This document shows, one piece after another, positions 1 to 64,000 of a DNA stretch of 64,000 bases (position 1 is the first letter of the stretch; each line of letters opens with the position of its first letter). Under the pieces are notes generated by a model that was not told the DNA's origin, searched no databases, and was given only the letters and a program-made list of their open reading frames with translations. The DNA comes from Aureimonas fodinaquatilis (GTDB lineage Bacteria > Pseudomonadota > Alphaproteobacteria > Rhizobiales > Rhizobiaceae): positions 1,054,001 through 1,118,000 of the forward strand of contig NZ_VTWH01000001.1 of the NCBI RefSeq assembly GCF_008369445.1. The letters run 5' to 3'. A program made the translations under genes and the position numbers.

Positions 1-614
1 GACAAAATATCGATATCTCGGGTGACAAGAGCGGATTTGGTTACAATTCCAACCGGGTGATTGGTCGCTTCCAGCACCTCCAATATCTGACGCATGATGC
101 CCCAGTCCTTTTCGACCGGCTGGTAGGGGTCTGTGTTGGTGCCAATTGCAATTGTGCGCACCTTGTAACCCGGCTTGGAAAGCTCTGCTTCAAGAAGGGA
201 GGCCGCATCGGGCTTGGCAAACAGCCGGGACTCAAAGTCCAACCCGGGTGAGAGGCCCATATAGGCATGGCTTGGGCGCGCAAAACAGTAGATGCAACCA
301 TGCTCGCAACCGCGATATGGGTTGATGGACCGGTCAAAAGAAATATCGGGCGATGAATTGCGTGTGATAATTGTTTTCGGCTTTTCGACCTGAACCTCGG
401 TTTTGAATGCCGGAAGATCCTCAAGACTGTCCCAACCATCATCAAAGCTGGCATGGCTGAAGGGCTCAAACCTGCCAGATGGATTCAGTGCGGAACCGCG
501 CCCGCGCCGTCTGTCAAACCCAATGCGCAGGCCGGATTGCGCCACAATATAGTCCGCCATATCCATATTGCCGGAGGCGAAGGCTGCACGGTCTGCCGTT
601 GATATTTCCCGCAT
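1..614 (-). CDS. PA0069-family radical SAM protein, N-terminal part
   Basis: The reading frame runs off the left edge of the window, so only the first 204 codons are present. The protein begins MREISTADRAAF and has the iron-sulfur motif C-x3-C-x2-C (CEHGCIYC, Cys103, Cys107, Cys110) preceded by SINPYRG, then a segment reading IAIGTNTDPYQPVEK. This is the layout of the PA0069/Rv2578c group of radical SAM proteins, which resemble spore photoproduct lyase in the core but have no settled substrate. A 4Fe-4S cluster and S-adenosylmethionine chemistry follow from the family. The ATG at 614 is the first start in frame. The gene is divergent from the glycosyltransferase-like gene, with a 114-bp gap that should hold both promoters. 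Confidence 0.88.
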   Translation of the reverse strand, partial: MREISTADRAAFASGNMDMADYIVAQSGLRIGFDRRRGRGSALNPSGRFEPFSHASFDDGWDSLEDLPAFKTEVQVEKPKTIITRNSSPDISFDRSINPYRGCEHGCIYCFARPSHAYMGLSPGLDFESRLFAKPDAASLLEAELSKPGYKVRTIAIGTNTDPYQPVEKDWGIMRQILEVLEATNHPVGIVTKSALVTRDIDIL

Positions 615-728
615 GGTCAAATCCTTGGAGAACAGACCTGATAAATAGTACGCGCATCAGAACAAATCAAGAACACGCATTAGAAAGGTGATCTGGATTT
701 CTTTTTGAAGCTGGGCTATTCGAAGATC

Positions 729-1283
729 ATGTTGTCTGTGTTGATCGAAGCTCGCGATGAGCCAATCCTTCTTTCCGCAACTCTGTCGGCGCTGGTACCG
801 GGCGCTGTAGAAGGGCTTGTGGCTGATGTGGTGGTGGTGGACCGGGGAATGGGTGTTTCGGCCCTGCGGGTGGCTGAAGACGCAGGCTGCCAGGTGCGCA
901 CGGAAACACTGTCCGAATGCCTGACCATGGCGAAATGTGATTGGGTCATGCTTCTGGAGTGCGGATCCAAACCGCTGCGCGGCTGGGTGGATGCCGTTTC
1001 ACATTTTCTGGGCGATGCAGCCGAAGGCGCTGCAAACCGACAGGCTGCGCGGTTTCGTGTTGCGCGGCAGGACAGATCGTCGCTTTGGCAGGGGCTGCGT
1101 CTGCGGCGCAATCTGCTGTCCGGCGGGCTTATTCTGCGCAAGCGTGATGGCGTGGCCTTTGCGCGTTCGGTGGGTGAGCCGGCGGGTCTGGTACGGCTGG
1201 CACGCCCGCAATTGCTGGATGCCGATATTCGCATAAGGCCGGCACAGGGTGAACCCAAACTGCCGCAGCGTCTGTCCCAATAA
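729..1283 (+). CDS. Small glycosyltransferase family A-like protein
   Basis: The 184-residue protein opens with MLSVLIEARDEP and continues through a hydrophobic strand, DVVVVDRG, and then CDWVMLLECG. This matches the nucleotide-binding N-terminal half of family 2 (GT-A fold) glycosyltransferases, where a sugar-nucleotide site and a DxD-like position would be expected; no clear DxD is visible. It is shorter than true GT2 enzymes and no acceptor can be inferred. Comparable short proteins sit beside moaB in related genomes, as I remember. The ATG at 729 gives the expected family-like N-terminus; a TTG at 705 in the same frame is an alternative. The gene ends 5 bp from the stop of the convergent moaB. 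Confidence 0.65.
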   Translation: MLSVLIEARDEPILLSATLSALVPGAVEGLVADVVVVDRGMGVSALRVAEDAGCQVRTETLSECLTMAKCDWVMLLECGSKPLRGWVDAVSHFLGDAAEGAANRQAARFRVARQDRSSLWQGLRLRRNLLSGGLILRKRDGVAFARSVGEPAGLVRLARPQLLDADIRIRPAQGEPKLPQRLSQ

Positions 1284-1288
1284 AGATT

Positions 1289-1819
1289 TCAGGATAAGCG
1301 GGAGTGTCCGAGCCGTGGCATGATCTCGACGAAGTTGCAGGGCTTGTGGCGGTGATCCAGTTGCGCCAGCAGAATTTTATCCCATGCGTCACGGCATGCT
1401 CCCGGGGAGCCGGGCAGCACAAACACAAAAGTTGATGAAATGACGCCGGCGGTGGCGCGCGATTGCACAGTGGAAACGCCGATCGTATCAAAGGATACGC
1501 GGTGAAACACAGCCGAGAAACCATCAATCCGCTTGTCGAACAGCGGCTCCAGTGCATCGGGCGTTACGTCTCGGTCCGTCAGGCCTGTTCCGCCTGTTGT
1601 CAGAACCACATCAACTGACGGGTCTTTGGCCCATCCCGTGACGGCCTCGCGAATAGCCGCAATGTCGTCAGCGACAATTCTGCGGTCGGCCAGCTTGTGC
1701 CCGGCCGCCTCAAGCCTGTCAGTCAACGTATCGCCAGATCGGTCGTCTGCCCTTGTACGGGTGTCCGAAATTGTCAGCACGGCGATGGAAAGCGGAATGA
1801 ACTCGCGTTCTTTGGTCAT
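1289..1819 (-). CDS. moaB: Molybdopterin adenylyltransferase / MoaB-like protein
   Basis: This 176-residue protein has the MoaB/MogA (MPT-binding) fold. It carries SIAVLTISDTRT near the N-terminus, VVLTTGGTGLTDRDVTPDA in the middle and FVLPGSPGACRDAWD near the end, the signature that adenylylates molybdopterin before molybdenum insertion. Whether it is catalytically MogA-like or a MoaB paralogue is not decided by sequence alone. The frame is open further upstream to 1996, but the start at 1819 (MTKEREFIPLS) gives the normal family length and removes an overlap with ispE. It lies 16 bp downstream of ispE and is probably co-transcribed with it. Confidence 0.9.
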   Translation of the reverse strand: MTKEREFIPLSIAVLTISDTRTRADDRSGDTLTDRLEAAGHKLADRRIVADDIAAIREAVTGWAKDPSVDVVLTTGGTGLTDRDVTPDALEPLFDKRIDGFSAVFHRVSFDTIGVSTVQSRATAGVISSTFVFVLPGSPGACRDAWDKILLAQLDHRHKPCNFVEIMPRLGHSRLS

Positions 1820-1835
1820 GCCGTGGCCTTTCAAT

Positions 1836-2753
1836 TCAGAGGGTTGTTGTCGCTTTAACCCACCACGCAGGGTGGCTGTGTGCCAGCGTTCTGGCTGCAT
1901 GATCTGCAGCCTGCCCGGTTTCGAAAATTCCAAACACGGTTGCACCGGAACCGGACATCCGGGAAAGCCGCGCGCCGGCAAAATCCAAAGCCGCAAGTGC
2001 AGTCAGAATTTCTGGTGCCAGTTGCGAAGCGGGCAGTTGCAGATCGTTGCGTGAAGCCGCAAGAAATGCCAGCAGTTCGCTGGCAGTTGCAAAGCCGATA
2101 TCCGGCACCGGCTGCATCGGTGCGTTGTTTCGCTGTTCCAGCCGGCCGAAAATGACCGGCGTGGACACCGCAATCCCCGGATTGACCATGACAATGGGCA
2201 AGCGTGGCATGTTTGGCAGCGGTTGCAGGTTCTCACCAACACCCCGCGCTATTGCTGGCTGCTGAAGCAGGCACATTGGAACATCAGCGCCCAATTGCAC
2301 ACAGGCCGTTGCGACGTGAATCTGAGCAGGCTTCGGAAGGCCGGGCAGAAGCATGCGCAAAAGCGCCGCCGCATCTGCCGAGCCGCCACCGATACCAGAC
2401 GCTACGGGAAGATTCTTGCGCAGGTGGATGGCCAGAGGCGGCACCAATGAAGCGCATTGCGATGCTGCAGTCCGCAAAAGGGTCAGTGCCTGGTGCAGGA
2501 TGTTCGGGCCACCCTGCAGGGAGCCGGCAAAGGGGCCAGAAATGTCCAGTGTGTCGGCGGGGGCAGAAGAAATCGTCAGCTCGTCGCCTGTCTCCACAAA
2601 GACCACCAGACTTTCCAGCAGGTGATATCCGTCTGCCCGGCGCCCGACCACATGCAGCGACAGGTTCAGCTTGGCGCAGGCTGTTGCCGATCTTTCAATG
2701 CCGGGCTTCAAATCAATTCCCGGCACGGGTGCCTCAGTTAGCGCTTGTGTCAT
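1836..2753 (-). CDS. ispE: 4-diphosphocytidyl-2-C-methyl-D-erythritol kinase
   Basis: IspE phosphorylates the 2-hydroxyl of CDP-methylerythritol with ATP in the MEP isoprenoid pathway. The 305-residue protein is a GHMP kinase: AKLNLSLHVVGRRADGYH near residue 28 holds the substrate-binding part, and PVASGIGGGSADAAALLR near residue 115 is the glycine-rich ATP loop. RMSGSGATVFGIF near the C-terminus is the third GHMP motif. The start overlaps the last 20 bp of the upstream TPR gene, which indicates translational coupling. Other MEP genes in the window are dxs and ispH. Confidence 0.95.
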   Translation of the reverse strand: MTQALTEAPVPGIDLKPGIERSATACAKLNLSLHVVGRRADGYHLLESLVVFVETGDELTISSAPADTLDISGPFAGSLQGGPNILHQALTLLRTAASQCASLVPPLAIHLRKNLPVASGIGGGSADAAALLRMLLPGLPKPAQIHVATACVQLGADVPMCLLQQPAIARGVGENLQPLPNMPRLPIVMVNPGIAVSTPVIFGRLEQRNNAPMQPVPDIGFATASELLAFLAASRNDLQLPASQLAPEILTALAALDFAGARLSRMSGSGATVFGIFETGQAADHAARTLAHSHPAWWVKATTTL

Positions 2754-4569
2754 CTGCTGGCTGATCGGCCAAAGCGCGCTTTTCCGGTAGCGGCTTATCA
2801 GGTGCGGTTTCGCCGGAATCCTCTTTCGCCGGGGTCAGGCCGTTTTCAAGCTTTTCCTTGATATCGGCCACCACATTGTCTTCCGGTGCGGGGGTGCCGT
2901 CCAATGCACGCTGCCATTGAAAACGGGCTTCGCGGAAACGCTCCACCTGCCAATAGGCATCGCCAAGATGGTCGTTGATGGTTGGGTCCGAAGGAGTGAT
3001 GAGCACTGCACGTTCAAGCTGTGTCACCGCATCGTCATAGCGGCCCAGGCGGTAGTAAGCCCAGCCCAGTGAATCGATGATATATCCATCATTGGGGCGC
3101 AGCCGCACGGCCTTGCGGATCATGTCCAGACCTTCATCGAGATTGCGGTCCATATCGACCAGCGAATAACCCAGATAGTTCAAGACCTGTGGCTGATCAG
3201 GTGAAAGCTCCAGCGCTTTGCGAAAGTTTGGTTCAGCCTTGTCCCACTCTTTCAAACGTTCAAACGCAATGCCGGTCTGGTAATAAATGTTCCAATTCTG
3301 AGGGCCGTTCTCGGGTGCCAGCTCAAGAGCGCGGGCCAGAATTTCCGAGGATTTGGTATATTCCTTGTCGGCGGAAAGCACGTCAGCATAGGCGAGGTGC
3401 GACTGCAAATCCTCAGGGTGATCTGCAATAGCCTTTGCCAGAAGAGTCTTGCCCTCTTCCTTGCGGTCAGAGAACCAGAGATCCAGTCCCATTTGCAGAT
3501 CCGCCGTGCGGCGATAGGCCGAGTTTTCCGGAATCTGCTCATAATAGCGAATTGCGCGGTCGATCTGCTTGCCCTGCTCGGCACTGGCTGCCAGAGAGCT
3601 CAGCAGTTTGGGGGATGAGTTTTCGTTCAGGGCGTCGGCAAGCTGAAAATAGAGCAGGGCAACCTGTTGGCCGTCACCACGATTGATCACCTGACCGAGC
3701 ACAAACAGCGCCTCCGCCGCGCCTTCCTGCACGGTGGCAACAGGCGGTTGCACGGTTTCCTTCGCCTCAATGGCTTTGTTCAGAAACAGAAGCGGATCAT
3801 AGGCCGGAGCCAGAGCCAGACCATATTCAGTGCCAGCGAGAGCGGCCTCTGTATTGCCTGCCGCAAGTTCAATTCGGCCCATGGCCTCAGAGGCGGCAAG
3901 GTAGGTGTCAGGCGATGTCTGCACCGAGGATTTGTCATCCAGCAAAATCTTCAGAACCCGCCGGGCTTCATCCGGCTGACCGGAATAATCGTAAATCAGG
4001 CCCTTTTGATAGAGATTGAAAATCGCGAACCATGGCGGGCCTTTCAACTCATCAAGGCGGCGAATGGCACCTTCACTATCGCCTTTGCCAACTTGAGCCC
4101 AGGCGGACAGGTGGCCGAGCAGCAACTGGTCCAGTTCGCTGGAGTCGGACAGATCGAAATGATTGATCGCTGCGTCGTATTCGCCATCACGCAGGGCTTC
4201 AATGCCAAGGGCAATGCGGGCAACTTTTCCGGCGTCGCTGTCATCGAGCAGTTTTGAAGCAAGTTCGGCGCCCTGGTCAAACCGGCCATCGGCCAAAAAG
4301 GCAAACATGGCTTCCACCTGCACGGGGCGGGCGGTTGGATCAATGGTCAGGGCTTTTTCGTAGTAGCGACTGGCTTCATCCAGCGCGCCTTCGGACTGGG
4401 CGGCTTTTGCGGCAAGGTAGGCGCCGGAAAGGGACTGAGCGTTTATTCCGGGCTCGGCGCGGGCCAGATGCGGGGTTTCGTTTTTGCTGAGGGCCGAGGC
4501 GGGAAGGGGGAAAAGGAGGGCCGAGAGGGTCAGAGCCAGGGCGACTTTAAACGTACCGGATGTCTGCAC
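2734..4569 (-). CDS. Exported tetratricopeptide repeat protein
   Basis: The 611-residue protein begins with a classical signal peptide, with probable cleavage after residue 26 (PLPASA). Successive TPR helices follow: one pair near residues 50-85 (AKAAQSEGALDEASRYYEKAL), and a denser C-terminal set from about 420 to 580 with repeats such as NFRKALELSPDQPQVLNYLG and AVTQLERAVLITPSDPTIND. TPRs mediate protein-protein contacts, so a periplasmic or outer-membrane-associated scaffold is likely; the partner is unknown. The start is GTG, with AGAGGA about 10 bases upstream. It heads the TPR-ispE-moaB operon. The link to isoprenoid synthesis is positional only. Confidence 0.88.
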   Translation of the reverse strand: MQTSGTFKVALALTLSALLFPLPASALSKNETPHLARAEPGINAQSLSGAYLAAKAAQSEGALDEASRYYEKALTIDPTARPVQVEAMFAFLADGRFDQGAELASKLLDDSDAGKVARIALGIEALRDGEYDAAINHFDLSDSSELDQLLLGHLSAWAQVGKGDSEGAIRRLDELKGPPWFAIFNLYQKGLIYDYSGQPDEARRVLKILLDDKSSVQTSPDTYLAASEAMGRIELAAGNTEAALAGTEYGLALAPAYDPLLFLNKAIEAKETVQPPVATVQEGAAEALFVLGQVINRGDGQQVALLYFQLADALNENSSPKLLSSLAASAEQGKQIDRAIRYYEQIPENSAYRRTADLQMGLDLWFSDRKEEGKTLLAKAIADHPEDLQSHLAYADVLSADKEYTKSSEILARALELAPENGPQNWNIYYQTGIAFERLKEWDKAEPNFRKALELSPDQPQVLNYLGYSLVDMDRNLDEGLDMIRKAVRLRPNDGYIIDSLGWAYYRLGRYDDAVTQLERAVLITPSDPTINDHLGDAYWQVERFREARFQWQRALDGTPAPEDNVVADIKEKLENGLTPAKEDSGETAPDKPLPEKRALADQPADDTSAN

Positions 4570-4964
4570 GGGTTGCGTCCTCTTGGGCTGGAGAAGCCGT
4601 TTTGGTTTTTGAGCAAAGCTCGTTAGCTGTGATTATCAGCGGGTAGAATGACGTTTTTAGGGCTTATAGCATTTTGCAGCCAGACGGAATCGTCTGGCGT
4701 CGCATAAATGCGGTGAGAAAAGCCAATTTTGCAGCCAGACGGAATCGTCTGGCGTCGCATAAATGCGGTGAGAAAAGCCAATTTTGCAGCCAGACGGAAT
4801 CGTTTGGGGTCGCATAAATGCAGTGAGAAAGGCCAGTTTTGCAGCCAGAAAAACTCTTCCAACATCCCATAAATGCGGTGAGACATGCCAGCTTTCCAGC
4901 CAGACTGAACGGTCACGCCGCATCAAAACAGTGAGCAGATCGAAACTGCGGTCAGTGCTGCGGC
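4570..4964. other. Intergenic region between the TPR protein gene and the polyprenyl synthase gene
   Basis: This 395-bp stretch between two leftward genes has no credible gene. Most of it is the 55-bp tandem array described separately. The segment next to the TPR gene (4570-4671) should hold that gene's promoter and ribosome-binding site. Confidence 0.7.
4672..4945. repeat. Tandem array of about 4.8 units with 55-bp period, two hairpins per unit
   Basis: Units start with TTTTGCAGCC or a variant at 4672, 4727, 4782, 4837 and 4892, always 55 bp apart. The first two are essentially identical and the later ones diverge progressively. Each intact unit holds GCCAGACG-GAAT-CGTCTGGC (8-bp stem, 4-base loop) followed by CGCAT-AA-ATGCG (5-bp stem). 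The first stem is lost in unit 4 and only partly kept in unit 5. All three leftward frames stay open across it, but 55 is not divisible by 3 and the peptides just cycle the same repeat, so it is not a gene. Confidence 0.93.
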
Positions 4965-5978
4965 TTAATTGATTCGGTCGACGCAGAATTCGACAACATC
5001 GGCCAGAGCTTGTCGTGAAGGCGAAGGATCGAGCACATTCAGTGAGTCCATCGCTTCCCGACCATAGGCAATTGCGCGTTGGCGGGTTTCTTCCAGAGCG
5101 CCGTGCTTTTCCATCAACTGCATTGCGCGGGCAAGGGCTTGATCATCATTCGCGCCGTTTTCCATTGCATCGCGCCAGAAGGCGCGATCGTCCTCATTGC
5201 CTTTCTGGTAAGCCAGAATGACGGGAAGAGTGATTTTTCCTTCACGGAAATCATCGCCGACATTTTTTCCAAGGGCGGCAGATGTGCCGCCATAGTCCAG
5301 AATATCGTCAACAAGCTGGAAGGCGAGGCCCAAAGCGTTGCCATAGGCGCGCAAGCTGGCAATGTGCTCTTCACTTGCTTGGGCAATGACCGGCCCAACC
5401 TCGGTTGCGGCAGCAAAGAGTGCTGCGGTTTTGGCCTCGATCACCGCCAGATAATCAGCTTCCGTGGTGGTCATTTTCTGCGCAGCAGAAAGCTGCCAGA
5501 CTTCACCTTCGGCAATGACGGCAGATGCATTGGAAAGAATGGCAAGCGCGCGCAGAGAGCCGACTTCAACCATCATTTTGAAGGCCTGGCCGAGCAGATA
5601 GTCGCCTACAAGCACGCTGGCCTGATTGCCCCAGATCATGCGAGCAGTTTTTTTGCCGCGGCGCAGATCGCTTTCATCAACCACATCGTCGTGCAGCAGG
5701 GTGGCGGTGTGCAAAAATTCCACGCTGGCGGCAAGTTTGATATGCCCTTCGCCCGTATAGCCAAAGGCCTGTGCTGAGGCGAGTGTCAGCATCGGGCGAA
5801 GACGCTTTCCGCCCGAGGAAATGAGATGGTCCGCGATCTCTGGAATGAGTTCCACATTAGACCCGGCCATCGAAAGAATCAGCGCATTCACGCGGTCCAT
5901 GTCGGCGCGGGTCAGGTCCACGATGGACGTGATGGCCGGGCGGGCCGCAGCTTGGCTGACGGAATTTGCAACGCTCAC
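4965..5978 (-). CDS. ispB: Polyprenyl (probably octaprenyl/decaprenyl) diphosphate synthase
   Basis: This trans-prenyltransferase extends farnesyl diphosphate with isopentenyl units to make the ubiquinone side chain. The 337-residue protein has GGKRLRPML near residue 57, the first aspartate-rich motif as LLHDDVVDESDLRRG near 95, and the second as FQLVDDILDYGG near 223. Chain length cannot be read safely from the sequence. An open frame extends to 6293, but the GTG at 5978 is preceded by GGAG at 8-base spacing and gives the family N-terminus (SVANSVSQAAARP). The gene is divergent from the DUF2007 gene. Its product feeds ubiA, encoded at 19-20 kb. Confidence 0.93.
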   Translation of the reverse strand: MSVANSVSQAAARPAITSIVDLTRADMDRVNALILSMAGSNVELIPEIADHLISSGGKRLRPMLTLASAQAFGYTGEGHIKLAASVEFLHTATLLHDDVVDESDLRRGKKTARMIWGNQASVLVGDYLLGQAFKMMVEVGSLRALAILSNASAVIAEGEVWQLSAAQKMTTTEADYLAVIEAKTAALFAAATEVGPVIAQASEEHIASLRAYGNALGLAFQLVDDILDYGGTSAALGKNVGDDFREGKITLPVILAYQKGNEDDRAFWRDAMENGANDDQALARAMQLMEKHGALEETRQRAIAYGREAMDSLNVLDPSPSRQALADVVEFCVDRIN

Positions 5979-6117
5979 GATGTCACTCCGTTTGACATGC
6001 CGGGAATAAACATCAGCAGGGCGAGCGGCAAGCAGCAAGTTGGCATTTAACGCCCTATTCGCGATAAATGTGATGGAAGTTCTTGCAGAACCGGCAATTT
6101 TGGTGCCGAGTGCGGCC

Positions 6118-6336
6118 ATGGAAGAATTGTTACGATCCAATGATGCGGTTTTGATTTCGTTTGTCGAGGTGCTGCTGAAAGAGGCGGGCATCGGCCATTT
6201 CATTGCCGACTCGCATATGAGCATTCTGGATGGCTCAATAGGGGTCCTGCCGCGCCGGATCATGGTGGACAGTGACCGGGCAGAGGAGGCCAAGGCCCTG
6301 CTGGTGGAGGCTGACCTGGCCCATGAGCTGCGCTGA
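6118..6336 (+). CDS. DUF2007 family small protein
   Basis: The 72-residue protein (MEELLRSNDAVLISFVEVLLKEAGI) matches the DUF2007 pattern: a short alpha/beta unit ending in GVLPRRIMVDSDRAEEAKALL. These proteins are proposed to be signal-transducing or PII-like small domains, but no activity is established. An upstream frame exists from 6040, but the family begins at this methionine. It overlaps the following methyltransferase gene by 14 bp, which implies co-expression. Confidence 0.85.
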   Translation: MEELLRSNDAVLISFVEVLLKEAGIGHFIADSHMSILDGSIGVLPRRIMVDSDRAEEAKALLVEADLAHELR

Positions 6337-7105
6337 CACAGCTATTGCCACCCGGGTTGATGCATTCTGGCATGGCGCATTCTATCTGGCACAGCCGGTT
6401 GCCGTGGGGCACCGTTCCGGTTTGGATGCCATGCTGGTGGCTGCGTGCGTGCGGGCAGACTGGCAAGGCAAAGCGCTGGATATGGGGGCAGGAGCCGGAG
6501 CAATCGGCATTGCTGCGGCCACGCGCGCATCGGGCTTGACGGTAACGCTGGCCGAGCTGGATGATGCCATGGCGGTGGCGGCGCAGGAGTCGATTGCGCT
6601 GCCGCAGAATGCGGGTGTTTCAAGCCGCGTGACCTTCACACAGATTGACCTGACGGCGACGCGCATTGCGCGCGAGGCGGCAGGGCTAAGGGACGGCGCG
6701 TTTGACTATGTGCTGACCAATCCACCATTTTACGCTCATGACCACCGCGCTTCGCCGGACGACGTGCGACGGGCGGCATTGTCGATGCCGGATGACGAAT
6801 TCTTGCTGCGCTGGATCAGCGTTGCAGCAGGGCTGTGCCGGATCGGCGGGCAAATGGTGATGGTGCTGCAACCCGACAATCTCACCCAGGTGCTGGCCGC
6901 GCTTCCGGGGAGGTTCGGCAAAGTTTCCATTCGCCCGGTGCACACGCGCCCCGGCACTGCTGCAAGCCGCATTCTATTGGCCGGTGTGCGCGGCTCTCGA
7001 GCGCCACTGCGCATTTTGCCGGAACTTGCGCTGCGCAATGGCGAAGGGTCGCTCAATCCACAAGCTCAGGCGCTGGGCGCAGGCACGTTGCAACTGGATG
7101 TTTGA
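6323..7105 (+). CDS. SAM-dependent methyltransferase, TrmN6/HemK-like
   Basis: The 260-residue protein has the SAM-binding motif I as ALDMGAGAGAIGIAAA near residue 52 and the adenine/glutamine N-methyltransferase signature NPPF (YVLTNPPFYAH) near 134. NPPF identifies the N6-adenine or glutamine-N5 group. The whole-protein organisation resembles TrmN6 (tRNA1Val A37 methylation), which is the best guess but not proven. It starts inside the end of the DUF2007 gene (ATG at 6323, overlap 14 bp). The downstream S49 peptidase gene starts 70 bp later in the same direction. Confidence 0.85.
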   Translation: MSCADTAIATRVDAFWHGAFYLAQPVAVGHRSGLDAMLVAACVRADWQGKALDMGAGAGAIGIAAATRASGLTVTLAELDDAMAVAAQESIALPQNAGVSSRVTFTQIDLTATRIAREAAGLRDGAFDYVLTNPPFYAHDHRASPDDVRRAALSMPDDEFLLRWISVAAGLCRIGGQMVMVLQPDNLTQVLAALPGRFGKVSIRPVHTRPGTAASRILLAGVRGSRAPLRILPELALRNGEGSLNPQAQALGAGTLQLDV

Positions 7106-7175
7106 CGGCATTTGCGCCAGGGGCCTGCAATGCCTATCTGCACACAGACGACAATAGAAAGAGAAGAGTCGCCGC

Positions 7176-8027
7176 GTGGCCAGATTTGTTCAAAAGCTTT
7201 TACCCAAGCGTTTCCGCAAGAAAAAAGTGCTGATACCTGTTGTGCGGTTGCACGGTGCCATAATGGCTGGCAGCGCCGGCATGGGGCGACAGTCTGTTTC
7301 CATGGCAGCGGTGGCACCGCTTCTCAAAAAAGCGTTTGAGCGTTCCAAAGCGCCAGTTGTTGCGATTGAGGTGAATTCTCCCGGCGGCTCGCCTGTGCAG
7401 TCGCGGCTGATTTATCGACGCATTCGTGAACTGGCTGCCAAGCACGACAAGAAGGTGCTGGTATTCTGCGAAGATGTTGCTGCGTCTGGCGGCTATATGA
7501 TTGCCTGTGCGGGCGATGAAATCATCGCTGATCCTTCCAGCATTGTCGGATCTATCGGTGTGGTGTCCGGCGGGTTTGGTTTTGTGGACCTGATCCGGCG
7601 CATCGGCGTGGAACGGCGCGTTTACACTGCCGGTCAGAACAAGGCGACGCTGGACCCGTTCCAGCCTGAAAAGCCTGAAGATGTAGCGCATTTGAAAAGC
7701 TTGCAACTGGATATACATGCCATTTTCATTGATCTTGTGCGCAAAAGCCGGGGCGACAAACTGGCCAATGACCCTGAATTGTTCTCGGGCCTCTTCTGGT
7801 CCGGCGGCAAGGGGCTGGAGCTTGGCCTGGTAGACAGGTTGGGCGATCTGCACGGAGTGTTGACCGAGCGTTTCGGCGAAGACGTCGAGCTGGAGGTTAT
7901 TCAGGCGAAGAAGGGCTTTTTCAGCGGGCTGGTTGGGTTTGGTGCTGAAGCCAGGAGTGCTGCGCTGGTGCGCAACCTTGCAGACGTGGCCGAGGAAAAA
8001 TCGCTCTGGGGGCGATACGGCCTGTAA
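7176..8027 (+). CDS. sppA: S49 family serine peptidase (SppA/SohB-like)
   Basis: This 283-residue protein belongs to the Ser-Lys dyad signal peptide peptidases that degrade leader peptides at the membrane. Ser104 sits in VAASGGYMIACAGDEI and Lys156 in TAGQNKATLDPF; the 52-residue spacing equals that of the Bacillus SppA dyad. The short N-terminal stretch (MARFVQKLLPKRFRKKKVLIPVV) is basic with little hydrophobic length, so a clear membrane anchor is missing and a peripheral or cytoplasmic location is possible. The start is GTG, with AGAGAAGAG upstream. A perfect 16-bp inverted repeat lies 77 bp after the stop. Confidence 0.9.
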   Translation: MARFVQKLLPKRFRKKKVLIPVVRLHGAIMAGSAGMGRQSVSMAAVAPLLKKAFERSKAPVVAIEVNSPGGSPVQSRLIYRRIRELAAKHDKKVLVFCEDVAASGGYMIACAGDEIIADPSSIVGSIGVVSGGFGFVDLIRRIGVERRVYTAGQNKATLDPFQPEKPEDVAHLKSLQLDIHAIFIDLVRKSRGDKLANDPELFSGLFWSGGKGLELGLVDRLGDLHGVLTERFGEDVELEVIQAKKGFFSGLVGFGAEARSAALVRNLADVAEEKSLWGRYGL

Positions 8028-8104
8028 GGGCTGGCATTTTTCAGTTTTGTGAAGCGCTTTGCCTTGCTTTCGTACCAATGGCGGGTGAAGCTGTTTTTCA
8101 ATCC

Positions 8105-8144
8105 AGGGCATTTCATTTGATCCTTAAGTCAAATGAAATGCCCT
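8105..8144. terminator. Perfect 16-bp inverted repeat after sppA
   Basis: AGGGCATTTCATTTGA (8105-8120) is followed by an 8-base spacer and its exact reverse complement (8129-8144). The stem is A/T-rich and is not followed by a clean T tract, so it is not a canonical rho-independent terminator. It may still end sppA transcription, or be a recombination remnant or protein site. It stands immediately before the first dispersed palindromic element. Confidence 0.6.
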
Positions 8145-8154
8145 GACGCCTTGT

Positions 8155-8206
8155 TTCGTCGCATTGTCTGGTCGTTGAAACAGTACCGTTTCAACCAGAA
8201 ATGCTC
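8155..8206 (+). repeat. Dispersed palindromic element, copy 1
   Basis: This copy carries the family order TCGCATTGTCT, then GTTGAAAC-AGTACC-GTTTCAAC, then AGAAATGCTCC. Its AAATGC end lies 12 bp before the start codon of the small membrane protein. The next copies lie 240 and 300 bp further on in the same orientation. Confidence 0.85.
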
Positions 8207-8218
8207 CAGTGGAAAGCC

Positions 8219-8413
8219 ATGGTTAGTCTGATGCCACCTCTGATTTTGCTGGGCCTTGTGGGAGCCGCTGCCTATTATGGTGTGCGGCGCATGCAGAAAG
8301 AGGCTGCACGTCTGTCTGCGCGCAACCGGCAAACCGAAGCAGAGCTGAAAAATCAGGCTCATGGCACATTGGTGCGCGGCGAGGATGGAGTGTATCGGCC
8401 CAACATCGATTGA
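8219..8413 (+). CDS. Small single-pass membrane protein
   Basis: The 64-residue protein (MVSLMPPLILLGLVGAAAYYG) has one N-terminal transmembrane helix (about residues 4-22), a basic cytoplasmic turn (RRMQKEAARLSARNR), then a polar tail ending GEDGVYRPNID. No enzymatic domain is visible. The ending resembles small uncharacterised inner-membrane proteins found before glyQ in related bacteria, as I recall. An upstream ATG at 8201 lies inside the repeat element; the ATG at 8219 has GTGGAAAG before it and is preferred. It lies between two groups of the dispersed palindrome. Confidence 0.75.
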   Translation: MVSLMPPLILLGLVGAAAYYGVRRMQKEAARLSARNRQTEAELKNQAHGTLVRGEDGVYRPNID

Positions 8414-8444
8414 GCCTTGCAACTGTCGGAAGCTGCTCCTCACC

Positions 8445-8486
8445 TCATTGTCTTGCCGTGAAACGTAACCGTTTCAACGAGAAATG
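8445..8486 (+). repeat. Dispersed palindromic element, copy 2
   Basis: This partial copy reads CATTGTCTTGCCG, then GTGAAACGTAACCGTTTCAAC, then GAGAAATG. The left part of the usual TTTGTCGCATT segment is reduced to CTCATT. It is paired in tandem with copy 3, upstream of glyQ. Confidence 0.85.
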
Positions 8487-8499
8487 TGAAAACCTTTTG

Positions 8500-8555
8500 T
8501 TTTGTCGCATTGTCTTGCCGTTGAAACGTGACCGTTTCAACGAGAAATGCTTTAG
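8500..8555 (+). repeat. Dispersed palindromic element, copy 3 (closest to consensus)
   Basis: TTTGTCGCATTGTCTTGCCG is followed by GTTGAAACG-TGAC-CGTTTCAAC (9-bp stem, 4-base loop), then GAGAAATGCTTTAG. It ends 68 bp before the glyQ start and is in the same direction as glyQ. The repeats may lie in the glyQ leader RNA. Confidence 0.9.
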
Positions 8556-8623
8556 GGCACTTGACCGGTCCGCCGCACGCATGGCAACTCCGGGCGATAG
8601 TCCAGCTCTGAAAGCCGCTTGCC

Positions 8624-9562
8624 ATGTCCGACCTGCCTCTTCATATGCGCCCGGAACGCTCGTTCCAGGGCTTGATTTTGGCTTTGCACCGCTATTGGGC
8701 AGATTTTGGCTGCGTCATTCTGCAACCCTATGACATGGAAGTGGGGGCCGGCACCTTTCACCCCGCAACCACATTGCGCGCACTGGGGCCAAAACGCTGG
8801 AATGCCGCCTATGTGCAGCCATCCCGCCGGCCGAAAGATGGGCGCTATGGCGAAAACCCGAACCGGCTGCAGCACTATTATCAGTATCAGGTTATCCTCA
8901 AGCCCAATCCTGCCAATTTGCAGGAACTGTATCTCGGTTCACTCAGCGCCATTGGCGTGGACCAGCTGACGCACGACATACGCTTCGTGGAAGATGACTG
9001 GGAAAGCCCGACACTCGGCGCGTGGGGCCTGGGCTGGGAATGCTGGTGCGACGGAATGGAAGTTTCGCAGTTCACCTATTTTCAGCAGGTGTGCGGCATA
9101 GAGTGCTCTCCCGTTGCAGGAGAACTGACATACGGGCTGGAGCGGCTCGCAATGTATGTTCAGAATGTCGACAATGTTTATGAGCTGAACTTCAACGGGC
9201 GGGAAGGCGACGAAAAGGTAACCTATGGCGACGTGTTTCTGCAGGCTGAGCAGGAATATTCGCGGTACAATTTTGAATATGCCAACACCGCAGTTCTGCT
9301 GAAGCATTTTGAAGATGCCGAACGCGAATGCCTGGCATTGCTGGCAGCAGGCGCGCCAGACAGCGCAAGCGCTTTGCATCGCTGTGTTTTGCCCGCCTAT
9401 GACCAGACGATCAAGGCCAGCCACGTCTTCAACCTGCTTGATGCGCGCGGCGTTATTTCCGTAACAGAACGCCAGAGCTACATTCTGCGCGTACGCTCCC
9501 TTGCGAAGGCGTGCGGCGAGGCATTTCTGCTGACCGAAGCAGGCGGTGCCACCGCCATTTGA
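8624..9562 (+). CDS. glyQ: Glycine-tRNA ligase alpha subunit
   Basis: GlyQ is the catalytic subunit of the tetrameric bacterial-type glycyl-tRNA synthetase. The 312-residue length is normal. [19 protein letters not shown] opens the class II core, followed by [17 protein letters not shown] (motif 1 region) and [18 protein letters not shown], and [16 protein letters not shown] lies near the C-terminus. The partner glyS is 1.2 kb downstream, separated by a zinc metallopeptidase gene. Two tandem palindromic elements lie in the 210-bp leader. Confidence 0.97.
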
Positions 9563-9608
9563 GGCAGTTGATTTTATGCCTGTGGTTGTGCCTTTATTCG
9601 GGTAGTCA

Positions 9609-9646
9609 GATTGTCTGCAATGATCTTCCAATCACCTCAGACAATC
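9609..9646. terminator. Inverted repeat downstream of glyQ
   Basis: GATTGTCTG (9609-9617) and CAGACAATC (9638-9646) form a 9-bp stem around a 20-base loop, 46 bp after glyQ. It is followed by TTTTGTTTTGT, so it could act as a terminator. The T-rich stretch is also the start of the next palindromic element. Confidence 0.5.
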
Positions 9647-9654
9647 CAATTTTG

Positions 9655-9710
9655 TTTTGTCCCATTGCCTTGCCGTTCAAACGGAACAGTTTCAACGACA
9701 AATGCTCTAG
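9655..9710 (+). repeat. Dispersed palindromic element, copy 4
   Basis: TTTTGTCCCATTGCCTTGCCG, with a one-base stem mismatch in GTTCAAAC-GGAACA-GTTTCAAC, is followed by GACAAATGCTCTAG. The element ends directly at the ribosome-binding site (AGGAG) of the metallopeptidase gene, 12 bp before its ATG. Confidence 0.85.
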
Positions 9711-9722
9711 CAGGAGAATGGC

Positions 9723-10613
9723 ATGCTTTGGAAAGGCCGCAGGCAAAGCACCAATGTTTCAGACCGACGCGGTGCCGGTGGCGGCGGCGGCTTTGGTGGG
9801 CCGATGCGCATTCCCGTGCGAGCGGGCGGTGGCGGCGGCATCGGCTTTCTGATCATCATCGGCATTTTGTGGCTGGGATTTGGCATTAACCCGCTGACTT
9901 TGCTGGGGTTGGACGGCGGCGGCGGCGCCCCGACCACGCAAACCGCCACGCAGAACCCGGCAGGCCCGCGTGGCGATGACGAGGCCCGCGATTTTGTCGC
10001 GACGGTTCTGGCCGATACCGAAGACACGTGGAACCGGCGTTTTTCCGAATCGGGATCAAGCTATACTGAGCCAAAGCTGGTGCTGTTCACCGGTTCGGTG
10101 CAGTCTGCCTGCGGTATGGCCGGCTCTGCCAGCGGTCCGTTTTACTGCCCCGCCGACCGCCAGGTTTACATTGACCTTTCATTTTTCCGGCAGTTGGCAA
10201 CACAGCTTCAGGCGCCGGGCGAGTTTGCACAGGCTTATGTGATTGCGCATGAAGTCGGGCATCATGTGCAAAACCTGATTGGCGTATTGCCGCGCACAAT
10301 GCAGCTGCGTCAGCAGCTTTCGCCGTCTGATGCCAATGCAATATCGGTGTTGACGGAATTGCAGGCAGACTGCTTTGCCGGGGTGTGGGCGCATGACACG
10401 TTTGAAGCCGGTTATCTGGAGCCGGGCGACATTGAATCGGCTTTGAATGCCGCCACACAGATTGGCGATGACACGCTGCAACGCCGCACGCAGGGCGAAG
10501 TGGTGCCGGACAGCTTTACGCATGGCACTTCCGCGCAGCGCAAAGAATGGTTCAGCCGGGGCTATGAAACTGGCGACACCGATCAGTGCGACACATTTCA
10601 GGGGCGGTTATAA
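9723..10613 (+). CDS. ypfJ: Neutral zinc metallopeptidase, YpfJ/KPN_02809 family
   Basis: The 296-residue protein has a zincin site HEVGHH (VIAHEVGHHVQNL, near residue 175) and a third-ligand region ELQADCFAGVWAH, the layout of the YpfJ family. A glycine-rich stretch precedes one transmembrane helix (about residues 38-57, FLIIIGILWLGFGINPLTLL), so the catalytic domain is probably periplasmic. C-terminal MADDS-like parts are not visible, but SFTHGTSAQRKEWFSRGYETGD is typical of the family. Substrates are unknown. It lies between glyQ and glyS. AGGAG six bases upstream supports the ATG at 9723. Confidence 0.92.
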   Translation: MLWKGRRQSTNVSDRRGAGGGGGFGGPMRIPVRAGGGGGIGFLIIIGILWLGFGINPLTLLGLDGGGGAPTTQTATQNPAGPRGDDEARDFVATVLADTEDTWNRRFSESGSSYTEPKLVLFTGSVQSACGMAGSASGPFYCPADRQVYIDLSFFRQLATQLQAPGEFAQAYVIAHEVGHHVQNLIGVLPRTMQLRQQLSPSDANAISVLTELQADCFAGVWAHDTFEAGYLEPGDIESALNAATQIGDDTLQRRTQGEVVPDSFTHGTSAQRKEWFSRGYETGDTDQCDTFQGRL

Positions 10614-10730
10614 CCGCCTCTGCCACCGCTTTGCCTTGACAGCGCGGCTATGGTGTCGGATTGACCAGTTCACGTTAACACCGGCCCAGTGCCAACCTGT
10701 CTGCCGCAGGACGGGTGGAAAGTATGAGTC

Positions 10731-12857
10731 ATGCCCGATCTGCTTCTTGAGCTTTGTTCCGAGGAAATTCCTGCTCGCATGCAGCGCAAGGCTGCTGGCG
10801 ATCTGAAGAAACTGGTAACTGATGCGCTGGTGGAAGCCGGTCTGACCTATGATGGCGCGCGCGAATACTGGACGCCGCGCCGCCTGGTGCTGGATCTTCG
10901 CGGGTTGGAAGCGCGCTCACGCGATGTGCGGGAAGAGCGCAAGGGCCCGCGCACCGATGCACCGGAAAAGGCCATTGAAGGCTTCCTGCGCGGGGCTGGC
11001 TTGATCTCGATTGAGCAGGCTGAAAAGCGGTCGGACGGCAAAAAAGGTGAGTTCTACGTTGCGGTAATCGAACGTCCGGGTCGTTTGGCGGAAGAGATCA
11101 TTGCCGACATCATGCCTGGCATTATCCGCGATTTTCCGTGGCCGAAATCCATGCGCTGGGGCGCTGCCTCTCGCGAGCCGGGAAGTCTGCGCTGGGTGCG
11201 CCCGCTGCAATCGATCATCTGTCTGTTCGGCCCGGAAAATGGCGAAACCGTTGTCGTGCCGTTCGAGGTTGCGGGCATACAGTCCGGCAACACCACGGTG
11301 GGCCACCGCTTCCACGCGCCGGAGGAATTCGCTGTCCGCCGGTTTGACGACTATGTGGCAAAGCTGGAAAAAGCCCGCGTGGTGCTGGATGCGGAGCGCC
11401 GCAAGCAGATTATCCAAACCGACGCTGAAACACTGGCCTTTGCACAAGGGCTGGAAGTTCTGGCCGATGAGGGGTTGCTGGAAGAGGTCAGTGGTCTGGT
11501 GGAATGGCCGGTGGTGCTGATGGGGTCTTTCGATCCGGCCTTTCTGTCCATTCCGGCCGAAATGATCCAGCTGACAATTCGCACCAATCAGAAATGCTTT
11601 GTCACCCGCCACCGGGACGGTGAGGGGCTGGCTGACAAATTTCTGCTGGTGGCCAATATAGATGCCAGCGATGGCGGAGCGGAAATTGCCCGTGGCAATG
11701 GCAAGGTTGTCAGAGCGCGGCTTTCCGACGCGCTGTATTTCTGGCAGACCGACCAGGGCGCGCTTCCTGACCAGACTGTGTTGCAGGATGCTGCCGGAAA
11801 ATTTGGTCTTGAGCTTGCCAAGCCACTGGACCAGCGTATGGCCAAGCTGGATGCGCTGAATGTAACCTTTCATGCCAAACTGGGAACGCAGGGCCAGCGG
11901 GTGCGCCGCATGGCCGATCTGGCCGTGGCGCTGGCGCCGCTGACCGGCGCTGATGTGGAGCTGACACGCAGGGCGGCGGTGTTGGCCAAAGCCGATCTGA
12001 CCACCGAAGCCGTGGGCGAATTTCCGGAGTTGCAGGGGCTGATGGGCCGCAAATACGCGGCGCTGCAAGGTGAAGCGGACAGCGTGCAGAGCGCAATTGA
12101 AGACCACTATAAGCCACTGGGGCCTGGGGACAGGGTGCCAACCGATAGCGTTGCTGCGACTGTGGCGCTGGCCGACAAGCTGGATACCCTTGCCGGTTTC
12201 TGGTCGATTGACGAAAAGCCCACCGGCTCCAAAGACCCTTACGCATTGCGCCGCGCTGCACTGGGTGTCATCCGCATTCTGCTTGATAACAACATCCGCC
12301 TGCGGCTTGGGCAGTTCATTCCCGCAGGGGATTTGCTGGCATTCTTTCATGATCGGCTGAAGGTGCAGCTTCGCGACAGCGGGGCCCGTCACGATCTGGT
12401 GGATGCGGTGCTGTACGGTTCTGCCGATGACAGCAAGGATGATCTGGTTGACCTTTCGCGCCGGGTTGCTGCCTTGGGGTTGATGCTGGACACGGAAGAT
12501 GGCCGCAACCTTCTGGCCGCCTATCGGCGGGCAGCCAATATTCTGGCAGCGGAAGAAAAGAAGGGCACAGCAGTTGCCGCAGCAGTTGATGCCGGCTTGT
12601 TTGAAGAGGCAGAGGAAACCGCGCTGCTGGAAGCGATTGTGGCGACAGAAACTGCGGTTGAGCAGGCGGTGAGCAGCGAAAACTACCCGGCAGCGGCAGC
12701 AGCCCTTGCCACATTGCGCGCACCGGCTGATGCCTTTTTTGAAAAAGTGCTGGTCAATGCGGAAAACCCGGATGTTCGTGCCAACCGGCTGGCATTGCTG
12801 GCACGCATTCGCACAGCAACCGAACAGGTAGCTGATTTCTCGCGGATTGCCGGATAA
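10731..12857 (+). CDS. glyS: Glycine-tRNA ligase beta subunit
   Basis: The 708-residue GlyS is the tRNA-recognition subunit that pairs with GlyQ. It starts [18 protein letters not shown], the conserved opening of the family, and ends with a helical anticodon-binding-like domain ([27 protein letters not shown]). Length and motifs are normal. It follows the metallopeptidase gene by 117 bp. The gene is separated from glyQ, so the two subunits may be expressed from different transcripts. Confidence 0.97.
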
Positions 12858-13150
12858 TTTCGATCAGTAAAAGTTGAAGAGCCGGAGCCACGCAAGCTGC
12901 AAAGTGCAGTATTAGAGCGTTTACAGGTGTTTTTCGCTTCTGCAGACGCTCGTACATTTACAATCATAGGTTTCGCATCAAGGTTCCGTTAAGGAAAAAG
13001 ACACTTCTTTGCACCTATTCTGCCCTTAACTCGCCAGAATGAGATGGCATAAGCTGCTGAAATGGCAGCAAAAAATATCTTACTTCTCTGTTCGCGGACC
13101 GATTCGGAAAGCGTTTACCGCAGTGCGATGGAGACGAGGGGGCCTAATTT
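12858..13150. other. Intergenic region before the lysozyme gene
   Basis: There is no credible gene. A loose dyad, GAGCGT (12915-12920) with ACGCTC (12946-12951), is the only possible terminator for glyS. The A/T-rich stretch around 12960-13030 is the likeliest promoter site for the lysozyme gene, but no clear -35/-10 pair was identified. Confidence 0.5.
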
Positions 13151-14584
13151 ATGCAAAGTCCGGCTGCGGCGTTAAAGGCCGCAACGCGTTGGATCACGGC
13201 ACTTGCTGCCGGGGCAGTTATTGGTTTGTCATCGCCAGCAATGGCGCTGTGGAACGAGCCCTGGAAAAATGCCGACCGCGCTTTGGTGATCGATGCCTAT
13301 GAGTTCAACCCGATTGATTGGCTTGAACTGACAAGCGACAAGCGCATTGCCGGATTTATCAACAAGGCCTCGGACGGCATGCCACCGGCATGGTCTTGCC
13401 GGGGACTAACAGGCGACGACGAAAACCTTTGCAAAAATCGGTGGTGGAAATACTCCGTTACCAAGGAACTTTATCAGACACGCCGCACCATGGCCAAGCA
13501 GCTTGGCCTGAAATGGGGCGCGTATCATCTGGGCCGCCCTGGCAACCCGCGCGAGCAGGCAGACCATTTTCTGGAATTTGCCGAGCCAAGCGATGATGAA
13601 CTGATCGCCATTGATATTGAGGACAACACCTCTGAGTGGATGTCGCTGGCAGATGCTGAAATCTTCGCCGACCAGATCAAGATCCGCACGGGCCGGTATC
13701 CGGTGCTTTACACCAACGGCTCAACTGCTGCCTATGTGGACAAGAACCGCGAGACTTACCCGCTCCTGTCCCGCCTGCCACTCTGGTATGCCCGCTACCG
13801 GGACGACATTACCGGGCTTTTCCCTCAGGATAGCTGGCCAAGCTATGCCCTGTGGCAGTTTTCCTCGATGCACAATTGCAATGACCGCTCGTGCCCTTAC
13901 CGGGTTAATGGCGCAAAGACCGATATTGACGTGAATGTTTCGCCGCTGAGCGTCGCGGAGCTGAAAAAGGCCTGGCCATTCGGTGAGTTGACCCAGCGGA
14001 AGAATGAAACTGAGCCGACACTGATGGTCAGCGCCTACAATGCAGTAGACGCCGGGCGCGTTGATCCGCTGGCCTTGCTTTCCGAAGCTGCGCGGCGTGA
14101 GCATGCCGGCAAGCCGAACCAGCCTATACTGTCATCGCTGACACGCGGACCAAAGGTCGATCCGGATATGCCGGGCGACCACGCTCCAGTGGGCATGTTT
14201 GCTTCACTGCTGGACTCAATGGACAGGTTTGAAATGCGGATGCGCCGCGTCTGGAACGCCTTGACCGATGATGTTCCCGCTCAGGAAGCACCAAGCCGAT
14301 TGTCTTCCCTGTTGCAGGCCTCTCCGCCGCTGCAACTGGCAAGCGCACCGCGCATACCGGAAGAGGCTCGCTCTTTCATTATTGAGCAGATGAAAAAGGC
14401 ACAGGCCGCACAGGCCGCACAGGCTCAAGCCAAGGCAACGGCTAAGGACGCAGCCGTACCGGTGACTGCGCTGACCGATCTTGCCACAGAACGTGGCGGC
14501 CGGTTGACCGGTGCAGCTTCAGCACTGGAAAGCCTGATGCTGAGCGGTGGGCGTGTGGCTTCGGCTTTTGAGGTCACACAGTAA
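13151..14584 (+). CDS. Secreted GH25 (lysozyme-type) muramidase with C-terminal extension
   Basis: This 477-residue protein carries a signal peptide (basic region then ITALAAGAVIGLSSPAMA, cleavage near residue 32) and a GH25 domain from about residue 45 to 265. The motifs are VIDAYEFN (Asp48), KWGAYHLGRP, and the catalytic DIED (Asp155, Glu157). ALWQFSSMH comes near the domain end. GH25 enzymes cut the beta-1,4 bond between N-acetylmuramic acid and N-acetylglucosamine. The remaining 200 residues are Ala/Gln-rich (AAQAAQAQAKA) and match no domain I know. A role in cell wall remodelling of the bacterium itself or in competition is possible; the sequence does not decide. Confidence 0.88.
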   Translation: MQSPAAALKAATRWITALAAGAVIGLSSPAMALWNEPWKNADRALVIDAYEFNPIDWLELTSDKRIAGFINKASDGMPPAWSCRGLTGDDENLCKNRWWKYSVTKELYQTRRTMAKQLGLKWGAYHLGRPGNPREQADHFLEFAEPSDDELIAIDIEDNTSEWMSLADAEIFADQIKIRTGRYPVLYTNGSTAAYVDKNRETYPLLSRLPLWYARYRDDITGLFPQDSWPSYALWQFSSMHNCNDRSCPYRVNGAKTDIDVNVSPLSVAELKKAWPFGELTQRKNETEPTLMVSAYNAVDAGRVDPLALLSEAARREHAGKPNQPILSSLTRGPKVDPDMPGDHAPVGMFASLLDSMDRFEMRMRRVWNALTDDVPAQEAPSRLSSLLQASPPLQLASAPRIPEEARSFIIEQMKKAQAAQAAQAQAKATAKDAAVPVTALTDLATERGGRLTGAASALESLMLSGGRVASAFEVTQ

Positions 14585-14670
14585 AATTACGTCGCCAATC
14601 AAGTCCATATTGGTTTGTGCATATGGAATCAGCTAAACCCTGTCGAAAGATGGCGTTTGGCGGATCAGAC

Positions 14671-15648
14671 ATGCAGATACTGGACAGTGCGCTGGAGGCT
14701 ACACGCGATGCCGCAGCCGCACGTTTGATGGCCGGTGAGTTGGTGGCCCTGCCAACCGAAACCGTCTATGGCCTTGCCGGTGATGCCACAAACGGCCAGG
14801 CCGTTGCCCGAATATACGAGGCCAAAGGCCGCCCGGCATTTAATCCGCTGATTGCACATGTTTCCAGTTTTGAAATGGCACGGCAATTGGTGGACATGAA
14901 CCCGGTGGCAGAAAAGCTTGCTGCGCAGTTCTGGCCGGGGCCTCTGACGCTGGTTCTGCCTGTGGCGGAGGGCTGTCCGGTGCATCCGCTGGCCACCGCA
15001 GGTTTGCCGACACTGGCTGTGCGCATGCCCGCTGGCCCCATGCGCGACATTGTCAGAAGAGTTGGCCGTCCCCTCGCAGCGCCCAGCGCCAACCGTTCCG
15101 GCGGAGTTTCCCCAACCACAGCGGCGCATGTTGCGCACAGCCTTGGCGAAAAGGTCGGCATGATTGTCGATGGCGGTTCGGCGCGGGTTGGACTGGAATC
15201 CACCATCGTCAAGTCCGGAGAAACAGGCATTTACCTTCTGCGCCCCGGCGGTTTGCCACGTGAGGCGATTGAAGACTTTCTGGGCATGGAGCTGCTCGGC
15301 GGCGGCGAAGGCGGCATCGAAGCGCCGGGGCAGATGACCTCGCACTATGCACCCTCCGGTCATGTGCGGCTGAACGCTGTTGCCGTGAAACCGGGCGAAT
15401 ATCTGATCGGCTTTGGATCGCAGGCACTGCCGGGGCAGGAACATGCTGCCGGTTTTGCCAATCTTAGCCCCACTGGTGATCTGGTTGAAGCCGCGGCAAA
15501 TCTGTTTGCCGTGCTGGCAGCGTTTGATGCGCCGGGCATCCACACCATTGCCGTTGCACCTGTGCCGGAGCATGGGTTGGGACTGGCCATAAACGATCGC
15601 CTGCGCCGCGCGGCTGCTCCCCGGCCGTTTCAACCGGAAAAGCTGTAG
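14671..15648 (+). CDS. L-threonylcarbamoyladenylate synthase, Sua5-type
   Basis: The 325-residue protein makes threonylcarbamoyl-AMP from threonine, bicarbonate and ATP for the t6A37 tRNA modification. The YrdC domain comprises about residues 10-195, with PTETVYGLAGDA at its start and PLAAPSANRSGGVSPT in the middle. A C-terminal Sua5 domain follows (APGQMTSHYAPSG), which distinguishes it from the short YrdC form. The start at 14671 gives MQILDSALEATRDAAAA, matching the family. ATG codons at 14617 and 14650 are in the same frame and less likely. Confidence 0.93.
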   Translation: MQILDSALEATRDAAAARLMAGELVALPTETVYGLAGDATNGQAVARIYEAKGRPAFNPLIAHVSSFEMARQLVDMNPVAEKLAAQFWPGPLTLVLPVAEGCPVHPLATAGLPTLAVRMPAGPMRDIVRRVGRPLAAPSANRSGGVSPTTAAHVAHSLGEKVGMIVDGGSARVGLESTIVKSGETGIYLLRPGGLPREAIEDFLGMELLGGGEGGIEAPGQMTSHYAPSGHVRLNAVAVKPGEYLIGFGSQALPGQEHAAGFANLSPTGDLVEAAANLFAVLAAFDAPGIHTIAVAPVPEHGLGLAINDRLRRAAAPRPFQPEKL

Positions 15649-15667
15649 CTTGTTTGGAGAGCCTGAA

Positions 15668-17101
15668 ATGAACGACAATTCAGTCACACAGCCGGTTTCC
15701 GATGAGCTGGTTCAACGCTTCAGCCAGATTGTCGGAACTGCCCACGCACTGACGGACGAAGGCGACATTGCGCCCTATGTGCACGAAGAGCGTGATTTGT
15801 TCAGCGGCAGGACGCGGCTGGTGTTGCGCCCTAAAACCGTGGACGAAGTTTCGCAGATCATGAAGCTGGCGAACGAGACACGCACGCCCATCGTGCCACA
15901 GGGTGGCAATACCGGGTTGGTTGGTGGGCAGTCTCCACGCTCGGAAGCCGAAGTGCTGCTTTCACTTTCCCGGATGAACGCTATTCGTGATGTGGATGTG
16001 GCCGGGCGCACGCTGATTGCCGAAGCCGGAGTTATTCTGCAGCACGTTCAGGAGGCGGCCGATGAGGCGGGCCTGATGTTTCCGCTGTCGCTCGGTTCGG
16101 AAGGCTCATGTCAGATTGGAGGCAACCTGTCATCCAATGCCGGGGGGACGGGCGTTCTGGCCTATGGCAATTCGCGCGAATTGTGCCTTGGTGTTGAAGC
16201 CGTGTTGCCGAGCGGCGAAATTTACCACGGTCTGCGTCGGTTGAAGAAAGACAATCGCGGCTATGACCTGCGGGATCTTCTGATCGGCTCTGAGGGAACA
16301 CTGGCCGTTTTAACCGCGGCGGTCTTGAAGCTTTCTCCCAAGCCGGCAGGACGGGAGGTTGCCTATGTGGGGCTGGCTTCGCCGGAAGCGGCCTTGAATC
16401 TGCTGAAGCTGGCCGAGGCTCGTGCCGGGACACAACTCACAGCTTTCGAATTGATGCCGCGCATTGGCATGGAGTTTACGATTCGCCATACGCAAGGAGC
16501 GCGTGATCCACTGGAAGCGCCCCATCAATGGTATGTGCTGATGGAAATATCTTCCTCCCGCTCGGCAGAGGATGCCCGCGCCACAATGGAGGCGGTTCTG
16601 GAAGCGGCTTTTGAAGCGGGCGATGTGGATGATGCGGCCATTGCGCAGTCTCTCGCCGACGCAAAGGCATTCTGGCGCATGCGGGAAGAGTTGAGCTGGG
16701 CGCAAAAGCCGGAAGGCGGATCCATCAAGCACGATGTGTCTGTGCCGGTGGCATTGGTGCCGCAGTTTCTGGCTGAAGCCGGGCTGGCGGTGCTGAAAGC
16801 CATTCCCGGCGCGCGCATTGTGTCATTCGGCCATATGGGTGATGGCAATATTCACTACAACATTTCGCAGCCGGTGGGCGCGGACAAGGAAATGTTTCTC
16901 GCCCGCTGGGGAGAGATGAACGACATCGTTCATGGAATCGTGGCTGGCCTGGGCGGCAGCTTTTCGGCAGAACACGGAATTGGCCAGTTGAAGCGGGCAG
17001 AACTGGCAAAAAACAAGGCAGGTATTGAGCTGGAGTTAATGCACAGGATTAAGAAAGCGTTTGATCCTTACTCAATTCTAAACCCCGGAAAACTGCTTTA
17101 A
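15668..17101 (+). CDS. FAD-binding oxidoreductase (GlcD / D-2-hydroxyacid dehydrogenase type)
   Basis: The 477-residue enzyme is in the vanillyl-alcohol-oxidase/PCMH flavoprotein family. The FAD-binding loop is PQGGNTGLVGGQSP (near residue 78) and the C-terminal substrate domain has FGHMGDGNIHYN and SAEHGIGQLKRAEL with a conserved His. These signs suit D-lactate or D-2-hydroxyglutarate dehydrogenases; the substrate cannot be named. The ATG at 15668 gives the proper N-terminus. It is 19 bp after the Sua5 gene and probably co-transcribed with it. Confidence 0.9.
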   Translation: MNDNSVTQPVSDELVQRFSQIVGTAHALTDEGDIAPYVHEERDLFSGRTRLVLRPKTVDEVSQIMKLANETRTPIVPQGGNTGLVGGQSPRSEAEVLLSLSRMNAIRDVDVAGRTLIAEAGVILQHVQEAADEAGLMFPLSLGSEGSCQIGGNLSSNAGGTGVLAYGNSRELCLGVEAVLPSGEIYHGLRRLKKDNRGYDLRDLLIGSEGTLAVLTAAVLKLSPKPAGREVAYVGLASPEAALNLLKLAEARAGTQLTAFELMPRIGMEFTIRHTQGARDPLEAPHQWYVLMEISSSRSAEDARATMEAVLEAAFEAGDVDDAAIAQSLADAKAFWRMREELSWAQKPEGGSIKHDVSVPVALVPQFLAEAGLAVLKAIPGARIVSFGHMGDGNIHYNISQPVGADKEMFLARWGEMNDIVHGIVAGLGGSFSAEHGIGQLKRAELAKNKAGIELELMHRIKKAFDPYSILNPGKLL

Positions 17102-17249
17102 TAACTTGTTCAAGCGTACCATTTGATAACCTTGAATTCAGCTACGAATACTTAACCGCATTTCTTCAGAGGCTCGAAACACACGCCAGCTAGATTGATC
17201 ACAACAGAGCCGGATGACCGGCACGTTCAGATCATGAAGGCGACAGGCA

Positions 17250-17825
17250 ATGAGCATCGTTTCCGGAAAAAGCACAATCAATCCAGCCTGGACACGTACG
17301 CCGATCCGTCTGGACCCGGCTGTGGCAGATCGCAAGATCAGCTTTGACATCATGGACGGCGAGGAACTGGTGTCTTATCGCGTTGATCGCCGCGGAGCTG
17401 TGGTGCGCAGAATGTATGGTGGCAGCAACGTGCCGGTTTCGGTTCCGCTTGCGCCTTCCGCCTTTCGCGGCGTTGCGGCGCGGGCAATGGAAGAGGCGGC
17501 CGGGCATGTTACGGTGACGCTGGAGCTTTTGCATGAAGATGCCAGCCTGAGCGTGCCGCTGCTTGTGGCCACGGACCTGTTTGATGTGGCTGCAGACTGG
17601 CGCAGCTGGGCAGATTTGTTCGCGCTGCCAATGTTGATGGTTGAGGCTGACGGAACTGTGACTGCGCTGGACGACACATTGGGGCAACTGCGTGCAGCCA
17701 GCCCGGCAGACCGGCGCCGCAACTACCACAAGGGCCGCCGCCCACGCTTTCTTGTGCGCCGCAAACCCGGCGGTCTGGCTATGCGGATGAAAATTGAAGG
17801 CCACGAGATCATTGCACGCAAGTGA
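17250..17825 (+). CDS. DUF6101 family protein
   Basis: The 191-residue soluble protein (MSIVSGKSTINPAWTRTPIRLD) matches a family I remember from Hyphomicrobiales. It has the segments VSYRVDRRGAVVRRMYGG and FRGVAARAMEE, and a basic tail (RRRNYHKGRRPRFLVRRK) with RRP repeats. No catalytic residues are recognisable. It has its own 148-bp upstream spacer and no obvious operon partner. Confidence 0.75.
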   Translation: MSIVSGKSTINPAWTRTPIRLDPAVADRKISFDIMDGEELVSYRVDRRGAVVRRMYGGSNVPVSVPLAPSAFRGVAARAMEEAAGHVTVTLELLHEDASLSVPLLVATDLFDVAADWRSWADLFALPMLMVEADGTVTALDDTLGQLRAASPADRRRNYHKGRRPRFLVRRKPGGLAMRMKIEGHEIIARK

Positions 17826-17847
17826 ACACAAACAATTCACATAACTG

Positions 17848-17890
17848 CGCTTGCTGTTGAAACGGTTGCGCTTCAGCGACAAGACACGGC
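17848..17890 (-). repeat. Dispersed palindromic element, degenerate reverse-oriented copy 5
   Basis: GTTGAAACGGTTGCGCTTCAGCG, followed by ACAAGACACGGCAACAAAAC, aligns with the reverse complement of the element. The left stem end is imperfect (A opposite C). Its AAATGC end, mostly lost, would face the 3' end of the DUF6101 gene. It is therefore an exception to the rule that copies face a start codon. Confidence 0.55.
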
Positions 17891-18045
17891 AACAAAACAG
17901 CGAACTGGAGCAGTCCAGGCTCTGACTTTCTTGCTTTCACTCCCTGCATTTGCGTCAAATCAAAGAGGTCGAGACATTTTTGCGCTTCTATTGGAAGTGG
18001 AAGTGTTTCAGGCGCTCTGTTTGTCTGGCAGTCAGGAGATGGATT

Positions 18046-19122
18046 ATGGCAGCAAAAATGAAAGCCGCGATCTTTGTTGAGAAAGGTCGCATCGTTCTGG
18101 ACGAAAAGCCGATCCCCGATGTCGGGCCGCAGGATGCGCTGGTGCGCATCACCACAACCACGATTTGTGGCACCGACGTGCATATTCTCAAAGGCGAGTA
18201 TCCGGTTGAAAAGCGCCTGACCATTGGCCACGAACCGGTTGGCATCATCGAAAAACTCGGCAGCTCTGTGACTGGCTATCATGAAGGCCAGCGGGTTATT
18301 GCCGGTGCCATCACACCATCAGGCCATTCCTATGCCTGTCTGTGCGGTTGCGGCTCGCAGGATGGGCCAGGCACACGCCATGGTTTCAAAGTGGCTGGCG
18401 GCTGGAAATTCGGCAACACGATAGATGGGTGTCAGGCCGAGTATGTTCTGGTTAAAGACGCGATGGCCAATCTGAGCCCCATTCCCGATCATTTGACCGA
18501 TGAAGAAGTGTTGATGTGCCCGGACATCATGTCCACCGGCTTTTCAGGTGCCGAACGCGGCAATGTTCGCATTGGCGACACGGTGGTGGTGTTCGCTCTT
18601 GGTCCGATTGGCCTGTGTGCAGTGGCAGGTGCCAAACTGATGGGTGCAACCAGAATTATCGGCGTGGACACAGTGCCAGCTCGCATGGAAGCGGCCAGAA
18701 AACTGGGTGCAGACCATGTGGTGGATTTCAGGGCGGGTGACCCGGTTGAACAGATTCTGGCACTGACAGACGGGCGAGGCGTTGATGTGGCCATTGAGGC
18801 GCTGGGCACCCAATCCACCTTCGAATCCAGCCTAAAGGTTCTGCGGCCCGGCGGTACTCTTTCCAGCCTGGGCGTGTACTCATCCGATCTTGCCATTCCG
18901 CTGGCGGCTTTTGGTGCCGGGCTGGGAGATTACACCATTGTGTCGACGCTGTGCCCCGGCGGTAAGGAAAGAATGCGCCGGTTGATGGAAGTGTGCGGCT
19001 CTGGCCGAATTGACCTGAAACCGCTTGTGACCCATCGATACAAGCTGGATGACATTGAGGCCGCCTATGACCTGTTTGCCAATCAGCGCGACGGCGTTTT
19101 GAAAATAGCCATCACACCGTAA
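18046..19122 (+). CDS. Zinc-dependent alcohol dehydrogenase, MDR superfamily
   Basis: The 358-residue protein is of the medium-chain dehydrogenase type. The catalytic zinc ligands are seen as CGTDVHILKGEYP and IGHEPVG, and a CPDIMSTGFSGAE segment supplies the aspartate ligand seen in isopropanol dehydrogenases. FALGPIGLCAVAGAK is the NAD(P) dinucleotide fold. CLCGCGSQDGPGTRHG replaces the standard four-cysteine structural zinc loop. It probably acts on a short-chain or secondary alcohol; the substrate is unknown. GGAGATGG lies just upstream of the ATG at 18046. Confidence 0.88.
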   Translation: MAAKMKAAIFVEKGRIVLDEKPIPDVGPQDALVRITTTTICGTDVHILKGEYPVEKRLTIGHEPVGIIEKLGSSVTGYHEGQRVIAGAITPSGHSYACLCGCGSQDGPGTRHGFKVAGGWKFGNTIDGCQAEYVLVKDAMANLSPIPDHLTDEEVLMCPDIMSTGFSGAERGNVRIGDTVVVFALGPIGLCAVAGAKLMGATRIIGVDTVPARMEAARKLGADHVVDFRAGDPVEQILALTDGRGVDVAIEALGTQSTFESSLKVLRPGGTLSSLGVYSSDLAIPLAAFGAGLGDYTIVSTLCPGGKERMRRLMEVCGSGRIDLKPLVTHRYKLDDIEAAYDLFANQRDGVLKIAITP

Positions 19123-19132
19123 ATCCCTGAAG

Positions 19133-19164
19133 CATTTCAGGTGGTCTTTCGATCGCCTGAAATG
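19133..19164. terminator. Bidirectional hairpin terminator between ADH and ubiA
   Basis: CATTTCAGGTGGTC (19133-19146) and GATCGCCTGAAATG (19151-19164) form a 14-bp stem with two G-U wobbles and a TTTC loop. It lies between the convergent alcohol dehydrogenase (ends 19122) and ubiA (ends 19185). It is followed by TAGTTTCAATGGCAAATGC, which resembles the right end of the dispersed palindromic element. Confidence 0.7.
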
Positions 19165-19184
19165 TAGTTTCAATGGCAAATGCT

Positions 19185-20186
19185 TTAACTGGAATAGGGA
19201 AAAGACAGCATCCACAAAGCTGAGGCTATCAGTCCCAGAAACAGGATCCAGCCAAACAGATTGTTGGATCGGAACAGTTTCAGGCACTCATCCGGATTGT
19301 CGATATCCAGGCTGCTGATCTGCCAGATCATCTGCCCCGCACCAATGGCCAGTCCGGCATAGGCCGGCCAGGCGGGGCCGGTGGTGCCAATGCCAGTGGC
19401 CAGATAGGCCAGAAAAAAGCAAACAAGCGCGCTGCCATAAAGCCAGATCAGCGCCGCGCGCGTGCGGCTGCCAAACAGACGGGCAGTGGAACGCACACCC
19501 ACCAGCGCATCATCTTCCCTGTCCTGATGAGCGTAAATCGTGTCGTAGCCAACAGTCCACACAACCGCGCCGATATAAAGCAGCACCGGCGCAAGATCGA
19601 GCGCGCCCCAGTAAGATGCCCAGCCCATCAGCGCGCCCCACGAAAAGGCAAGCCCAAGGCCAAGTTGCGGCCAATCTGTAAACCGCTTGAGAAACGGATA
19701 GATTGCAACCACGGCCAGTGAGGCGATGCCGAGCACCATTGCATAGGGCGGAAACTGAATCAGCACCGCAAAACCCACAAGCGCCTGCAACACCAGAAAC
19801 AGTTTTGCCCGCCTGCGGCTGACCCGGCCGGAAGGCAGCGGCCGAGAGCGTGTGCGGGCCACCTGATTGTCAATGTTCTGATCCACCAGGTCATTATAGG
19901 TGCAACCAGCGCCGCGCATGGCGATGGCACCTATGACGAAAAGCGCAAGATGCCAGAAACTTGGCAGGCCGGTGTGGACGGCTGACTGGGCCGCCGCCTG
20001 AGGGGCAAGAGCCGCGCTCCACCAGCAGGGCCACATCAGAAGCTGCCAGCCAATCGGCCTGTCCCACCGCGCCAACTGCGCATAGGGGCGCAGTGCCGGA
20101 GGCAGGATCCGGTACACAAAGTTTTCTGAAGGGGCGTCGGCTACCCGGCCATTTTCCATCACCGCCTTGTCCTTATGGTTCGGCAT
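19185..20186 (-). CDS. ubiA: 4-hydroxybenzoate polyprenyltransferase
   Basis: UbiA attaches the polyprenyl tail to 4-hydroxybenzoate in ubiquinone synthesis at the inner membrane. The 333-residue protein is strongly hydrophobic and has both aspartate motifs: NDLVDQNIDNQVARTRSRPL (cytoplasmic loop 1) and YAHQDREDDALVG (loop 2). WDRPIGWQLLMWPCWW opens the first helix. The start could be 20186 or 20159 (MENGRVADAPSENF); AAGGA 10 bases upstream favours the latter. It should use the product of the polyprenyl synthase at 5.0-6.0 kb. It is divergent from purD. Confidence 0.95.
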   Translation of the reverse strand: MPNHKDKAVMENGRVADAPSENFVYRILPPALRPYAQLARWDRPIGWQLLMWPCWWSAALAPQAAAQSAVHTGLPSFWHLALFVIGAIAMRGAGCTYNDLVDQNIDNQVARTRSRPLPSGRVSRRRAKLFLVLQALVGFAVLIQFPPYAMVLGIASLAVVAIYPFLKRFTDWPQLGLGLAFSWGALMGWASYWGALDLAPVLLYIGAVVWTVGYDTIYAHQDREDDALVGVRSTARLFGSRTRAALIWLYGSALVCFFLAYLATGIGTTGPAWPAYAGLAIGAGQMIWQISSLDIDNPDECLKLFRSNNLFGWILFLGLIASALWMLSFPYSS

Positions 20187-20313
20187 CAGGCGCGAGGAAT
20201 GACGTGAATTGCGGCTGCGTCAAGCAGTTTTGCGTTAATTTCAACGGTTTCATGCTTGACCCGGTGGCTTGGTTGAACCTAATCCGAAGTGTCCCAGCAG
20301 ATTGACGGAAATT

Positions 20314-21573
20314 ATGAAAACCAATCTTCTTCTCATCGGTTCAGGTGGTCGCGAACATGCACTGGCCTGCAAACTGGCCAGTTCACCCATGCTCGGCCGG
20401 TTTTACGCCGCACCCGGCAACCCCGGCATCGGCGAACATGCCGAGCTTGTGTCTCTGGATTTCGCCGACCACGTGGCCGTGGTGGAATTTTGCACCCGCA
20501 ACGAGATTGATCTTGTGGTTGTCGGGCCGGAAGTGCCTCTGGTTGCCGGAATTGCCGATGCGCTGGAAAAGGCCGGTATTCTGGTTTTTGGCCCGAGCCG
20601 CGCCGCGGCGCAACTGGAAGGGTCGAAAGGCTTTACCAAGGAATTGTGCTCACGGGCCAATATTCCAACAGCGCGATACCGCCGCTTCAACAATGTGGAA
20701 AAGGCCAAAGCCTATATTCGCAGTGAAGGTGCACCCATTGTCGTCAAGGCAGACGGACTTGCTGCCGGCAAAGGCGTAACCGTTGCGGAAACAGTTGATG
20801 AAGCGCTGGCGGCGGTGGAAGACTGGTTGACGGAGCCTGGCGCAGAAGTTGTCGTGGAAGAGTGCCTGACAGGGCCGGAAATCAGCGTATTCTGCCTGTG
20901 TGATGGCAAAATTGCAGTGCCGTTCGGCACGGCGGAAGACCACAAGCGCGCTTATGACGGAGATAAAGGCCCAAACACCGGCGGCATGGGTGCCTATTCA
21001 CCTTCCGGCCTGGTGACGCCGGAGCTCCTGTCGCGCGCCATGGATGACATCATCTACCCGACACTGCGGGAAATGGCCGAAGCCGCAATGCCGTTCAAGG
21101 GCATTCTCTATGCCGGTCTGATGCTGACCGCGGATGGGCCGAAGCTGATCGAGTATAATGTGCGTTTCGGCGACCCGGAATGTCAGGTTCTGCTGATGCG
21201 GCTGAAGAGCGACCTTCTGCCTATGTTGCTGGGGGCCGCCAAAGGCGATCTTTCCGGCGTTGAACCGCAATGGAGCGAAGAGCCCGCCGTCACGGTTGTC
21301 ATGGCCAGCAACGGTTATCCCGGGTCTTACGCGCGCGGGACTCACATTCGCCATCTGCCGCCTGTGGCGGATGGGGAAAAAATCTTTCATGCCGGCACAC
21401 GGCTGGAGGGCGACAGGCTGCTGGCAGATGGGGGCCGCGTGCTGAACGTCACCGCTCGCGGTGCCACGGTGGTTGAGGCTGTTTCCAAGGCATACAAGCT
21501 TGTCAGCAAGGTGGACTGGCCGGATGGTTTCTGCCGCAGCGACATTGCCCATCGTGCAATGTCTGGAAAGTGA
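20314..21573 (+). CDS. purD: Phosphoribosylamine-glycine ligase
   Basis: PurD joins phosphoribosylamine and glycine in purine synthesis using ATP. The 419-residue protein starts [18 protein letters not shown], with an ATP-grasp core: [20 protein letters not shown] near residue 145 and [15 protein letters not shown] near 290. The start at 20314 has GACGGAA upstream, whereas the frame is open back to 20269. No other purine genes are nearby. The beta-oxidation cluster starts 93 bp after it, with its own candidate operator. Confidence 0.97.
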
Positions 21574-21618
21574 TGACGGCTTTTTAAACTGAAATTGCCG
21601 CAGGCACTGGCCAATTCT

Positions 21619-21652
21619 GTACAAACTCTTACGTTAGGGGAAGAGTTTGTAC
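21619..21652. promoter_or_regulatory. Perfect 12-bp inverted repeat upstream of fadE
   Basis: GTACAAACTCTT (21619-21630), a 10-base spacer (ACGTTAGGGG), and AAGAGTTTGTAC (21641-21652) form an exact inverted repeat. It ends one base before AGGAGG, the ribosome-binding site of fadE at 21667. The symmetry is what a dimeric regulator of fatty acid genes (TetR, GntR or MarR type) would bind, so it is a candidate operator. It could alternatively be an RNA hairpin beside the ribosome-binding site. I could not tie it to a known regulator. Confidence 0.6.
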
Positions 21653-21666
21653 AGGAGGCGCGGACT

Positions 21667-23931
21667 ATGGCACAGGCATCGTTTCGTCGGGATAAACTGA
21701 CAAGGCCAATTTTTCGCTGGGCAAAAAAGGCCATGCCATCCATCTCCGACACCGAGGCAAAGGCCATTGGTGCGGGCACTGTCTGGTGGGATGGTGAGCT
21801 GTTTTCCGGCACCCCGGACTGGGACAAGCTGGTGGCCATGCCACCCGCTGTCCTGTCGGAAAAAGAGCGGGCATTTCTCAATGGACCGGTGGAGCGGCTC
21901 TGCTCCATGATCGATGACTGGAAAATCAGCACAGTCGATCACGACCTGCCGCCGGAAGTCTGGGATTTCATGCGCCGGGAAAAATTCTTCGGCATGATCA
22001 TTCCGGAAGAGTATGGCGGCCTGGGCTTTTCCAACACCGCACATTCGGAAGTGGTGCGCAAAGTCTCTTCAGTCAGCGTGGTTGCGGGCGTAACCGTCAT
22101 GGTGCCGAATTCGCTTGGCCCGGGTGAACTGATGCTGCATTTCGGCACGCCGGAGCAAAAAAATCACTGGCTGCCGCGGCTGGCGGATGGCCGTGAAATC
22201 CCGTGCTTTGGCCTGACTTCGGCAGAGGCCGGGTCTGATGCCGCTTCCATGCGCGACACGGGCATTGTGGAATTTGGTGAGCATGAAGGCCAGCGCGTGC
22301 TGGGCATCCGGCTGAATTTCGACAAGCGCTACATCACCCTGGGTCCGGTTTCCACTGTGATGGGCCTTGCCTTTAAAATGCGGGATCCGGAAAACCACCT
22401 TGGCCGTGGGCCGGAACTGGGCATTACCGTGGCGCTGATTCCCACATCCACCCCGGGTGTTTCAGTCGGCGACAGGCATGTGCCGCTTTCCACCTATTTT
22501 CAGAACGGTCCATTGCATGGGCGGGATGTGTTCATTCCGATGGAATGGATACTGGGCGGCCCGGCGCAGATCGGCGAGGGCTGGACCATGCTGATGACCG
22601 CCCTTGCAGCGGGGCGCAGCATTTCACTGCCATCACAATCTGCGGCTGCCTGCGCCATGGCAGCGCGGGTCAGCGGTGCCTATGCGCGTGTCCGCTCGCA
22701 GTTCAATGTGCCAATAGGCCGGTTTGAGGGCATTCAGGAGCCACTGGCCGAAATTGCTGCAAATGCCTATCAGGTGGACGCGGCGCGCCGGCTGACAGTT
22801 GCCGCGCTGGATCAGGGCCACCGCCCGTCCGTGCTTGGTGCTATCATGAAATCCAACGCCACGGAGCGTATGCGCCAGTCCGTTACCCACGCCATGGATA
22901 TTCATGGCGGTAAGGGCATTGTGGAAGGGCCGCGTAATTACATGGCCCCGCAATACCGGTCTGTGCCGATTGGCATTACCGTGGAGGGCGCCAATATTCT
23001 GACCCGCAGCCTGATGATTTTCGGGCAGGGAGCAATTCGTGCGCATCCATACATGCTGAAAGAAATGCAGGCCTTGTCCGAACCGGATGCAGAAAAAGGT
23101 CTGGACGAGTTTGACAAGCATTTCTGGGCGCATGCCGGACACTCGGTGAAAAATGCCTTCCGCACCTTTCTGCGCGGCTGGACGGCTGGAATAGCTGCAC
23201 CTGCGCCGGAAAAAGCCGAACTGACCAGCCATTGGCGGCAACTTTCCCGATTGTCAGCGGCCTTTGCCCTGACCGCGGATCTGGCTCTTCTGACCATGGG
23301 CGGCGGGTTGAAGCGCAAGGAAATGCTGTCTGGCAGGCTGGGGGATGTTCTGTCCGAGCTTTATCTGCTGGCTGCCTGCCTCAAGCGCTTTGAAACCGAA
23401 GGCAGGCCAGAAGCCGACAAGCCGCTGATCGAATATGTCATGCGCCGGGGTGTTAACCGCATCTCGCATGCGTTTGACGCCATAATGGCAAATCTGCCAT
23501 CGCGTCTGGCTGCGCTGACGGTCCGTATCATCGCATTTCCGCTGGGAACGCCATACACACCGCTTCGCGATGAACTGATCACCGAAGTGGCGGAGATTCT
23601 GATGCGGCCAACCTCGCAACGCGACAGGCTGACAGCCGATCTGTATCTGGGTGCCGGCCGCGAGAATTACGCCATTGCCGAACTGGAAACAGCCTTTGAT
23701 CTTGTAACAAAGGCCGAGCCTGCGGCCCGCAAACTGCGCGATGCAAAATTGCGGGATCCGGATGAAGGTCTTGCCAAGGGTATCCTGAACATATCCGAGC
23801 ACACGGGTCTGCGAGAGGCCGAAGCCGCCATTTCCCGTGTGGTGGCAGTGGATGCCTTTGCCAGCGAGGAAGTTGCGCCGGCATCGGGCAGAAATGGCCA
23901 CGGAATGGATAGAATGGAGGCGGCACAATGA
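21667..23931 (+). CDS. fadE: Acyl-CoA dehydrogenase, FadE type with C-terminal DUF1974 domain
   Basis: FadE performs the first step of beta-oxidation, reducing FAD and making trans-2-enoyl-CoA. The 754-residue protein has the N-terminal acyl-CoA dehydrogenase domain (FFGMIIPEEYGGLGFS, CFGLTSAEAGSDAASM) and the domain with MDIHGGKGIVEGPRNYMAPQYRSVPI. A C-terminal DUF1974-like part (about residues 470-690) is typical of the proteobacterial FadE. AGGAGG nine bases before the ATG supports the start at 21667; an upstream TTG frame exists at 21595. It heads a cluster with the thiolase and the hydratase/dehydrogenase. Confidence 0.9.
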   Translation: MAQASFRRDKLTRPIFRWAKKAMPSISDTEAKAIGAGTVWWDGELFSGTPDWDKLVAMPPAVLSEKERAFLNGPVERLCSMIDDWKISTVDHDLPPEVWDFMRREKFFGMIIPEEYGGLGFSNTAHSEVVRKVSSVSVVAGVTVMVPNSLGPGELMLHFGTPEQKNHWLPRLADGREIPCFGLTSAEAGSDAASMRDTGIVEFGEHEGQRVLGIRLNFDKRYITLGPVSTVMGLAFKMRDPENHLGRGPELGITVALIPTSTPGVSVGDRHVPLSTYFQNGPLHGRDVFIPMEWILGGPAQIGEGWTMLMTALAAGRSISLPSQSAAACAMAARVSGAYARVRSQFNVPIGRFEGIQEPLAEIAANAYQVDAARRLTVAALDQGHRPSVLGAIMKSNATERMRQSVTHAMDIHGGKGIVEGPRNYMAPQYRSVPIGITVEGANILTRSLMIFGQGAIRAHPYMLKEMQALSEPDAEKGLDEFDKHFWAHAGHSVKNAFRTFLRGWTAGIAAPAPEKAELTSHWRQLSRLSAAFALTADLALLTMGGGLKRKEMLSGRLGDVLSELYLLAACLKRFETEGRPEADKPLIEYVMRRGVNRISHAFDAIMANLPSRLAALTVRIIAFPLGTPYTPLRDELITEVAEILMRPTSQRDRLTADLYLGAGRENYAIAELETAFDLVTKAEPAARKLRDAKLRDPDEGLAKGILNISEHTGLREAEAAISRVVAVDAFASEEVAPASGRNGHGMDRMEAAQ

Positions 23932-25211
23932 CGCGAGCAGTCTACATTGTAGACGGCGCACGCACGCCATTCCTGAAAGCGCGCGGCAAACCCGGCCCGT
24001 TCACACCGGTTGATCTGGCAGTGCAATGCGGCAGGCCGCTTCTGCTTCGCCAGGGCTTTGATCCTGCATTGATTGATCTGGTGATCCTTGGCTGCGTTAA
24101 TGTCATTGCTGATGAAATGAACCCGGCGCGGGTTGCCGGCCTGCGACTTGGTCTGCCAGAGGCAACTCCCGCCTATACGGTTCAGATCAATTGCGGGTCC
24201 GGCATGCAATCCATCGACTCGGCATTTCGCACAATTGAAGCCGGCCACGCCGATATTGTGCTTGCGGGTGGAACCGAGGCGCTGAGTCATTCGCCTCTGG
24301 TTCTGCGCAAAGAGGCGGTGGACTGGTTTGCGGCACTGAACACGGCGCGCAGCACCAGCGCCAAGTTGAAAGCCATCAGCGGCCTGCGCCCCGGATTCCT
24401 GAAACCGGAAATCGGGCTGGAGCGCGGGTTGACTGACCCGATTACCAATCTGGGCATGGGGCAGACGGCGGAAAAGATTGGCCATTTGTTCGGCATTACG
24501 CGAGAGGCCGCCGATGCCTATGCGGTTGAAAGCCACAAAAGGCTGGCCGCGGCACAGGCCGAAGGGCGGCTGGCTGATGAAGTGTTTCCGGCTTTTTCAC
24601 GCGATGGGCAGGTTTATACGCAGGATGACGGTGTGCGGGCTGATTCCACGGTGCAAAGCCTGGGTGCATTGAAGCCGGTGTTTGAAAAGCCCTATGGCAA
24701 GGTTACGGCTGGAAATTCGTCGCAGATCACCGATGGCGCGTCATGGGTGCTGCTGGCAGGTGAGGAGGCAGTTGCGAAGCACTCGCTGACGGTGCTGGCA
24801 AAGATTGTTGATTCACATTGGGGCGCGCTCGACCCATCCATTATGGGCCTTGGGCCGGTTGTGGCCACCGCGCCGGTGTTGAAGCGGCAGGACATGCGCC
24901 TTGCAGATGTGGATTTGTGGGAACTGAACGAGGCTTTTGCTGCGCAGGTTCTGGCATGTCTTGCCGCATTTGAGGATGAAGAGGTCTGCCGCGATGTGTT
25001 GGGCCTTGACGGCGCGGCGGGAACCATTCCCCGCGACAGGCTGAATGTGGATGGCGGGGCGATTTCGCTGGGCCACCCGGTGGGCACCAGCGGCACCCGC
25101 ATAACGCTGCACCTGGCCAATGCCTTGCGCCAGCGCGGTCTGCGGCGAGGCATTGCCACAGAATGTATTGGCGGCGGGCAAGGCGGCGCAATGCTGCTGG
25201 AAACAGCGTAA
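23928..25211 (+). CDS. fadI: 3-ketoacyl-CoA thiolase / acetyl-CoA C-acyltransferase
   Basis: This 427-residue thiolase cleaves 3-ketoacyl-CoA with CoA, the last step of beta-oxidation. The acyl-carrying cysteine is Cys89 (QINCGSGMQS); the catalytic histidine region is SLGHPVGTSGTRI and the C-terminal cysteine lies in TECIGGGQGGAML. Its ATG overlaps the fadE stop (ATGA), so the two are translationally coupled. The length and insert suit the FadI type rather than FadA; the difference is not decisive. Confidence 0.9.
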   Translation: MTRAVYIVDGARTPFLKARGKPGPFTPVDLAVQCGRPLLLRQGFDPALIDLVILGCVNVIADEMNPARVAGLRLGLPEATPAYTVQINCGSGMQSIDSAFRTIEAGHADIVLAGGTEALSHSPLVLRKEAVDWFAALNTARSTSAKLKAISGLRPGFLKPEIGLERGLTDPITNLGMGQTAEKIGHLFGITREAADAYAVESHKRLAAAQAEGRLADEVFPAFSRDGQVYTQDDGVRADSTVQSLGALKPVFEKPYGKVTAGNSSQITDGASWVLLAGEEAVAKHSLTVLAKIVDSHWGALDPSIMGLGPVVATAPVLKRQDMRLADVDLWELNEAFAAQVLACLAAFEDEEVCRDVLGLDGAAGTIPRDRLNVDGGAISLGHPVGTSGTRITLHLANALRQRGLRRGIATECIGGGQGGAMLLETA

Positions 25212-25223
25212 CCACGGAAGGAA

Positions 25224-27323
25224 ATGGCGATGGACACGATGTTGAAGACGCTTTCCGGCCGGGTCATGGAACTTGGACCGCTGCGCAATGTGGCAGCAGA
25301 GGGCAACTGGCGCGTTGCCGTGGATGACAACCGGGTGATGTGGCTGGCACTGGACCGGCCCGGCAAGGCGGTCAACGTCATTGACCGCCCGGTACTGGAA
25401 GAGTTGAACCAGTTGATTGACCGCATTGAGGCCGAACGGCCCGTAGCCGTGGTCATTCGCGGGGCCAAGTCCGCGGGTTTTGCTGCAGGAGCCGATATCA
25501 ACCAGTTTGTTGGCGCATCGGTGGATGAGATACGCGGCATGCTGGGGCAGGGCCACATTGTGCTGGACAGGCTGGCCGCCCTGCTGCCGCCCACCATTGC
25601 CATTGTTCACGGCCATTGCCTGGGCGGCGGGCTTGAGCTGGCGCTGGCCTGCAAATTCCGATTGGCGGTTCCAGGTGCATCATTGGGCTTCCCGGAAGTC
25701 ATGCTGGGGCTGCATCCAGGTCTGGGTGGCACTTTTCGCGCAACGGCGGTTGCCGATCCGGTGGAAGCCATGACCATAATGCTGACCGGCAAATCGGTGG
25801 ATGCCAAGCGGGCCCGCTCCATGGGGCTGGTGGATGACGTGGTGGAAGAGCGCCACTTGCAGAACGCCGTGCAGGCTGTGGTTTCCGGTGTGCTTCGCGC
25901 GCCGCGCAAGGGCATGCGCACCAGAGCGTTTTCGCTTGGCCCGGCCCGGCGCTTCGCGGCGTCGCAAATGCGCAAGAAGGCTGCTGAAACCGCACCGGAG
26001 GCGCACTACCCGGCACCATACAGATTGATAGACAACTGGGAAAAATATGGCGGCGATGAAGATGCCATGCGGAAGGCCGAGCTGGAAAGCTTCGCCGAGC
26101 TGGTGGAAACGCCGACTGCGCAAAACCTGATCCGCTGCTTTTTCCTGCGGGAAACGATGCGTGGCTTGAAAACAGGCAAATCCGGCGTTTCGCATGTCCA
26201 TGTGGTTGGCGCGGGCACCATGGGTGGCGATATTGCCGCATGGGCGGCGCGGCAGGGCTTTGTCGTAACGCTGCAGGATGTGCAGCCGGAACCGATCGGG
26301 CGGGCTATGGCCAGTGCCGCCAAAATGCTTCAGGCGACATTGAAAGACCCGCTCAAGGTGCGGGACGCATTGGACCGGCTTGTGCCGGACATGAAAGGTC
26401 TTGGGCTGCGCGATGCGGATATCGTTATTGAGGCGGTCCCTGAAAAGCTGGACCTGAAAGCCCGCATCTATGCCGATATCGAGCCGAAGCTGAAGGAAGG
26501 AGCAATCCTTGCAACCAACACGTCTGCCCTGCCGCTGGAGCAACTGGCGGAAAAGCTGACCGACCCTTCGCGCTTTGTCGGCCTGCACTTTTTTAACCCG
26601 GTCTCTCGCATGCAACTGGTGGAAATTGTTTCCCACAAGGCTGTTGCACCTGAAACCGCGCGGCGCGCGCTGGATTTTGCAGTGGAACTGCAACGCCTGC
26701 CGGCGCCGGTGCAGTCTGCCCCTGGCTTTCTGGTCAATCGCGCGTTGACACCGTACATGGCCGAAGCGCTGTTGATGGTGGGAGAAGGCATTCCCAAAGA
26801 GCGGATCGACGCGCGGGCAGAAGCCTTCGGCATGCCGATGGGGCCCGTGGAACTGGCCGACCGGGTGGGCCTGGATGTCGCTGTGGAGGTTTCCCGCAGT
26901 CTTACAGAGCGCCTGGACACCGGTTTTCCGCCCATACCGGAGTGGTTGGAGAACATGGTGCGGGAGGGTCGCCTGGGCGTCAAAACCAAAGGCGGGCTGT
27001 ATGAATATGACGATGGCAAACCCAAAAAAGCCTCACTGGACAGCATAGCCGATAAAGCGCCCGATGACCCGGATCTGGAAGACCGGTTGATTTTGCCAAT
27101 GTTAAACGCCCTTGTTGCCAGCTTGCGGGAAGGTGTTGTTTCGCAAGAAGATATTGCGGATGGCGCTATGGTTTTCGGCACGGGTTTTGCACCATTTCGT
27201 GGCGGGCCACTGCACTATGCCCGCCAGCGCGGAGTGGGTGAAATTGTAACAACAATGCGCCGACTGGAGGAAAAACACGGGCGGCGATTTGCGCCGGATG
27301 CTGGTTGGGAGAGCATGCAATAG
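25224..27323 (+). CDS. fadJ: Bifunctional enoyl-CoA hydratase / 3-hydroxyacyl-CoA dehydrogenase
   Basis: This 699-residue fusion hydrates enoyl-CoA and then oxidises 3-hydroxyacyl-CoA with NAD. The N-terminal crotonase domain has GFAAGADINQF and HGHCLGGGLELALACKFR (about residues 85-140). The NAD-binding domain starts VHVVGAGTMGGDIAAWAARQ near residue 325, followed by FVGLHFFNPVSRMQLVEI; the C-terminal helical domain has GFLVNRALTPYMAEA. It starts 12 bp after the thiolase. An ATG at 25230 in the same frame has a better spacing from GGAAGG, so the start may be six bases later. Confidence 0.93.
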   Translation: MAMDTMLKTLSGRVMELGPLRNVAAEGNWRVAVDDNRVMWLALDRPGKAVNVIDRPVLEELNQLIDRIEAERPVAVVIRGAKSAGFAAGADINQFVGASVDEIRGMLGQGHIVLDRLAALLPPTIAIVHGHCLGGGLELALACKFRLAVPGASLGFPEVMLGLHPGLGGTFRATAVADPVEAMTIMLTGKSVDAKRARSMGLVDDVVEERHLQNAVQAVVSGVLRAPRKGMRTRAFSLGPARRFAASQMRKKAAETAPEAHYPAPYRLIDNWEKYGGDEDAMRKAELESFAELVETPTAQNLIRCFFLRETMRGLKTGKSGVSHVHVVGAGTMGGDIAAWAARQGFVVTLQDVQPEPIGRAMASAAKMLQATLKDPLKVRDALDRLVPDMKGLGLRDADIVIEAVPEKLDLKARIYADIEPKLKEGAILATNTSALPLEQLAEKLTDPSRFVGLHFFNPVSRMQLVEIVSHKAVAPETARRALDFAVELQRLPAPVQSAPGFLVNRALTPYMAEALLMVGEGIPKERIDARAEAFGMPMGPVELADRVGLDVAVEVSRSLTERLDTGFPPIPEWLENMVREGRLGVKTKGGLYEYDDGKPKKASLDSIADKAPDDPDLEDRLILPMLNALVASLREGVVSQEDIADGAMVFGTGFAPFRGGPLHYARQRGVGEIVTTMRRLEEKHGRRFAPDAGWESMQ

Positions 27324-27368
27324 GCTGGTCACAACCTGTGGTAAATTGACGCGATTGCCAGACCGCTT

Positions 27369-27411
27369 TAGACCGTTTCACGCGATCACCTCATCGCAGA
27401 AAAACGGTCTA
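27369..27411. terminator. Hairpin after fadJ
   Basis: TAGACCGTTT (27369-27378) and AAACGGTCTA (27402-27411) form a 10-bp stem; inside, GCGAT and ATCGC can pair again. It lies 45 bp after the fadJ stop and before another palindromic element. No T tract follows directly, so an intrinsic terminator role is a guess. Confidence 0.5.
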
Positions 27412-27419
27412 ACTCTCTG

Positions 27420-27475
27420 TTTTGTCGCATTGTCTTAAGGTTGAAACGATTCCGTTCCAACAAGAAATGCTCTAG
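27420..27475 (+). repeat. Dispersed palindromic element, copy 6
   Basis: TTTTGTCGCATTGTCTTAAGG is followed by GTTGAAACG-ATTC-CGTTCCAAC (one mismatch in the right arm), then AAGAAATGCTCTAG. It ends 36 bp before the start of the second acyl-CoA dehydrogenase gene, and faces it. The flanking text is nearly identical to copy 3. Confidence 0.88.
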
Positions 27476-27511
27476 CTGATCATCTGACATCGCTTTTTTA
27501 GGAAAAACTGG

Positions 27512-29269
27512 ATGTATAAAGCGCCGGTGGAAGAAATCGCCCACATGCTGAGCAAGGTTGCTGGCCTTGATCAGGCAATGGAAAAAGGCGAAGCAGGTGA
27601 ACTGACCCCCGATCTGCTGAGTGCAATTCTGGAAGAGGCGGGCAAATTTGCTGGCGAGGCAGCCGCCCCCTTGTATGAAATCGGCGACCGTGAGGGGGCT
27701 AGCTACAGCGATGGCCGCGTGACAATGCCCCGTGGCTGGAAAGAGCTTTACACCGCATGGCTTGAGGCAGGTTGGAATGGTCTGAGCGGGCCGGTTGAAG
27801 CAGGTGGTCAAGGCTTGCCGATCGCGCTTTCAGTGGCTGTTACCGAAATGTGGAACAGCGCTTCCATGGCCTTTGGTATTGGCCCGACGCTGACAATCGG
27901 CACAGTGGAAGCGCTGCACCGGCACGGTTCTGAAAAGCTGCAGGCGGTCTATCTGGAAAAGCTGACATCAGGTGAGTGGATGGGCACCATGAACCTGACC
28001 GAGCCGCAGGCCGGAACCGACCTTGCTGCGCTTCGCAGCCGGGCGGAGCGGCGCGATGATGGCACCTATCACCTGTTCGGGCAGAAAATTTTCATCACCT
28101 TTGGCGAGCATGACCTGACGGAAAACATTGTGCATTTTGTGCTGGCTCGGCTGCCCGATGCGCCCGCTGGCAACAAAGGGCTTTCGCTTTTTCTGGTGCC
28201 AAAATTCATTCCCGATGAAAATGGCGCGCCCGGTCTGTTGAACGATGTGAACTGCGTTGGCATCGAACACAAAATGGGCATTCACGCATCCCCCACATGC
28301 ACGATGATCTACGGCGGCGGAGCCGGGGAAACCGGTGAACCCGGCGCGGTGTCATGGCTGGTTGGCGAAGAGAATAACGGCCTGGCCTGCATGTTCACCA
28401 TGATGAATTCGGCACGGCTATATGTTGGCATCCAGGGGCTGGGTGTTGCCGAGGCGGCCACCCAGTTGGCGCAGTCCTATGCCAATGATCGCCTGCAGGG
28501 ACGCCGCCCGGGCAACCCGGCCGATATGGTGCCCATTGCCGAGCACCCGGATGTTCGCCGCATGCTGATGACCATGAAGGCGCTGACCGGCGCCGCAAGG
28601 GCAATTTGCTATGCCTGCGGTGTGGCGTTGGACCTTGCCCACAGCAATGATCCGCAAACTGCCCGTTTCTGGAATGATCGCGCCAGTCTGTTGACGCCAA
28701 TGGCCAAAAGCTTTTCGTCGGATATTGGTGTCGAGGTGGCGTCGCTGGGCATCCAGGTGCATGGCGGCATGGGCTATATTGAAGAAACCGGCGCAGCGCG
28801 GCTGTACCGTGATGCACGCATTGCCTGTATTTACGAAGGCACAAACGGCGTTCAGGCCATGGATCTGGTTGGCCGCAAGCTTTCACTTTCGGGGGGCGAA
28901 GCGGTCAAATCGCTGCTGTCAGAATTTGATGCAGTGGTGGAAGACGTTCGTGCCTCCAACCGGCCGGAATTTGGCGAAACTGCCAATGCGTTGGCCGCAG
29001 CGCTGGCGGATCTGCGTGAGGCGGCGGAGTTTCTTGGCCGGAATGGTGGGGACATTGCGCTTTATGGCGCAACACCGTTTCAACGGTTGTTTTCACTTGT
29101 GGCTGGCGCTGGCTACCTTGCAAGATCGGCTCTGGCGTCTGATGCTGCCGAGCGTGTGGCGCTGGCACGGTTTATGGCAGAGGATGTGCTGGCCGATGTG
29201 TCCGGCCTGAAACGCCGTACAATGGCCGGTGCAGTGCTGGCAGAGACCTCTGTCGCTATTTTGGCATGA
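27512..29269 (+). CDS. Acyl-CoA dehydrogenase, family with C-terminal domain
   Basis: The 585-residue protein is a second acyl-CoA dehydrogenase, distinct from fadE. It has an N-terminal helical stretch (MYKAPVEEIAHMLSKVAG), MGTMNLTEPQAGTDLAALRSR, an insert carrying SLFLVPKFIPDENG, and VHGGMGYIEETGAARLYRDARIA with the catalytic glutamate region. It ends in an acyl-CoA dehydrogenase C-terminal domain. This form is common for long- or medium-chain substrates. Enoyl-CoA hydratase follows by 14 bp. Confidence 0.92.
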   Translation: MYKAPVEEIAHMLSKVAGLDQAMEKGEAGELTPDLLSAILEEAGKFAGEAAAPLYEIGDREGASYSDGRVTMPRGWKELYTAWLEAGWNGLSGPVEAGGQGLPIALSVAVTEMWNSASMAFGIGPTLTIGTVEALHRHGSEKLQAVYLEKLTSGEWMGTMNLTEPQAGTDLAALRSRAERRDDGTYHLFGQKIFITFGEHDLTENIVHFVLARLPDAPAGNKGLSLFLVPKFIPDENGAPGLLNDVNCVGIEHKMGIHASPTCTMIYGGGAGETGEPGAVSWLVGEENNGLACMFTMMNSARLYVGIQGLGVAEAATQLAQSYANDRLQGRRPGNPADMVPIAEHPDVRRMLMTMKALTGAARAICYACGVALDLAHSNDPQTARFWNDRASLLTPMAKSFSSDIGVEVASLGIQVHGGMGYIEETGAARLYRDARIACIYEGTNGVQAMDLVGRKLSLSGGEAVKSLLSEFDAVVEDVRASNRPEFGETANALAAALADLREAAEFLGRNGGDIALYGATPFQRLFSLVAGAGYLARSALASDAAERVALARFMAEDVLADVSGLKRRTMAGAVLAETSVAILA

Positions 29270-29283
29270 ATGGGGCGTGACTG

Positions 29284-30051
29284 ATGGCAAATCTGGTAGA
29301 AACGGCACTGGCTGACGGCGTTCTGGCAATTCGTCTGAACCGGCCAGATAAGAAAAATGCCTTGAACCAGCCAATGTATGCCGCGCTGACTGAAGCCTTT
29401 GCCAAGGCTGATGCGGATGCTCAAGTGCGGGCAATTCTTATGGAAGGTGCACCCGGTGCCTTCTGCGCCGGTAACGACATTGCCGATTTTGCCAGCTATG
29501 CGCAAACTGGCGAAGGAATAGAGCACACATTCACCTTCATTCAGGCGCTGGGGCAGGTGAACAAGCCGCTGGTTGCCGCAGTGGACGGCCTGGCCATTGG
29601 CATTGGCACAACAATGTTGTTTCACTGCGACCTTGTTTATGCAGCGCCGAATGCAATGTTTCGCACCCCGTTTCTGGACCTGGGCGTGGTGCCGGAAGCC
29701 GGGTCCAGCCTTTTGGCACCGCGCATTATGGGTCGGCAAAAGGCCTTTTCCCTATTGGTCATGGGCGATGCTTTCAGTGCCACGCAGGCAGAAGCGGCCG
29801 GTTTTGTAACCGCAATAGTGCCCAGCGAAAATTTGCACGAGACCGCGCTGAATGCGGCAATGAAACTTGCCAAAAAACCACCACAAGCTCTTGAAATTAC
29901 ACGCAATCTTCTGCGCGGTGACCGGCAGGATATTGTGGAACGCATTGCGCAGGAGGCCAAGCACTTTGAAAAGCGTTTGAAGTCGCAGGAAGCGCAAGCC
30001 GCATTCGCTGCCTTTATGGCGCGGTCTTCTTCTGCCGCACGTGGCGGATAA
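29284..30051 (+). CDS. Enoyl-CoA hydratase/isomerase family protein
   Basis: This 255-residue crotonase-fold protein has LNRPDKKNALNQPMYAALTEAF near the N-terminus and GAFCAGNDIADF plus AVDGLAIGIGTTMLF, which form the oxyanion region. A role in beta-oxidation next to the acyl-CoA dehydrogenase is likely; isomerase or detoxifying activity is possible. Its last 38 bp overlap the end of the convergent DedA gene, an unusual tail-to-tail overlap. Confidence 0.88.
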   Translation: MANLVETALADGVLAIRLNRPDKKNALNQPMYAALTEAFAKADADAQVRAILMEGAPGAFCAGNDIADFASYAQTGEGIEHTFTFIQALGQVNKPLVAAVDGLAIGIGTTMLFHCDLVYAAPNAMFRTPFLDLGVVPEAGSSLLAPRIMGRQKAFSLLVMGDAFSATQAEAAGFVTAIVPSENLHETALNAAMKLAKKPPQALEITRNLLRGDRQDIVERIAQEAKHFEKRLKSQEAQAAFAAFMARSSSAARGG

Positions 30052-30610
30052 GCAGGAACAGGGCAATTGCTGCTGCCGCTGCGCCTGCCACAAACACGGT
30101 GTGGCGGCCAAAATGCAGGTAATGTTCAAACTTCGCCCCGAAATAATAGGAAGCGAGGGTCCAGAAACCCGCCCATAGCAAAGCGCCGCTTGCATTGGCC
30201 AGAAAAAACCGCAGCCAATGCATGCCGGTGATGCCCGCGACAATGCCATTAAGCTGACGCAAAACTACGAAAAATCTTGCAAAAACAACAACCCACGCGC
30301 CATAGCGGAGAAACTGCTTCTCCACCGCGGCAAAGCGTGGTTCGGTCAGGCCAATTTTCTGGCCATAACGGGAGATGATCGGCCTTCCCACCACCCGGCC
30401 AACAACATAACCCAGATTATCGCCCAGCACGCCGCCGGCCCAGGCGGCCAGAAACACCGTCACAATATCCAACTGGCCTTGCGCTGCCAGCAGGCCCGCT
30501 GCAATCAACAGGCTTTCACCAGGCAAGGGAACGCCGGTGGATTCAAAGAAGATGATGACGAAAATAACAATTGCGCCATAGGCATGGAGAAAGCCGATCA
30601 CTTCATGCAT
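30014..30610 (-). CDS. DedA family membrane protein
   Basis: The 198-residue protein has the SNARE-associated/DedA fold. FESTGVPLPGESLLIAAG near residue 23 is the signature, and several transmembrane helices follow with YGAWVVVFARFFVVLRQLNGIVAG. DedA proteins are membrane proteins of lipid-carrier and proton-dependent transport; substrates differ by paralogue and cannot be read here. It is the last gene of the long leftward block, 29 bp after the RNA methyltransferase gene. Confidence 0.9.
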   Translation of the reverse strand: MHEVIGFLHAYGAIVIFVIIFFESTGVPLPGESLLIAAGLLAAQGQLDIVTVFLAAWAGGVLGDNLGYVVGRVVGRPIISRYGQKIGLTEPRFAAVEKQFLRYGAWVVVFARFFVVLRQLNGIVAGITGMHWLRFFLANASGALLWAGFWTLASYYFGAKFEHYLHFGRHTVFVAGAAAAAIALFLLIRHVRQKKTAP

Positions 30611-30639
30611 TCAGACTTCCCCCCGATCATCATGCGGCT

Positions 30640-31872
30640 TTACTTGTCGCGCACCAGCAGCGCAACCGCTTCCACGTGGTGTGACCACAGAAACTGATCG
30701 ATTGGCGTGGTTGAGACAAGCCGAAAGCCGCCATCCAGCAAAAGTTTGACATCTCTTGCCAAAGTCAGCGGATTGCACGACACGGCTGCAACGCGTTGTA
30801 CGCTGGAAGCTGCAAGCTCGATAGCCTGCGCTTCAGCTCCGGCACGCGGCGGATCGAACACCACCCCTTCAAATCTGGAAAGCTCCTTGCGTGTCAAAGG
30901 TCGCCGGAACAGATCGCGACGTTCGGCTGTCAGTGGCTTGAGGCCATTGGCCACGCGCCGCGCCTGATCCATCACTGCCAGGGCCGGTGCGTCACTTTCC
31001 ACAGCGTGGGTTGCGTGATTTCGGGCAAGCCGCAGGGCAAAAGTCCCGATACCGGAAAACAGATCGGCAACGGTTTTCAGGCCCGTCATATGACCGGTAA
31101 CCAATTCTGCCATGGCGGTTTCAGCGCTGGCTACCGCCTGCAGAAAACCACCGGGCGGAAACGATACCGGTATGGTGCCGGCCATGATCATCGGCCTGGC
31201 ATATTCAATCAGAATTTCGCCATTGACCGACAAGCGTGCAATGCCCGCGGCGGCTGTGGCGCTGATGGCCGCCGCCCGCGTCTTGTCATTCAGCTTTGCG
31301 CCGGTTTCAATGGCAACATCCAGCCCCTGGCCGGTTGCCGCCACCGTCAGGCGTGTTTCGCCCTTGCGGTCCAGCATCAGGCTGGACAGGCGGCGCAAAG
31401 GCTCAAAGGCCGCAACGATTTCCGGCACCACAACAAGGCAGGTTTCAATCGGCACAATGCGGTTGCTCATCGCCTCGTGAAAGCCGAACATCAACCGTGG
31501 GCCAGCCCTGACGGCGGAAAACACGGCGCGGCGGCGACTGGCCGGTGCGCAGGGAACCAGCGGCTGCACCTCCGTTTCGATTGACACGCGCCGATAGGCC
31601 TCGATCACCAGATCGCGTTTGAAAGCGGAATAGACTGCCGGGCTCGCATGCTGCAATTCACAGCCGCCGCACAGGGTGAAATGCGGACAGGGCGCATCCC
31701 GGCGCTCGGGCGAAGCCAGTTCAATTTCCTCAATGGTCGCCCGCTGACCGCTGCGGCGGGCCAGCACGCGCTCACCCGGCAGGGAGTAGGGCACATAGGC
31801 AAGTCCGCCCGCTCCACGGCCAATGCCGTCGCCCTTGGCGCCCAATGTCTCAATGCTGATTGTTTCTGTCAC
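30640..31872 (-). CDS. Class I SAM-dependent RNA methyltransferase (RlmD/TrmA-like)
   Basis: The 410-residue protein belongs to the m5U RNA methyltransferases. It has a TRAM-like N-terminus (GIGRGAGGLAYVPYSLPGE) and a cysteine-rich iron-sulfur site (PCPHFTLCGGCELQH). VADLFSGIGTFALRLARN is the SAM-binding loop, and FDPPRAGAEAQ with SCNPLTLARD carries the nucleophilic cysteine. Target uridine (23S rRNA or tRNA) cannot be decided. It overlaps tlyA by 4 bp (ATGA), which indicates coupling. Confidence 0.92.
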   Translation of the reverse strand: MTETISIETLGAKGDGIGRGAGGLAYVPYSLPGERVLARRSGQRATIEEIELASPERRDAPCPHFTLCGGCELQHASPAVYSAFKRDLVIEAYRRVSIETEVQPLVPCAPASRRRAVFSAVRAGPRLMFGFHEAMSNRIVPIETCLVVVPEIVAAFEPLRRLSSLMLDRKGETRLTVAATGQGLDVAIETGAKLNDKTRAAAISATAAAGIARLSVNGEILIEYARPMIMAGTIPVSFPPGGFLQAVASAETAMAELVTGHMTGLKTVADLFSGIGTFALRLARNHATHAVESDAPALAVMDQARRVANGLKPLTAERRDLFRRPLTRKELSRFEGVVFDPPRAGAEAQAIELAASSVQRVAAVSCNPLTLARDVKLLLDGGFRLVSTTPIDQFLWSHHVEAVALLVRDK

Positions 31873-32633
31873 GCCTTGCGCCCTGCCAACAAAAATTCAA
31901 GATTACCATCACCGCCTTCGATGGGTGAAGGCAGAATGCCTATGGATGTCCAGCCAGGCTGATCACTCAGCCAGTCTGCCAATGATTGTGCGATTTCATG
32001 TCCCAGCGATCTGTCACGCACGATGCCGCCTTTGCCAATTGCACTTCGGCCAGCCTCAAACTGCGGCTTGATCAGAAATATTCCGACTGAGCCCGGTGCG
32101 GCCAGGTCCAGCGCCGGCGGAAGTGCCAGCTTGAGCGAGATGAAGCTGACATCAGAAACCAGAAGATTGATATCGCGATGCTCAGCCGGTGCCAGCGCCA
32201 GATGGTCCCGTGTCAGCTCGCGCGCATTCAGCCCATCAATACGTGTCACGCGCGGGTCGTTTGCAATGCGAGGATGCATCTGCCCATGGCCCACATCAAT
32301 GGCCACGCAATGTGCCGCTCCGTGGTTCAGCAGAACCTGTGTAAAGCCGCCGGTCGACGCGCCAACATCCAGAGCGTGACGCCCGGTGACCGAAAGCTGA
32401 AAGCCACTGAGCGCCGCTTCCAGTTTCAGCGCTGCGCGCGAAACATAGTCGCCGGCCGGGTCGCTTACCGCAATATCCGCATCGTGAGCTACAAGCTGGC
32501 CCGGCTTGGCAACAGGCTGACCATTGACCGCAACATGGCCGCGCATGATGGCGTCTCGTGCTCTGGCACGGCTTTCACACAAGCCGCGCTCTGCCAACAG
32601 AACATCCAGACGTTGCCGTAAACCTTCGCTCAC
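31869..32633 (-). CDS. tlyA: TlyA family rRNA methyltransferase
   Basis: The 254-residue protein has an N-terminal S4 RNA-binding domain ([19 protein letters not shown]) and a FtsJ-type SAM domain ([18 protein letters not shown]). Homologues methylate 16S and 23S rRNA 2'-O positions; the name haemolysin A is historical. It overlaps dxs upstream by 4 bp and the RNA methyltransferase downstream by 4 bp, forming a tight dxs-tlyA-methyltransferase operon. Confidence 0.93.
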
Positions 32634-34594
32634 GCTTGCAGAACGCGCTTGCCGCTTTCGCCCAACGCGCGGAACACGCAGTCAACAATGCCCGCCTTGT
32701 CCAGACCAGCCTTTTGCAGCATTGCTTCCGGCGCTGCATGCTCAACAAAACTGTCAGGCATGGTCATGGGCCGCACTTTCAGCCCGTGGTCCAACAAACC
32801 GTTGCGCGCCATATATTCCAGCACCTGTGCAGCAAACCCGCCGCTTGCACCTTCTTCCAGCAAAACCAGCACTTCATGGTGCTGCGCCAGTTGCCGTATC
32901 AGATTTCCATCCAGCGGTTTGGCAAAACGCGCATCGGCAACCGTGGTGGAAAGGCCGAAACTGTCCAGCTCATCCGCTGCTGCCAAAGCATCAGACAGCC
33001 GCGCGCCAAAGGAAAGAATGGCCACTTTCGACCCCTCACGCACAATTCTGCCCTTGCCGATTTCCAGCGCCTGGCCACGCGCCGGCAGGTCCACCCCTGT
33101 ACCATTGCCACGCGGATAGCGAAATGAAATCGGGCCATCGTCGTACACAACCGCTGTGCGCACCATGTGCCGCAACTCTGCCTCATCGGCCGCTGCCATA
33201 ACCACCATGCCCGGCAGGGGGGCCAGAAACCCGGTGTCGAACGAGCCTGCATGCGTTGGCCCGTCCGCACCGACAAATCCCGCACGGTCAATGGCAAAGC
33301 GCACTGGCAGGCTTTGTATGGCAACGTCGTGCACGATCTGGTCGTAAGCGCGTTGCAGGAACGTTGAGTAAATGGCGCAGAAGGGTTTGTAACCCTCACT
33401 TGCCAGACCCGCAGCAAATGTTACCGCATGCTGTTCGGCAATGCCGACGTCAAAGCTGCGTGTGGGGAATGCCTCACCAAACAGATCCAGCCCGGTGCCA
33501 TTGGGCATGGCAGCATTGATGGCAACGATCTTGTCGTCATCCCGTGCTTCATCAATCAAACTCTGGGCAAAAACCCGCGTATAGCTGGGCGCGTTGGCCT
33601 TGGCCTTTGCCTGTTCCCCCGTAACCACGTCAAATTTGCTGACACCGTGATATTTGTCGGCAGAAGATTCGGCCGGGCCATAACCTTTGCCCTTCTGCGT
33701 GACAACGTGAACGAGGATGGGGCCCTCGGTCGCGTCGCGCACGTTTTTCAGCACCGGCAGCAAATGGTCCAGGTCATGGCCGTCAATTGGCCCGACATAG
33801 TAAAAGCCGAGTTCTTCAAACAGTGTGCCACCTGTCAGGAACCCGCGCGTGAACTCTTCGGTTCTGCGCGCACCCTCCCGCATGAATTCGGGCAGATGGT
33901 CGGTGATCTGCTTGGCGCGGTGACGCAGCGAACGGTAGGTCTTGCCGGAAACCAGCCGGGCAAGATAAGCGCTCATTGCTCCGGTCGGCGGTGCAATCGA
34001 CATGTCATTGTCGTTCAAAACAACAATCAACCGTGCATCCAGCGCCCCGGCGTTGTTCATCGCCTCATAGGCCATACCGGCAGACATGGCGCCATCGCCG
34101 ATTACCGCCACAACATTGTTGCGCCTGCCCGACAGATCACGCCCGACTGCCATGCCAAGCCCGGCGGAAATGGAGGTTGAAGAGTGGCCCGCGCCAAACG
34201 GATCATAGTCGCTTTCTGCGCGTTTGGCGAAGCCGGACAACCCGTTTTCCTGCCGGATACTGCGCATGCCCTTGCGGCGACCGGTCAGGATTTTGTGCGG
34301 GTAGGCCTGATGTCCGACATCCCAGATCAGCCTGTCTTCCGGCGTGTTGAACACATAGTGCAACGCGACCGTCAACTCCACGACACCCAGCCCGGCACCC
34401 AGATGCCCGCCGGTTTTCGACACGGCCTCGACAAGGTCTTGCCGCACCTCTTCCGCCACCTGCTTCAGGCGGGATTCCGGTAAGGCACGCAAATCAGCCG
34501 GAGAGGCGATCGCGTCCAGCAAAGGTGTATCTGGCATATCCGACACGGAGGAGCTTAACCTTTCAAACTCAGCCGCCACGTCAGGCGCTGACAT
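32630..34594 (-). CDS. dxs: 1-deoxy-D-xylulose-5-phosphate synthase
   Basis: Dxs condenses pyruvate and glyceraldehyde 3-phosphate with thiamine diphosphate in the first MEP step. The 654-residue length is normal. The thiamine site includes [18 protein letters not shown] and [12 protein letters not shown]; the transketolase-type pyrimidine region is [19 protein letters not shown], and the C-terminal domain has [15 protein letters not shown]. It heads dxs-tlyA and shares the pathway with ispE and ispH elsewhere in this window. Confidence 0.97.
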
Positions 34595-34712
34595 TGTTTC
34601 AACATGCCGTTGTTTTGAGGCATTTTAAAGCTGATTGTAGAAGATGGTTCTTTAAACCGGGAAAGGCAGGGCTTTCCGCTCACTTATTGACGATGTTTTT
34701 AACATAGTGTGT

Positions 34713-34979
34713 TCAGGCGGGGTCCAATGGCTCGGTGCCCACAGGCTTGCCGCGCGCCAGCTTGATTTTCTCCACCTTGTCTTCGGCGGCTGTCAGCAGT
34801 TTTTCAGAATGCGCCTTCAGCTTCTCGCCCCGCTCGTAAATGCGAATGGCGGTTTCCAGGGGAACATTGCCGCGCTCCAGATCCGAGACGATTTTTTCCA
34901 GCGCGGCCAGCGCGGCTTCAAAACTGAGCTGTGCGATGTCGCTGTCATCTGCTGGAATGGCAATTGTGTTGTCAGACAT
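34713..34979 (-). CDS. xseB: Exodeoxyribonuclease VII small subunit
   Basis: XseB is the small subunit of the nuclease that degrades single-stranded DNA with XseA. The 88-residue protein has the signature [19 protein letters not shown] and the helix [21 protein letters not shown]. The frame is open to 35087, but the ATG at 34979 with AGGAAAAG upstream gives normal size. It is 8 bp after the histone deacetylase-like gene. xseA is not in the window. Confidence 0.93.
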
Positions 34980-34987
34980 GTCTTTTC

Positions 34988-35914
34988 CTATCCGGTCATC
35001 AATCGCTGGACATGGGCTGCGACCGATTTTCCAAGGCCGGTCAGATCGTAGCCACCTTCCAATACGGAAACCAGCTTGCCACCGCAAAAACGATCCGCCA
35101 CGCCCATAAGCTGCGCGGTGGCCCAGCTGAAGTCGTTTTCCGTCAGATTGATTTCTGCCAGCGGGTCGCGGTGATGCATATCGAACCCAGCTGAAATGAT
35201 CAGAAAATCCGGCTGAAAATCATTCAGCGCAGGCAGAACTCGGCTGGTGAAGGCTTCACTGAACGCCTCACCACCATCGCCTGCGCGCAGCGGCGCATTA
35301 AAAATATTGCCAGCGCCAGTTTCCGAAACTGCACCGGTGCCCGGGTAAAGCGGCATCTGATGCAGCGAGGCATAAAGCACGCTTGGGTCTTCCCAGAAAA
35401 TGTCCTGGGTGCCGTTGCCGTGGTGCACATCCCAATCCACGATAGCCACGCGGGAGGCACCATGGCGGGTTTGCGCATAGCGGGCCGCAATGGCGGCCTG
35501 ATTGAACAGGCAGAACCCCATGGCTGTTTCACGCTCGGCGTGGTGGCCGGGCGGCCTTGCCGCCACAAAACCATTATCGATTTCGCCGGAAAACACATCA
35601 TCAACCGCTGCGCATGCCGCGCCAACGCCGTACAGTGCTGCCGCGAAGCTGCGCGGGCTGACAATCGTGTCATCATCAATGCGCGCCAGCCCCTCGGACG
35701 GAGTGGCCTTGGCTACGCGGCGCACGTAGGTTTCAGGATGGCAAAGATAGACATCCTGCAAGCGACCTTCGGGCGCTTCCTCGCGCTCCAACAGGTGAAA
35801 CGTCTCGTCCTCCAGCGCCGATTCCACAGCGCGCATGCGCTCCGGCCGCTCCGGGTGCCCCGGTCCGGTCAGATGCTCGGCAAAAATAGCGTTGTGGTAG
35901 AGGCGCGTTTTCAT
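34988..35914 (-). CDS. Histone deacetylase family protein
   Basis: The 308-residue protein is a zinc-dependent deacetylase of the class II/acetylpolyamine amidohydrolase type. It has [32 protein letters not shown] (catalytic His pair), and [15 protein letters not shown] (zinc Asp and His). In bacteria the substrate may be acetylated polyamines or lysines; it cannot be told here. Its ATG at 35914 overlaps the aroC stop (ATGA), an arrangement I recall for this group of bacteria. Confidence 0.92.
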
Positions 35915-37002
35915 CCACGCCCTGTCTGGCCACGGTGGCGCAAATAGTGGTCGGCGATTGCACATGCCACCATTGCCTCGCCAATCGGCACCGCTCGAAT
36001 GCCCACGCAGGGATCATGCCTGCCCTTGGTCATCACATCCACCTCCTGTCCATCCGCATCAATTGAGCGGCGTGGGGTTAGAATGGATGATGTAGGCTTG
36101 ACGGCAAAGCGGGCAATAACCGGTTGGCCGGTGGAAATGCCGCCCAGAATGCCACCTGCGTGATTGGACAGGAAAACCGGCTTGCCGTCCGGGCCGATAC
36201 GGATTTCATCGGCATTTTCTTCGCCGGACAGCGTAGCTGCCAGAAAGCCGTCACCAATTTCAACGCCTTTTACAGCGTTGATCGACATCAGATTGCCGGA
36301 AATGTCCTGGTCCAGCTTGCCATAGAGCGGGGCACCGAGGCCGGGCGGAACGCCCTCGGCCACGACTTCAACCACGGCGCCGATTGAAGAGCCGGACTTG
36401 CGCACTTTGTCCAGGTCTTCCGCCCAGAGTACGGCAGTTTCCGCGTCGGGGCAGAAGAACGGGTTGTTATCAACCTCTGCCCAATCAAATCTTTCACGTG
36501 CAATGGCGCGGCTGCCAATCTGCACCAATGCTGCGCGCACCTGAAGTCCCGGCACAATTTTTCGGGCAATTGCGCCTGCTGCAACCCGTGTTGCGGTTTC
36601 CCGCGCAGAGGACCGTCCACCACCGCGATAATCGCGCACGCCATATTTCATGTCGTAGCTGATATCGGCATGTCCTGGGCGGTAGCGGCGAGCGATATCG
36701 GAATAATCCTTCGACCGCTGATCGACATTGCGAATTTCCATGGCGATCGGCGTGCCGGTGGCAACCAGCGTGCCATCGGCTTCTTCCATCACCCCGGACA
36801 GAATTTCAACCGTGTCCGGTTCCTGCCGCTGCGTGGTGTAGCGCGACTGGCCGGGGCGCCGCTTGTCCAGAAATGACTGAACTTCGGCGCGAGTGAACCG
36901 CAGGCCAGGAGGAGTGCCATCAACAATGCAGCCAATGGCCACGCCGTGGCTTTCACCAAACGTGGTAACGCGGAAAAGATGGCCGAAACTGTTGTGCGAC
37001 AT
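35911..37002 (-). CDS. aroC: Chorismate synthase
   Basis: AroC makes chorismate from EPSP, using reduced FMN. The 363-residue protein starts [20 protein letters not shown] and has [19 protein letters not shown] near residue 125, the conserved FMN-binding signatures. The open frame to 37245 reads through the tandem repeats upstream and gives a repetitive sequence, so the methionine at 37002 is the start. The four-copy repeat array begins 82 bp upstream of the start codon. Confidence 0.97.
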
Positions 37003-37348
37003 GAAACCTCTATACAGGCGCGCTTTTGCTGCGCCGGTTTTAGGCAGGCTGCGGCCATGCGTCAAATCATTAAGCGTACCCAAGCATTTCTCGTTGAAGC
37101 GAGTTCGCTTCAACGGCAAGACAATGCGACAAAGTAAAGAGTCTTTGCATTTCTCGTTGAAGCGAGTTCGCCTCAACGGCAAGACAATGCGACAAAGTAA
37201 AGAGTCTTTGCATTTCTCGTTGAAGCGAGTTCGCCTCAACGGCAAGACAATGCGACAAAGTAAGGGCTTTGTATTTCTCGTTGAAGCGAGTTCGCTTCAA
37301 CGGCAAGACCCGTTAAACCGGGCATCAGTCTGAATTTGCGGAACTGCG
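37003..37348. other. Intergenic region between aroC and the histidine phosphatase
   Basis: The 346-bp stretch between two leftward genes carries a four-copy tandem repeat (described separately). The remaining 80 bp next to aroC hold its ribosome-binding site and probably the promoter. No separate gene is visible; the three-frame open reading on both strands comes from repetition. Confidence 0.7.
37084..37310 (-). repeat. Tandem array of four palindromic elements (63/63/61-bp period)
   Basis: Units start at 37084, 37147, 37210 and 37271. Read on the minus strand each is the same order as the dispersed element: TTTGTCGCATTGTCTTGCCG, then CGTTGAAGCG-AACT-CGCTTCAACG, then GAGAAATGC. Stem bases differ from copy 3 in a compensated way (AAGCG/CGCTT instead of AAACG/CGTTT). 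Units 2 and 3 have one mismatch (GCCTC). The AAATGC end faces the aroC start at 37002. Confidence 0.95.
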
Positions 37349-37948
37349 CTAAACCCAGCTGACCTGACCGTTTTCGAATTTCAGGATCCTGTCCTGAAAG
37401 ACAGCGCTGTGCGCGGCCTTTGCACCGGGGGTGGCCGCATATAGTTTAAGGAAAATTCGGCTGATGCCGCCATGAGCGACAACAATGGTGGGCCGCTGCA
37501 GCGCTTCGAACACGGGTTGCGCCCTTTCTGCCAGCATCTGATACGATTCACCCTCTGTGCCCGGTGGCACAAAATCCCACTTATGCGCTTTGCGCTCACG
37601 AATGGCGGGCATGTCGTGCTCGGCAATCTGGGCCAGTGTGTAGCCCTGCCAATCGCCGAAATTCAGCTCCATCAAACGCGGATCGGTGGCAAAATCCTCT
37701 TCCGGCAGGCTGCATTCCCGCCGAATGATGCGCATTGTTTCGCGGGTGCGGGCGAGGGGGCTGGCCAGAAAGTCGAAACCGGCAATTCCCTCTCCCAGCA
37801 CGTTGCGCAGATACCGCCCGTTGCGTTTGGCCTGAGCGCGGCCAAGATTGTTCAATGGCGTGTCGATCTGCCCCTGAATACGGCCCACCGCATTCCAGTC
37901 CGTCTGGCCGTGACGGCACAGGTAAATCAGGGGAAGGATCGCTGTCAT
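37349..37948 (-). CDS. Histidine phosphatase family protein
   Basis: The 199-residue protein has the phosphoglycerate mutase-like signature LCRHGQTDWNAVGRIQG near residue 10, the conserved ELNFGDWQGYTLAQI and a second histidine in VVAHGGISRIFLK. It is likely a phosphatase; the substrate is unknown. The start is at 37948 (MTAILPLIYLCRHG); the frame is open to 37993. It lies 10 bp after the fabI gene and in the same direction. Confidence 0.9.
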   Translation of the reverse strand: MTAILPLIYLCRHGQTDWNAVGRIQGQIDTPLNNLGRAQAKRNGRYLRNVLGEGIAGFDFLASPLARTRETMRIIRRECSLPEEDFATDPRLMELNFGDWQGYTLAQIAEHDMPAIRERKAHKWDFVPPGTEGESYQMLAERAQPVFEALQRPTIVVAHGGISRIFLKLYAATPGAKAAHSAVFQDRILKFENGQVSWV

Positions 37949-37958
37949 CAGGATATGG

Positions 37959-38777
37959 TCAGTCCTTGATGACAGAAATGTCCGGCGCATCAACCGCCTT
38001 CATGCCAACAGTGTGGTAGCCCGAGTCAACATGATGCACTTCGCCGGTCACCGCGGTGGACATATCGGACAGAAGATAGAGTGCCGATTGGCCAACCTCG
38101 TCAATGGTGACTGTGCGCTTGAGCGGCGAGTTGTACTCGTTCCACTTCAGAATATAGCGGAAGTCGCCAATGCCTGATGCGGCCAGTGTTTTGATGGGGC
38201 CGGCGGATATGGCATTAACGCGAATGGCCTTGCTGCCAAGGTCAACTGCGAGATAACGTACCGATGCTTCCAGCGCTGCCTTGGCAACGCCCATGACATT
38301 GTAATGCGGCATCACTTTTTCGGCGCCGTAGTAAGTCAGCGTCAGAATGGAGCCGCCATTCACCATCATTTTTTCAGCACGCTGGGCAATGGCCGTCAGC
38401 GAATAGACCGAAATCAGCATGGTCTTGGTGAAATTGCCCTCGCTCGTGTCCACATAACGTCCCGTCAGCTCATCCTTGTCGGAAAAGCCGATGGCATGGA
38501 CGACAAAATCCAGCGAGTCCCACTGCTTTTCCAGCGTCTCGAAAACCGCATCAATCGTGCTGGCATCGGAAACATCACAATGTCCGGCCAGCACAGCACC
38601 CAACTCGGAGGCCAGCGGTTCGACACGTTTTTTCAGAGCGTCTCCCTGCCAGGTCAGAGCAATTTCCGCACCCTGTTCGGCCAATGCGCGGGCAATGCCA
38701 TAGGCGATTGAACGATTGTTGGCGACGCCCAGTATCAAACCGCGTTTACCAGCCATTAGGCCGTTTGCTTCCGCCAT
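37959..38777 (-). CDS. fabI: Enoyl-[acyl-carrier-protein] reductase (NADH)
   Basis: FabI performs the last reduction in fatty acid elongation. The 272-residue protein is an SDR enzyme. GVANNRSIAYGIARALAEQGAEIALTW holds the NAD site, and the catalytic Tyr/Lys pair lies in LTYYGAEKVMPHYNVMGVAKAALEASVRYL. RVNAISAGPIKTLAASGI continues the fold. The start is ATG at 38777. The histidine phosphatase follows by 10 bp, probably in the same operon. Confidence 0.96.
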   Translation of the reverse strand: MAEANGLMAGKRGLILGVANNRSIAYGIARALAEQGAEIALTWQGDALKKRVEPLASELGAVLAGHCDVSDASTIDAVFETLEKQWDSLDFVVHAIGFSDKDELTGRYVDTSEGNFTKTMLISVYSLTAIAQRAEKMMVNGGSILTLTYYGAEKVMPHYNVMGVAKAALEASVRYLAVDLGSKAIRVNAISAGPIKTLAASGIGDFRYILKWNEYNSPLKRTVTIDEVGQSALYLLSDMSTAVTGEVHHVDSGYHTVGMKAVDAPDISVIKD

Positions 38778-39001
38778 GGGCGCGCTCCTTCAAGCAATGT
38801 AATGCACGTTATTTCAGGCAACTCGTGATTTTTGGGTAAACAACGGGCCGCATCATTTAAAAAATCAGGCGCGGTGCCAAAAGGTGAAGTGATTCCACCC
38901 GTTTTCGGCAACGCGCTTTCGCGGCGCGGTATGGCATAGGCCGAACTTCCCGACAAGTTCACGCTTGGCAACGCAGTGACATGCTTCGAGAGCAGGAGGC
39001 T

Positions 39002-39928
39002 TTATTCGGCGGCAGTGCTTTTCACTCTGCTTTCCATAAACTGCATGAGCTCTTCATCTTTGTTTTCAGGCAGAACAATTTCCAGCGTTATCAACATGTC
39101 GCCGCGCTCGCCGCCCTTTTGCGTCAGGCCTTTGCCCCGCAGCCGCAAAGTTTTTCCCGAGTTTGACCACGGTGCAATTTTGGCAGCAACGCGTCCGTCC
39201 AGCGTTTCGACCATAAGCCGCCCGCCCAGAATCGCGGTTTCCAACGGCAGTTCTGCACGCAACAGAAGGTCGCGTCCGCGCAACGTAAAACGCGGGTGTT
39301 CAGCAAAGGAAATTGTGATCAGCGCATCGCCATCCTTGCCGCCGGGAACCGGTGCCGGCTGCCCCTGACCGCGCAGGCGAATCGTCTGGCCGTCTTCCAC
39401 CCCATCCGGCAGGCGGATAGCAAGGCGTTTGCCGGTGGGGAAAACCGCCTCAACCTTTTCGTCGCTGATCACGTCTTCCAGCCGAACCCGCAAGGTGGCG
39501 CGGATGTCTTCACCCTTCATATTGGCAGGGCGACGCTGCCTTGAGCGCGCACCCGCGCCGCCAAAAGCCTGTTCGAAAAAATCGGAAAAGCCGCTGGCAT
39601 CACCCTCAAAGCCGCCGCGCCCGCCAGCGCCGAAGGGATTGCCACCAAAATTCTGGCCGCCACCGCCGCCAAACGGGTTGCCGCCGCTGAACCCCTGAAA
39701 TTTCGGCTTGCCGTCGGCGTCAATCTCGCCCCGATCAAACTGACCGCGCTTTTCCTTGTCGCCAAGGATTTCATAAGCCTGATTGATGTCGTTGAAGCGC
39801 GCGCTCGCCTGAGGATCGTTGGAATTGGCATCCGGATGATACTTTTTTGCAAGTTTGCGAAAAGCCGACTTTATTTCACTTTCGCTGGCCGTTCTGGCGA
39901 CACCAAGCACAGAGTACGGGTCTTGCAT
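39002..39928 (-). CDS. DnaJ/CbpA-like co-chaperone
   Basis: The 308-residue protein has a J domain in residues 1-70 (YSVLGVARTASESEIKSAFRK, with the HPD motif in KYHPDANSN) and a Gly/Phe-rich linker (GFSGGNPFGGGGGQNFGG). The substrate-binding C-terminal domain is present, without the DnaJ zinc finger. It stimulates Hsp70 ATPase by family; the specific DnaK partner is not in the window. It lies 224 bp upstream of fabI in the same direction. Confidence 0.93.
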   Translation of the reverse strand: MQDPYSVLGVARTASESEIKSAFRKLAKKYHPDANSNDPQASARFNDINQAYEILGDKEKRGQFDRGEIDADGKPKFQGFSGGNPFGGGGGQNFGGNPFGAGGRGGFEGDASGFSDFFEQAFGGAGARSRQRRPANMKGEDIRATLRVRLEDVISDEKVEAVFPTGKRLAIRLPDGVEDGQTIRLRGQGQPAPVPGGKDGDALITISFAEHPRFTLRGRDLLLRAELPLETAILGGRLMVETLDGRVAAKIAPWSNSGKTLRLRGKGLTQKGGERGDMLITLEIVLPENKDEELMQFMESRVKSTAAE

Positions 39929-40063
39929 TCCTGATCTATCCTTCTGCTCAATAACGGCGCGCTTGCGTGCTGAAAGCTATGGCACAGTTTTGCGTCAATT
40001 GCTCTATTTTGCCATTTATATGGCAAGTCACAAGCGCTGCGTTAAGAGCCAGGTCAGGCCAAA

Positions 40064-40543
40064 TCAGCCCGCTTCGGAGAATTGGGTCAAAACCCAGTCA
40101 CCGGCTCCCGCCGTGCAGGCTTGTCCGGAATAAAGGGCAATGCCGTCAAACCGCTGGCGCGACGTGGTGAAGCTGCGGCAAATTGCCGGGCCTGTGCGCA
40201 CCTCGGAAATTGCGGTGATGGTTCCAAAGGCACCGGTTTGCGCATTGGCCCAGGGCAGGGGTTCCATTCCGCTGCCCAGTTTGGCGGCGGAAACCGCATT
40301 GCGCACAGTGTTGCCGTCAGAAAGCTGATCTGCATCACCCGCCGGGGGTGGCACTTTGGCAGGGCGGGCTATGGATGAGGTGATGGTGCTGTGGTCAATC
40401 ATATCTTCCAGCCCACCACCGGCAATGGTGCAACCACCCAGCATAAGCGCGGCCACACCAAAAAGCCCGCATGCTGCACCTCGTACAGCCTGGAGCGGAT
40501 AGTTTTCTTTGCTGAAAGCCACAAACCCCATTAGGTTTCCCAA
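40064..40543 (-). CDS. RT0821/Lpp0805-type surface lipoprotein
   Basis: The 159-residue protein has an N-terminal hydrophobic stretch and a lipobox ([11 protein letters not shown]), so it is predicted to be lipid-anchored. It then has [16 protein letters not shown] and [23 protein letters not shown], which I recognise as the RT0821/Lpp0805 surface protein layout. No enzyme is known. The start may be the first methionine or the later MGFVAF. It is divergent from pdxH, with 27 bp between the starts. Confidence 0.75.
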
Positions 40544-40570
40544 AAACTCAAGCAGGAGATTGCGGAAACT

Positions 40571-41182
40571 ATGAGTCGTCCGACATTAACAAGGGATGAA
40601 CTGGGGCAAGATCCCATAGTCGCGTTTGAAACATGGTTAAAGCTTGCCCGCGAGACCGAGCTGAATGACCCGACCGCGATGTCGCTTGCCACCGTGGATT
40701 CCAATGGATTTCCGGACATTCGCGTGGTTCTCATGAAGGGATTCGACGAGCGGGGCTTTGTTTTTTATACCAACTTTGAAAGCGCCAAGGGGCGTGAATT
40801 GTTGGAAAACCCGGTTGCTGCACTGTGTTTCCACTGGAAATCGCAACGCCGCCAGGTGCGTGTGCGCGGAACCGTGGAAGTGGTGAGCGATGCGGAAGCG
40901 GATGAGTATTACGCCACCCGCCCACGCGCCAGCCGTATTGGCGCCTGGGCATCAGACCAGTCGCAACCTTTGGCCGACCGGGCCGTTTTTGAGCAGCGAA
41001 TCAGCGAATATGAACAGCAGTTTGGCACTGGAGATATTCCACGCCCTCCGCGCTGGTCCGGTTTTCGCATTGTGCCTGTTGAAATCGAGTTCTGGCAGGA
41101 CTGTTCTTTTCGCCTGCATGACCGCTTTCGTTTCACGCGGGATGCGGCTGGCAACTGGCAGGCCCAACGCCTCTATCCATAA
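40571..41182 (+). CDS. pdxH: Pyridoxamine 5'-phosphate oxidase
   Basis: PdxH oxidises pyridoxine or pyridoxamine phosphate to PLP with FMN and oxygen. The 203-residue protein has the motifs [44 protein letters not shown] and [15 protein letters not shown]-like residues ([14 protein letters not shown]), and ends with [18 protein letters not shown]. The order is typical. It has an ATG start with GGAGATTGCGGAAA before it. Confidence 0.95.
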
Positions 41183-41191
41183 CAGTTGACC

Positions 41192-41224
41192 AACTGACGC
41201 CGGGGCAGGGCCGCAGCGTCAGTT
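41192..41224. terminator. Inverted repeat between pdxH and tldD
   Basis: AACTGACGC (41192-41200) and GCGTCAGTT (41216-41224) form a 9-bp stem around a GC-rich 15-base loop. Its position between two convergent genes, 10 and 30 bp from the stops, suggests a bidirectional transcription end. There is no strong T tract. Confidence 0.6.
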
Positions 41225-41253
41225 CCACTCACGCAGAACAAGCTGAAAATGCT

Positions 41254-42669
41254 TCAGGTCTGTGTGCCGCCCAGCGTCATTTTGTCCATGCGCAAATGGG
41301 GCTGGCCAACACCCACCGGCACTCCCTGACCCGCCTTGCCGCACATGCCGATGCCGTGATCCAGCGCCATGTCGTTCCCCACCATGGAAACGCGGTGCAT
41401 TGCATCCGGGCCATTGCCAATCAACATGGCACCCTTGACCGGCTCGGCCACTTTGCCATTGCGAATGCGATAGGCTTCCGTGCAGGCGAAAACGAACTTG
41501 CCGGATGTGATGTCCACCTGTCCTCCACCGAAGGACACGGCATAGATGCCGTCTTTGACCGAAGCGAGAATTTCATCTGGCGTGTAACCACCCGACAGCA
41601 TGATTGTGTTTGTCATGCGCGGCATTGGCGCATGAGCGTATGACTGGCGTCTGCCATTGCCAGTAGCGCTCATACCCATCAGCCGGGCATTCTGCCTGTC
41701 CTGCATGTAACCGACCAGCCGACCATTCTCGATCAGCACGTTGCGGGCAGTTGGTGTGCCTTCGTCATCAATGGTCAATGAGCCGCGCCGTTCAGCCAAC
41801 GTGCCATCATCCACCACGCTGACACCCGGAGCTGCCACCATTTCACCCATCAGGCCGGAAAAGGCCGAGGTTTTCTTGCGGTTGAAGTCGCCCTCCAGGC
41901 CATGGCCCACGGCCTCGTGTAGCATGACGCCCGGCCAGCCTGCGCCCAACACAATATCAAAAGTGCCGGCGGGGGCGGGCACTGCTTCCAGATTGACCAG
42001 CGCCTGTGCCAGAGCGGCATCTGCCATGGCTTGCCAGTTGCCGGTTTCCAGATAGCCCTGAAAGCCGATGCGACCGCCGCCACCGGCAGAACCGCTTTCG
42101 CTGCGATCACCCCGCCCGGCAATAACCGAAACGTTCATGCGCACCAGCGGCCGCACATCCCGCACCAGTCTTCCATCGGCGCGCAGTATTTCCACCACCT
42201 GCCATTGTGCACCCAGTGAAACAGAGACCTGGCGAACGGCCGGGTCTTTCTGCCGCAGATAGGCATCTATTTCCTGAAGCAGCCGCACCTTTTCATCAAA
42301 GCCGGGGGAGGGAATTGGGTTTTCCTCACCATAAAGCTTGCGATTGGTGCCTTCCGGCCCGGATGCAACCTGGGGCGAGTAGCCGGAGGTTACTGCTGCG
42401 ACTGCATCGGCTGCGCGGCCTAATGCAGCGGCAGAAAATTCACCTGAATGGGCAAAGCCCACAGCTTCGCCAGCAACCGCGCGCATGCCGAAGCCCTGAT
42501 CGGTGGAGAAATTGCCCGCTTTCAGCCGGCCATTGTCAAAAACCAGCGATTCCTGCTCGCGATATTCCAGAAAAAGCTCGCCATCATCGGCGCGATGCAA
42601 GGCTGCAGCCAATCGGCTGCGCAGCTTTTCCTGCGAAATATCAAAGCGGTCTATCAAAGAAAATGTCAT
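41254..42669 (-). CDS. tldD: TldD metalloprotease
   Basis: TldD/TldE proteins are metal-dependent peptidases that process small modified peptides and toxins. The 471-residue protein has the zinc site HEAVGHGLEGDFNRK near residue 250, and GMSATGNGRRQSYAHAPMPRMTNT, ending AGQGVPVGVGQPHLR. The size fits TldD. No TldE is in the window. It starts 46 bp after the IalB-like gene and may be co-transcribed with it. Confidence 0.94.
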   Translation of the reverse strand: MTFSLIDRFDISQEKLRSRLAAALHRADDGELFLEYREQESLVFDNGRLKAGNFSTDQGFGMRAVAGEAVGFAHSGEFSAAALGRAADAVAAVTSGYSPQVASGPEGTNRKLYGEENPIPSPGFDEKVRLLQEIDAYLRQKDPAVRQVSVSLGAQWQVVEILRADGRLVRDVRPLVRMNVSVIAGRGDRSESGSAGGGGRIGFQGYLETGNWQAMADAALAQALVNLEAVPAPAGTFDIVLGAGWPGVMLHEAVGHGLEGDFNRKKTSAFSGLMGEMVAAPGVSVVDDGTLAERRGSLTIDDEGTPTARNVLIENGRLVGYMQDRQNARLMGMSATGNGRRQSYAHAPMPRMTNTIMLSGGYTPDEILASVKDGIYAVSFGGGQVDITSGKFVFACTEAYRIRNGKVAEPVKGAMLIGNGPDAMHRVSMVGNDMALDHGIGMCGKAGQGVPVGVGQPHLRMDKMTLGGTQT

Positions 42670-42715
42670 GAAACTCTCATCATGATGGCGCAGATTTTCC
42701 GCGGCCGATCAGGTG

Positions 42716-43225
42716 CTATTTGAGTGCGGCAAAGCCCTCGGCAAAGCCGGTCAATTCAACTGGAATGCCAATTCCCTGTTCCGGCGTCTGGAACACAATG
42801 AAGGTGGCCGACGAACCGGAGGACAAGGTTTCCCGCAAGGTCGGGTCCAGAATCACCTCGGCATAGCAGCCATCTTCAAAGCAGCGGACAAATTGCGCCC
42901 GGCCAATGTCTTTGCCGTCGATATAAAGACCGAGGCCGTTTGGCAGCAAAATGCCAAGTGGTGCCAGCACCCGCAGAATTTCCGCCTGACCATCGGCTGT
43001 TTTCAGCACCAGAATGGAAAGGCCGATTTCCGGACGGTCATCGGCAACCACATTCTGAAGAAGTGCGCATTGTTCTTCCGGGGCGCCGGCAGGCTGCTCG
43101 CAGACAAGTGACCATTCGCCATGCGTGGAGCGAACGGCACCCGTGGTGCCCGATTGCGCCAGGGCAGCAACCGGCAGAACCGCCAGAGTGGTACATAGTG
43201 TAATCAGTCGCAAAAAAGTGTGCAT
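42716..43225 (-). CDS. Invasion-associated locus B (IalB) family protein
   Basis: The 169-residue protein has a signal peptide (cleavage after ALAQ, near residue 24) and the IalB domain: GEWSLVCEQPAGAPEEQCALLQ and FVRCFEDGCYAEVILD. Four cysteines fit two disulfides in a periplasmic fold. In Bartonella the homologue is linked to erythrocyte invasion; in free-living relatives it is a periplasmic protein of unclear role. The gap to the divergent coxB (353 bp) holds both promoters. Confidence 0.85.
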   Translation of the reverse strand: MHTFLRLITLCTTLAVLPVAALAQSGTTGAVRSTHGEWSLVCEQPAGAPEEQCALLQNVVADDRPEIGLSILVLKTADGQAEILRVLAPLGILLPNGLGLYIDGKDIGRAQFVRCFEDGCYAEVILDPTLRETLSSGSSATFIVFQTPEQGIGIPVELTGFAEGFAALK

Positions 43226-43578
43226 TTGATTTTGAAATCCGAATCAAACCCGCCAAGTCAGCGTTTGTTACAATGGTTATGCGATGCCTTTAGGGCGCTG
43301 CAAACCCCTGATTCAAATCGAATCGCTCGCTTCAATGCAAGAATGGGTCTAAACTTGTGGCGCGAATGGGCAGGGTTTGCTATCGGGTCACCGAAGACAT
43401 TCCATTGTGATCGTCCGGTGATTTGCACTTGTTGCGAAACGGGCGGTTTCGTGGTTTTAAGCGGGCCGGCCAGTTGCACATTGGCGGCATTTCAAGTTTC
43501 GGGTCATCTGGCCCTGCACCGAAAACGCCGCCAGCGCTTGACGGTTAATCGGGAATATCCTCGCGGGGAGAGCATTTC
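43226..43578. promoter_or_regulatory. Regulatory gap upstream of the cytochrome c oxidase operon
   Basis: No gene is visible in this 353-bp interval. CGAAAC-GGGCG-GTTTCG (43435-43451) is a 6-bp dyad 128 bp upstream of coxB that could be an operator or hairpin. The part next to coxB has GGGGAG before the GTG start. No clear RpoD or redox-regulator box could be named. Confidence 0.5.
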
Positions 43579-46120
<2,542 letters not shown>

Positions 46121-46210
46121 TCGGCGGAATGACATGATACCGCTTCGCCCTCATGGGCGGGGCGGCCCGCATTCAAGACCGGTCAGTCGGTTTTACGCAA
46201 TTCAGGTAGA

Positions 46211-47170
46211 ATGAAGGTCAGTATTTTGAGCGCTACCGATTTCAGCCATAACGCAATCAGCAGGCCGGGCATCAGCCTTGCCGGGCCAGGTGATTTCATC
46301 AGCCTGCTCAAGCCACGCGTCATGTCTCTGGTCATGTTGACCGCTGTTACCGGCTTTGTGCTTGCTCCAGGTTCGGTTCATCCCGTGCTCGGCTTTATTT
46401 CGCTTCTGGCCATCGCTTTGGGCGCGGGTGCTTCCGGCGCGCTAAACATGTGGTACGACGCAGATATAGACCGGCTGATGTCCAGAACGGCCAAGAGGCC
46501 CGTTCCCTCCGGGCGTATCACCGCGGAGGCGGCGTTGGCATTCGGCCTGTCGCTCTCAATTTTTTCCGTGCTGCTTCTGGGGCTTGTGGCAAACTGGTTT
46601 GCTGCTGGGTTTCTGGCGTTCACCATCTGGTTTTACGCTGTATTTTACACCATGGCTCTCAAGCGCCGCACCACGCAGAACATTGTGATTGGTGGTGCAG
46701 CGGGTGCTTTCCCGCCCATGGTTGGCTGGGCCGTTGTGACAGGCGGCGTATCGCTGGAAAGTTTTGTTCTTTTTCTCATCATCTTCCTCTGGACGCCACC
46801 GCATTTCTGGGCGCTGGCACTGTTCAAAATGGGAGATTATGGCAAGGCTGGAGTTCCGATGCTGCCCAATGTGGCTGGCACTGCTGCAACTCGCCTGCAA
46901 ATTTTCGTATACAGCCTCATTCTCGTACCTGTCGGGGTTGCGCCTTACCTTCTGGGCTTTGCCAGCCCGGTCTATGGTGTGGTTTCGGCACTGCTCGGCC
47001 TGAATTTTCTGCGTCATGGTCTGGCTGTGTTCCGCATGAGCGATCAGGATGAGGAAATGCTTCCGGCCAAGAAGCTGTTTCGTTTCTCGATCGTTTATCT
47101 GTTTTCGCTGTTCGTGCTTCTTCTGATAGAAGGTGTGATAGAGCGATTTGTTGGATTTGGTGGATTTTGA
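46211..47170 (+). CDS. ctaB: Protoheme IX farnesyltransferase
   Basis: CtaB makes heme O from heme B by adding farnesyl, the first step to the heme A of the oxidase. The 319-residue membrane protein has the UbiA-like motif [21 protein letters not shown] and the second loop [26 protein letters not shown]. Several transmembrane helices follow. ctaA (heme A synthase) is not in the window. It is followed by the small CoxF-like gene after 1 bp. Confidence 0.96.
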
Positions 47171-47171
47171 C

Positions 47172-47312
47172 ATGGCGGATGAACCAATCATTCTGACACC
47201 GGAAGAACGAAAGGCACAGCGCAAGCGGTCGATTGCGATCGGGCTTTTTCTCGCAGTGCTGGTCGTCGTCTTTTATGTCGTTGCGGTCATCAAGATAGGA
47301 GACTCGGTTTGA
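47172..47312 (+). CDS. Small CoxF-like membrane protein
   Basis: This 46-residue gene (MADEPIILTPEERKAQRKRS) is easily missed. A charged N-terminus leads to one transmembrane helix (IAIGLFLAVLVVVFYVVAVI). This layout, placed between ctaB and ctaG, fits the small CoxF/cytochrome c oxidase-associated proteins of alphaproteobacteria. It starts one base after the ctaB stop and its stop overlaps the ctaG start, so it is part of the same transcript. Confidence 0.85.
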   Translation: MADEPIILTPEERKAQRKRSIAIGLFLAVLVVVFYVVAVIKIGDSV

Positions 47313-47932
47313 CGGAATCGACATCCGCTCGGAAAGCACCATCCAAGGCGAGCCTGGCGCGCCGCGGTCGCAATATCGGTTTTGGCTGCCTGTTGTTTGC
47401 GTTTGGCATGCTTGGCGCCGCCTATGCGTCTGTTCCGCTCTATGAGTTGTTCTGTCAGGTAACGGGTTATGGTGGCACAACCCAACGGGCCGAGGCTGGG
47501 TCTTCCGTTGTGCTGGACAGGACGATCAATGTCCGGTTCGACGCCAATTCATCCTCGGCTGTTCCGTGGACATTCCAGCCAGTTGAGCGGCAGGTCACCG
47601 TCAAGTTGGGTGAAACGCGGCAGACGGCCTTTCGGGTTCGCAACAATTCGGACAAGCCGATTGTTGCCCAGGCCACATTCAACGTAACGCCACTGGCCGC
47701 GGGTGTCTATTTCAACAAGCTGTATTGCTTCTGCTTTGACGAGCAGACATTGCAGCCGGGCGAAGATATTGAAATGCCGATTGTGTTCTTCGTTGATCCG
47801 GCGATGCTGGACGTGGAAGAGCTCAAGAGCGGGCCAACGATAACACTGTCTTACACTCTGTTCCCTATCGACACCGGTGACGAGCCTGTTGCTGCTGTGC
47901 CGGCCAAGGGCAAGGTGCGGGACCAGTTGTAA
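47309..47932 (+). CDS. ctaG: Cytochrome c oxidase copper chaperone (Cox11/CtaG)
   Basis: CtaG inserts CuB into CoxA. The 207-residue protein has one N-terminal transmembrane helix (NIGFGCLLFAFGMLGAAYA), then LYELFCQVTGYGGT and the copper-binding CFCF motif (KLYCFCFDEQTL), with the bulk of the protein on the periplasmic side. The start is TTG, overlapping the previous stop (TTGA), and has AGGAG six bases upstream. Confidence 0.95.
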   Translation: MTESTSARKAPSKASLARRGRNIGFGCLLFAFGMLGAAYASVPLYELFCQVTGYGGTTQRAEAGSSVVLDRTINVRFDANSSSAVPWTFQPVERQVTVKLGETRQTAFRVRNNSDKPIVAQATFNVTPLAAGVYFNKLYCFCFDEQTLQPGEDIEMPIVFFVDPAMLDVEELKSGPTITLSYTLFPIDTGDEPVAAVPAKGKVRDQL

Positions 47933-48111
47933 AAACTTATGACCGCAAGTTGGCTTGCGGTTGCAGCCACATGACCGGAGGCCGTTGCCTCTGGTTGCAA
48001 TGAAACAGACGGGCGCTTCCGCTGGCTTGCCGGGCGGAAATGTCGGGGACAAGGACTAGACGGGGCCCGGTTCGCCAGATCAGGCGGGCTGCTTCGAATG
48101 TGGGAAACGAA

Positions 48112-48984
48112 ATGGCACAAACGCACGAAAAGCATCATGACTATCACGTCATAGACCCCAGCCCATGGCCATTCGTTGGTTCAGTGGGTGCATTCATCCT
48201 GCTTTTTGGCGCGGTTGCCTGGTTCCGCGACCTGAACGGCTTGCCGTTTGCTTTTGGCGGGCTTGATCTGGCAACGCCGTGGATCTTCTTCATCGGCCTG
48301 GCAATTGTGCTCTACACCATGTTTGCCTGGTGGTCGGATTGCATCAAGGAAAGTCATCAGGGCTTCCACACCCGCGTTGTTTCACTGCATTTGCGCTATG
48401 GCGTTATCATGTTCATCGCCTCTGAGGTGATGTTCTTTGTTGCCTGGTTCTGGGCATTTTTTGACGCAAGCCTGTTTCCGAATGAAGCTGTGCAGTATCA
48501 GCGAGTGGATGCGCTCGGCGGCCAGTGGCCACCTGCCGGTCTGGAAGTGATCGACCCGCTGCACCTGCCGCTGTTCAACACCATTACGCTTCTCTTGTCC
48601 GGCACAACGGCCACCTGGGCGCACCACGCAATGCTGGAAGATGATCGCAAGTCGCTGATCACCGGCCTGGCGCTGACCGTGCTGCTTGGCGTTATCTTCT
48701 CTTATGTTCAGTACTACGAATATGTGCATGCGCCATTTGCATTCGGCGGTTCGATCTATGGTTCGACATTCTTCATGGCAACGGGCTTCCATGGCTTCCA
48801 TGTCATTGTCGGCATCATCTTCCTGGCGGTATGTCTGCTGCGCGCCATTCGCGGCCACTTCACATTGCATAAGCACTTTGGCTTTGAGGCTGCGGCGTGG
48901 TATTGGCACTTTGTTGACGTCGTATGGCTCTTCCTGTTCTTCGCGATTTATGTGTGGGGCAGCTGGGGCGCGCCAATACATTGA
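48112..48984 (+). CDS. coxC: Cytochrome c oxidase subunit III
   Basis: CoxC is the third core subunit. The 290-residue protein has seven transmembrane helices; WPFVGSVGAFILLFGAVAWF is helix 1, SEVMFFVAWFWAFFDASL is conserved, and FHGFHVIVGIIFLAVCLLR and WYWHFVDVVWLFLFFAIYVWG close it. A frame open from 48040 adds an unlikely basic tail; ATG at 48112 is chosen. A 179-bp gap follows ctaG. It ends 18 bp before a strong terminator. Confidence 0.96.
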   Translation: MAQTHEKHHDYHVIDPSPWPFVGSVGAFILLFGAVAWFRDLNGLPFAFGGLDLATPWIFFIGLAIVLYTMFAWWSDCIKESHQGFHTRVVSLHLRYGVIMFIASEVMFFVAWFWAFFDASLFPNEAVQYQRVDALGGQWPPAGLEVIDPLHLPLFNTITLLLSGTTATWAHHAMLEDDRKSLITGLALTVLLGVIFSYVQYYEYVHAPFAFGGSIYGSTFFMATGFHGFHVIVGIIFLAVCLLRAIRGHFTLHKHFGFEAAAWYWHFVDVVWLFLFFAIYVWGSWGAPIH

Positions 48985-49002
48985 GTTCGTCTGAACAGAT
49001 GC

Positions 49003-49030
49003 AAAGGCGGCTCCCTGGAGCCGCCTTTTT
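49003..49030 (+). terminator. Rho-independent terminator after coxC
   Basis: AAAGGCGGCTC-CCTG-GAGCCGCCTTTTT is an 11-bp stem with a 4-base loop and a T tract (CTTTTTCGTTTTT). It is the cleanest intrinsic terminator in the window, 18 bp after the coxC stop. It should separate the cox genes from DUF983-surf1 unless read through. Confidence 0.93.
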
Positions 49031-49049
49031 CGTTTTTGAGGTATCGGAA

Positions 49050-49442
49050 ATGACCGGTCAGCATGTTGCCACAGATCAGCGCGACGCGCTTAAGCGCGCT
49101 CTGAAGGGGCGGTGTCCATATTGCGGCGAAGGGCGGCTGTATGCGGGTGCGTTGAAGCTTGAAACGCGATGCAACCATTGCCATGCGGATTTGACGCCGC
49201 TGGATCAGGCCGATGGTCCGGCATTTTTCGGTATGATCATCATTGGTATGCTGGTTACCGGTCTGGCGCTGTATGTGGAGGTCGCATATATGCCGCCTTT
49301 CTGGGTGCATTTTCTGCTGTGGATTCCATTTACGGCAATCATCACATTGCCCCTGTTGCGTCTGTTCAAAAGTCTGATGGTTGGCATGCAGTATCGCCAT
49401 AAGGCTGCAGAAGGTGTCTGGACACGTGGTGACCCCAAATAA
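49050..49442 (+). CDS. DUF983 family membrane protein
   Basis: The 130-residue protein has two CxxC pairs (GRCPYCGEGRLY and TRCNHCHADL) and two transmembrane helices (FFGMIIIGMLVTGLALYVEV, VHFLLWIPFTAIITLPLL). DUF983 genes are regular companions of coxC and surf1 in alphaproteobacteria, so a role in cytochrome oxidase assembly is inferred. The start at 49050 lies only 20 bases after the terminator hairpin, leaving little room for a promoter. Confidence 0.88.
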   Translation: MTGQHVATDQRDALKRALKGRCPYCGEGRLYAGALKLETRCNHCHADLTPLDQADGPAFFGMIIIGMLVTGLALYVEVAYMPPFWVHFLLWIPFTAIITLPLLRLFKSLMVGMQYRHKAAEGVWTRGDPK

Positions 49443-49476
49443 AACTGTAGCCGGGCAGGAGAGTGCCAAGCCATTC

Positions 49477-50208
49477 ATGTCGCCTGTCCGTTTCTGGACA
49501 GCGCTGGTGCTGGGGCTGGTCTCTCTGGCTATCCTGATCAGCCTGGGTACATGGCAGGTGGAGCGGCTTGGCTGGAAACAGGATCTGATCGCCAAAATCG
49601 AAGACCGTGCCAACGGGCCGGTTCTTTCTTTCGACGAGGTATCGGCACTCTTTCAAGATACCGGTGATGTTGACTACGTGCCGATCCGGGTCAGGGGCCG
49701 GTTTGACCACACGGCAGAGCGGCATTTTCTCTCAACCTACAAAGGTGAATCCGGTTGGAACATTTTTACACCGCTGATACTGGATGACGGATCAGACGCC
49801 ATTTTCATCAATCGGGGTTTTGTGCCTTATCCTGCCAAGGATCCTGCGAAGCGGGCTGAGGGGCAGATAGCAGGTGAGGTGGAGGTTGACGGGCTTGCCC
49901 GCAACCCCGCGCTTGAGAAGCCGGATCTCGATTTCACCCCGGACAATGATCTGGCTGAGAATACGTTTTTCTGGAAGAACCTGCTGGAAATGGCGCAGGG
50001 TGTGGAGTTGCCGGAAGGTGTGAAATTGGCACCGTTTGTGGTGGATGCCAAGGCATCAGAGGTTCCTGGCGGCTATCCGACGGGCGGCCAGACGATCATC
50101 ACCATTCCCAACAACCATCTGGAATATGCAATCACTTGGTATGGCATCGCCGCCATGCTCGGTGGGCTTCTGGTTTTTCTGGTTGTTCAGCAGCGGCGGG
50201 GAGGTTGA
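49477..50208 (+). CDS. surf1: SURF1 family cytochrome oxidase assembly protein
   Basis: SURF1 helps heme A insertion into CoxA. The 243-residue protein has an N-terminal helix (RFWTALVLGLVSLAILISLGTWQVERL), a periplasmic region with GRFDHTAERHF and WNIFTPLI, and a C-terminal helix after NNHLEYAITWYGIAAM. The start is not certain: ATG at 49477 is chosen, while GTG codons at 49426 and 49429 would extend into the DUF983 end. Confidence 0.93.
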   Translation: MSPVRFWTALVLGLVSLAILISLGTWQVERLGWKQDLIAKIEDRANGPVLSFDEVSALFQDTGDVDYVPIRVRGRFDHTAERHFLSTYKGESGWNIFTPLILDDGSDAIFINRGFVPYPAKDPAKRAEGQIAGEVEVDGLARNPALEKPDLDFTPDNDLAENTFFWKNLLEMAQGVELPEGVKLAPFVVDAKASEVPGGYPTGGQTIITIPNNHLEYAITWYGIAAMLGGLLVFLVVQQRRGG

Positions 50209-50357
50209 AGAGTTTTGGGGCACCGAGCATTTTACGCCTCAACGCGGGACCAGGCGGCAAGGTGAAGGGTGAAGGCGTTTCGAGTGATCGAAAAATCACA
50301 TGACAGGCAATAGAAAAGGCGGGTAGTGCTAGCCAGCATGCTCCGGTTGAGAACAGG

Positions 50358-51386
50358 GTGTCCAATTTGCAGTCCAGACCAAAGCTGACAATCCGCCTGT
50401 GCGAGCCAAGAGGGTTCTGTGCCGGAGTGGACAGGGCAATTCAGATTGTTGTTCTGGCGCTGAAGAAATACGGCACGCCCGTTTATGTGCGGCATGAAAT
50501 TGTCCACAATAAATATGTGGTCGAGGGGCTGCGCGGTATGGGCGCGGTTTTCGTCAAGGAATTGACCGACATTCCCGATGACGGCCAACCGGTTGTATTT
50601 TCGGCGCATGGTGTGCCCAAATCCGTGCCAGCCGAGGCTGAGCGGCGCGAAATGTTGTATCTGGATGCAACTTGCCCGCTTGTGTCCAAGGTTCACAAAC
50701 AGGCAATGCGGCACATGCGTCTGGGGCGACAGGTTCTGTTGATTGGCCACCGCGGCCATCCGGAAGTTGTTGGTACCATGGGGCAACTGCCCGATGGCGC
50801 CGTCATTTTGATTGAGACAGAAGAGGATGTGGCGCAGTTCGAACCCGCTGATCCTGCAATGCTGGGCTTCGTTACACAGACCACGCTGTCAGTGGATGAC
50901 ACTGCGGGCATCATTGTTGCGCTTCAGAAAAAATTTCCGCTGCTCAGTGCTCCCTCTTCAGAATCCATCTGCTATGCCACAACCAACAGGCAGGATGCGG
51001 TGAAAGCGGCTGCACCGGAAACGGATCTGTTTTTTATTGTCGGCGCGCCAAACTCTTCCAATTCACGGCGTCTGGTCGAAGTGGCGGAGCGCGCCGGGTC
51101 CAGGCGCGGCTTGCTGGTGCAGGGCAAGATGGATCTGCCATGGCAGGATATTGGCCCGGATATGGTGATCGGCATGTCGGCTGGCGCATCAGCGCCGGAA
51201 ATCCTCACCGATGATATTCTGGACTCCCTGCGCGAACGGTTTGATGTGACGATTGAACTGCTGCAAACGGCCATTGAAACCGAAAACTTCCCGGTCATGC
51301 GCAGCATTCGGGATGTGCCGCTTGAGACAGAGGATATGGCCTTTGTGAACGGCCATCGGCAGGCCTCTAATGGAAGTGTTGCGTAA
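50358..51386 (+). CDS. ispH: 4-hydroxy-3-methylbut-2-enyl diphosphate reductase
   Basis: IspH ends the MEP pathway, making IPP and DMAPP. The 342-residue protein has the three iron-sulfur cysteines in [23 protein letters not shown] and [10 protein letters not shown], and the substrate motifs [13 protein letters not shown] and NSSNSRRL. The start is GTG. It precedes thrB directly with no gap, so the two genes are in one transcript together with rnhA. Confidence 0.97.
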
Positions 51387-52367
51387 ATGGCTGTCTACAC
51401 AGATGTGTCCGAAAATGAGGTGACGGCATTTCTGGCCGATTACGGTCTGGGTAAGCTGTTATCTTATAAGGGCATCGCAGAGGGCGTGGAAAATTCCAAT
51501 TTTCTGCTTAGGGCAGAGGGTGGAACCTATATTCTGACGCTTTATGAAAAGCGGGTGGACAGGAATGATCTGCCGTTTTTCATCGGGTTGATGGAGCATC
51601 TGGCGGCCGAGGGCCTGTCGTGCCCGTTGCCGGTGAAGAACAGTCATGGACTTGCACTGGGCGAACTGGCGGGCCGGCCTGCTGCCTTGTTCACATTTCT
51701 GGAGGGAATGTGGACACGCCGCCCAACGGCTGGACAGGCATGGCAGGTGGGAGAAGCGCTTGCGGGCATGCATCTGAAGGGGCAGGACTTTGCCCTACAG
51801 CGTCCAAACGCCCTTTCGGTTGCCGCATGGCGTCCACTTTATGAAGGGTGCGGGCCGCGCACAGCCGAGGTTGAAGCAGGCCTTTCGGCGGAAATTGAAT
51901 CGGAACTGGCATTTCTGGAGGCCAACTGGCCCAGCAACCTGCCAACCGGAGTCATCCACGCCGATCTTTTCAACGACAATGTATTTTTTCTACAAGGCGA
52001 ATTGTCCGGGCTGATTGATTTCTATTTCGCCTGCAATGACATTCTGGTCTACGACCTGGCGATCTGCCTCGGGGCCTGGTGCTTCGAACAGGATGGTGCG
52101 TTCAACATCACCAAGGGCCGCGCCATGCTGGAAGGATATAATTCCGTGCGGAGCCTTTCCGTAGAAGAGCTTGAGGCCCTGCCGATCTTGTGCAGGGGCG
52201 CTTCCATGCGGTTTATGCTGACGCGCCTGTATGACTGGATCCACATTCCGGATACTTCGTTCGTGACCAAAAAAGATCCGAAGGAATATTTGCAGAAATC
52301 CCGGTTTCACCGGCAAGTTCGCAGTGTGGCAGATTACGGCTTTACATCGCAATTGCTGAACCAATGA
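51387..52367 (+). CDS. thrB: Homoserine kinase, ThrB type II
   Basis: This 326-residue kinase makes O-phosphohomoserine for threonine synthesis. It has the aminoglycoside phosphotransferase fold rather than the GHMP fold: [13 protein letters not shown] carries the catalytic aspartate and [18 protein letters not shown] the metal-binding aspartate. The partner thrC is encoded 9 kb away. It begins immediately after the ispH stop. Confidence 0.95.
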
Positions 52368-52822
52368 CGAAGCGCGTGGAAATTTACACCGACGGGGCGT
52401 GTTCGGGCAATCCTGGCCCCGGCGGTTGGGGAGCCATTTTGATCTACGGCGCATCGCGCAAGGAGTTGAAGGGCGGGGAATCGCCGACCACAAACAACCG
52501 TATGGAGCTGCTTGCTGCCATCCGGGCGCTGGAAGCTTTGAACCGACCATCGGCGGTGGATATTCATTCCGATTCACAATATCTGCGCGATGGCATAACC
52601 AAGTGGATATTCGGCTGGAAACGCAACGGCTGGAAAACAGCGGACAAAAAGCCGGTCAAAAATGCCGAGCTGTGGCAGGAGCTGGACGCGTTGCGGCAGC
52701 AACATGACGTGACGTTCCATTGGATCAAGGGCCATGCTGGCCATGAGTTGAACGAGCGAGCGGATGAGCTGGCGAGGGAGGGCATGGCGCCTTTCAAGGC
52801 GGCGGTGGCAGGCACTGTATAG
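52364..52822 (+). CDS. rnhA: Ribonuclease HI
   Basis: RNase HI removes RNA from RNA-DNA hybrids. The 152-residue protein has the four acidic active-site regions: [49 protein letters not shown] and DELAREG, plus the basic [12 protein letters not shown] handle. It overlaps the thrB stop by 4 bp (ATGA), in the order ispH-thrB-rnhA. Confidence 0.97.
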
Positions 52823-53017
52823 ACTCGCGGAGTGACGACGGTCTCTGCCGAACTAAACCCTGAGTTGAGTTTTTATATTATATTCTATTCTATTTTTAGC
52901 AAATGATTACTTAGTACATTTAATAATAAGTTGAAGATATGTAGTTTATCATGGTAGTTATATTTCAGGTTGATTTATAATGCAGCCTCCGTAAGGACGA
53001 GCGAGTATCTCATTATT
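52823..53017. promoter_or_regulatory. A/T-rich gap upstream of the GntR regulator gene
   Basis: The interval between rnhA and the regulator is markedly A/T-rich, especially 52867-52985, unlike the GC-rich surroundings. A TATAAT hexamer stands at 52976-52981, 36 bp before the start; the -35 partner is weak. The richness suggests a strong promoter, a nucleoid-protein binding stretch, or a joint with transferred DNA. No gene is visible. Confidence 0.55.
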
Positions 53018-53707
53018 ATGTCTCAGGCTAATTCCACGATCGTGAAACCCGTTGGGAAAACGATAAAGCATCGAACTATTTCCTCCGCTGTAGCAGACCA
53101 GCTTCGCCAGCAAATAGTTGCTGGCGAGTTGAAGGCTGGCATGCAGCTTCGCCAGGACACTTTGGCAGCAACTTACGGGGTTAGCCGCATCCCGGTGCGC
53201 GAAGCTCTCATGCAGCTTGAATCCGAAGGGCTGGTCAAAATCGCGCCGCATCGTGGCGCGGTCGTTTCGGCACTTTCGGTTGATGAGCTGGAAGAGGTGT
53301 TTTCGCTGCGGCTTCTTCTGGAGCCGCGTCTGCTGAAAAGCTCTGCACCCCATCTGACGGTAGATGACTACCGTAATCTCGACCTTCTGCTGGCCGAGTA
53401 TTCACACAATCTGGACGTGAACAATGTTCAGCTCTGGGGTGAACTGAACACCAAGCTGCATATGCTATTGTACAGCCATGCAGCACAACCGCGCTCCTCG
53501 GCCATTATCCTCAACCTCTTGCAGGAGTCCGATCGGCATACGCGTCTGCAATTGATGCTGCCGGGGGCTATCGCCCGTGCGCGTGATGAGCATGGCCAGA
53601 TTGTCGAATTGTGCCGGTCCGGGAAGATCAAGGAAGCGTGCATTCTGCTCAAGGCACATATTGAATATTCGGGCCGGTCATTGGCCGAATATCTTGGGTC
53701 CAGATAG
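53018..53707 (+). CDS. GntR family transcriptional regulator, FadR/FCD subfamily
   Basis: The 229-residue protein has an N-terminal winged helix (ISSAVADQLRQQIVAGELKAG, YGVSRIPVREALMQLESEGLV, HRGAVVSALS) and an all-helical FCD effector domain (LEEVFSLRLLLEPRLLK, RDEHGQIVELCRSGKIKEA). FCD regulators sense small organic acids; the effector cannot be inferred. The start at 53018 (MSQAN) is preferred to the open frame from 52970. No obvious target operon lies next to it. Confidence 0.9.
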   Translation: MSQANSTIVKPVGKTIKHRTISSAVADQLRQQIVAGELKAGMQLRQDTLAATYGVSRIPVREALMQLESEGLVKIAPHRGAVVSALSVDELEEVFSLRLLLEPRLLKSSAPHLTVDDYRNLDLLLAEYSHNLDVNNVQLWGELNTKLHMLLYSHAAQPRSSAIILNLLQESDRHTRLQLMLPGAIARARDEHGQIVELCRSGKIKEACILLKAHIEYSGRSLAEYLGSR

Positions 53708-53720
53708 GCTGGATCTTGCC

Positions 53721-53765
53721 GACAGAGCGCTTGTGCATGCTCAAAGGGCTGCAAATCGCTCTGTC
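53721..53765. terminator. Inverted repeat between the GntR regulator and the peroxiredoxin gene
   Basis: GACAGAGCG (53721-53729) and CGCTCTGTC (53757-53765) form a 9-bp stem with a 27-base loop between two convergent genes. A shared transcription end is likely, but the loop is long and there is no T tract. Confidence 0.5.
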
Positions 53766-53787
53766 GTCAGGGTCTGGTTGTCTGTGC

Positions 53788-54273
53788 TCAGAGCTGAGCC
53801 AGAATAGCCCGTGCAGTAGAAACCTCGGCCTGTCCTGGTGCTTCTTCAATATTGATCGACTTGACGACGCCATTGTCGACAATCATTGAAAAACGACGTG
53901 AGCGAACGCCAAGTCCTGCGCCGGAAAGATCGACATCCAGACCTGCTGCACGGACGAAATCGGCTGAGCCATCTGCGAGGAACAGGATCTTGTCTCCTGC
54001 CTCGGTTGCATTCTGCCAGGCACCCATGACGAATGGATCGTTGACGGCAACGACGGCGATGGTGTCGACGCCTTTGGCGCGAATTTCGTCATTCAACTCC
54101 AGGAAGCCGGGCAGGTGGTTCATGGTGCATGTGGGGGTGAAGGCACCGGGTACGCCGAAGAGGACGACCTTTTTGCCGTCGAACACTTCTGCGGTTGTGA
54201 TTGGCTTTGGTCCGTCCTGTGTTTTAACGCGGAAGGTGGCTTCGGGAATGGTGTCGCCTGGGTTGATTGTCAT
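53788..54273 (-). CDS. Peroxiredoxin, Prx5 type
   Basis: The 161-residue thiol peroxidase has the peroxidatic Cys49 in GVPGAFTPTCTMNHLPGF. It reduces hydrogen peroxide or alkyl hydroperoxides with a thiol donor. There is no second cysteine in the usual resolving place, so it behaves like a 1-Cys or atypical form. The start at 54273 (MTINPGDTIPEATF) has GAGGAAA upstream; the open frame to 54450 runs into the repeat array. The array begins 69 bp upstream. Confidence 0.94.
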   Translation of the reverse strand: MTINPGDTIPEATFRVKTQDGPKPITTAEVFDGKKVVLFGVPGAFTPTCTMNHLPGFLELNDEIRAKGVDTIAVVAVNDPFVMGAWQNATEAGDKILFLADGSADFVRAAGLDVDLSGAGLGVRSRRFSMIVDNGVVKSINIEEAPGQAEVSTARAILAQL

Positions 54274-54669
54274 GTGGTGTTTCCTCTTTCGACTCGAAGG
54301 GTTGGCGGCCTCGCGACTGCAACTGGTCAATGCTTTAAGCAGTTCCAGCAAAAGTGTGAAACGGTTTTGCGTTCGGAACTGCGTCAGGCAGAAAAATTGA
54401 GTTCCAGCAAAGTGTGGAAACGGTTTTGTTTTCGGAACTGCGTCAGGCAAAGAAATTGAGTTCCAGCAAAGTGTGGAAACGGTTTTGCGTTCGGAACTGC
54501 GTCAGGCAGAAAAATTGAGTTCCAGCGAAAGTGTGAAACGGTTTTTCGTTCGGAACTGCGTCAGGCAAAGAAATTGAGTTCCAGCAAAGTGTGGAAACGG
54601 TTTAGCGTTCGGATCTGCGTCAGGCAAAGAAACCGAGCCCGAGCACGAGCGTGGAAACGTTTTGCTGGA
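54274..54669. other. Intergenic region between the peroxiredoxin and DsbD-N-like genes
   Basis: The 396-bp interval between two leftward genes is mostly the 59-bp tandem array described separately. The 68 bp next to the peroxiredoxin gene contain its ribosome-binding site and a TGCTTTAA segment. No gene is visible; the repeated peptides seen in open frames come from the array. Confidence 0.7.
54342..54667. repeat. Tandem array of five to six units with 59-bp period
   Basis: Units begin with GTTCCAGC or a variant at 54342, 54401, 54460, 54519, 54578 and, degenerate, 54637. Each unit has outer arms AGTTCC and GGAACT and inner arms GCAAA and TTTGC, around a GTGTGGAAACGGT loop, so a long hairpin can form. 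The GAAACGGTTTTGCGTTC core resembles the core of the degenerate palindrome at 17.85 kb. Conservation is high in the first five units. Confidence 0.93.
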
Positions 54670-55476
54670 TTATTGGACGGGAATGGTGACGCCACGCCAG
54701 ATGCGGGCAAATTCGCCATCAACGATGAGAATGTCGGCTTCGATTGTTGGCGGATGTGCCTTTGGGCGGGTATCAACCATCAGTTTTAGCTGCTCATGGT
54801 CATCGGATATCCCGGCTGTTTCCAGCGGCGCGAACTGCCAATCGGCGGCAGCGACAAAAATGTCAGCGATTGAGTCTGGCGTGCTGGATAAGGGATTGGC
54901 GACAAACAACGTGTTGCCGTCAATATGAGCGACAAGCGGCTGGGTCGCTTCGTCGGGAAGGGCTGCGAAAGCCGCTTTTACAGCAGCAATATCTCCGGGA
55001 GAAGGATGCTGCGGCACATCCAGTTCCAGCGTGGTGGCGGCTGGAACGCAGACGGTGTCGCAAATCCCGAAAGTTGCAGCCAGCTTCAGGCGGCTTTCAC
55101 CCGTCGCGGCAGGTGCGGCAAACGCAATGGCCATGGGCTGGCTGTAAACGATGGACGATGAGTAAGCGTCTTCATAGCGCTCAGGCACTGGAAACGACAG
55201 TTGCGGCGGACTGGAGAAACTGCTGCCCGAAAAGTCCAGCATTGGTGCCAGGCCCGTTTGACCGGGGTTGAGCCAATAGGTTTTCCAGCCGGGTTCAAGC
55301 TCGAATGACAAAGCCCCTTTGATCATACCATTTGCGTCGGCTGGAAGGGCATGCAGGCGAACGGTGACACCATGGGTGGTGTAGCTGGCTCGCGGGTCGG
55401 CAGCGGCAGCGACAGGATCGGGCGCCAATGCACCTATGATGCTCAACAGAATTGCAGGGAACAGGTGAAATTTCAT
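54670..55476 (-). CDS. DsbD N-terminal domain-like thiol:disulfide protein
   Basis: The 268-residue exported protein has a signal peptide (MKFHLFPAILLSIIGALA) and the DsbD-alpha-like fold: FELEPGWKTYWLNPGQTG and FGICDTVCVPAATTLELDV, with a Cys-x3-Cys pair. DsbD N-domains pass electrons to periplasmic thiol partners; here no transmembrane part follows, so a stand-alone domain is present. The start at 55476 is divergent from yqgE, with only 23 bp between the starts. Confidence 0.88.
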   Translation of the reverse strand: MKFHLFPAILLSIIGALAPDPVAAAADPRASYTTHGVTVRLHALPADANGMIKGALSFELEPGWKTYWLNPGQTGLAPMLDFSGSSFSSPPQLSFPVPERYEDAYSSSIVYSQPMAIAFAAPAATGESRLKLAATFGICDTVCVPAATTLELDVPQHPSPGDIAAVKAAFAALPDEATQPLVAHIDGNTLFVANPLSSTPDSIADIFVAAADWQFAPLETAGISDDHEQLKLMVDTRPKAHPPTIEADILIVDGEFARIWRGVTIPVQ

Positions 55477-55499
55477 CTCGGCTCGATTATTATATATAG

Positions 55500-56108
55500 A
55501 TGACAGAAACTCGGAACACCGCGGCGGCTGGCAATGGCACTTCTCTGGAGGGCTCGTTCCTGATTGCCATGCCCGGAATGAGCGACAAACGCTTTGCAAA
55601 ATCGGTTGTTTACATTTGCGCGCATTCACCCAACGGGGCGATGGGGTTTGTCATTAACAAGCCACAGACCATGAGTTTCCCGACCCTTTTGATGCAGTTG
55701 GAAGTCATTGCGCGGCCCGAGGATATTCTTATGCCGGAACATGGCAAGAATATTGTGGTGACCAATGGCGGCCCGGTGGAAAGCGGGCGCGGCTTTGTGC
55801 TGCATTCAGGCGATTACAAGTCTGTCGGCACCGTGGTTGTGGACAGCAATATTTCGCTGACGCCGACAATGGATATTCTGAAAGCACTTTCCAAAGGCAC
55901 CGGCCCGCATTCGGCGATGATGGTGCTGGGCTATGCCGGCTGGAGCGCCGGACAGTTGGAAAGCGAAATTGCGGCGAATGGCTGGCTGACATGCCCGGGT
56001 GATTTTGACATCGTGTTCTCGACACGGGCTGAGCAGAAATACTCGAGCGCGCTGGCCAAGATGGGCATTGATCCGGCATTTCTGGCTGCGGAAGCGGGGC
56101 ACGCCTGA
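55500..56108 (+). CDS. yqgE: YqgE/AlgH family protein
   Basis: The 202-residue protein has LEGSFLIAMPGMSDKRFAKSVVYICAHSPNGAMGFVINK, the YqgE hallmark, then MVLGYAGWSAGQLESE. The function is unclear; AlgH affects alginate regulation in Pseudomonas. No ribosome-binding site precedes the ATG, and TATTAT (55488-55493) lies where a -10 box would start transcription at the ATG. A leaderless mRNA is possible. Confidence 0.9.
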   Translation: MTETRNTAAAGNGTSLEGSFLIAMPGMSDKRFAKSVVYICAHSPNGAMGFVINKPQTMSFPTLLMQLEVIARPEDILMPEHGKNIVVTNGGPVESGRGFVLHSGDYKSVGTVVVDSNISLTPTMDILKALSKGTGPHSAMMVLGYAGWSAGQLESEIAANGWLTCPGDFDIVFSTRAEQKYSSALAKMGIDPAFLAAEAGHA

Positions 56109-56112
56109 CGGG

Positions 56113-59073
56113 TTATGCCGTGCGTCGAATTCCGGCGTCTTTGCCGCGAGTGCGCTTTTCCTGCAATCGCCGCCTTGCTTCTTCCGCTGTAACCGGCGGG
56201 GCATAGAGGCGACTTTGAATATAGTCGCACTTGAACTGCTTCAGCTTTTCAGCGTCGCTATCGGTTTCCACACCTTCGGCAATGATTGTCAGGCCAAGAT
56301 CATGCGCCATGGTGACAATGGAACTATAGATCATCAATCGTTCATCGTGGCGCTCGCCCCGCAGAAAATTACGGTCGATTTTCAGCGTGTCGAATGGGAA
56401 GCGCATGAGATAGGAAAGCGAGGAGTGGCCCGAGCCGAACTCATCCAGTGTCAGGCCAACACCCATTTTCTGCAATTTGTCGAGAAGTCTGGCCGAGCGT
56501 TCGGGATTGTCCATCACCACGGGCTCGGTGAATTCCAGCCGCAGAGTTTCAGGCGGAAGGTGATAGCGTTTCAGCACGCGTGACACGTCATTGATCAGTT
56601 CCTGACGCAGCAATTGGCTGGAAGCAATATTGACGCAGATGAACAGGCTGGAACGGCCCGAAATTCGTTGCCAGTCACTGGCACGGCGGGTGGCTTCGTC
56701 CAGAGTGACCTGACAAAGCTGCTCGATCTGACCACTGGCTTCTGCAACGCTGACCAGTTCACCCATTGGCACCAGCCCGCGTTGCGGGTGTTCCCAGCGC
56801 AGCGCAACCTCAAAGCCGGCTGTGCTGCCATCCTTGATACGAATGATCGGCTGGTAGTAAAGGTGCAGTTCCTGCCGGGTAAAAGCGCGACGCAGGTCCG
56901 CTTCCAATTCCTGCCGACCGGATTTGCTGGTTCGGAAGGCGGGGCGGTAAGGCTCTATCCGGTCGCCGCCCAGCTTCTTGGCCTCAAACATCGCCAATTC
57001 GGCCTCGGTCACCAGTTCATCCGGGGTGGAGCCGTCGGACCATCCGGTCAGGCCGATGGAGCCGGTGAGGTGAATTTCGGTGTCGGTGAAGCTGATGGGA
57101 GCGCGGATGACCCCGCGCAGATATTCGGCAAATGCCGCAACTTCCGGCACTTCGCTGCGCGATGTCAGAAGGATTGCGAACTGATCGGCATCCAGCCGGG
57201 CCAGCGAATCCTGCGGTTTCAAAACGCGTTTGAGGCGGCGGCCGACAGTCAGCAGAACCGTGTCGCCGGTGACAACGCCGAATTCTTCGTTGATCTTGCC
57301 GAAACTGTCGATGTCGATGACAAAAATGGTTGGTTTAACGTCGGTGCAAACGCCGATCATGCTTGTCAGCGCATCCAGCCTGTCCAGCAGCAATTCGCGG
57401 TTGGGCAGCCCGGTCAACTGGTCGTAAAGCGCATCGTGCAACAGCCGCTCTTCAGACTTGTGGCGGCCGGTAACGTCCTTGAGTGTGCCCACGCACCGCA
57501 CCACCTCGCCATCGCTGCCCAGAACAGGGCGTGCATGCAGGTTCATCCAGTGGTAATGGCCTTCTTCGCCACGAACGCGGAAATCCTGGCAGATGCGCCC
57601 GCGCCTGTGCTCGATAATGGCATCCAGCGTGGCTTTGAACCTGTCCCTGTCATCCGGGTGCAGAATGGGCAGCCAGTCACGCGCCGGGCCATTCATAGTG
57701 CGGAACGGCATATTGCTCATTTCGTCTGAATCCGAGCCAACGAAAATGCGATCCCGCATCACGTCCCAATCCCATATGGCGTCACCCGTGCCGGATAGAG
57801 CCAGCGAGCGGCGTTCCATGTCTGAAATCAGCCCAGTGGCAAACGTGCCACCGGCGAACGCATGTTGCATGACGGTGAAGCCGAACAGAAGCACAATCAG
57901 CACCAGCCCGCCGCCAAGCGCAGATTGCACAATGTCATTGTCGATCCGGCCCTGAACAGTCATAGCCGCAGCGGCAAGCCATGCGCAGATCAGAATCCAT
58001 GTTGGTATCAACATGAAGGCGCGGTCAAACCGATGCACCGCCAGAACCACAATCAACACAGCACCAACAGCCGCTATGCCAACCATGGACATGCGCGCGA
58101 TGCCGGACGCTATGGCCGGCTCAAACACGGCCAGAATGCCAAGGCCCGCAAGCCCGCACAGCCAGATCAGCGTAAAGGCCGAAAGCGCCCTGTGCCACCG
58201 GTTCAGGTTGAGATAGGCATAGAGAAACACGACCAGCGTAAATGCTATCGCAATTTCCGTGCTTGCCCGCCATATCCGTTCATAACCGGGCTGGGTGGGA
58301 ATGAGCTTTTGCCAGAAGTCGAAATCAATGCAGACATAGGCCAGAACAGCCCATGCCAGCGCCGCCGTGGCCGGGAACACTGCAGAGCCTTTGACCACGA
58401 ACAGAATGGTCAGGAACACGGCCAGCAGACCGGCAATGCCAAGAACAATCCCGCGATAGAGGGTGAAAGCGTTGACCGTATCCTTATAGGCGTTGGGTTC
58501 CCACAACCGGATTTCGGGCAGCCTGTCGGATGAAAGCTCTGCGACGAAGGTGATGACCGAGCCGGGGTCCAGCGTGACGAGAAACAGATCTGCTTCGGAG
58601 TTTTCCAGGCGGTCCAGTGCAAAGCCTTCGGACGGGGTGATGGCAGCTATGCGCCGCGAGCCCAGATCCGGCCAGACAACGCCGGAACCTGCCAGTTTGA
58701 AATGCGGCGCCACCACCAGCCGGTCAATCTGCGTATCGGCATTGTTGGCAAGCGAAAAAACTGCCCAATTGCCAGTTGGGTTTGGCAGAACAGATTCCAC
58801 TTCAATGCGGCGCACAATGCCATCGGCACCGGGAACGGTGGAAACCTGAAAATTGTTGCCGTCGCTTTTGTGAAACTCCACTGCAGGCAGCAGATCCAGC
58901 GCCACAGTGTCCCGGCCAATACCCACCGGTTCCAGAGCCATGGCCACATTGGTCAGGGCGAAACAGGCAAACAGAATGCTGCTAAGCCAGATGAATGCAG
59001 ACCGAAGCCGCCAGGAGGTCCCTGACACCAAACCGTTACGCACTTTTGCCGATTTTGCTCTGGAGTTAAACAT
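56113..59073 (-). CDS. Membrane PAS-GGDEF-EAL protein with degenerate GGDEF
   Basis: The 986-residue protein has an N-terminal signal/anchor, an extracellular region to about 200, a 7TMR-DISM-like block of helices (about 203-405), a PAS domain (425-540), GGDEF (550-700) and EAL (735-965). The GGDEF loop reads DADQF (628-632), so cyclase activity is doubtful. EAL residues are largely kept: Glu755 in EVALR, Asp877-Glu878 in LDEFGSG, KID and AEGVET. It may be a c-di-GMP phosphodiesterase or sensor. The start at 59073 is preferred to upstream starts. It ends 4 bp from yqgE. Confidence 0.88.
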   Translation of the reverse strand: MFNSRAKSAKVRNGLVSGTSWRLRSAFIWLSSILFACFALTNVAMALEPVGIGRDTVALDLLPAVEFHKSDGNNFQVSTVPGADGIVRRIEVESVLPNPTGNWAVFSLANNADTQIDRLVVAPHFKLAGSGVVWPDLGSRRIAAITPSEGFALDRLENSEADLFLVTLDPGSVITFVAELSSDRLPEIRLWEPNAYKDTVNAFTLYRGIVLGIAGLLAVFLTILFVVKGSAVFPATAALAWAVLAYVCIDFDFWQKLIPTQPGYERIWRASTEIAIAFTLVVFLYAYLNLNRWHRALSAFTLIWLCGLAGLGILAVFEPAIASGIARMSMVGIAAVGAVLIVVLAVHRFDRAFMLIPTWILICAWLAAAAMTVQGRIDNDIVQSALGGGLVLIVLLFGFTVMQHAFAGGTFATGLISDMERRSLALSGTGDAIWDWDVMRDRIFVGSDSDEMSNMPFRTMNGPARDWLPILHPDDRDRFKATLDAIIEHRRGRICQDFRVRGEEGHYHWMNLHARPVLGSDGEVVRCVGTLKDVTGRHKSEERLLHDALYDQLTGLPNRELLLDRLDALTSMIGVCTDVKPTIFVIDIDSFGKINEEFGVVTGDTVLLTVGRRLKRVLKPQDSLARLDADQFAILLTSRSEVPEVAAFAEYLRGVIRAPISFTDTEIHLTGSIGLTGWSDGSTPDELVTEAELAMFEAKKLGGDRIEPYRPAFRTSKSGRQELEADLRRAFTRQELHLYYQPIIRIKDGSTAGFEVALRWEHPQRGLVPMGELVSVAEASGQIEQLCQVTLDEATRRASDWQRISGRSSLFICVNIASSQLLRQELINDVSRVLKRYHLPPETLRLEFTEPVVMDNPERSARLLDKLQKMGVGLTLDEFGSGHSSLSYLMRFPFDTLKIDRNFLRGERHDERLMIYSSIVTMAHDLGLTIIAEGVETDSDAEKLKQFKCDYIQSRLYAPPVTAEEARRRLQEKRTRGKDAGIRRTA

Positions 59074-59164
59074 GAATGCTGGCAGGCACCTTTCAGGCAT
59101 GGAACAAACGGCAAAACAAAGGCAGCGGAGCCTTGGACACCGGAGTTGAGGCCGTATTATGGCT

Positions 59165-59752
59165 TTATGCCTGCCGCAGGTCTTCTGCAAGCAGCGAATA
59201 AAGATGATGGTCTTCCCAGGAGCCCGCTATCTTCAGATATTTCCGCAGATAGCCCTCGTGCCGGAAACCTGTGCTTTCGAGCAATCTTCGTGATCGTTCG
59301 TTGGACGGCAGGCATGCGGCCTCCAGCCGATGCAGACCCTCTATGTCAAAGGCAAAACCGCACACCAGACGCACTGCGCCCGCCATATGACCCTTGCCAG
59401 CAAAGGGCGCACCCATCCAGTAACCAAGCGTCGCGGACTGCGCTACGCCTCGCCGGATGACACCAAGGGTCAGGCCGCCATACAGCGTCTCGCCGTTATT
59501 GCCGAAAATCAGAAAAGAATAGCTGGTTCGCTCGCGCGCCTCCTGCCGGTAGCGGGACAGTCGTTCGCGGAACGCCTTGCGGCTCAGCTCGTCAGCCGCC
59601 CAGGCTGGTTCCCATGGGGTCAGAAAATCGCGGCTGTCCTCACGCAGGCGGGCCCATTGCACATAGTCATCGCTGACAGGCAGGCGCAAAAGCAGCCCAT
59701 TGCCCTCCAGCTGGGGCGAATCAAAGCGGGAAAGCCATTCAATAAGCGCCAT
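59165..59752 (-). CDS. GNAT family N-acetyltransferase (RimJ-like)
   Basis: The 195-residue acetyltransferase has LLLRLPVSDDYVQWARLRE near the N-terminus, GYWMGAPFAGKGHMAGAVRLVCGFAFD (acetyl-CoA binding region) and LEAACLPSNERSRRLLESTGFRHEGYLRKYLKI. This matches the RimJ/ribosomal protein alanine N-acetyltransferase group; the substrate is unproven. It starts 13 bp after the M16 peptidase and is likely co-transcribed with it. Confidence 0.92.
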   Translation of the reverse strand: MALIEWLSRFDSPQLEGNGLLLRLPVSDDYVQWARLREDSRDFLTPWEPAWAADELSRKAFRERLSRYRQEARERTSYSFLIFGNNGETLYGGLTLGVIRRGVAQSATLGYWMGAPFAGKGHMAGAVRLVCGFAFDIEGLHRLEAACLPSNERSRRLLESTGFRHEGYLRKYLKIAGSWEDHHLYSLLAEDLRQA

Positions 59753-59765
59753 GACTGCCGTGTCG

Positions 59766-61070
59766 TTACGATGCTGGCAGTGACTGCCCGACCGGGCATT
59801 GCCGCAGCATGTCATGCAGATCCGCCATGCTTTGCAACTGGTTGACAGGGCCAATGGCTGCAAGTGTCGGGGTGGAGCCCAAAAATGTCTGTGCCGCCAG
59901 CCCGGCCAGCCGTTCGGCGGATATTGCCGACAGCCGATCTATCAGCTCTGTATTGCTGATCGGTGCGCCATTGAACAGCAATTGCCGGGCAATCTGGGCA
60001 GAACGGGCAGACGGACTTTCCTGGCTCATCAACAGGCTGGACCGCATCTGAGCGCGTGCGCGGACAACTTCCCGCTCGGTAATGCCTTCTGCGGCGCGCA
60101 TCAATTCCCCGGCAATAACCGGTGCCAGCTCGGCCAGCTCTTCTTCACCCGTTGCAGCATGCACGCCAAAAATACCGGTGTCCGAGAAGCTCCAGTGGAA
60201 AGCCGAAACCGCGTAGCAAAGGCCACGCGTCTCTCGCACTTCCTGAAACAGTCTGGAAGACATGCCGCCGCCCAGAATGATCGACAGAACCTGCGAGGCG
60301 TAAAAATCACGCGCATAATAGGGCCTGCCCTCAAACCCCATGACCAGTTGCGCATCGGCCAGATCGCGCATCTCGCGAAAATCGCCGCCAGTATAGCGTG
60401 CCAGGCTGGCGGGGTTGGTATCGCGGACAGCACCCGGCTGCATGTCGCCGAAAGCCGCACTGATCCTGTCGACAATCTCGCGGTGGGAAACACTGCCCGC
60501 AGCGGAAACCACTATCCGGTCAGGCGTATAGTTGCGGTTCATGTAACCGGCAATATCGGCGCGGCTGAACCCTGAAACGCTCTCCCGAGTGCCAAGGATA
60601 GGACGGCCAATAATCTGCCCCGCAAAGGCTGCAGACTGAAAATGGTCGAAAACAATATCATCCGGCGTGTCTTCTGCAGCGCCAAGCTCTTGCATGATGA
60701 CGTGTTTTTCGCGCTCAAGCTCATCTTCTTCAAACAGCGAGTTGCGCAGTATGTCCGACAGGATATCCAGGGCCAGCGGCACATCTTCCCGCATAACCCG
60801 GGCGTAGTAGGCGGTGGTTTCAACGCTGGTGGACGCGTTCAGCTCGCCGCCCACATCCTCGATTTCTTCGGCAATGCGGCGGGCAGACCGGCTGCCGGTG
60901 CCTTTGAACGCCATATGCTCTAGCAAATGGGCAATGCCGTGCTCGCGCACGGATTCATCGCGCGCGCCAGCCTTGACCCAAATGCCCAAAGCCGCACTTT
61001 CCAGCTTGGGCATTTCATCTGTGGCAATGGTCAGGCCATTTGCAAGCCGGGTGATTTCCACACTGCTCAT
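59766..61070 (-). CDS. M16 family zinc peptidase (processing peptidase-like)
   Basis: The 434-residue protein has the inverted zinc motif HLLEH (HGIAHLLEHMAFKGTGSR) with the second glutamate region EREKHVIMQELGAAEDTPDDIV. It is close in layout to the mitochondrial processing peptidase beta subunit, of which alphaproteobacterial forms are relatives. It acts on small peptides; its location is probably cytoplasmic. Its ATG overlaps the thrC stop (ATGA). Confidence 0.94.
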   Translation of the reverse strand: MSSVEITRLANGLTIATDEMPKLESAALGIWVKAGARDESVREHGIAHLLEHMAFKGTGSRSARRIAEEIEDVGGELNASTSVETTAYYARVMREDVPLALDILSDILRNSLFEEDELEREKHVIMQELGAAEDTPDDIVFDHFQSAAFAGQIIGRPILGTRESVSGFSRADIAGYMNRNYTPDRIVVSAAGSVSHREIVDRISAAFGDMQPGAVRDTNPASLARYTGGDFREMRDLADAQLVMGFEGRPYYARDFYASQVLSIILGGGMSSRLFQEVRETRGLCYAVSAFHWSFSDTGIFGVHAATGEEELAELAPVIAGELMRAAEGITEREVVRARAQMRSSLLMSQESPSARSAQIARQLLFNGAPISNTELIDRLSAISAERLAGLAAQTFLGSTPTLAAIGPVNQLQSMADLHDMLRQCPVGQSLPAS

Positions 61071-62476
61071 GCAGCCGCCCCAGCCTGAGCGGCGCGGCTG
61101 TGAGCAAGGATGAACTGCTTCACCTGTCCAACATCATTGGCCAGCGTGGTGAAGTCTTCGGGTTTGGTCATCAGGTCGGCATGGGTGGCGGGCAGGGCAG
61201 GTTCCACACCGCAAGCCGCTTTGATGGCGGCCGGAAACTTGGCCGGATGGGCGGTTCCCAGAACAATCATGGTTGCATCGCCCCTATGGCGTTCTGCCAC
61301 GCTGACAGCAACGGCAGTGTGCGGGTCCAGCACATAGGCGCGGCTGTCATTGTAGTGGCGGATGGTTGCCGATGTAGCGGCTTCATCTGTACGGCCGGCG
61401 TCAAAGCCGGCGCGAATGGCGGCCAGCGTTTCAGGCGGTATGGTGAAGCTGCCTGATTGTTGCAGGCTTTGCATCAGCCGGTTCACTGCTTCCGCATCCC
61501 GCCCGCCGGCTTCAAACAACAGGCGTTCAAAATTCGACGAAACCTGAATGTCCATGGACGGCGACATTGTTGGCCGCACGCCCAGCGTTTCATAAACGCC
61601 GGTCTTGAGGCTGCGCTCCAGAATGTCGTTTTCGTTGGTGGCGATAATCAGCCGTTCAATGGGCAGGCCCATGCGCTGTGCTGCGTACCCGGCAAAAATG
61701 TCGCCGAAGTTGCCGGTCGGAACCGTGAATGAAATTTTCCGCTCGGGCGCGCCCACGCTGGCGGCTGCAGCGAAGTAGTAGACAATCTGGGCCATGATCC
61801 GTGCCCAGTTGATGGAATTGACGCCTGACAGTGCGGAAGCATTGCGAAAGCGCGTGTCGTTGAACATGGCTTTGACCAGCGCCTGACAATCGTCAAACGT
61901 GCCATCCACGGCCAGAGCATGCACATTGTCTGCGCCGGAGCTTGTCATCTGCCGCTGCTGCACTGGCGACACCCGCCCGTGCGGAAACAGGATGAAAACA
62001 TCTGTCCGGCTGCTGCCTGCAAATGCGGAAACCGCGGCGCCGCCCGTGTCGCCCGATGTGGCGCCAACAATGGTGGCACGCTGGCCGCGCTCTGCCAGCA
62101 CATGATCCATCAACCGGGCCAGAAGCTGCATGGCCACGTCTTTGAAAGCCATCGTCGGCCCGTGAAACAGCTCCAGCACATATTCGTTGGCACCAGTCTG
62201 TACCAGCGGCGCAACTGCAGGGTGGCGGAAACTGCCATAAGCATCATCAATCATGGCTTTGAGCGCCTGATCGGAAATATCGCCGCCGACAAAAGGCTTT
62301 ATAACGTCAAATGCAACGTCTGCATAAGGACGCCCGGCAAAACCGGCAATGGTTGCCTTGTCCAGACCTGGCCAGGTTTCCGGCACATACAGGCCGCCAT
62401 CACTTGCCAATCCAGCGAGGAGAACATCTGCAAAACCAAGACGAGGCGCTGTTCCCCGCGTACTTACGTATTTCAC
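61067..62476 (-). CDS. thrC: Threonine synthase
   Basis: ThrC converts phosphohomoserine to threonine with PLP. The 469-residue protein begins with the typical KYVSTRGTAPRLGFADVLLAGLA, and the PLP lysine lies in FHGPTMAFKDVAMQLLARLM. GATSGDTGGAAVSAFAG holds phosphate-binding residues. The GTG at 62476, with GGAAAGA before it, gives the family N-terminus; an ATG at 62500 is in frame and less likely. The substrate comes from ThrB, encoded at 51.4 kb. Confidence 0.95.
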   Translation of the reverse strand: MKYVSTRGTAPRLGFADVLLAGLASDGGLYVPETWPGLDKATIAGFAGRPYADVAFDVIKPFVGGDISDQALKAMIDDAYGSFRHPAVAPLVQTGANEYVLELFHGPTMAFKDVAMQLLARLMDHVLAERGQRATIVGATSGDTGGAAVSAFAGSSRTDVFILFPHGRVSPVQQRQMTSSGADNVHALAVDGTFDDCQALVKAMFNDTRFRNASALSGVNSINWARIMAQIVYYFAAAASVGAPERKISFTVPTGNFGDIFAGYAAQRMGLPIERLIIATNENDILERSLKTGVYETLGVRPTMSPSMDIQVSSNFERLLFEAGGRDAEAVNRLMQSLQQSGSFTIPPETLAAIRAGFDAGRTDEAATSATIRHYNDSRAYVLDPHTAVAVSVAERHRGDATMIVLGTAHPAKFPAAIKAACGVEPALPATHADLMTKPEDFTTLANDVGQVKQFILAHSRAAQAGAAA

Positions 62477-62690
62477 GGCATCTTTCCATTCTGCACACAA
62501 GGCACTGTCAGTTCAGATATGCTGGAATTCCTCTAGCACAAATTTCACAAACTGTTCCAACTGTCTGGCTGCTGAATTTACAGTTCTGATTGCCAGCCAG
62601 TGCTTAATATATAAATACAAGGCAGGAAATCAGTGATTTTTTAAGCAGGTCTGGCGATTCGTTCGCCTTGATTAAAATGGGGGATTGGTC

Positions 62691-63188
62691 ATGTTGGCAT
62701 CCGGAATGCGCTGCGCAACAGGCGCTGCAATGGCGGCAGTTATTGCGGTATTGGCAGGTTGTTCAACATCCGGCACGCCCTCTGCGCTGGAAGAGGCGGC
62801 TTTGAACTATGCCGATCCCCGGGATTGTCCGCGTGTGGCCCTGATTGAGGAATCATCCATTCTGCGCAAGGGCGAAGCACCGAATTATGAGTATGTGGTT
62901 TCAATCTCTGAAGTCACACGCTCCTGCGTCATCAATGGCGGCCAGATATCCATGGATATCGGCGTTGCCGGTCGCCTGGTGCCGGGAAATGCGGCGCGTG
63001 CCGGCAATATGACCTTGCCGGTTACAGTGACCGTTTCTGACAGCACGGGTGTCGTTGTTTCCAAATCCGGGCGCATTGCGGTGGCCATAGCGCCCGGCGG
63101 ACCATCCAACTTTACCTTTGTTGAACGCGGCGTCGTGGTTCCGGCAGGTGGGTCTTTCGTGGTCAGCGCTTCCATCAACGGCCAATAA
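62691..63188 (+). CDS. Predicted lipoprotein of unknown function
   Basis: The 165-residue protein has a signal peptide with lipobox (VIAVLAGCSTSGTP), followed by CPRVALIEESSILRKGE, a beta-rich domain and VVVPAGGSFVVSASINGQ at the end. I do not recognise a named family; it is probably an outer-membrane or periplasmic lipoprotein. It has its own A/T-rich upstream region (about 62600-62640, with TATATAAATAC). GGGGGA lies 4-9 bases before the ATG at 62691. Confidence 0.8.
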   Translation: MLASGMRCATGAAMAAVIAVLAGCSTSGTPSALEEAALNYADPRDCPRVALIEESSILRKGEAPNYEYVVSISEVTRSCVINGGQISMDIGVAGRLVPGNAARAGNMTLPVTVTVSDSTGVVVSKSGRIAVAIAPGGPSNFTFVERGVVVPAGGSFVVSASINGQ

Positions 63189-63209
63189 GCCGCACCGGCA
63201 AATACGGGA

Positions 63210-63890
63210 TCAAGCTTTTTCCCAATCGGAAAAAGCCTCAACCACGGCGGGAAAATCGCTCAGGCGGTGAATAACGGTTTCTGCACCTGCGTCGGTCAGT
63301 GAATCCGCATGGCCGACATGGGTGTGCCTGCCGCCGGTGAAGCCAACCACGCGGCAACCGGCTGCCGCCGCTGCGGCAACACCATGCACGGAATCCTCCA
63401 GCACAATGGCGTTTTCCGGCGCTACGCCAAATTCCCGGCAAGCATATAGAAAAACGTCCGGCGCAGGCTTGCCGCGCTTGGTGCCAACCTCGCGGGAAGG
63501 GTAGATGTAGGGGCGGAACCTGTTCCACAAATCCACGTGCCGCAGCATCAGTTCCAGACGGAACATCATGGAGTTGGAGCAAATGCAGCGGGGCAGGTCC
63601 AGCCTGTCCAGCATGTCATGCACACCGGCAATTGCGGCCACTTTGGCCAACCGGATGTCGCTTTCCTTTTCCACGTCTGCGACGAAGTTCTCCGGCACAC
63701 GCAGGCCAGCCTCTTCACCCAGAATTTCAACAATGCGAACCAGCGTCAAACCGGCAAAGCGCTGTGAAATCTCTTCGGGCGAAATCTCGTAACCAAGCTC
63801 GGCAAACTTTTCCGATTCAATTTCCGAAGCCACAATTTCTGAATCCACGAGCACGCCATCGCAGTCGAAAATAATCAGCGAGAGAGCCAT
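63210..63890 (-). CDS. HAD family phosphatase, beta-phosphoglucomutase-like
   Basis: The 226-residue HAD hydrolase has the nucleophile motif IIFDCDGVLVDSE (Asp9, Asp11), CSNSMMF (motif II) and the lysine/acid region GKPAPDVFLYACREFGVAPENAIVLEDSVHG. It is a subgroup I phosphatase with a helical cap; the substrate is unknown. The methionine at 63890 is chosen over the open frame to 63929. The 110 bp after the start to the window edge show no other gene. Confidence 0.92.
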   Translation of the reverse strand: MALSLIIFDCDGVLVDSEIVASEIESEKFAELGYEISPEEISQRFAGLTLVRIVEILGEEAGLRVPENFVADVEKESDIRLAKVAAIAGVHDMLDRLDLPRCICSNSMMFRLELMLRHVDLWNRFRPYIYPSREVGTKRGKPAPDVFLYACREFGVAPENAIVLEDSVHGVAAAAAAGCRVVGFTGGRHTHVGHADSLTDAGAETVIHRLSDFPAVVEAFSDWEKA

Positions 63891-64000
63891 ATTTGTAAAA
63901 ACTCCTGAGGCGTTTGCAGGCCGGTTCAAGACGTGCCCGGCAGATCAATTCAGTCACATCCATGCGATGGAATGGCCGGACCATTCCCACGTGTGCGTCT

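Follow-up and report, generated by a model that had tools for sequence, protein, structure and literature searches.

The stretch of DNA analysed here, called the window below, comprises 64,000 nucleotides of Aureimonas fodinaquatilis in which a hairpin recurs between genes, among other places upstream of a small ORF at 8219 (element 8104–8209) and, as a tandem pair (8437–8555), upstream of a glyQ-like gene at 8624. The original prediction, made from the letters of the window, placed the same hairpin at six loci or more, and every listed place is indeed among the 10 matches (E ≤ 1.4e-6) that R1, a covariance model built from copies of this hairpin (hairpin B), finds in the window. The 20-mer TTTGTCGCATTGTCTTGCCG occurs seven times there with up to three mismatches, 0.02 occurrences being expected from shuffles. 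The weakest R1 copies in the window are those starting at 17844 and 37276, the latter being a partial array member (37276–37309). Two further tandem arrays are listed in Table 1: the one at 54 kb is probably another subfamily of the same kind, one of its units being matched by R2, a broader model made from 44 copies (23 from congeners and family, 21 own); the one at 4671–4945, for which no R1 or R2 match is listed and whose likeness was judged by eye, is possibly another subfamily.

Table 1. Hairpin features of the 64-kb window, with the starts and E-values of model matches and the z-score of the fold.
Feature	Position	Strand	Start of R1 match	Model E-value	Fold
Palindromic tandem array, 55-bp unit, GCAT on both sides	4671..4945	-			
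Palindrome A (8104-8145) and hairpin B (8153-8209)	8104..8209	+	8153	R1 2.8e-15	z -8.6 (8108-8209)
Two tandem hairpins B (8437-8492, 8499-8555)	8437..8555	+	8437, 8499	R1 3.9e-11, 3.2e-18	
Palindrome A (stem 9609-9646) and hairpin B (9654-9710)	9605..9710	+	9654	R1 2.4e-13 (B)	z -2.68
Degenerate hairpin B	17844..17898	-	17844	R1 1.4e-6	
Complete element (107 nt, including the left TA and the right TAG): hairpins A (27369-27411) and B (27419-27475) with a T-rich linker between them	27369..27475	+	27419	R1 7.1e-16 (B)	both hairpins in DNA fold, z -5.85
Four hairpins B in a tandem array, about 63 bp from one to the next	37079..37309	-	37079, 37142, 37205, 37276	R1 1.6e-16, 5.4e-15, 5.4e-15, 7.9e-7	
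Tandem array, 59-bp unit	54335..54645	-		one unit: R2 2.3e-4, R1 only 3.1	

The recurring hairpin is as predicted, but the stem of 8–10 bp first given to it is too short: the outer GCATT and AATGC also pair in the DNA fold, which makes hairpin B a longer, bulged stem. Two features had been missed, namely hairpin A, a further palindrome whose arms vary more and which precedes several of the hairpins B, and the TA-flanked inverted ends of the complete unit. This unit of about 105–107 bp contains no gene and consists of hairpin A, a T-rich linker and hairpin B; its ends are inverted repeats with TA on both flanks, the outer ends reading TA-GAGC, then about RTTTCC. The plan is clearer in copies from outside the own genome, both of congeners and of other genera; one reads CTAGAGCATTTCCGGTGAAC...GTTCACCGGAAATGCTC, linker, CGCATTATCC-stem-loop-stem-TGGAAATGCTCTAG. 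Shinella copies, and many of those in congeners, have CTAG...CTAG-like ends. In the window, the complete copy starts with TAGACCG and ends with GCTCTAG. Copies of the own genome are worn at their ends: TAG is still read at 15 of their 60 countable ends, whereas congeners and family keep it at 11 of 25 and other genera at 16 of 21. The stop codon of a neighbouring gene lies at the 3' end of the element in 5 of 48 own copies. At one locus (L202), adjoining complete A+B units have a TTAGAGCG in common at their junction, as would be seen had one unit entered the TA end of the next.

The genome (3.93 Mb in 8 contigs, 98% complete) holds at least 150 copies by R1, all 150 scored candidates, out of 2,674 first-look candidates, having matched. 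For placement, we used forty 20-kb stretches (800 kb) plus the window, which gave 83 matches at E ≤ 0.05; those with E < 1e-3 were kept, minus one whose span overlaps a better opposite-strand match and plus the 54-kb unit, leaving 59 copies and dropping 24 weaker ones. The 800-kb sample contains 48 copies, which scales to about 236 genome-wide, and six arrays account for 18 of these 48. The midpoints of all 59 counted copies fall between genes, in sampled DNA whose non-coding fraction is 9.8% according to a simple gene caller, so the description as a dispersed, intergenic, MITE-like family of many copies is borne out. Where a gene was called on both sides (41 sites), the neighbours are co-directional at 30, convergent at 6 and divergent at 5, against 241, 42 and 98 for comparison gaps of at least 60 bp.

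How such units probably arrive is indicated by plasmids. A complete Allorhizobium copy has matches in 30 plasmid records, 18 of them from Shinella. Among seven Shinella-type loci queried, two have a readable empty site, CTAG against an occupied C-TA-(element)-TA-G, and the other five have none; this evidence is confined to Shinella plasmids, no empty site having been seen for copies of the window's species. Site 1 is occupied in two strains of S. sumterensis (...ATC-C-TA-GAGCATTTCC...GGAAATGCTC-TA-G...) and empty in Shinella sp. H4-D48 (...GTC-CTAG-GCC...). In H4-D48, a response regulator ends at 604 and a convergent kinase at 601, so that the CTAG is common to both genes; in S. sumterensis, response regulator and kinase end at 604 and 704, the edges of the element. 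Two S. oryzae plasmids carry partly deleted copies at this site, one lacking hairpin A and the other lacking part of B. Site 2 shows CTAG in three other plasmids and is occupied in S. oryzae Z-25 by a copy with a short left-flank deletion and the left end TATAGC. The terminal duplication that had been proposed as a check is, at these two sites, a TA duplication of the IS630 type. A preference of IS630 for CTAG was reportedly the subject, judging by its title, of a 1991 paper by Tenzen and Ohtsubo. Insertion of the IS630 type at TA, with duplication of the TA, is described in PMC2170065.

A search for IS630 genes with NF033545, covering 21 genomes from within the genus and 29 from outside it, returned 60 loci, 43 of which were scanned for ends. 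Paired ends beginning with TAGAGC, 1,025–1,056 bp apart, were found at 12 of the 43, in the congeners G005, G010, G011, G016, G017 and G019 as well as in other Hyphomicrobiales, namely Afipia, Allorhizobium, Methylobacterium, Martelella, Pelagibacterium and Pseudochelatococcus. What follows TAGAGC is variable, most often reading NNNTCC, and TA is preceded by C at 22 of the 23 ends printed. Terminal inverted repeats common to the element and to IS630, a mark of a MITE of this group, were thus found with congeners and with other genera. Other convincing end pairs are those of Aquibium (TAGTGC, L293) and Allorhizobium (TAAAGC, L314); the remaining scanned loci gave no convincing pair, several of them being fragments or lying at contig ends. 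In the own genome, no IS630 of the TAGAGC group was found: one partial NF033545 match (E = 1.8e-12) showed no TAGAGC end, and a congener's transposase finds nothing there better than E = 0.0053.

R2 was used to survey 52 genomes at E ≤ 1e-3, the named genomes being those of 27 of 80 glyQ loci, and the family is present in 35 of the 52. The own genome, with at least 109 matches (all the candidates scored), is by far the richest even with R2. The 20 congeners (Aureimonas) have 0–19 each, and other genera follow with Shinella yambaruensis (72), Ochrobactrum teleogrylli (55), Allorhizobium (23), Rhizobium rhizogenes (22), Microvirga (21), Agrobacterium (20) and Pseudochelatococcus (18). At the same threshold, there is no R2 match in Jiella, Pseudohoeflea, Nitratireductor, Afipia, Bradyrhizobium, Rhodopseudomonas, Methylobacterium, Salinarimonas, Pelagibacterium and two Pseudovibrio. 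A family nearly confined to its own species, as R1 would have it (0–9 matches per congener), is largely an artefact of that model, since congener copies keep the architecture but have other stems. Over the 80 named glyQ loci, R1 has a single match, in Shinella, and a regular expression found the same one. Some congeners (e.g., G005, G011, G017 and G019) have both the IS630 partner and copies of the element; Afipia, Methylobacterium and Pelagibacterium have a TAGAGC-ended IS630 and no R2 match, and in S. yambaruensis, R. rhizogenes and Agrobacterium, all with R2 matches, no IS630 was found at E ≤ 1e-20. From genus to genus, the occurrence of IS630 is thus not matched by that of the element.

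Two congeners, G005 and G003, are syntenic with most of the window, which allows gap lengths to be compared once congener gaps above 3 kb, the 27-kb site among them, are dropped. Gaps with an element or array are longer here than in G005 in six of seven comparable cases, by 303, 116, 131, 82, 152 and 298 bp, against a median difference of 0 and a maximum of 98 for 47 element-free gaps; the same holds in five of six cases for G003, by 93–355 bp, against a median of 0 and a maximum of 125 for 43 element-free gaps. It should be kept in mind that the excess at the 9654 gap (82 and 93 bp) lies within the element-free range, and that the gap of the 37-kb array is 46–55 bp shorter here than in the congeners. 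Nothing in the 160 kb of DNA from the congeners is matched by R2 at E ≤ 0.1. Because the gaps are longer here and the congener DNA is without R2 matches, most of these insertions look peculiar to this lineage.

Taken together, these data make it quite probable that the family consists of MITEs of the IS630 group (Tc1/mariner), about 105–107 bp long, with ends matching IS630 terminal inverted repeats. An IS630 transposase supplied in trans would excise the element, which would then insert at the TA of a CTAG and duplicate this TA; this lineage may formerly have had such an IS630 partner. Insertion into a CTAG stop codon would leave TAG on both sides, because the element begins with GAGC and ends with GCTC, and the neighbouring genes would thus keep their ends. 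Later on, hairpin B alone or the whole A+B unit may be multiplied in tandem, and hairpin A may be lost. The arms would be kept matched at the DNA level, most likely by hairpin-templated copying from arm to arm or else by selection for a DNA palindrome; copying one arm from the other would produce matched changes in one step.

Such matched changes are abundant, and they are a reason to weigh an RNA element, in which transcribed hairpins under selection as terminators, as processing sites or as stabilisers of mRNA would give rise to the covariation. Among 30 own copies, both sides changed in 8 of 16 pairs (3.2 in shuffles) and in 21 cells (9.8 in shuffles), and the covariation score of 0.145 compares with at most 0.111 for slid structures, which allow for relatedness where shuffles ignore it. 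The excess of compensated changes expected by the original prediction is therefore there, and so is the switch from AAACG/CGTTT to AAGCG/CGCTT on which it was based, the commonest double change in these 30 copies (A-U in 16, G-C in 11, unpaired in 3); the 37-kb copies form one tandem array, however, and their stem switch counts as one inherited event, with two array members (GAGGCG against CGCTTC) leaving a G.T in the stem. With the 44 copies of R2, there are 85 double-changed cells against 24.4 ± 5.1 and a score of 0.301 against 0.123. For 147 matches (143 distinct, 97 own), in an alignment fitted to the structure, the values are 237 double-changed cells against 65.0 ± 5.9 shuffled, 14 pairs against 8.4, and a score of 0.282 against 0.126 shuffled and at most 0.085 for slid structures. 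The covariation is real and grows as relatives are added. Selection at the RNA level would be expected to leave an excess of G-U over A-C on the transcribed strand, and a process acting on double-stranded DNA would be expected to leave none. The stems hold 48 G-U, 66 A-C and 117 other mismatches; in own copies, the G-U and A-C counts are 9 and 14 where the copy is sense to both neighbours (24 copies), 5 and 12 in antisense copies (10), 2 and 2 between convergent genes (8) and 6 and 4 between divergent ones (5). There is no sign of RNA-level selection in these small numbers, and with no G-U excess over A-C, the covariation offers no argument for an RNA fold. The claim that the folded form matters, in RNA or as DNA, is thus not supported in its RNA half, and a DNA palindrome may be the form that matters. 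An RNA element would also fit with copies adjoining genes and with the transcriptional activity described at 26 Sinorhizobium meliloti REP elements in PMC2873474. However, hairpin B shares the strand of its neighbouring genes at 19 of the 30 co-directional sites, which is little bias, Rfam gives no match at the gathering threshold, and a terminator scan, which covered 8000–9800, places no site on the elements; we regard this explanation as unlikely.

Short, numerous, intergenic palindromes would also suit a family of the REP type that owes its mobility to a REP-associated tyrosine transposase (RAYT), as was originally suggested. This part of the prediction is not supported: the Y1 transposase family PF01797 has no match at E ≤ 1 in the genome, although 10 of 14 control genomes match, and the TA duplication at the empty sites fits IS630. 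A gene may have been missed in a genome 98% complete and in 8 contigs, and we still find a RAYT origin extremely improbable. The architecture also resembles that of CIR, for which maintenance as a regulatory repeat carrying CcrM (GANTC) sites has been proposed (PMC2229807). GANTC is present in the loop region of B in 11 of 53 own copies, above the shuffled mean of 3.4 and maximum of 9, but it is absent there from the other 42, and ACNGT, a control motif of the same form, is equally common (12 of 53). As a defining feature, GANTC is thus weak, and that the repeat is kept for these sites seems very unlikely to us.

We come back, then, to IS630-group MITEs and to their likeness with known repeats. 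CIR (CcrM-associated intergenic repeats) are credited to Chen and Shapiro (2003), and Bru-RS to Halling and Bricker (1994). RIME (Rhizobium-specific intergenic mosaic elements; Osteras 1995), also intergenic and likened here by description, hold two large palindromes in about 108 bp, and we know of no IS partner for them. As described, CIR of Caulobacter, Brucella and other alphaproteobacteria are intergenic, about 110 bp long, with two inverted-repeat arms, a linker and TA ends (PMC2229807), and the same length, plan and placement are found in the copy at 27 kb and in the 59 counted copies; GANTC in the terminal loop, as given for CIR, is not general here, and here, unlike in CIR as described, the ends are tied to IS630 and the TA duplication is seen. 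Bru-RS of Brucella, again likened by description, are an intergenic palindromic family with a 118 bp model and 222 members listed in B. melitensis (PMC2267715). RUP of Streptococcus pneumoniae, 107 bp long and intergenic, has ends matching IS630-Spn1 and targets TA (PMC2229807, PMC3049150), but its partner IS resides in the same genome as RUP, whereas none was found in the genome studied here, and these accounts do not describe RUP as two arms with a linker. IS630 transposons themselves have the TAGAGC ends, at 12 of the 43 loci scanned, and the TA duplication, and differ by their size of about 1.03–1.06 kb and their transposase gene. A 2007 review states that more information is needed on how CIR moves and ties only RUP, among the repeats it treats, to an IS (PMC2229807). 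In the open-licence literature, part of whose matches were covered, we found no paper linking CIR, RIME or Bru-RS to IS630, and the link can be called new only provisionally. IS630 transposases whose ends read CTAGAGC can now be named as a testable source of such repeats, together with clean empty sites; for RNA discovery, the caution is that DNA palindromes can give strong covariation, and counts of G-U against A-C help tell the two apart. More tentatively, CIR, RIME and Bru-RS might together form one superfamily of IS630-group MITEs, whose GAGC...GCTC ends would be harmless in CTAG stops and whose arm-to-arm copying would mimic RNA covariation.

Two further tandem palindrome arrays were found in the window, and the gaps that hold them are about 250-355 bp longer than their counterparts in congeners. 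Window 37083-37349 is the sole comparable element site at which the gap is longer in the congeners (395-401 bp there); searching these congener counterparts with R2, the broader covariance model built from 44 copies of the element family, returned no match. As for base composition, G+C is 57% in the window's genome (L168) versus 65-71% across the 20 congeners' glyQ loci (L169-L188).

Further tandem palindrome arrays in the window and their relation to the element family
Window position	Repeat unit	Relation to the element family
4671-4945	55 bp	Likeness by eye only
54335-54645	59 bp	Weak R2 match (E = 2.3e-4)

Among the copies of A. fodinaquatilis itself, hairpin B has a 3' arm four bases longer at L001 1457-1516 and L005 1498-1557, both of them near-perfect palindromes; this longer-armed hairpin is perhaps an older or corrected form.

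In other genera, the Bradyrhizobium genome that carries L103 (G058) has 29 IS630 matches; R2 matched nothing in this genome, and TAGAGC-paired ends were present at none of the three IS630 loci scanned there. Copies of the Shinella-type element are numerous on two plasmids, NZ_CP084754.1 (L325) and NZ_CP084753.1 (L329), filed as Roseateles sp. XES5 (UNVERIFIED_ORG), a label that may be wrong.
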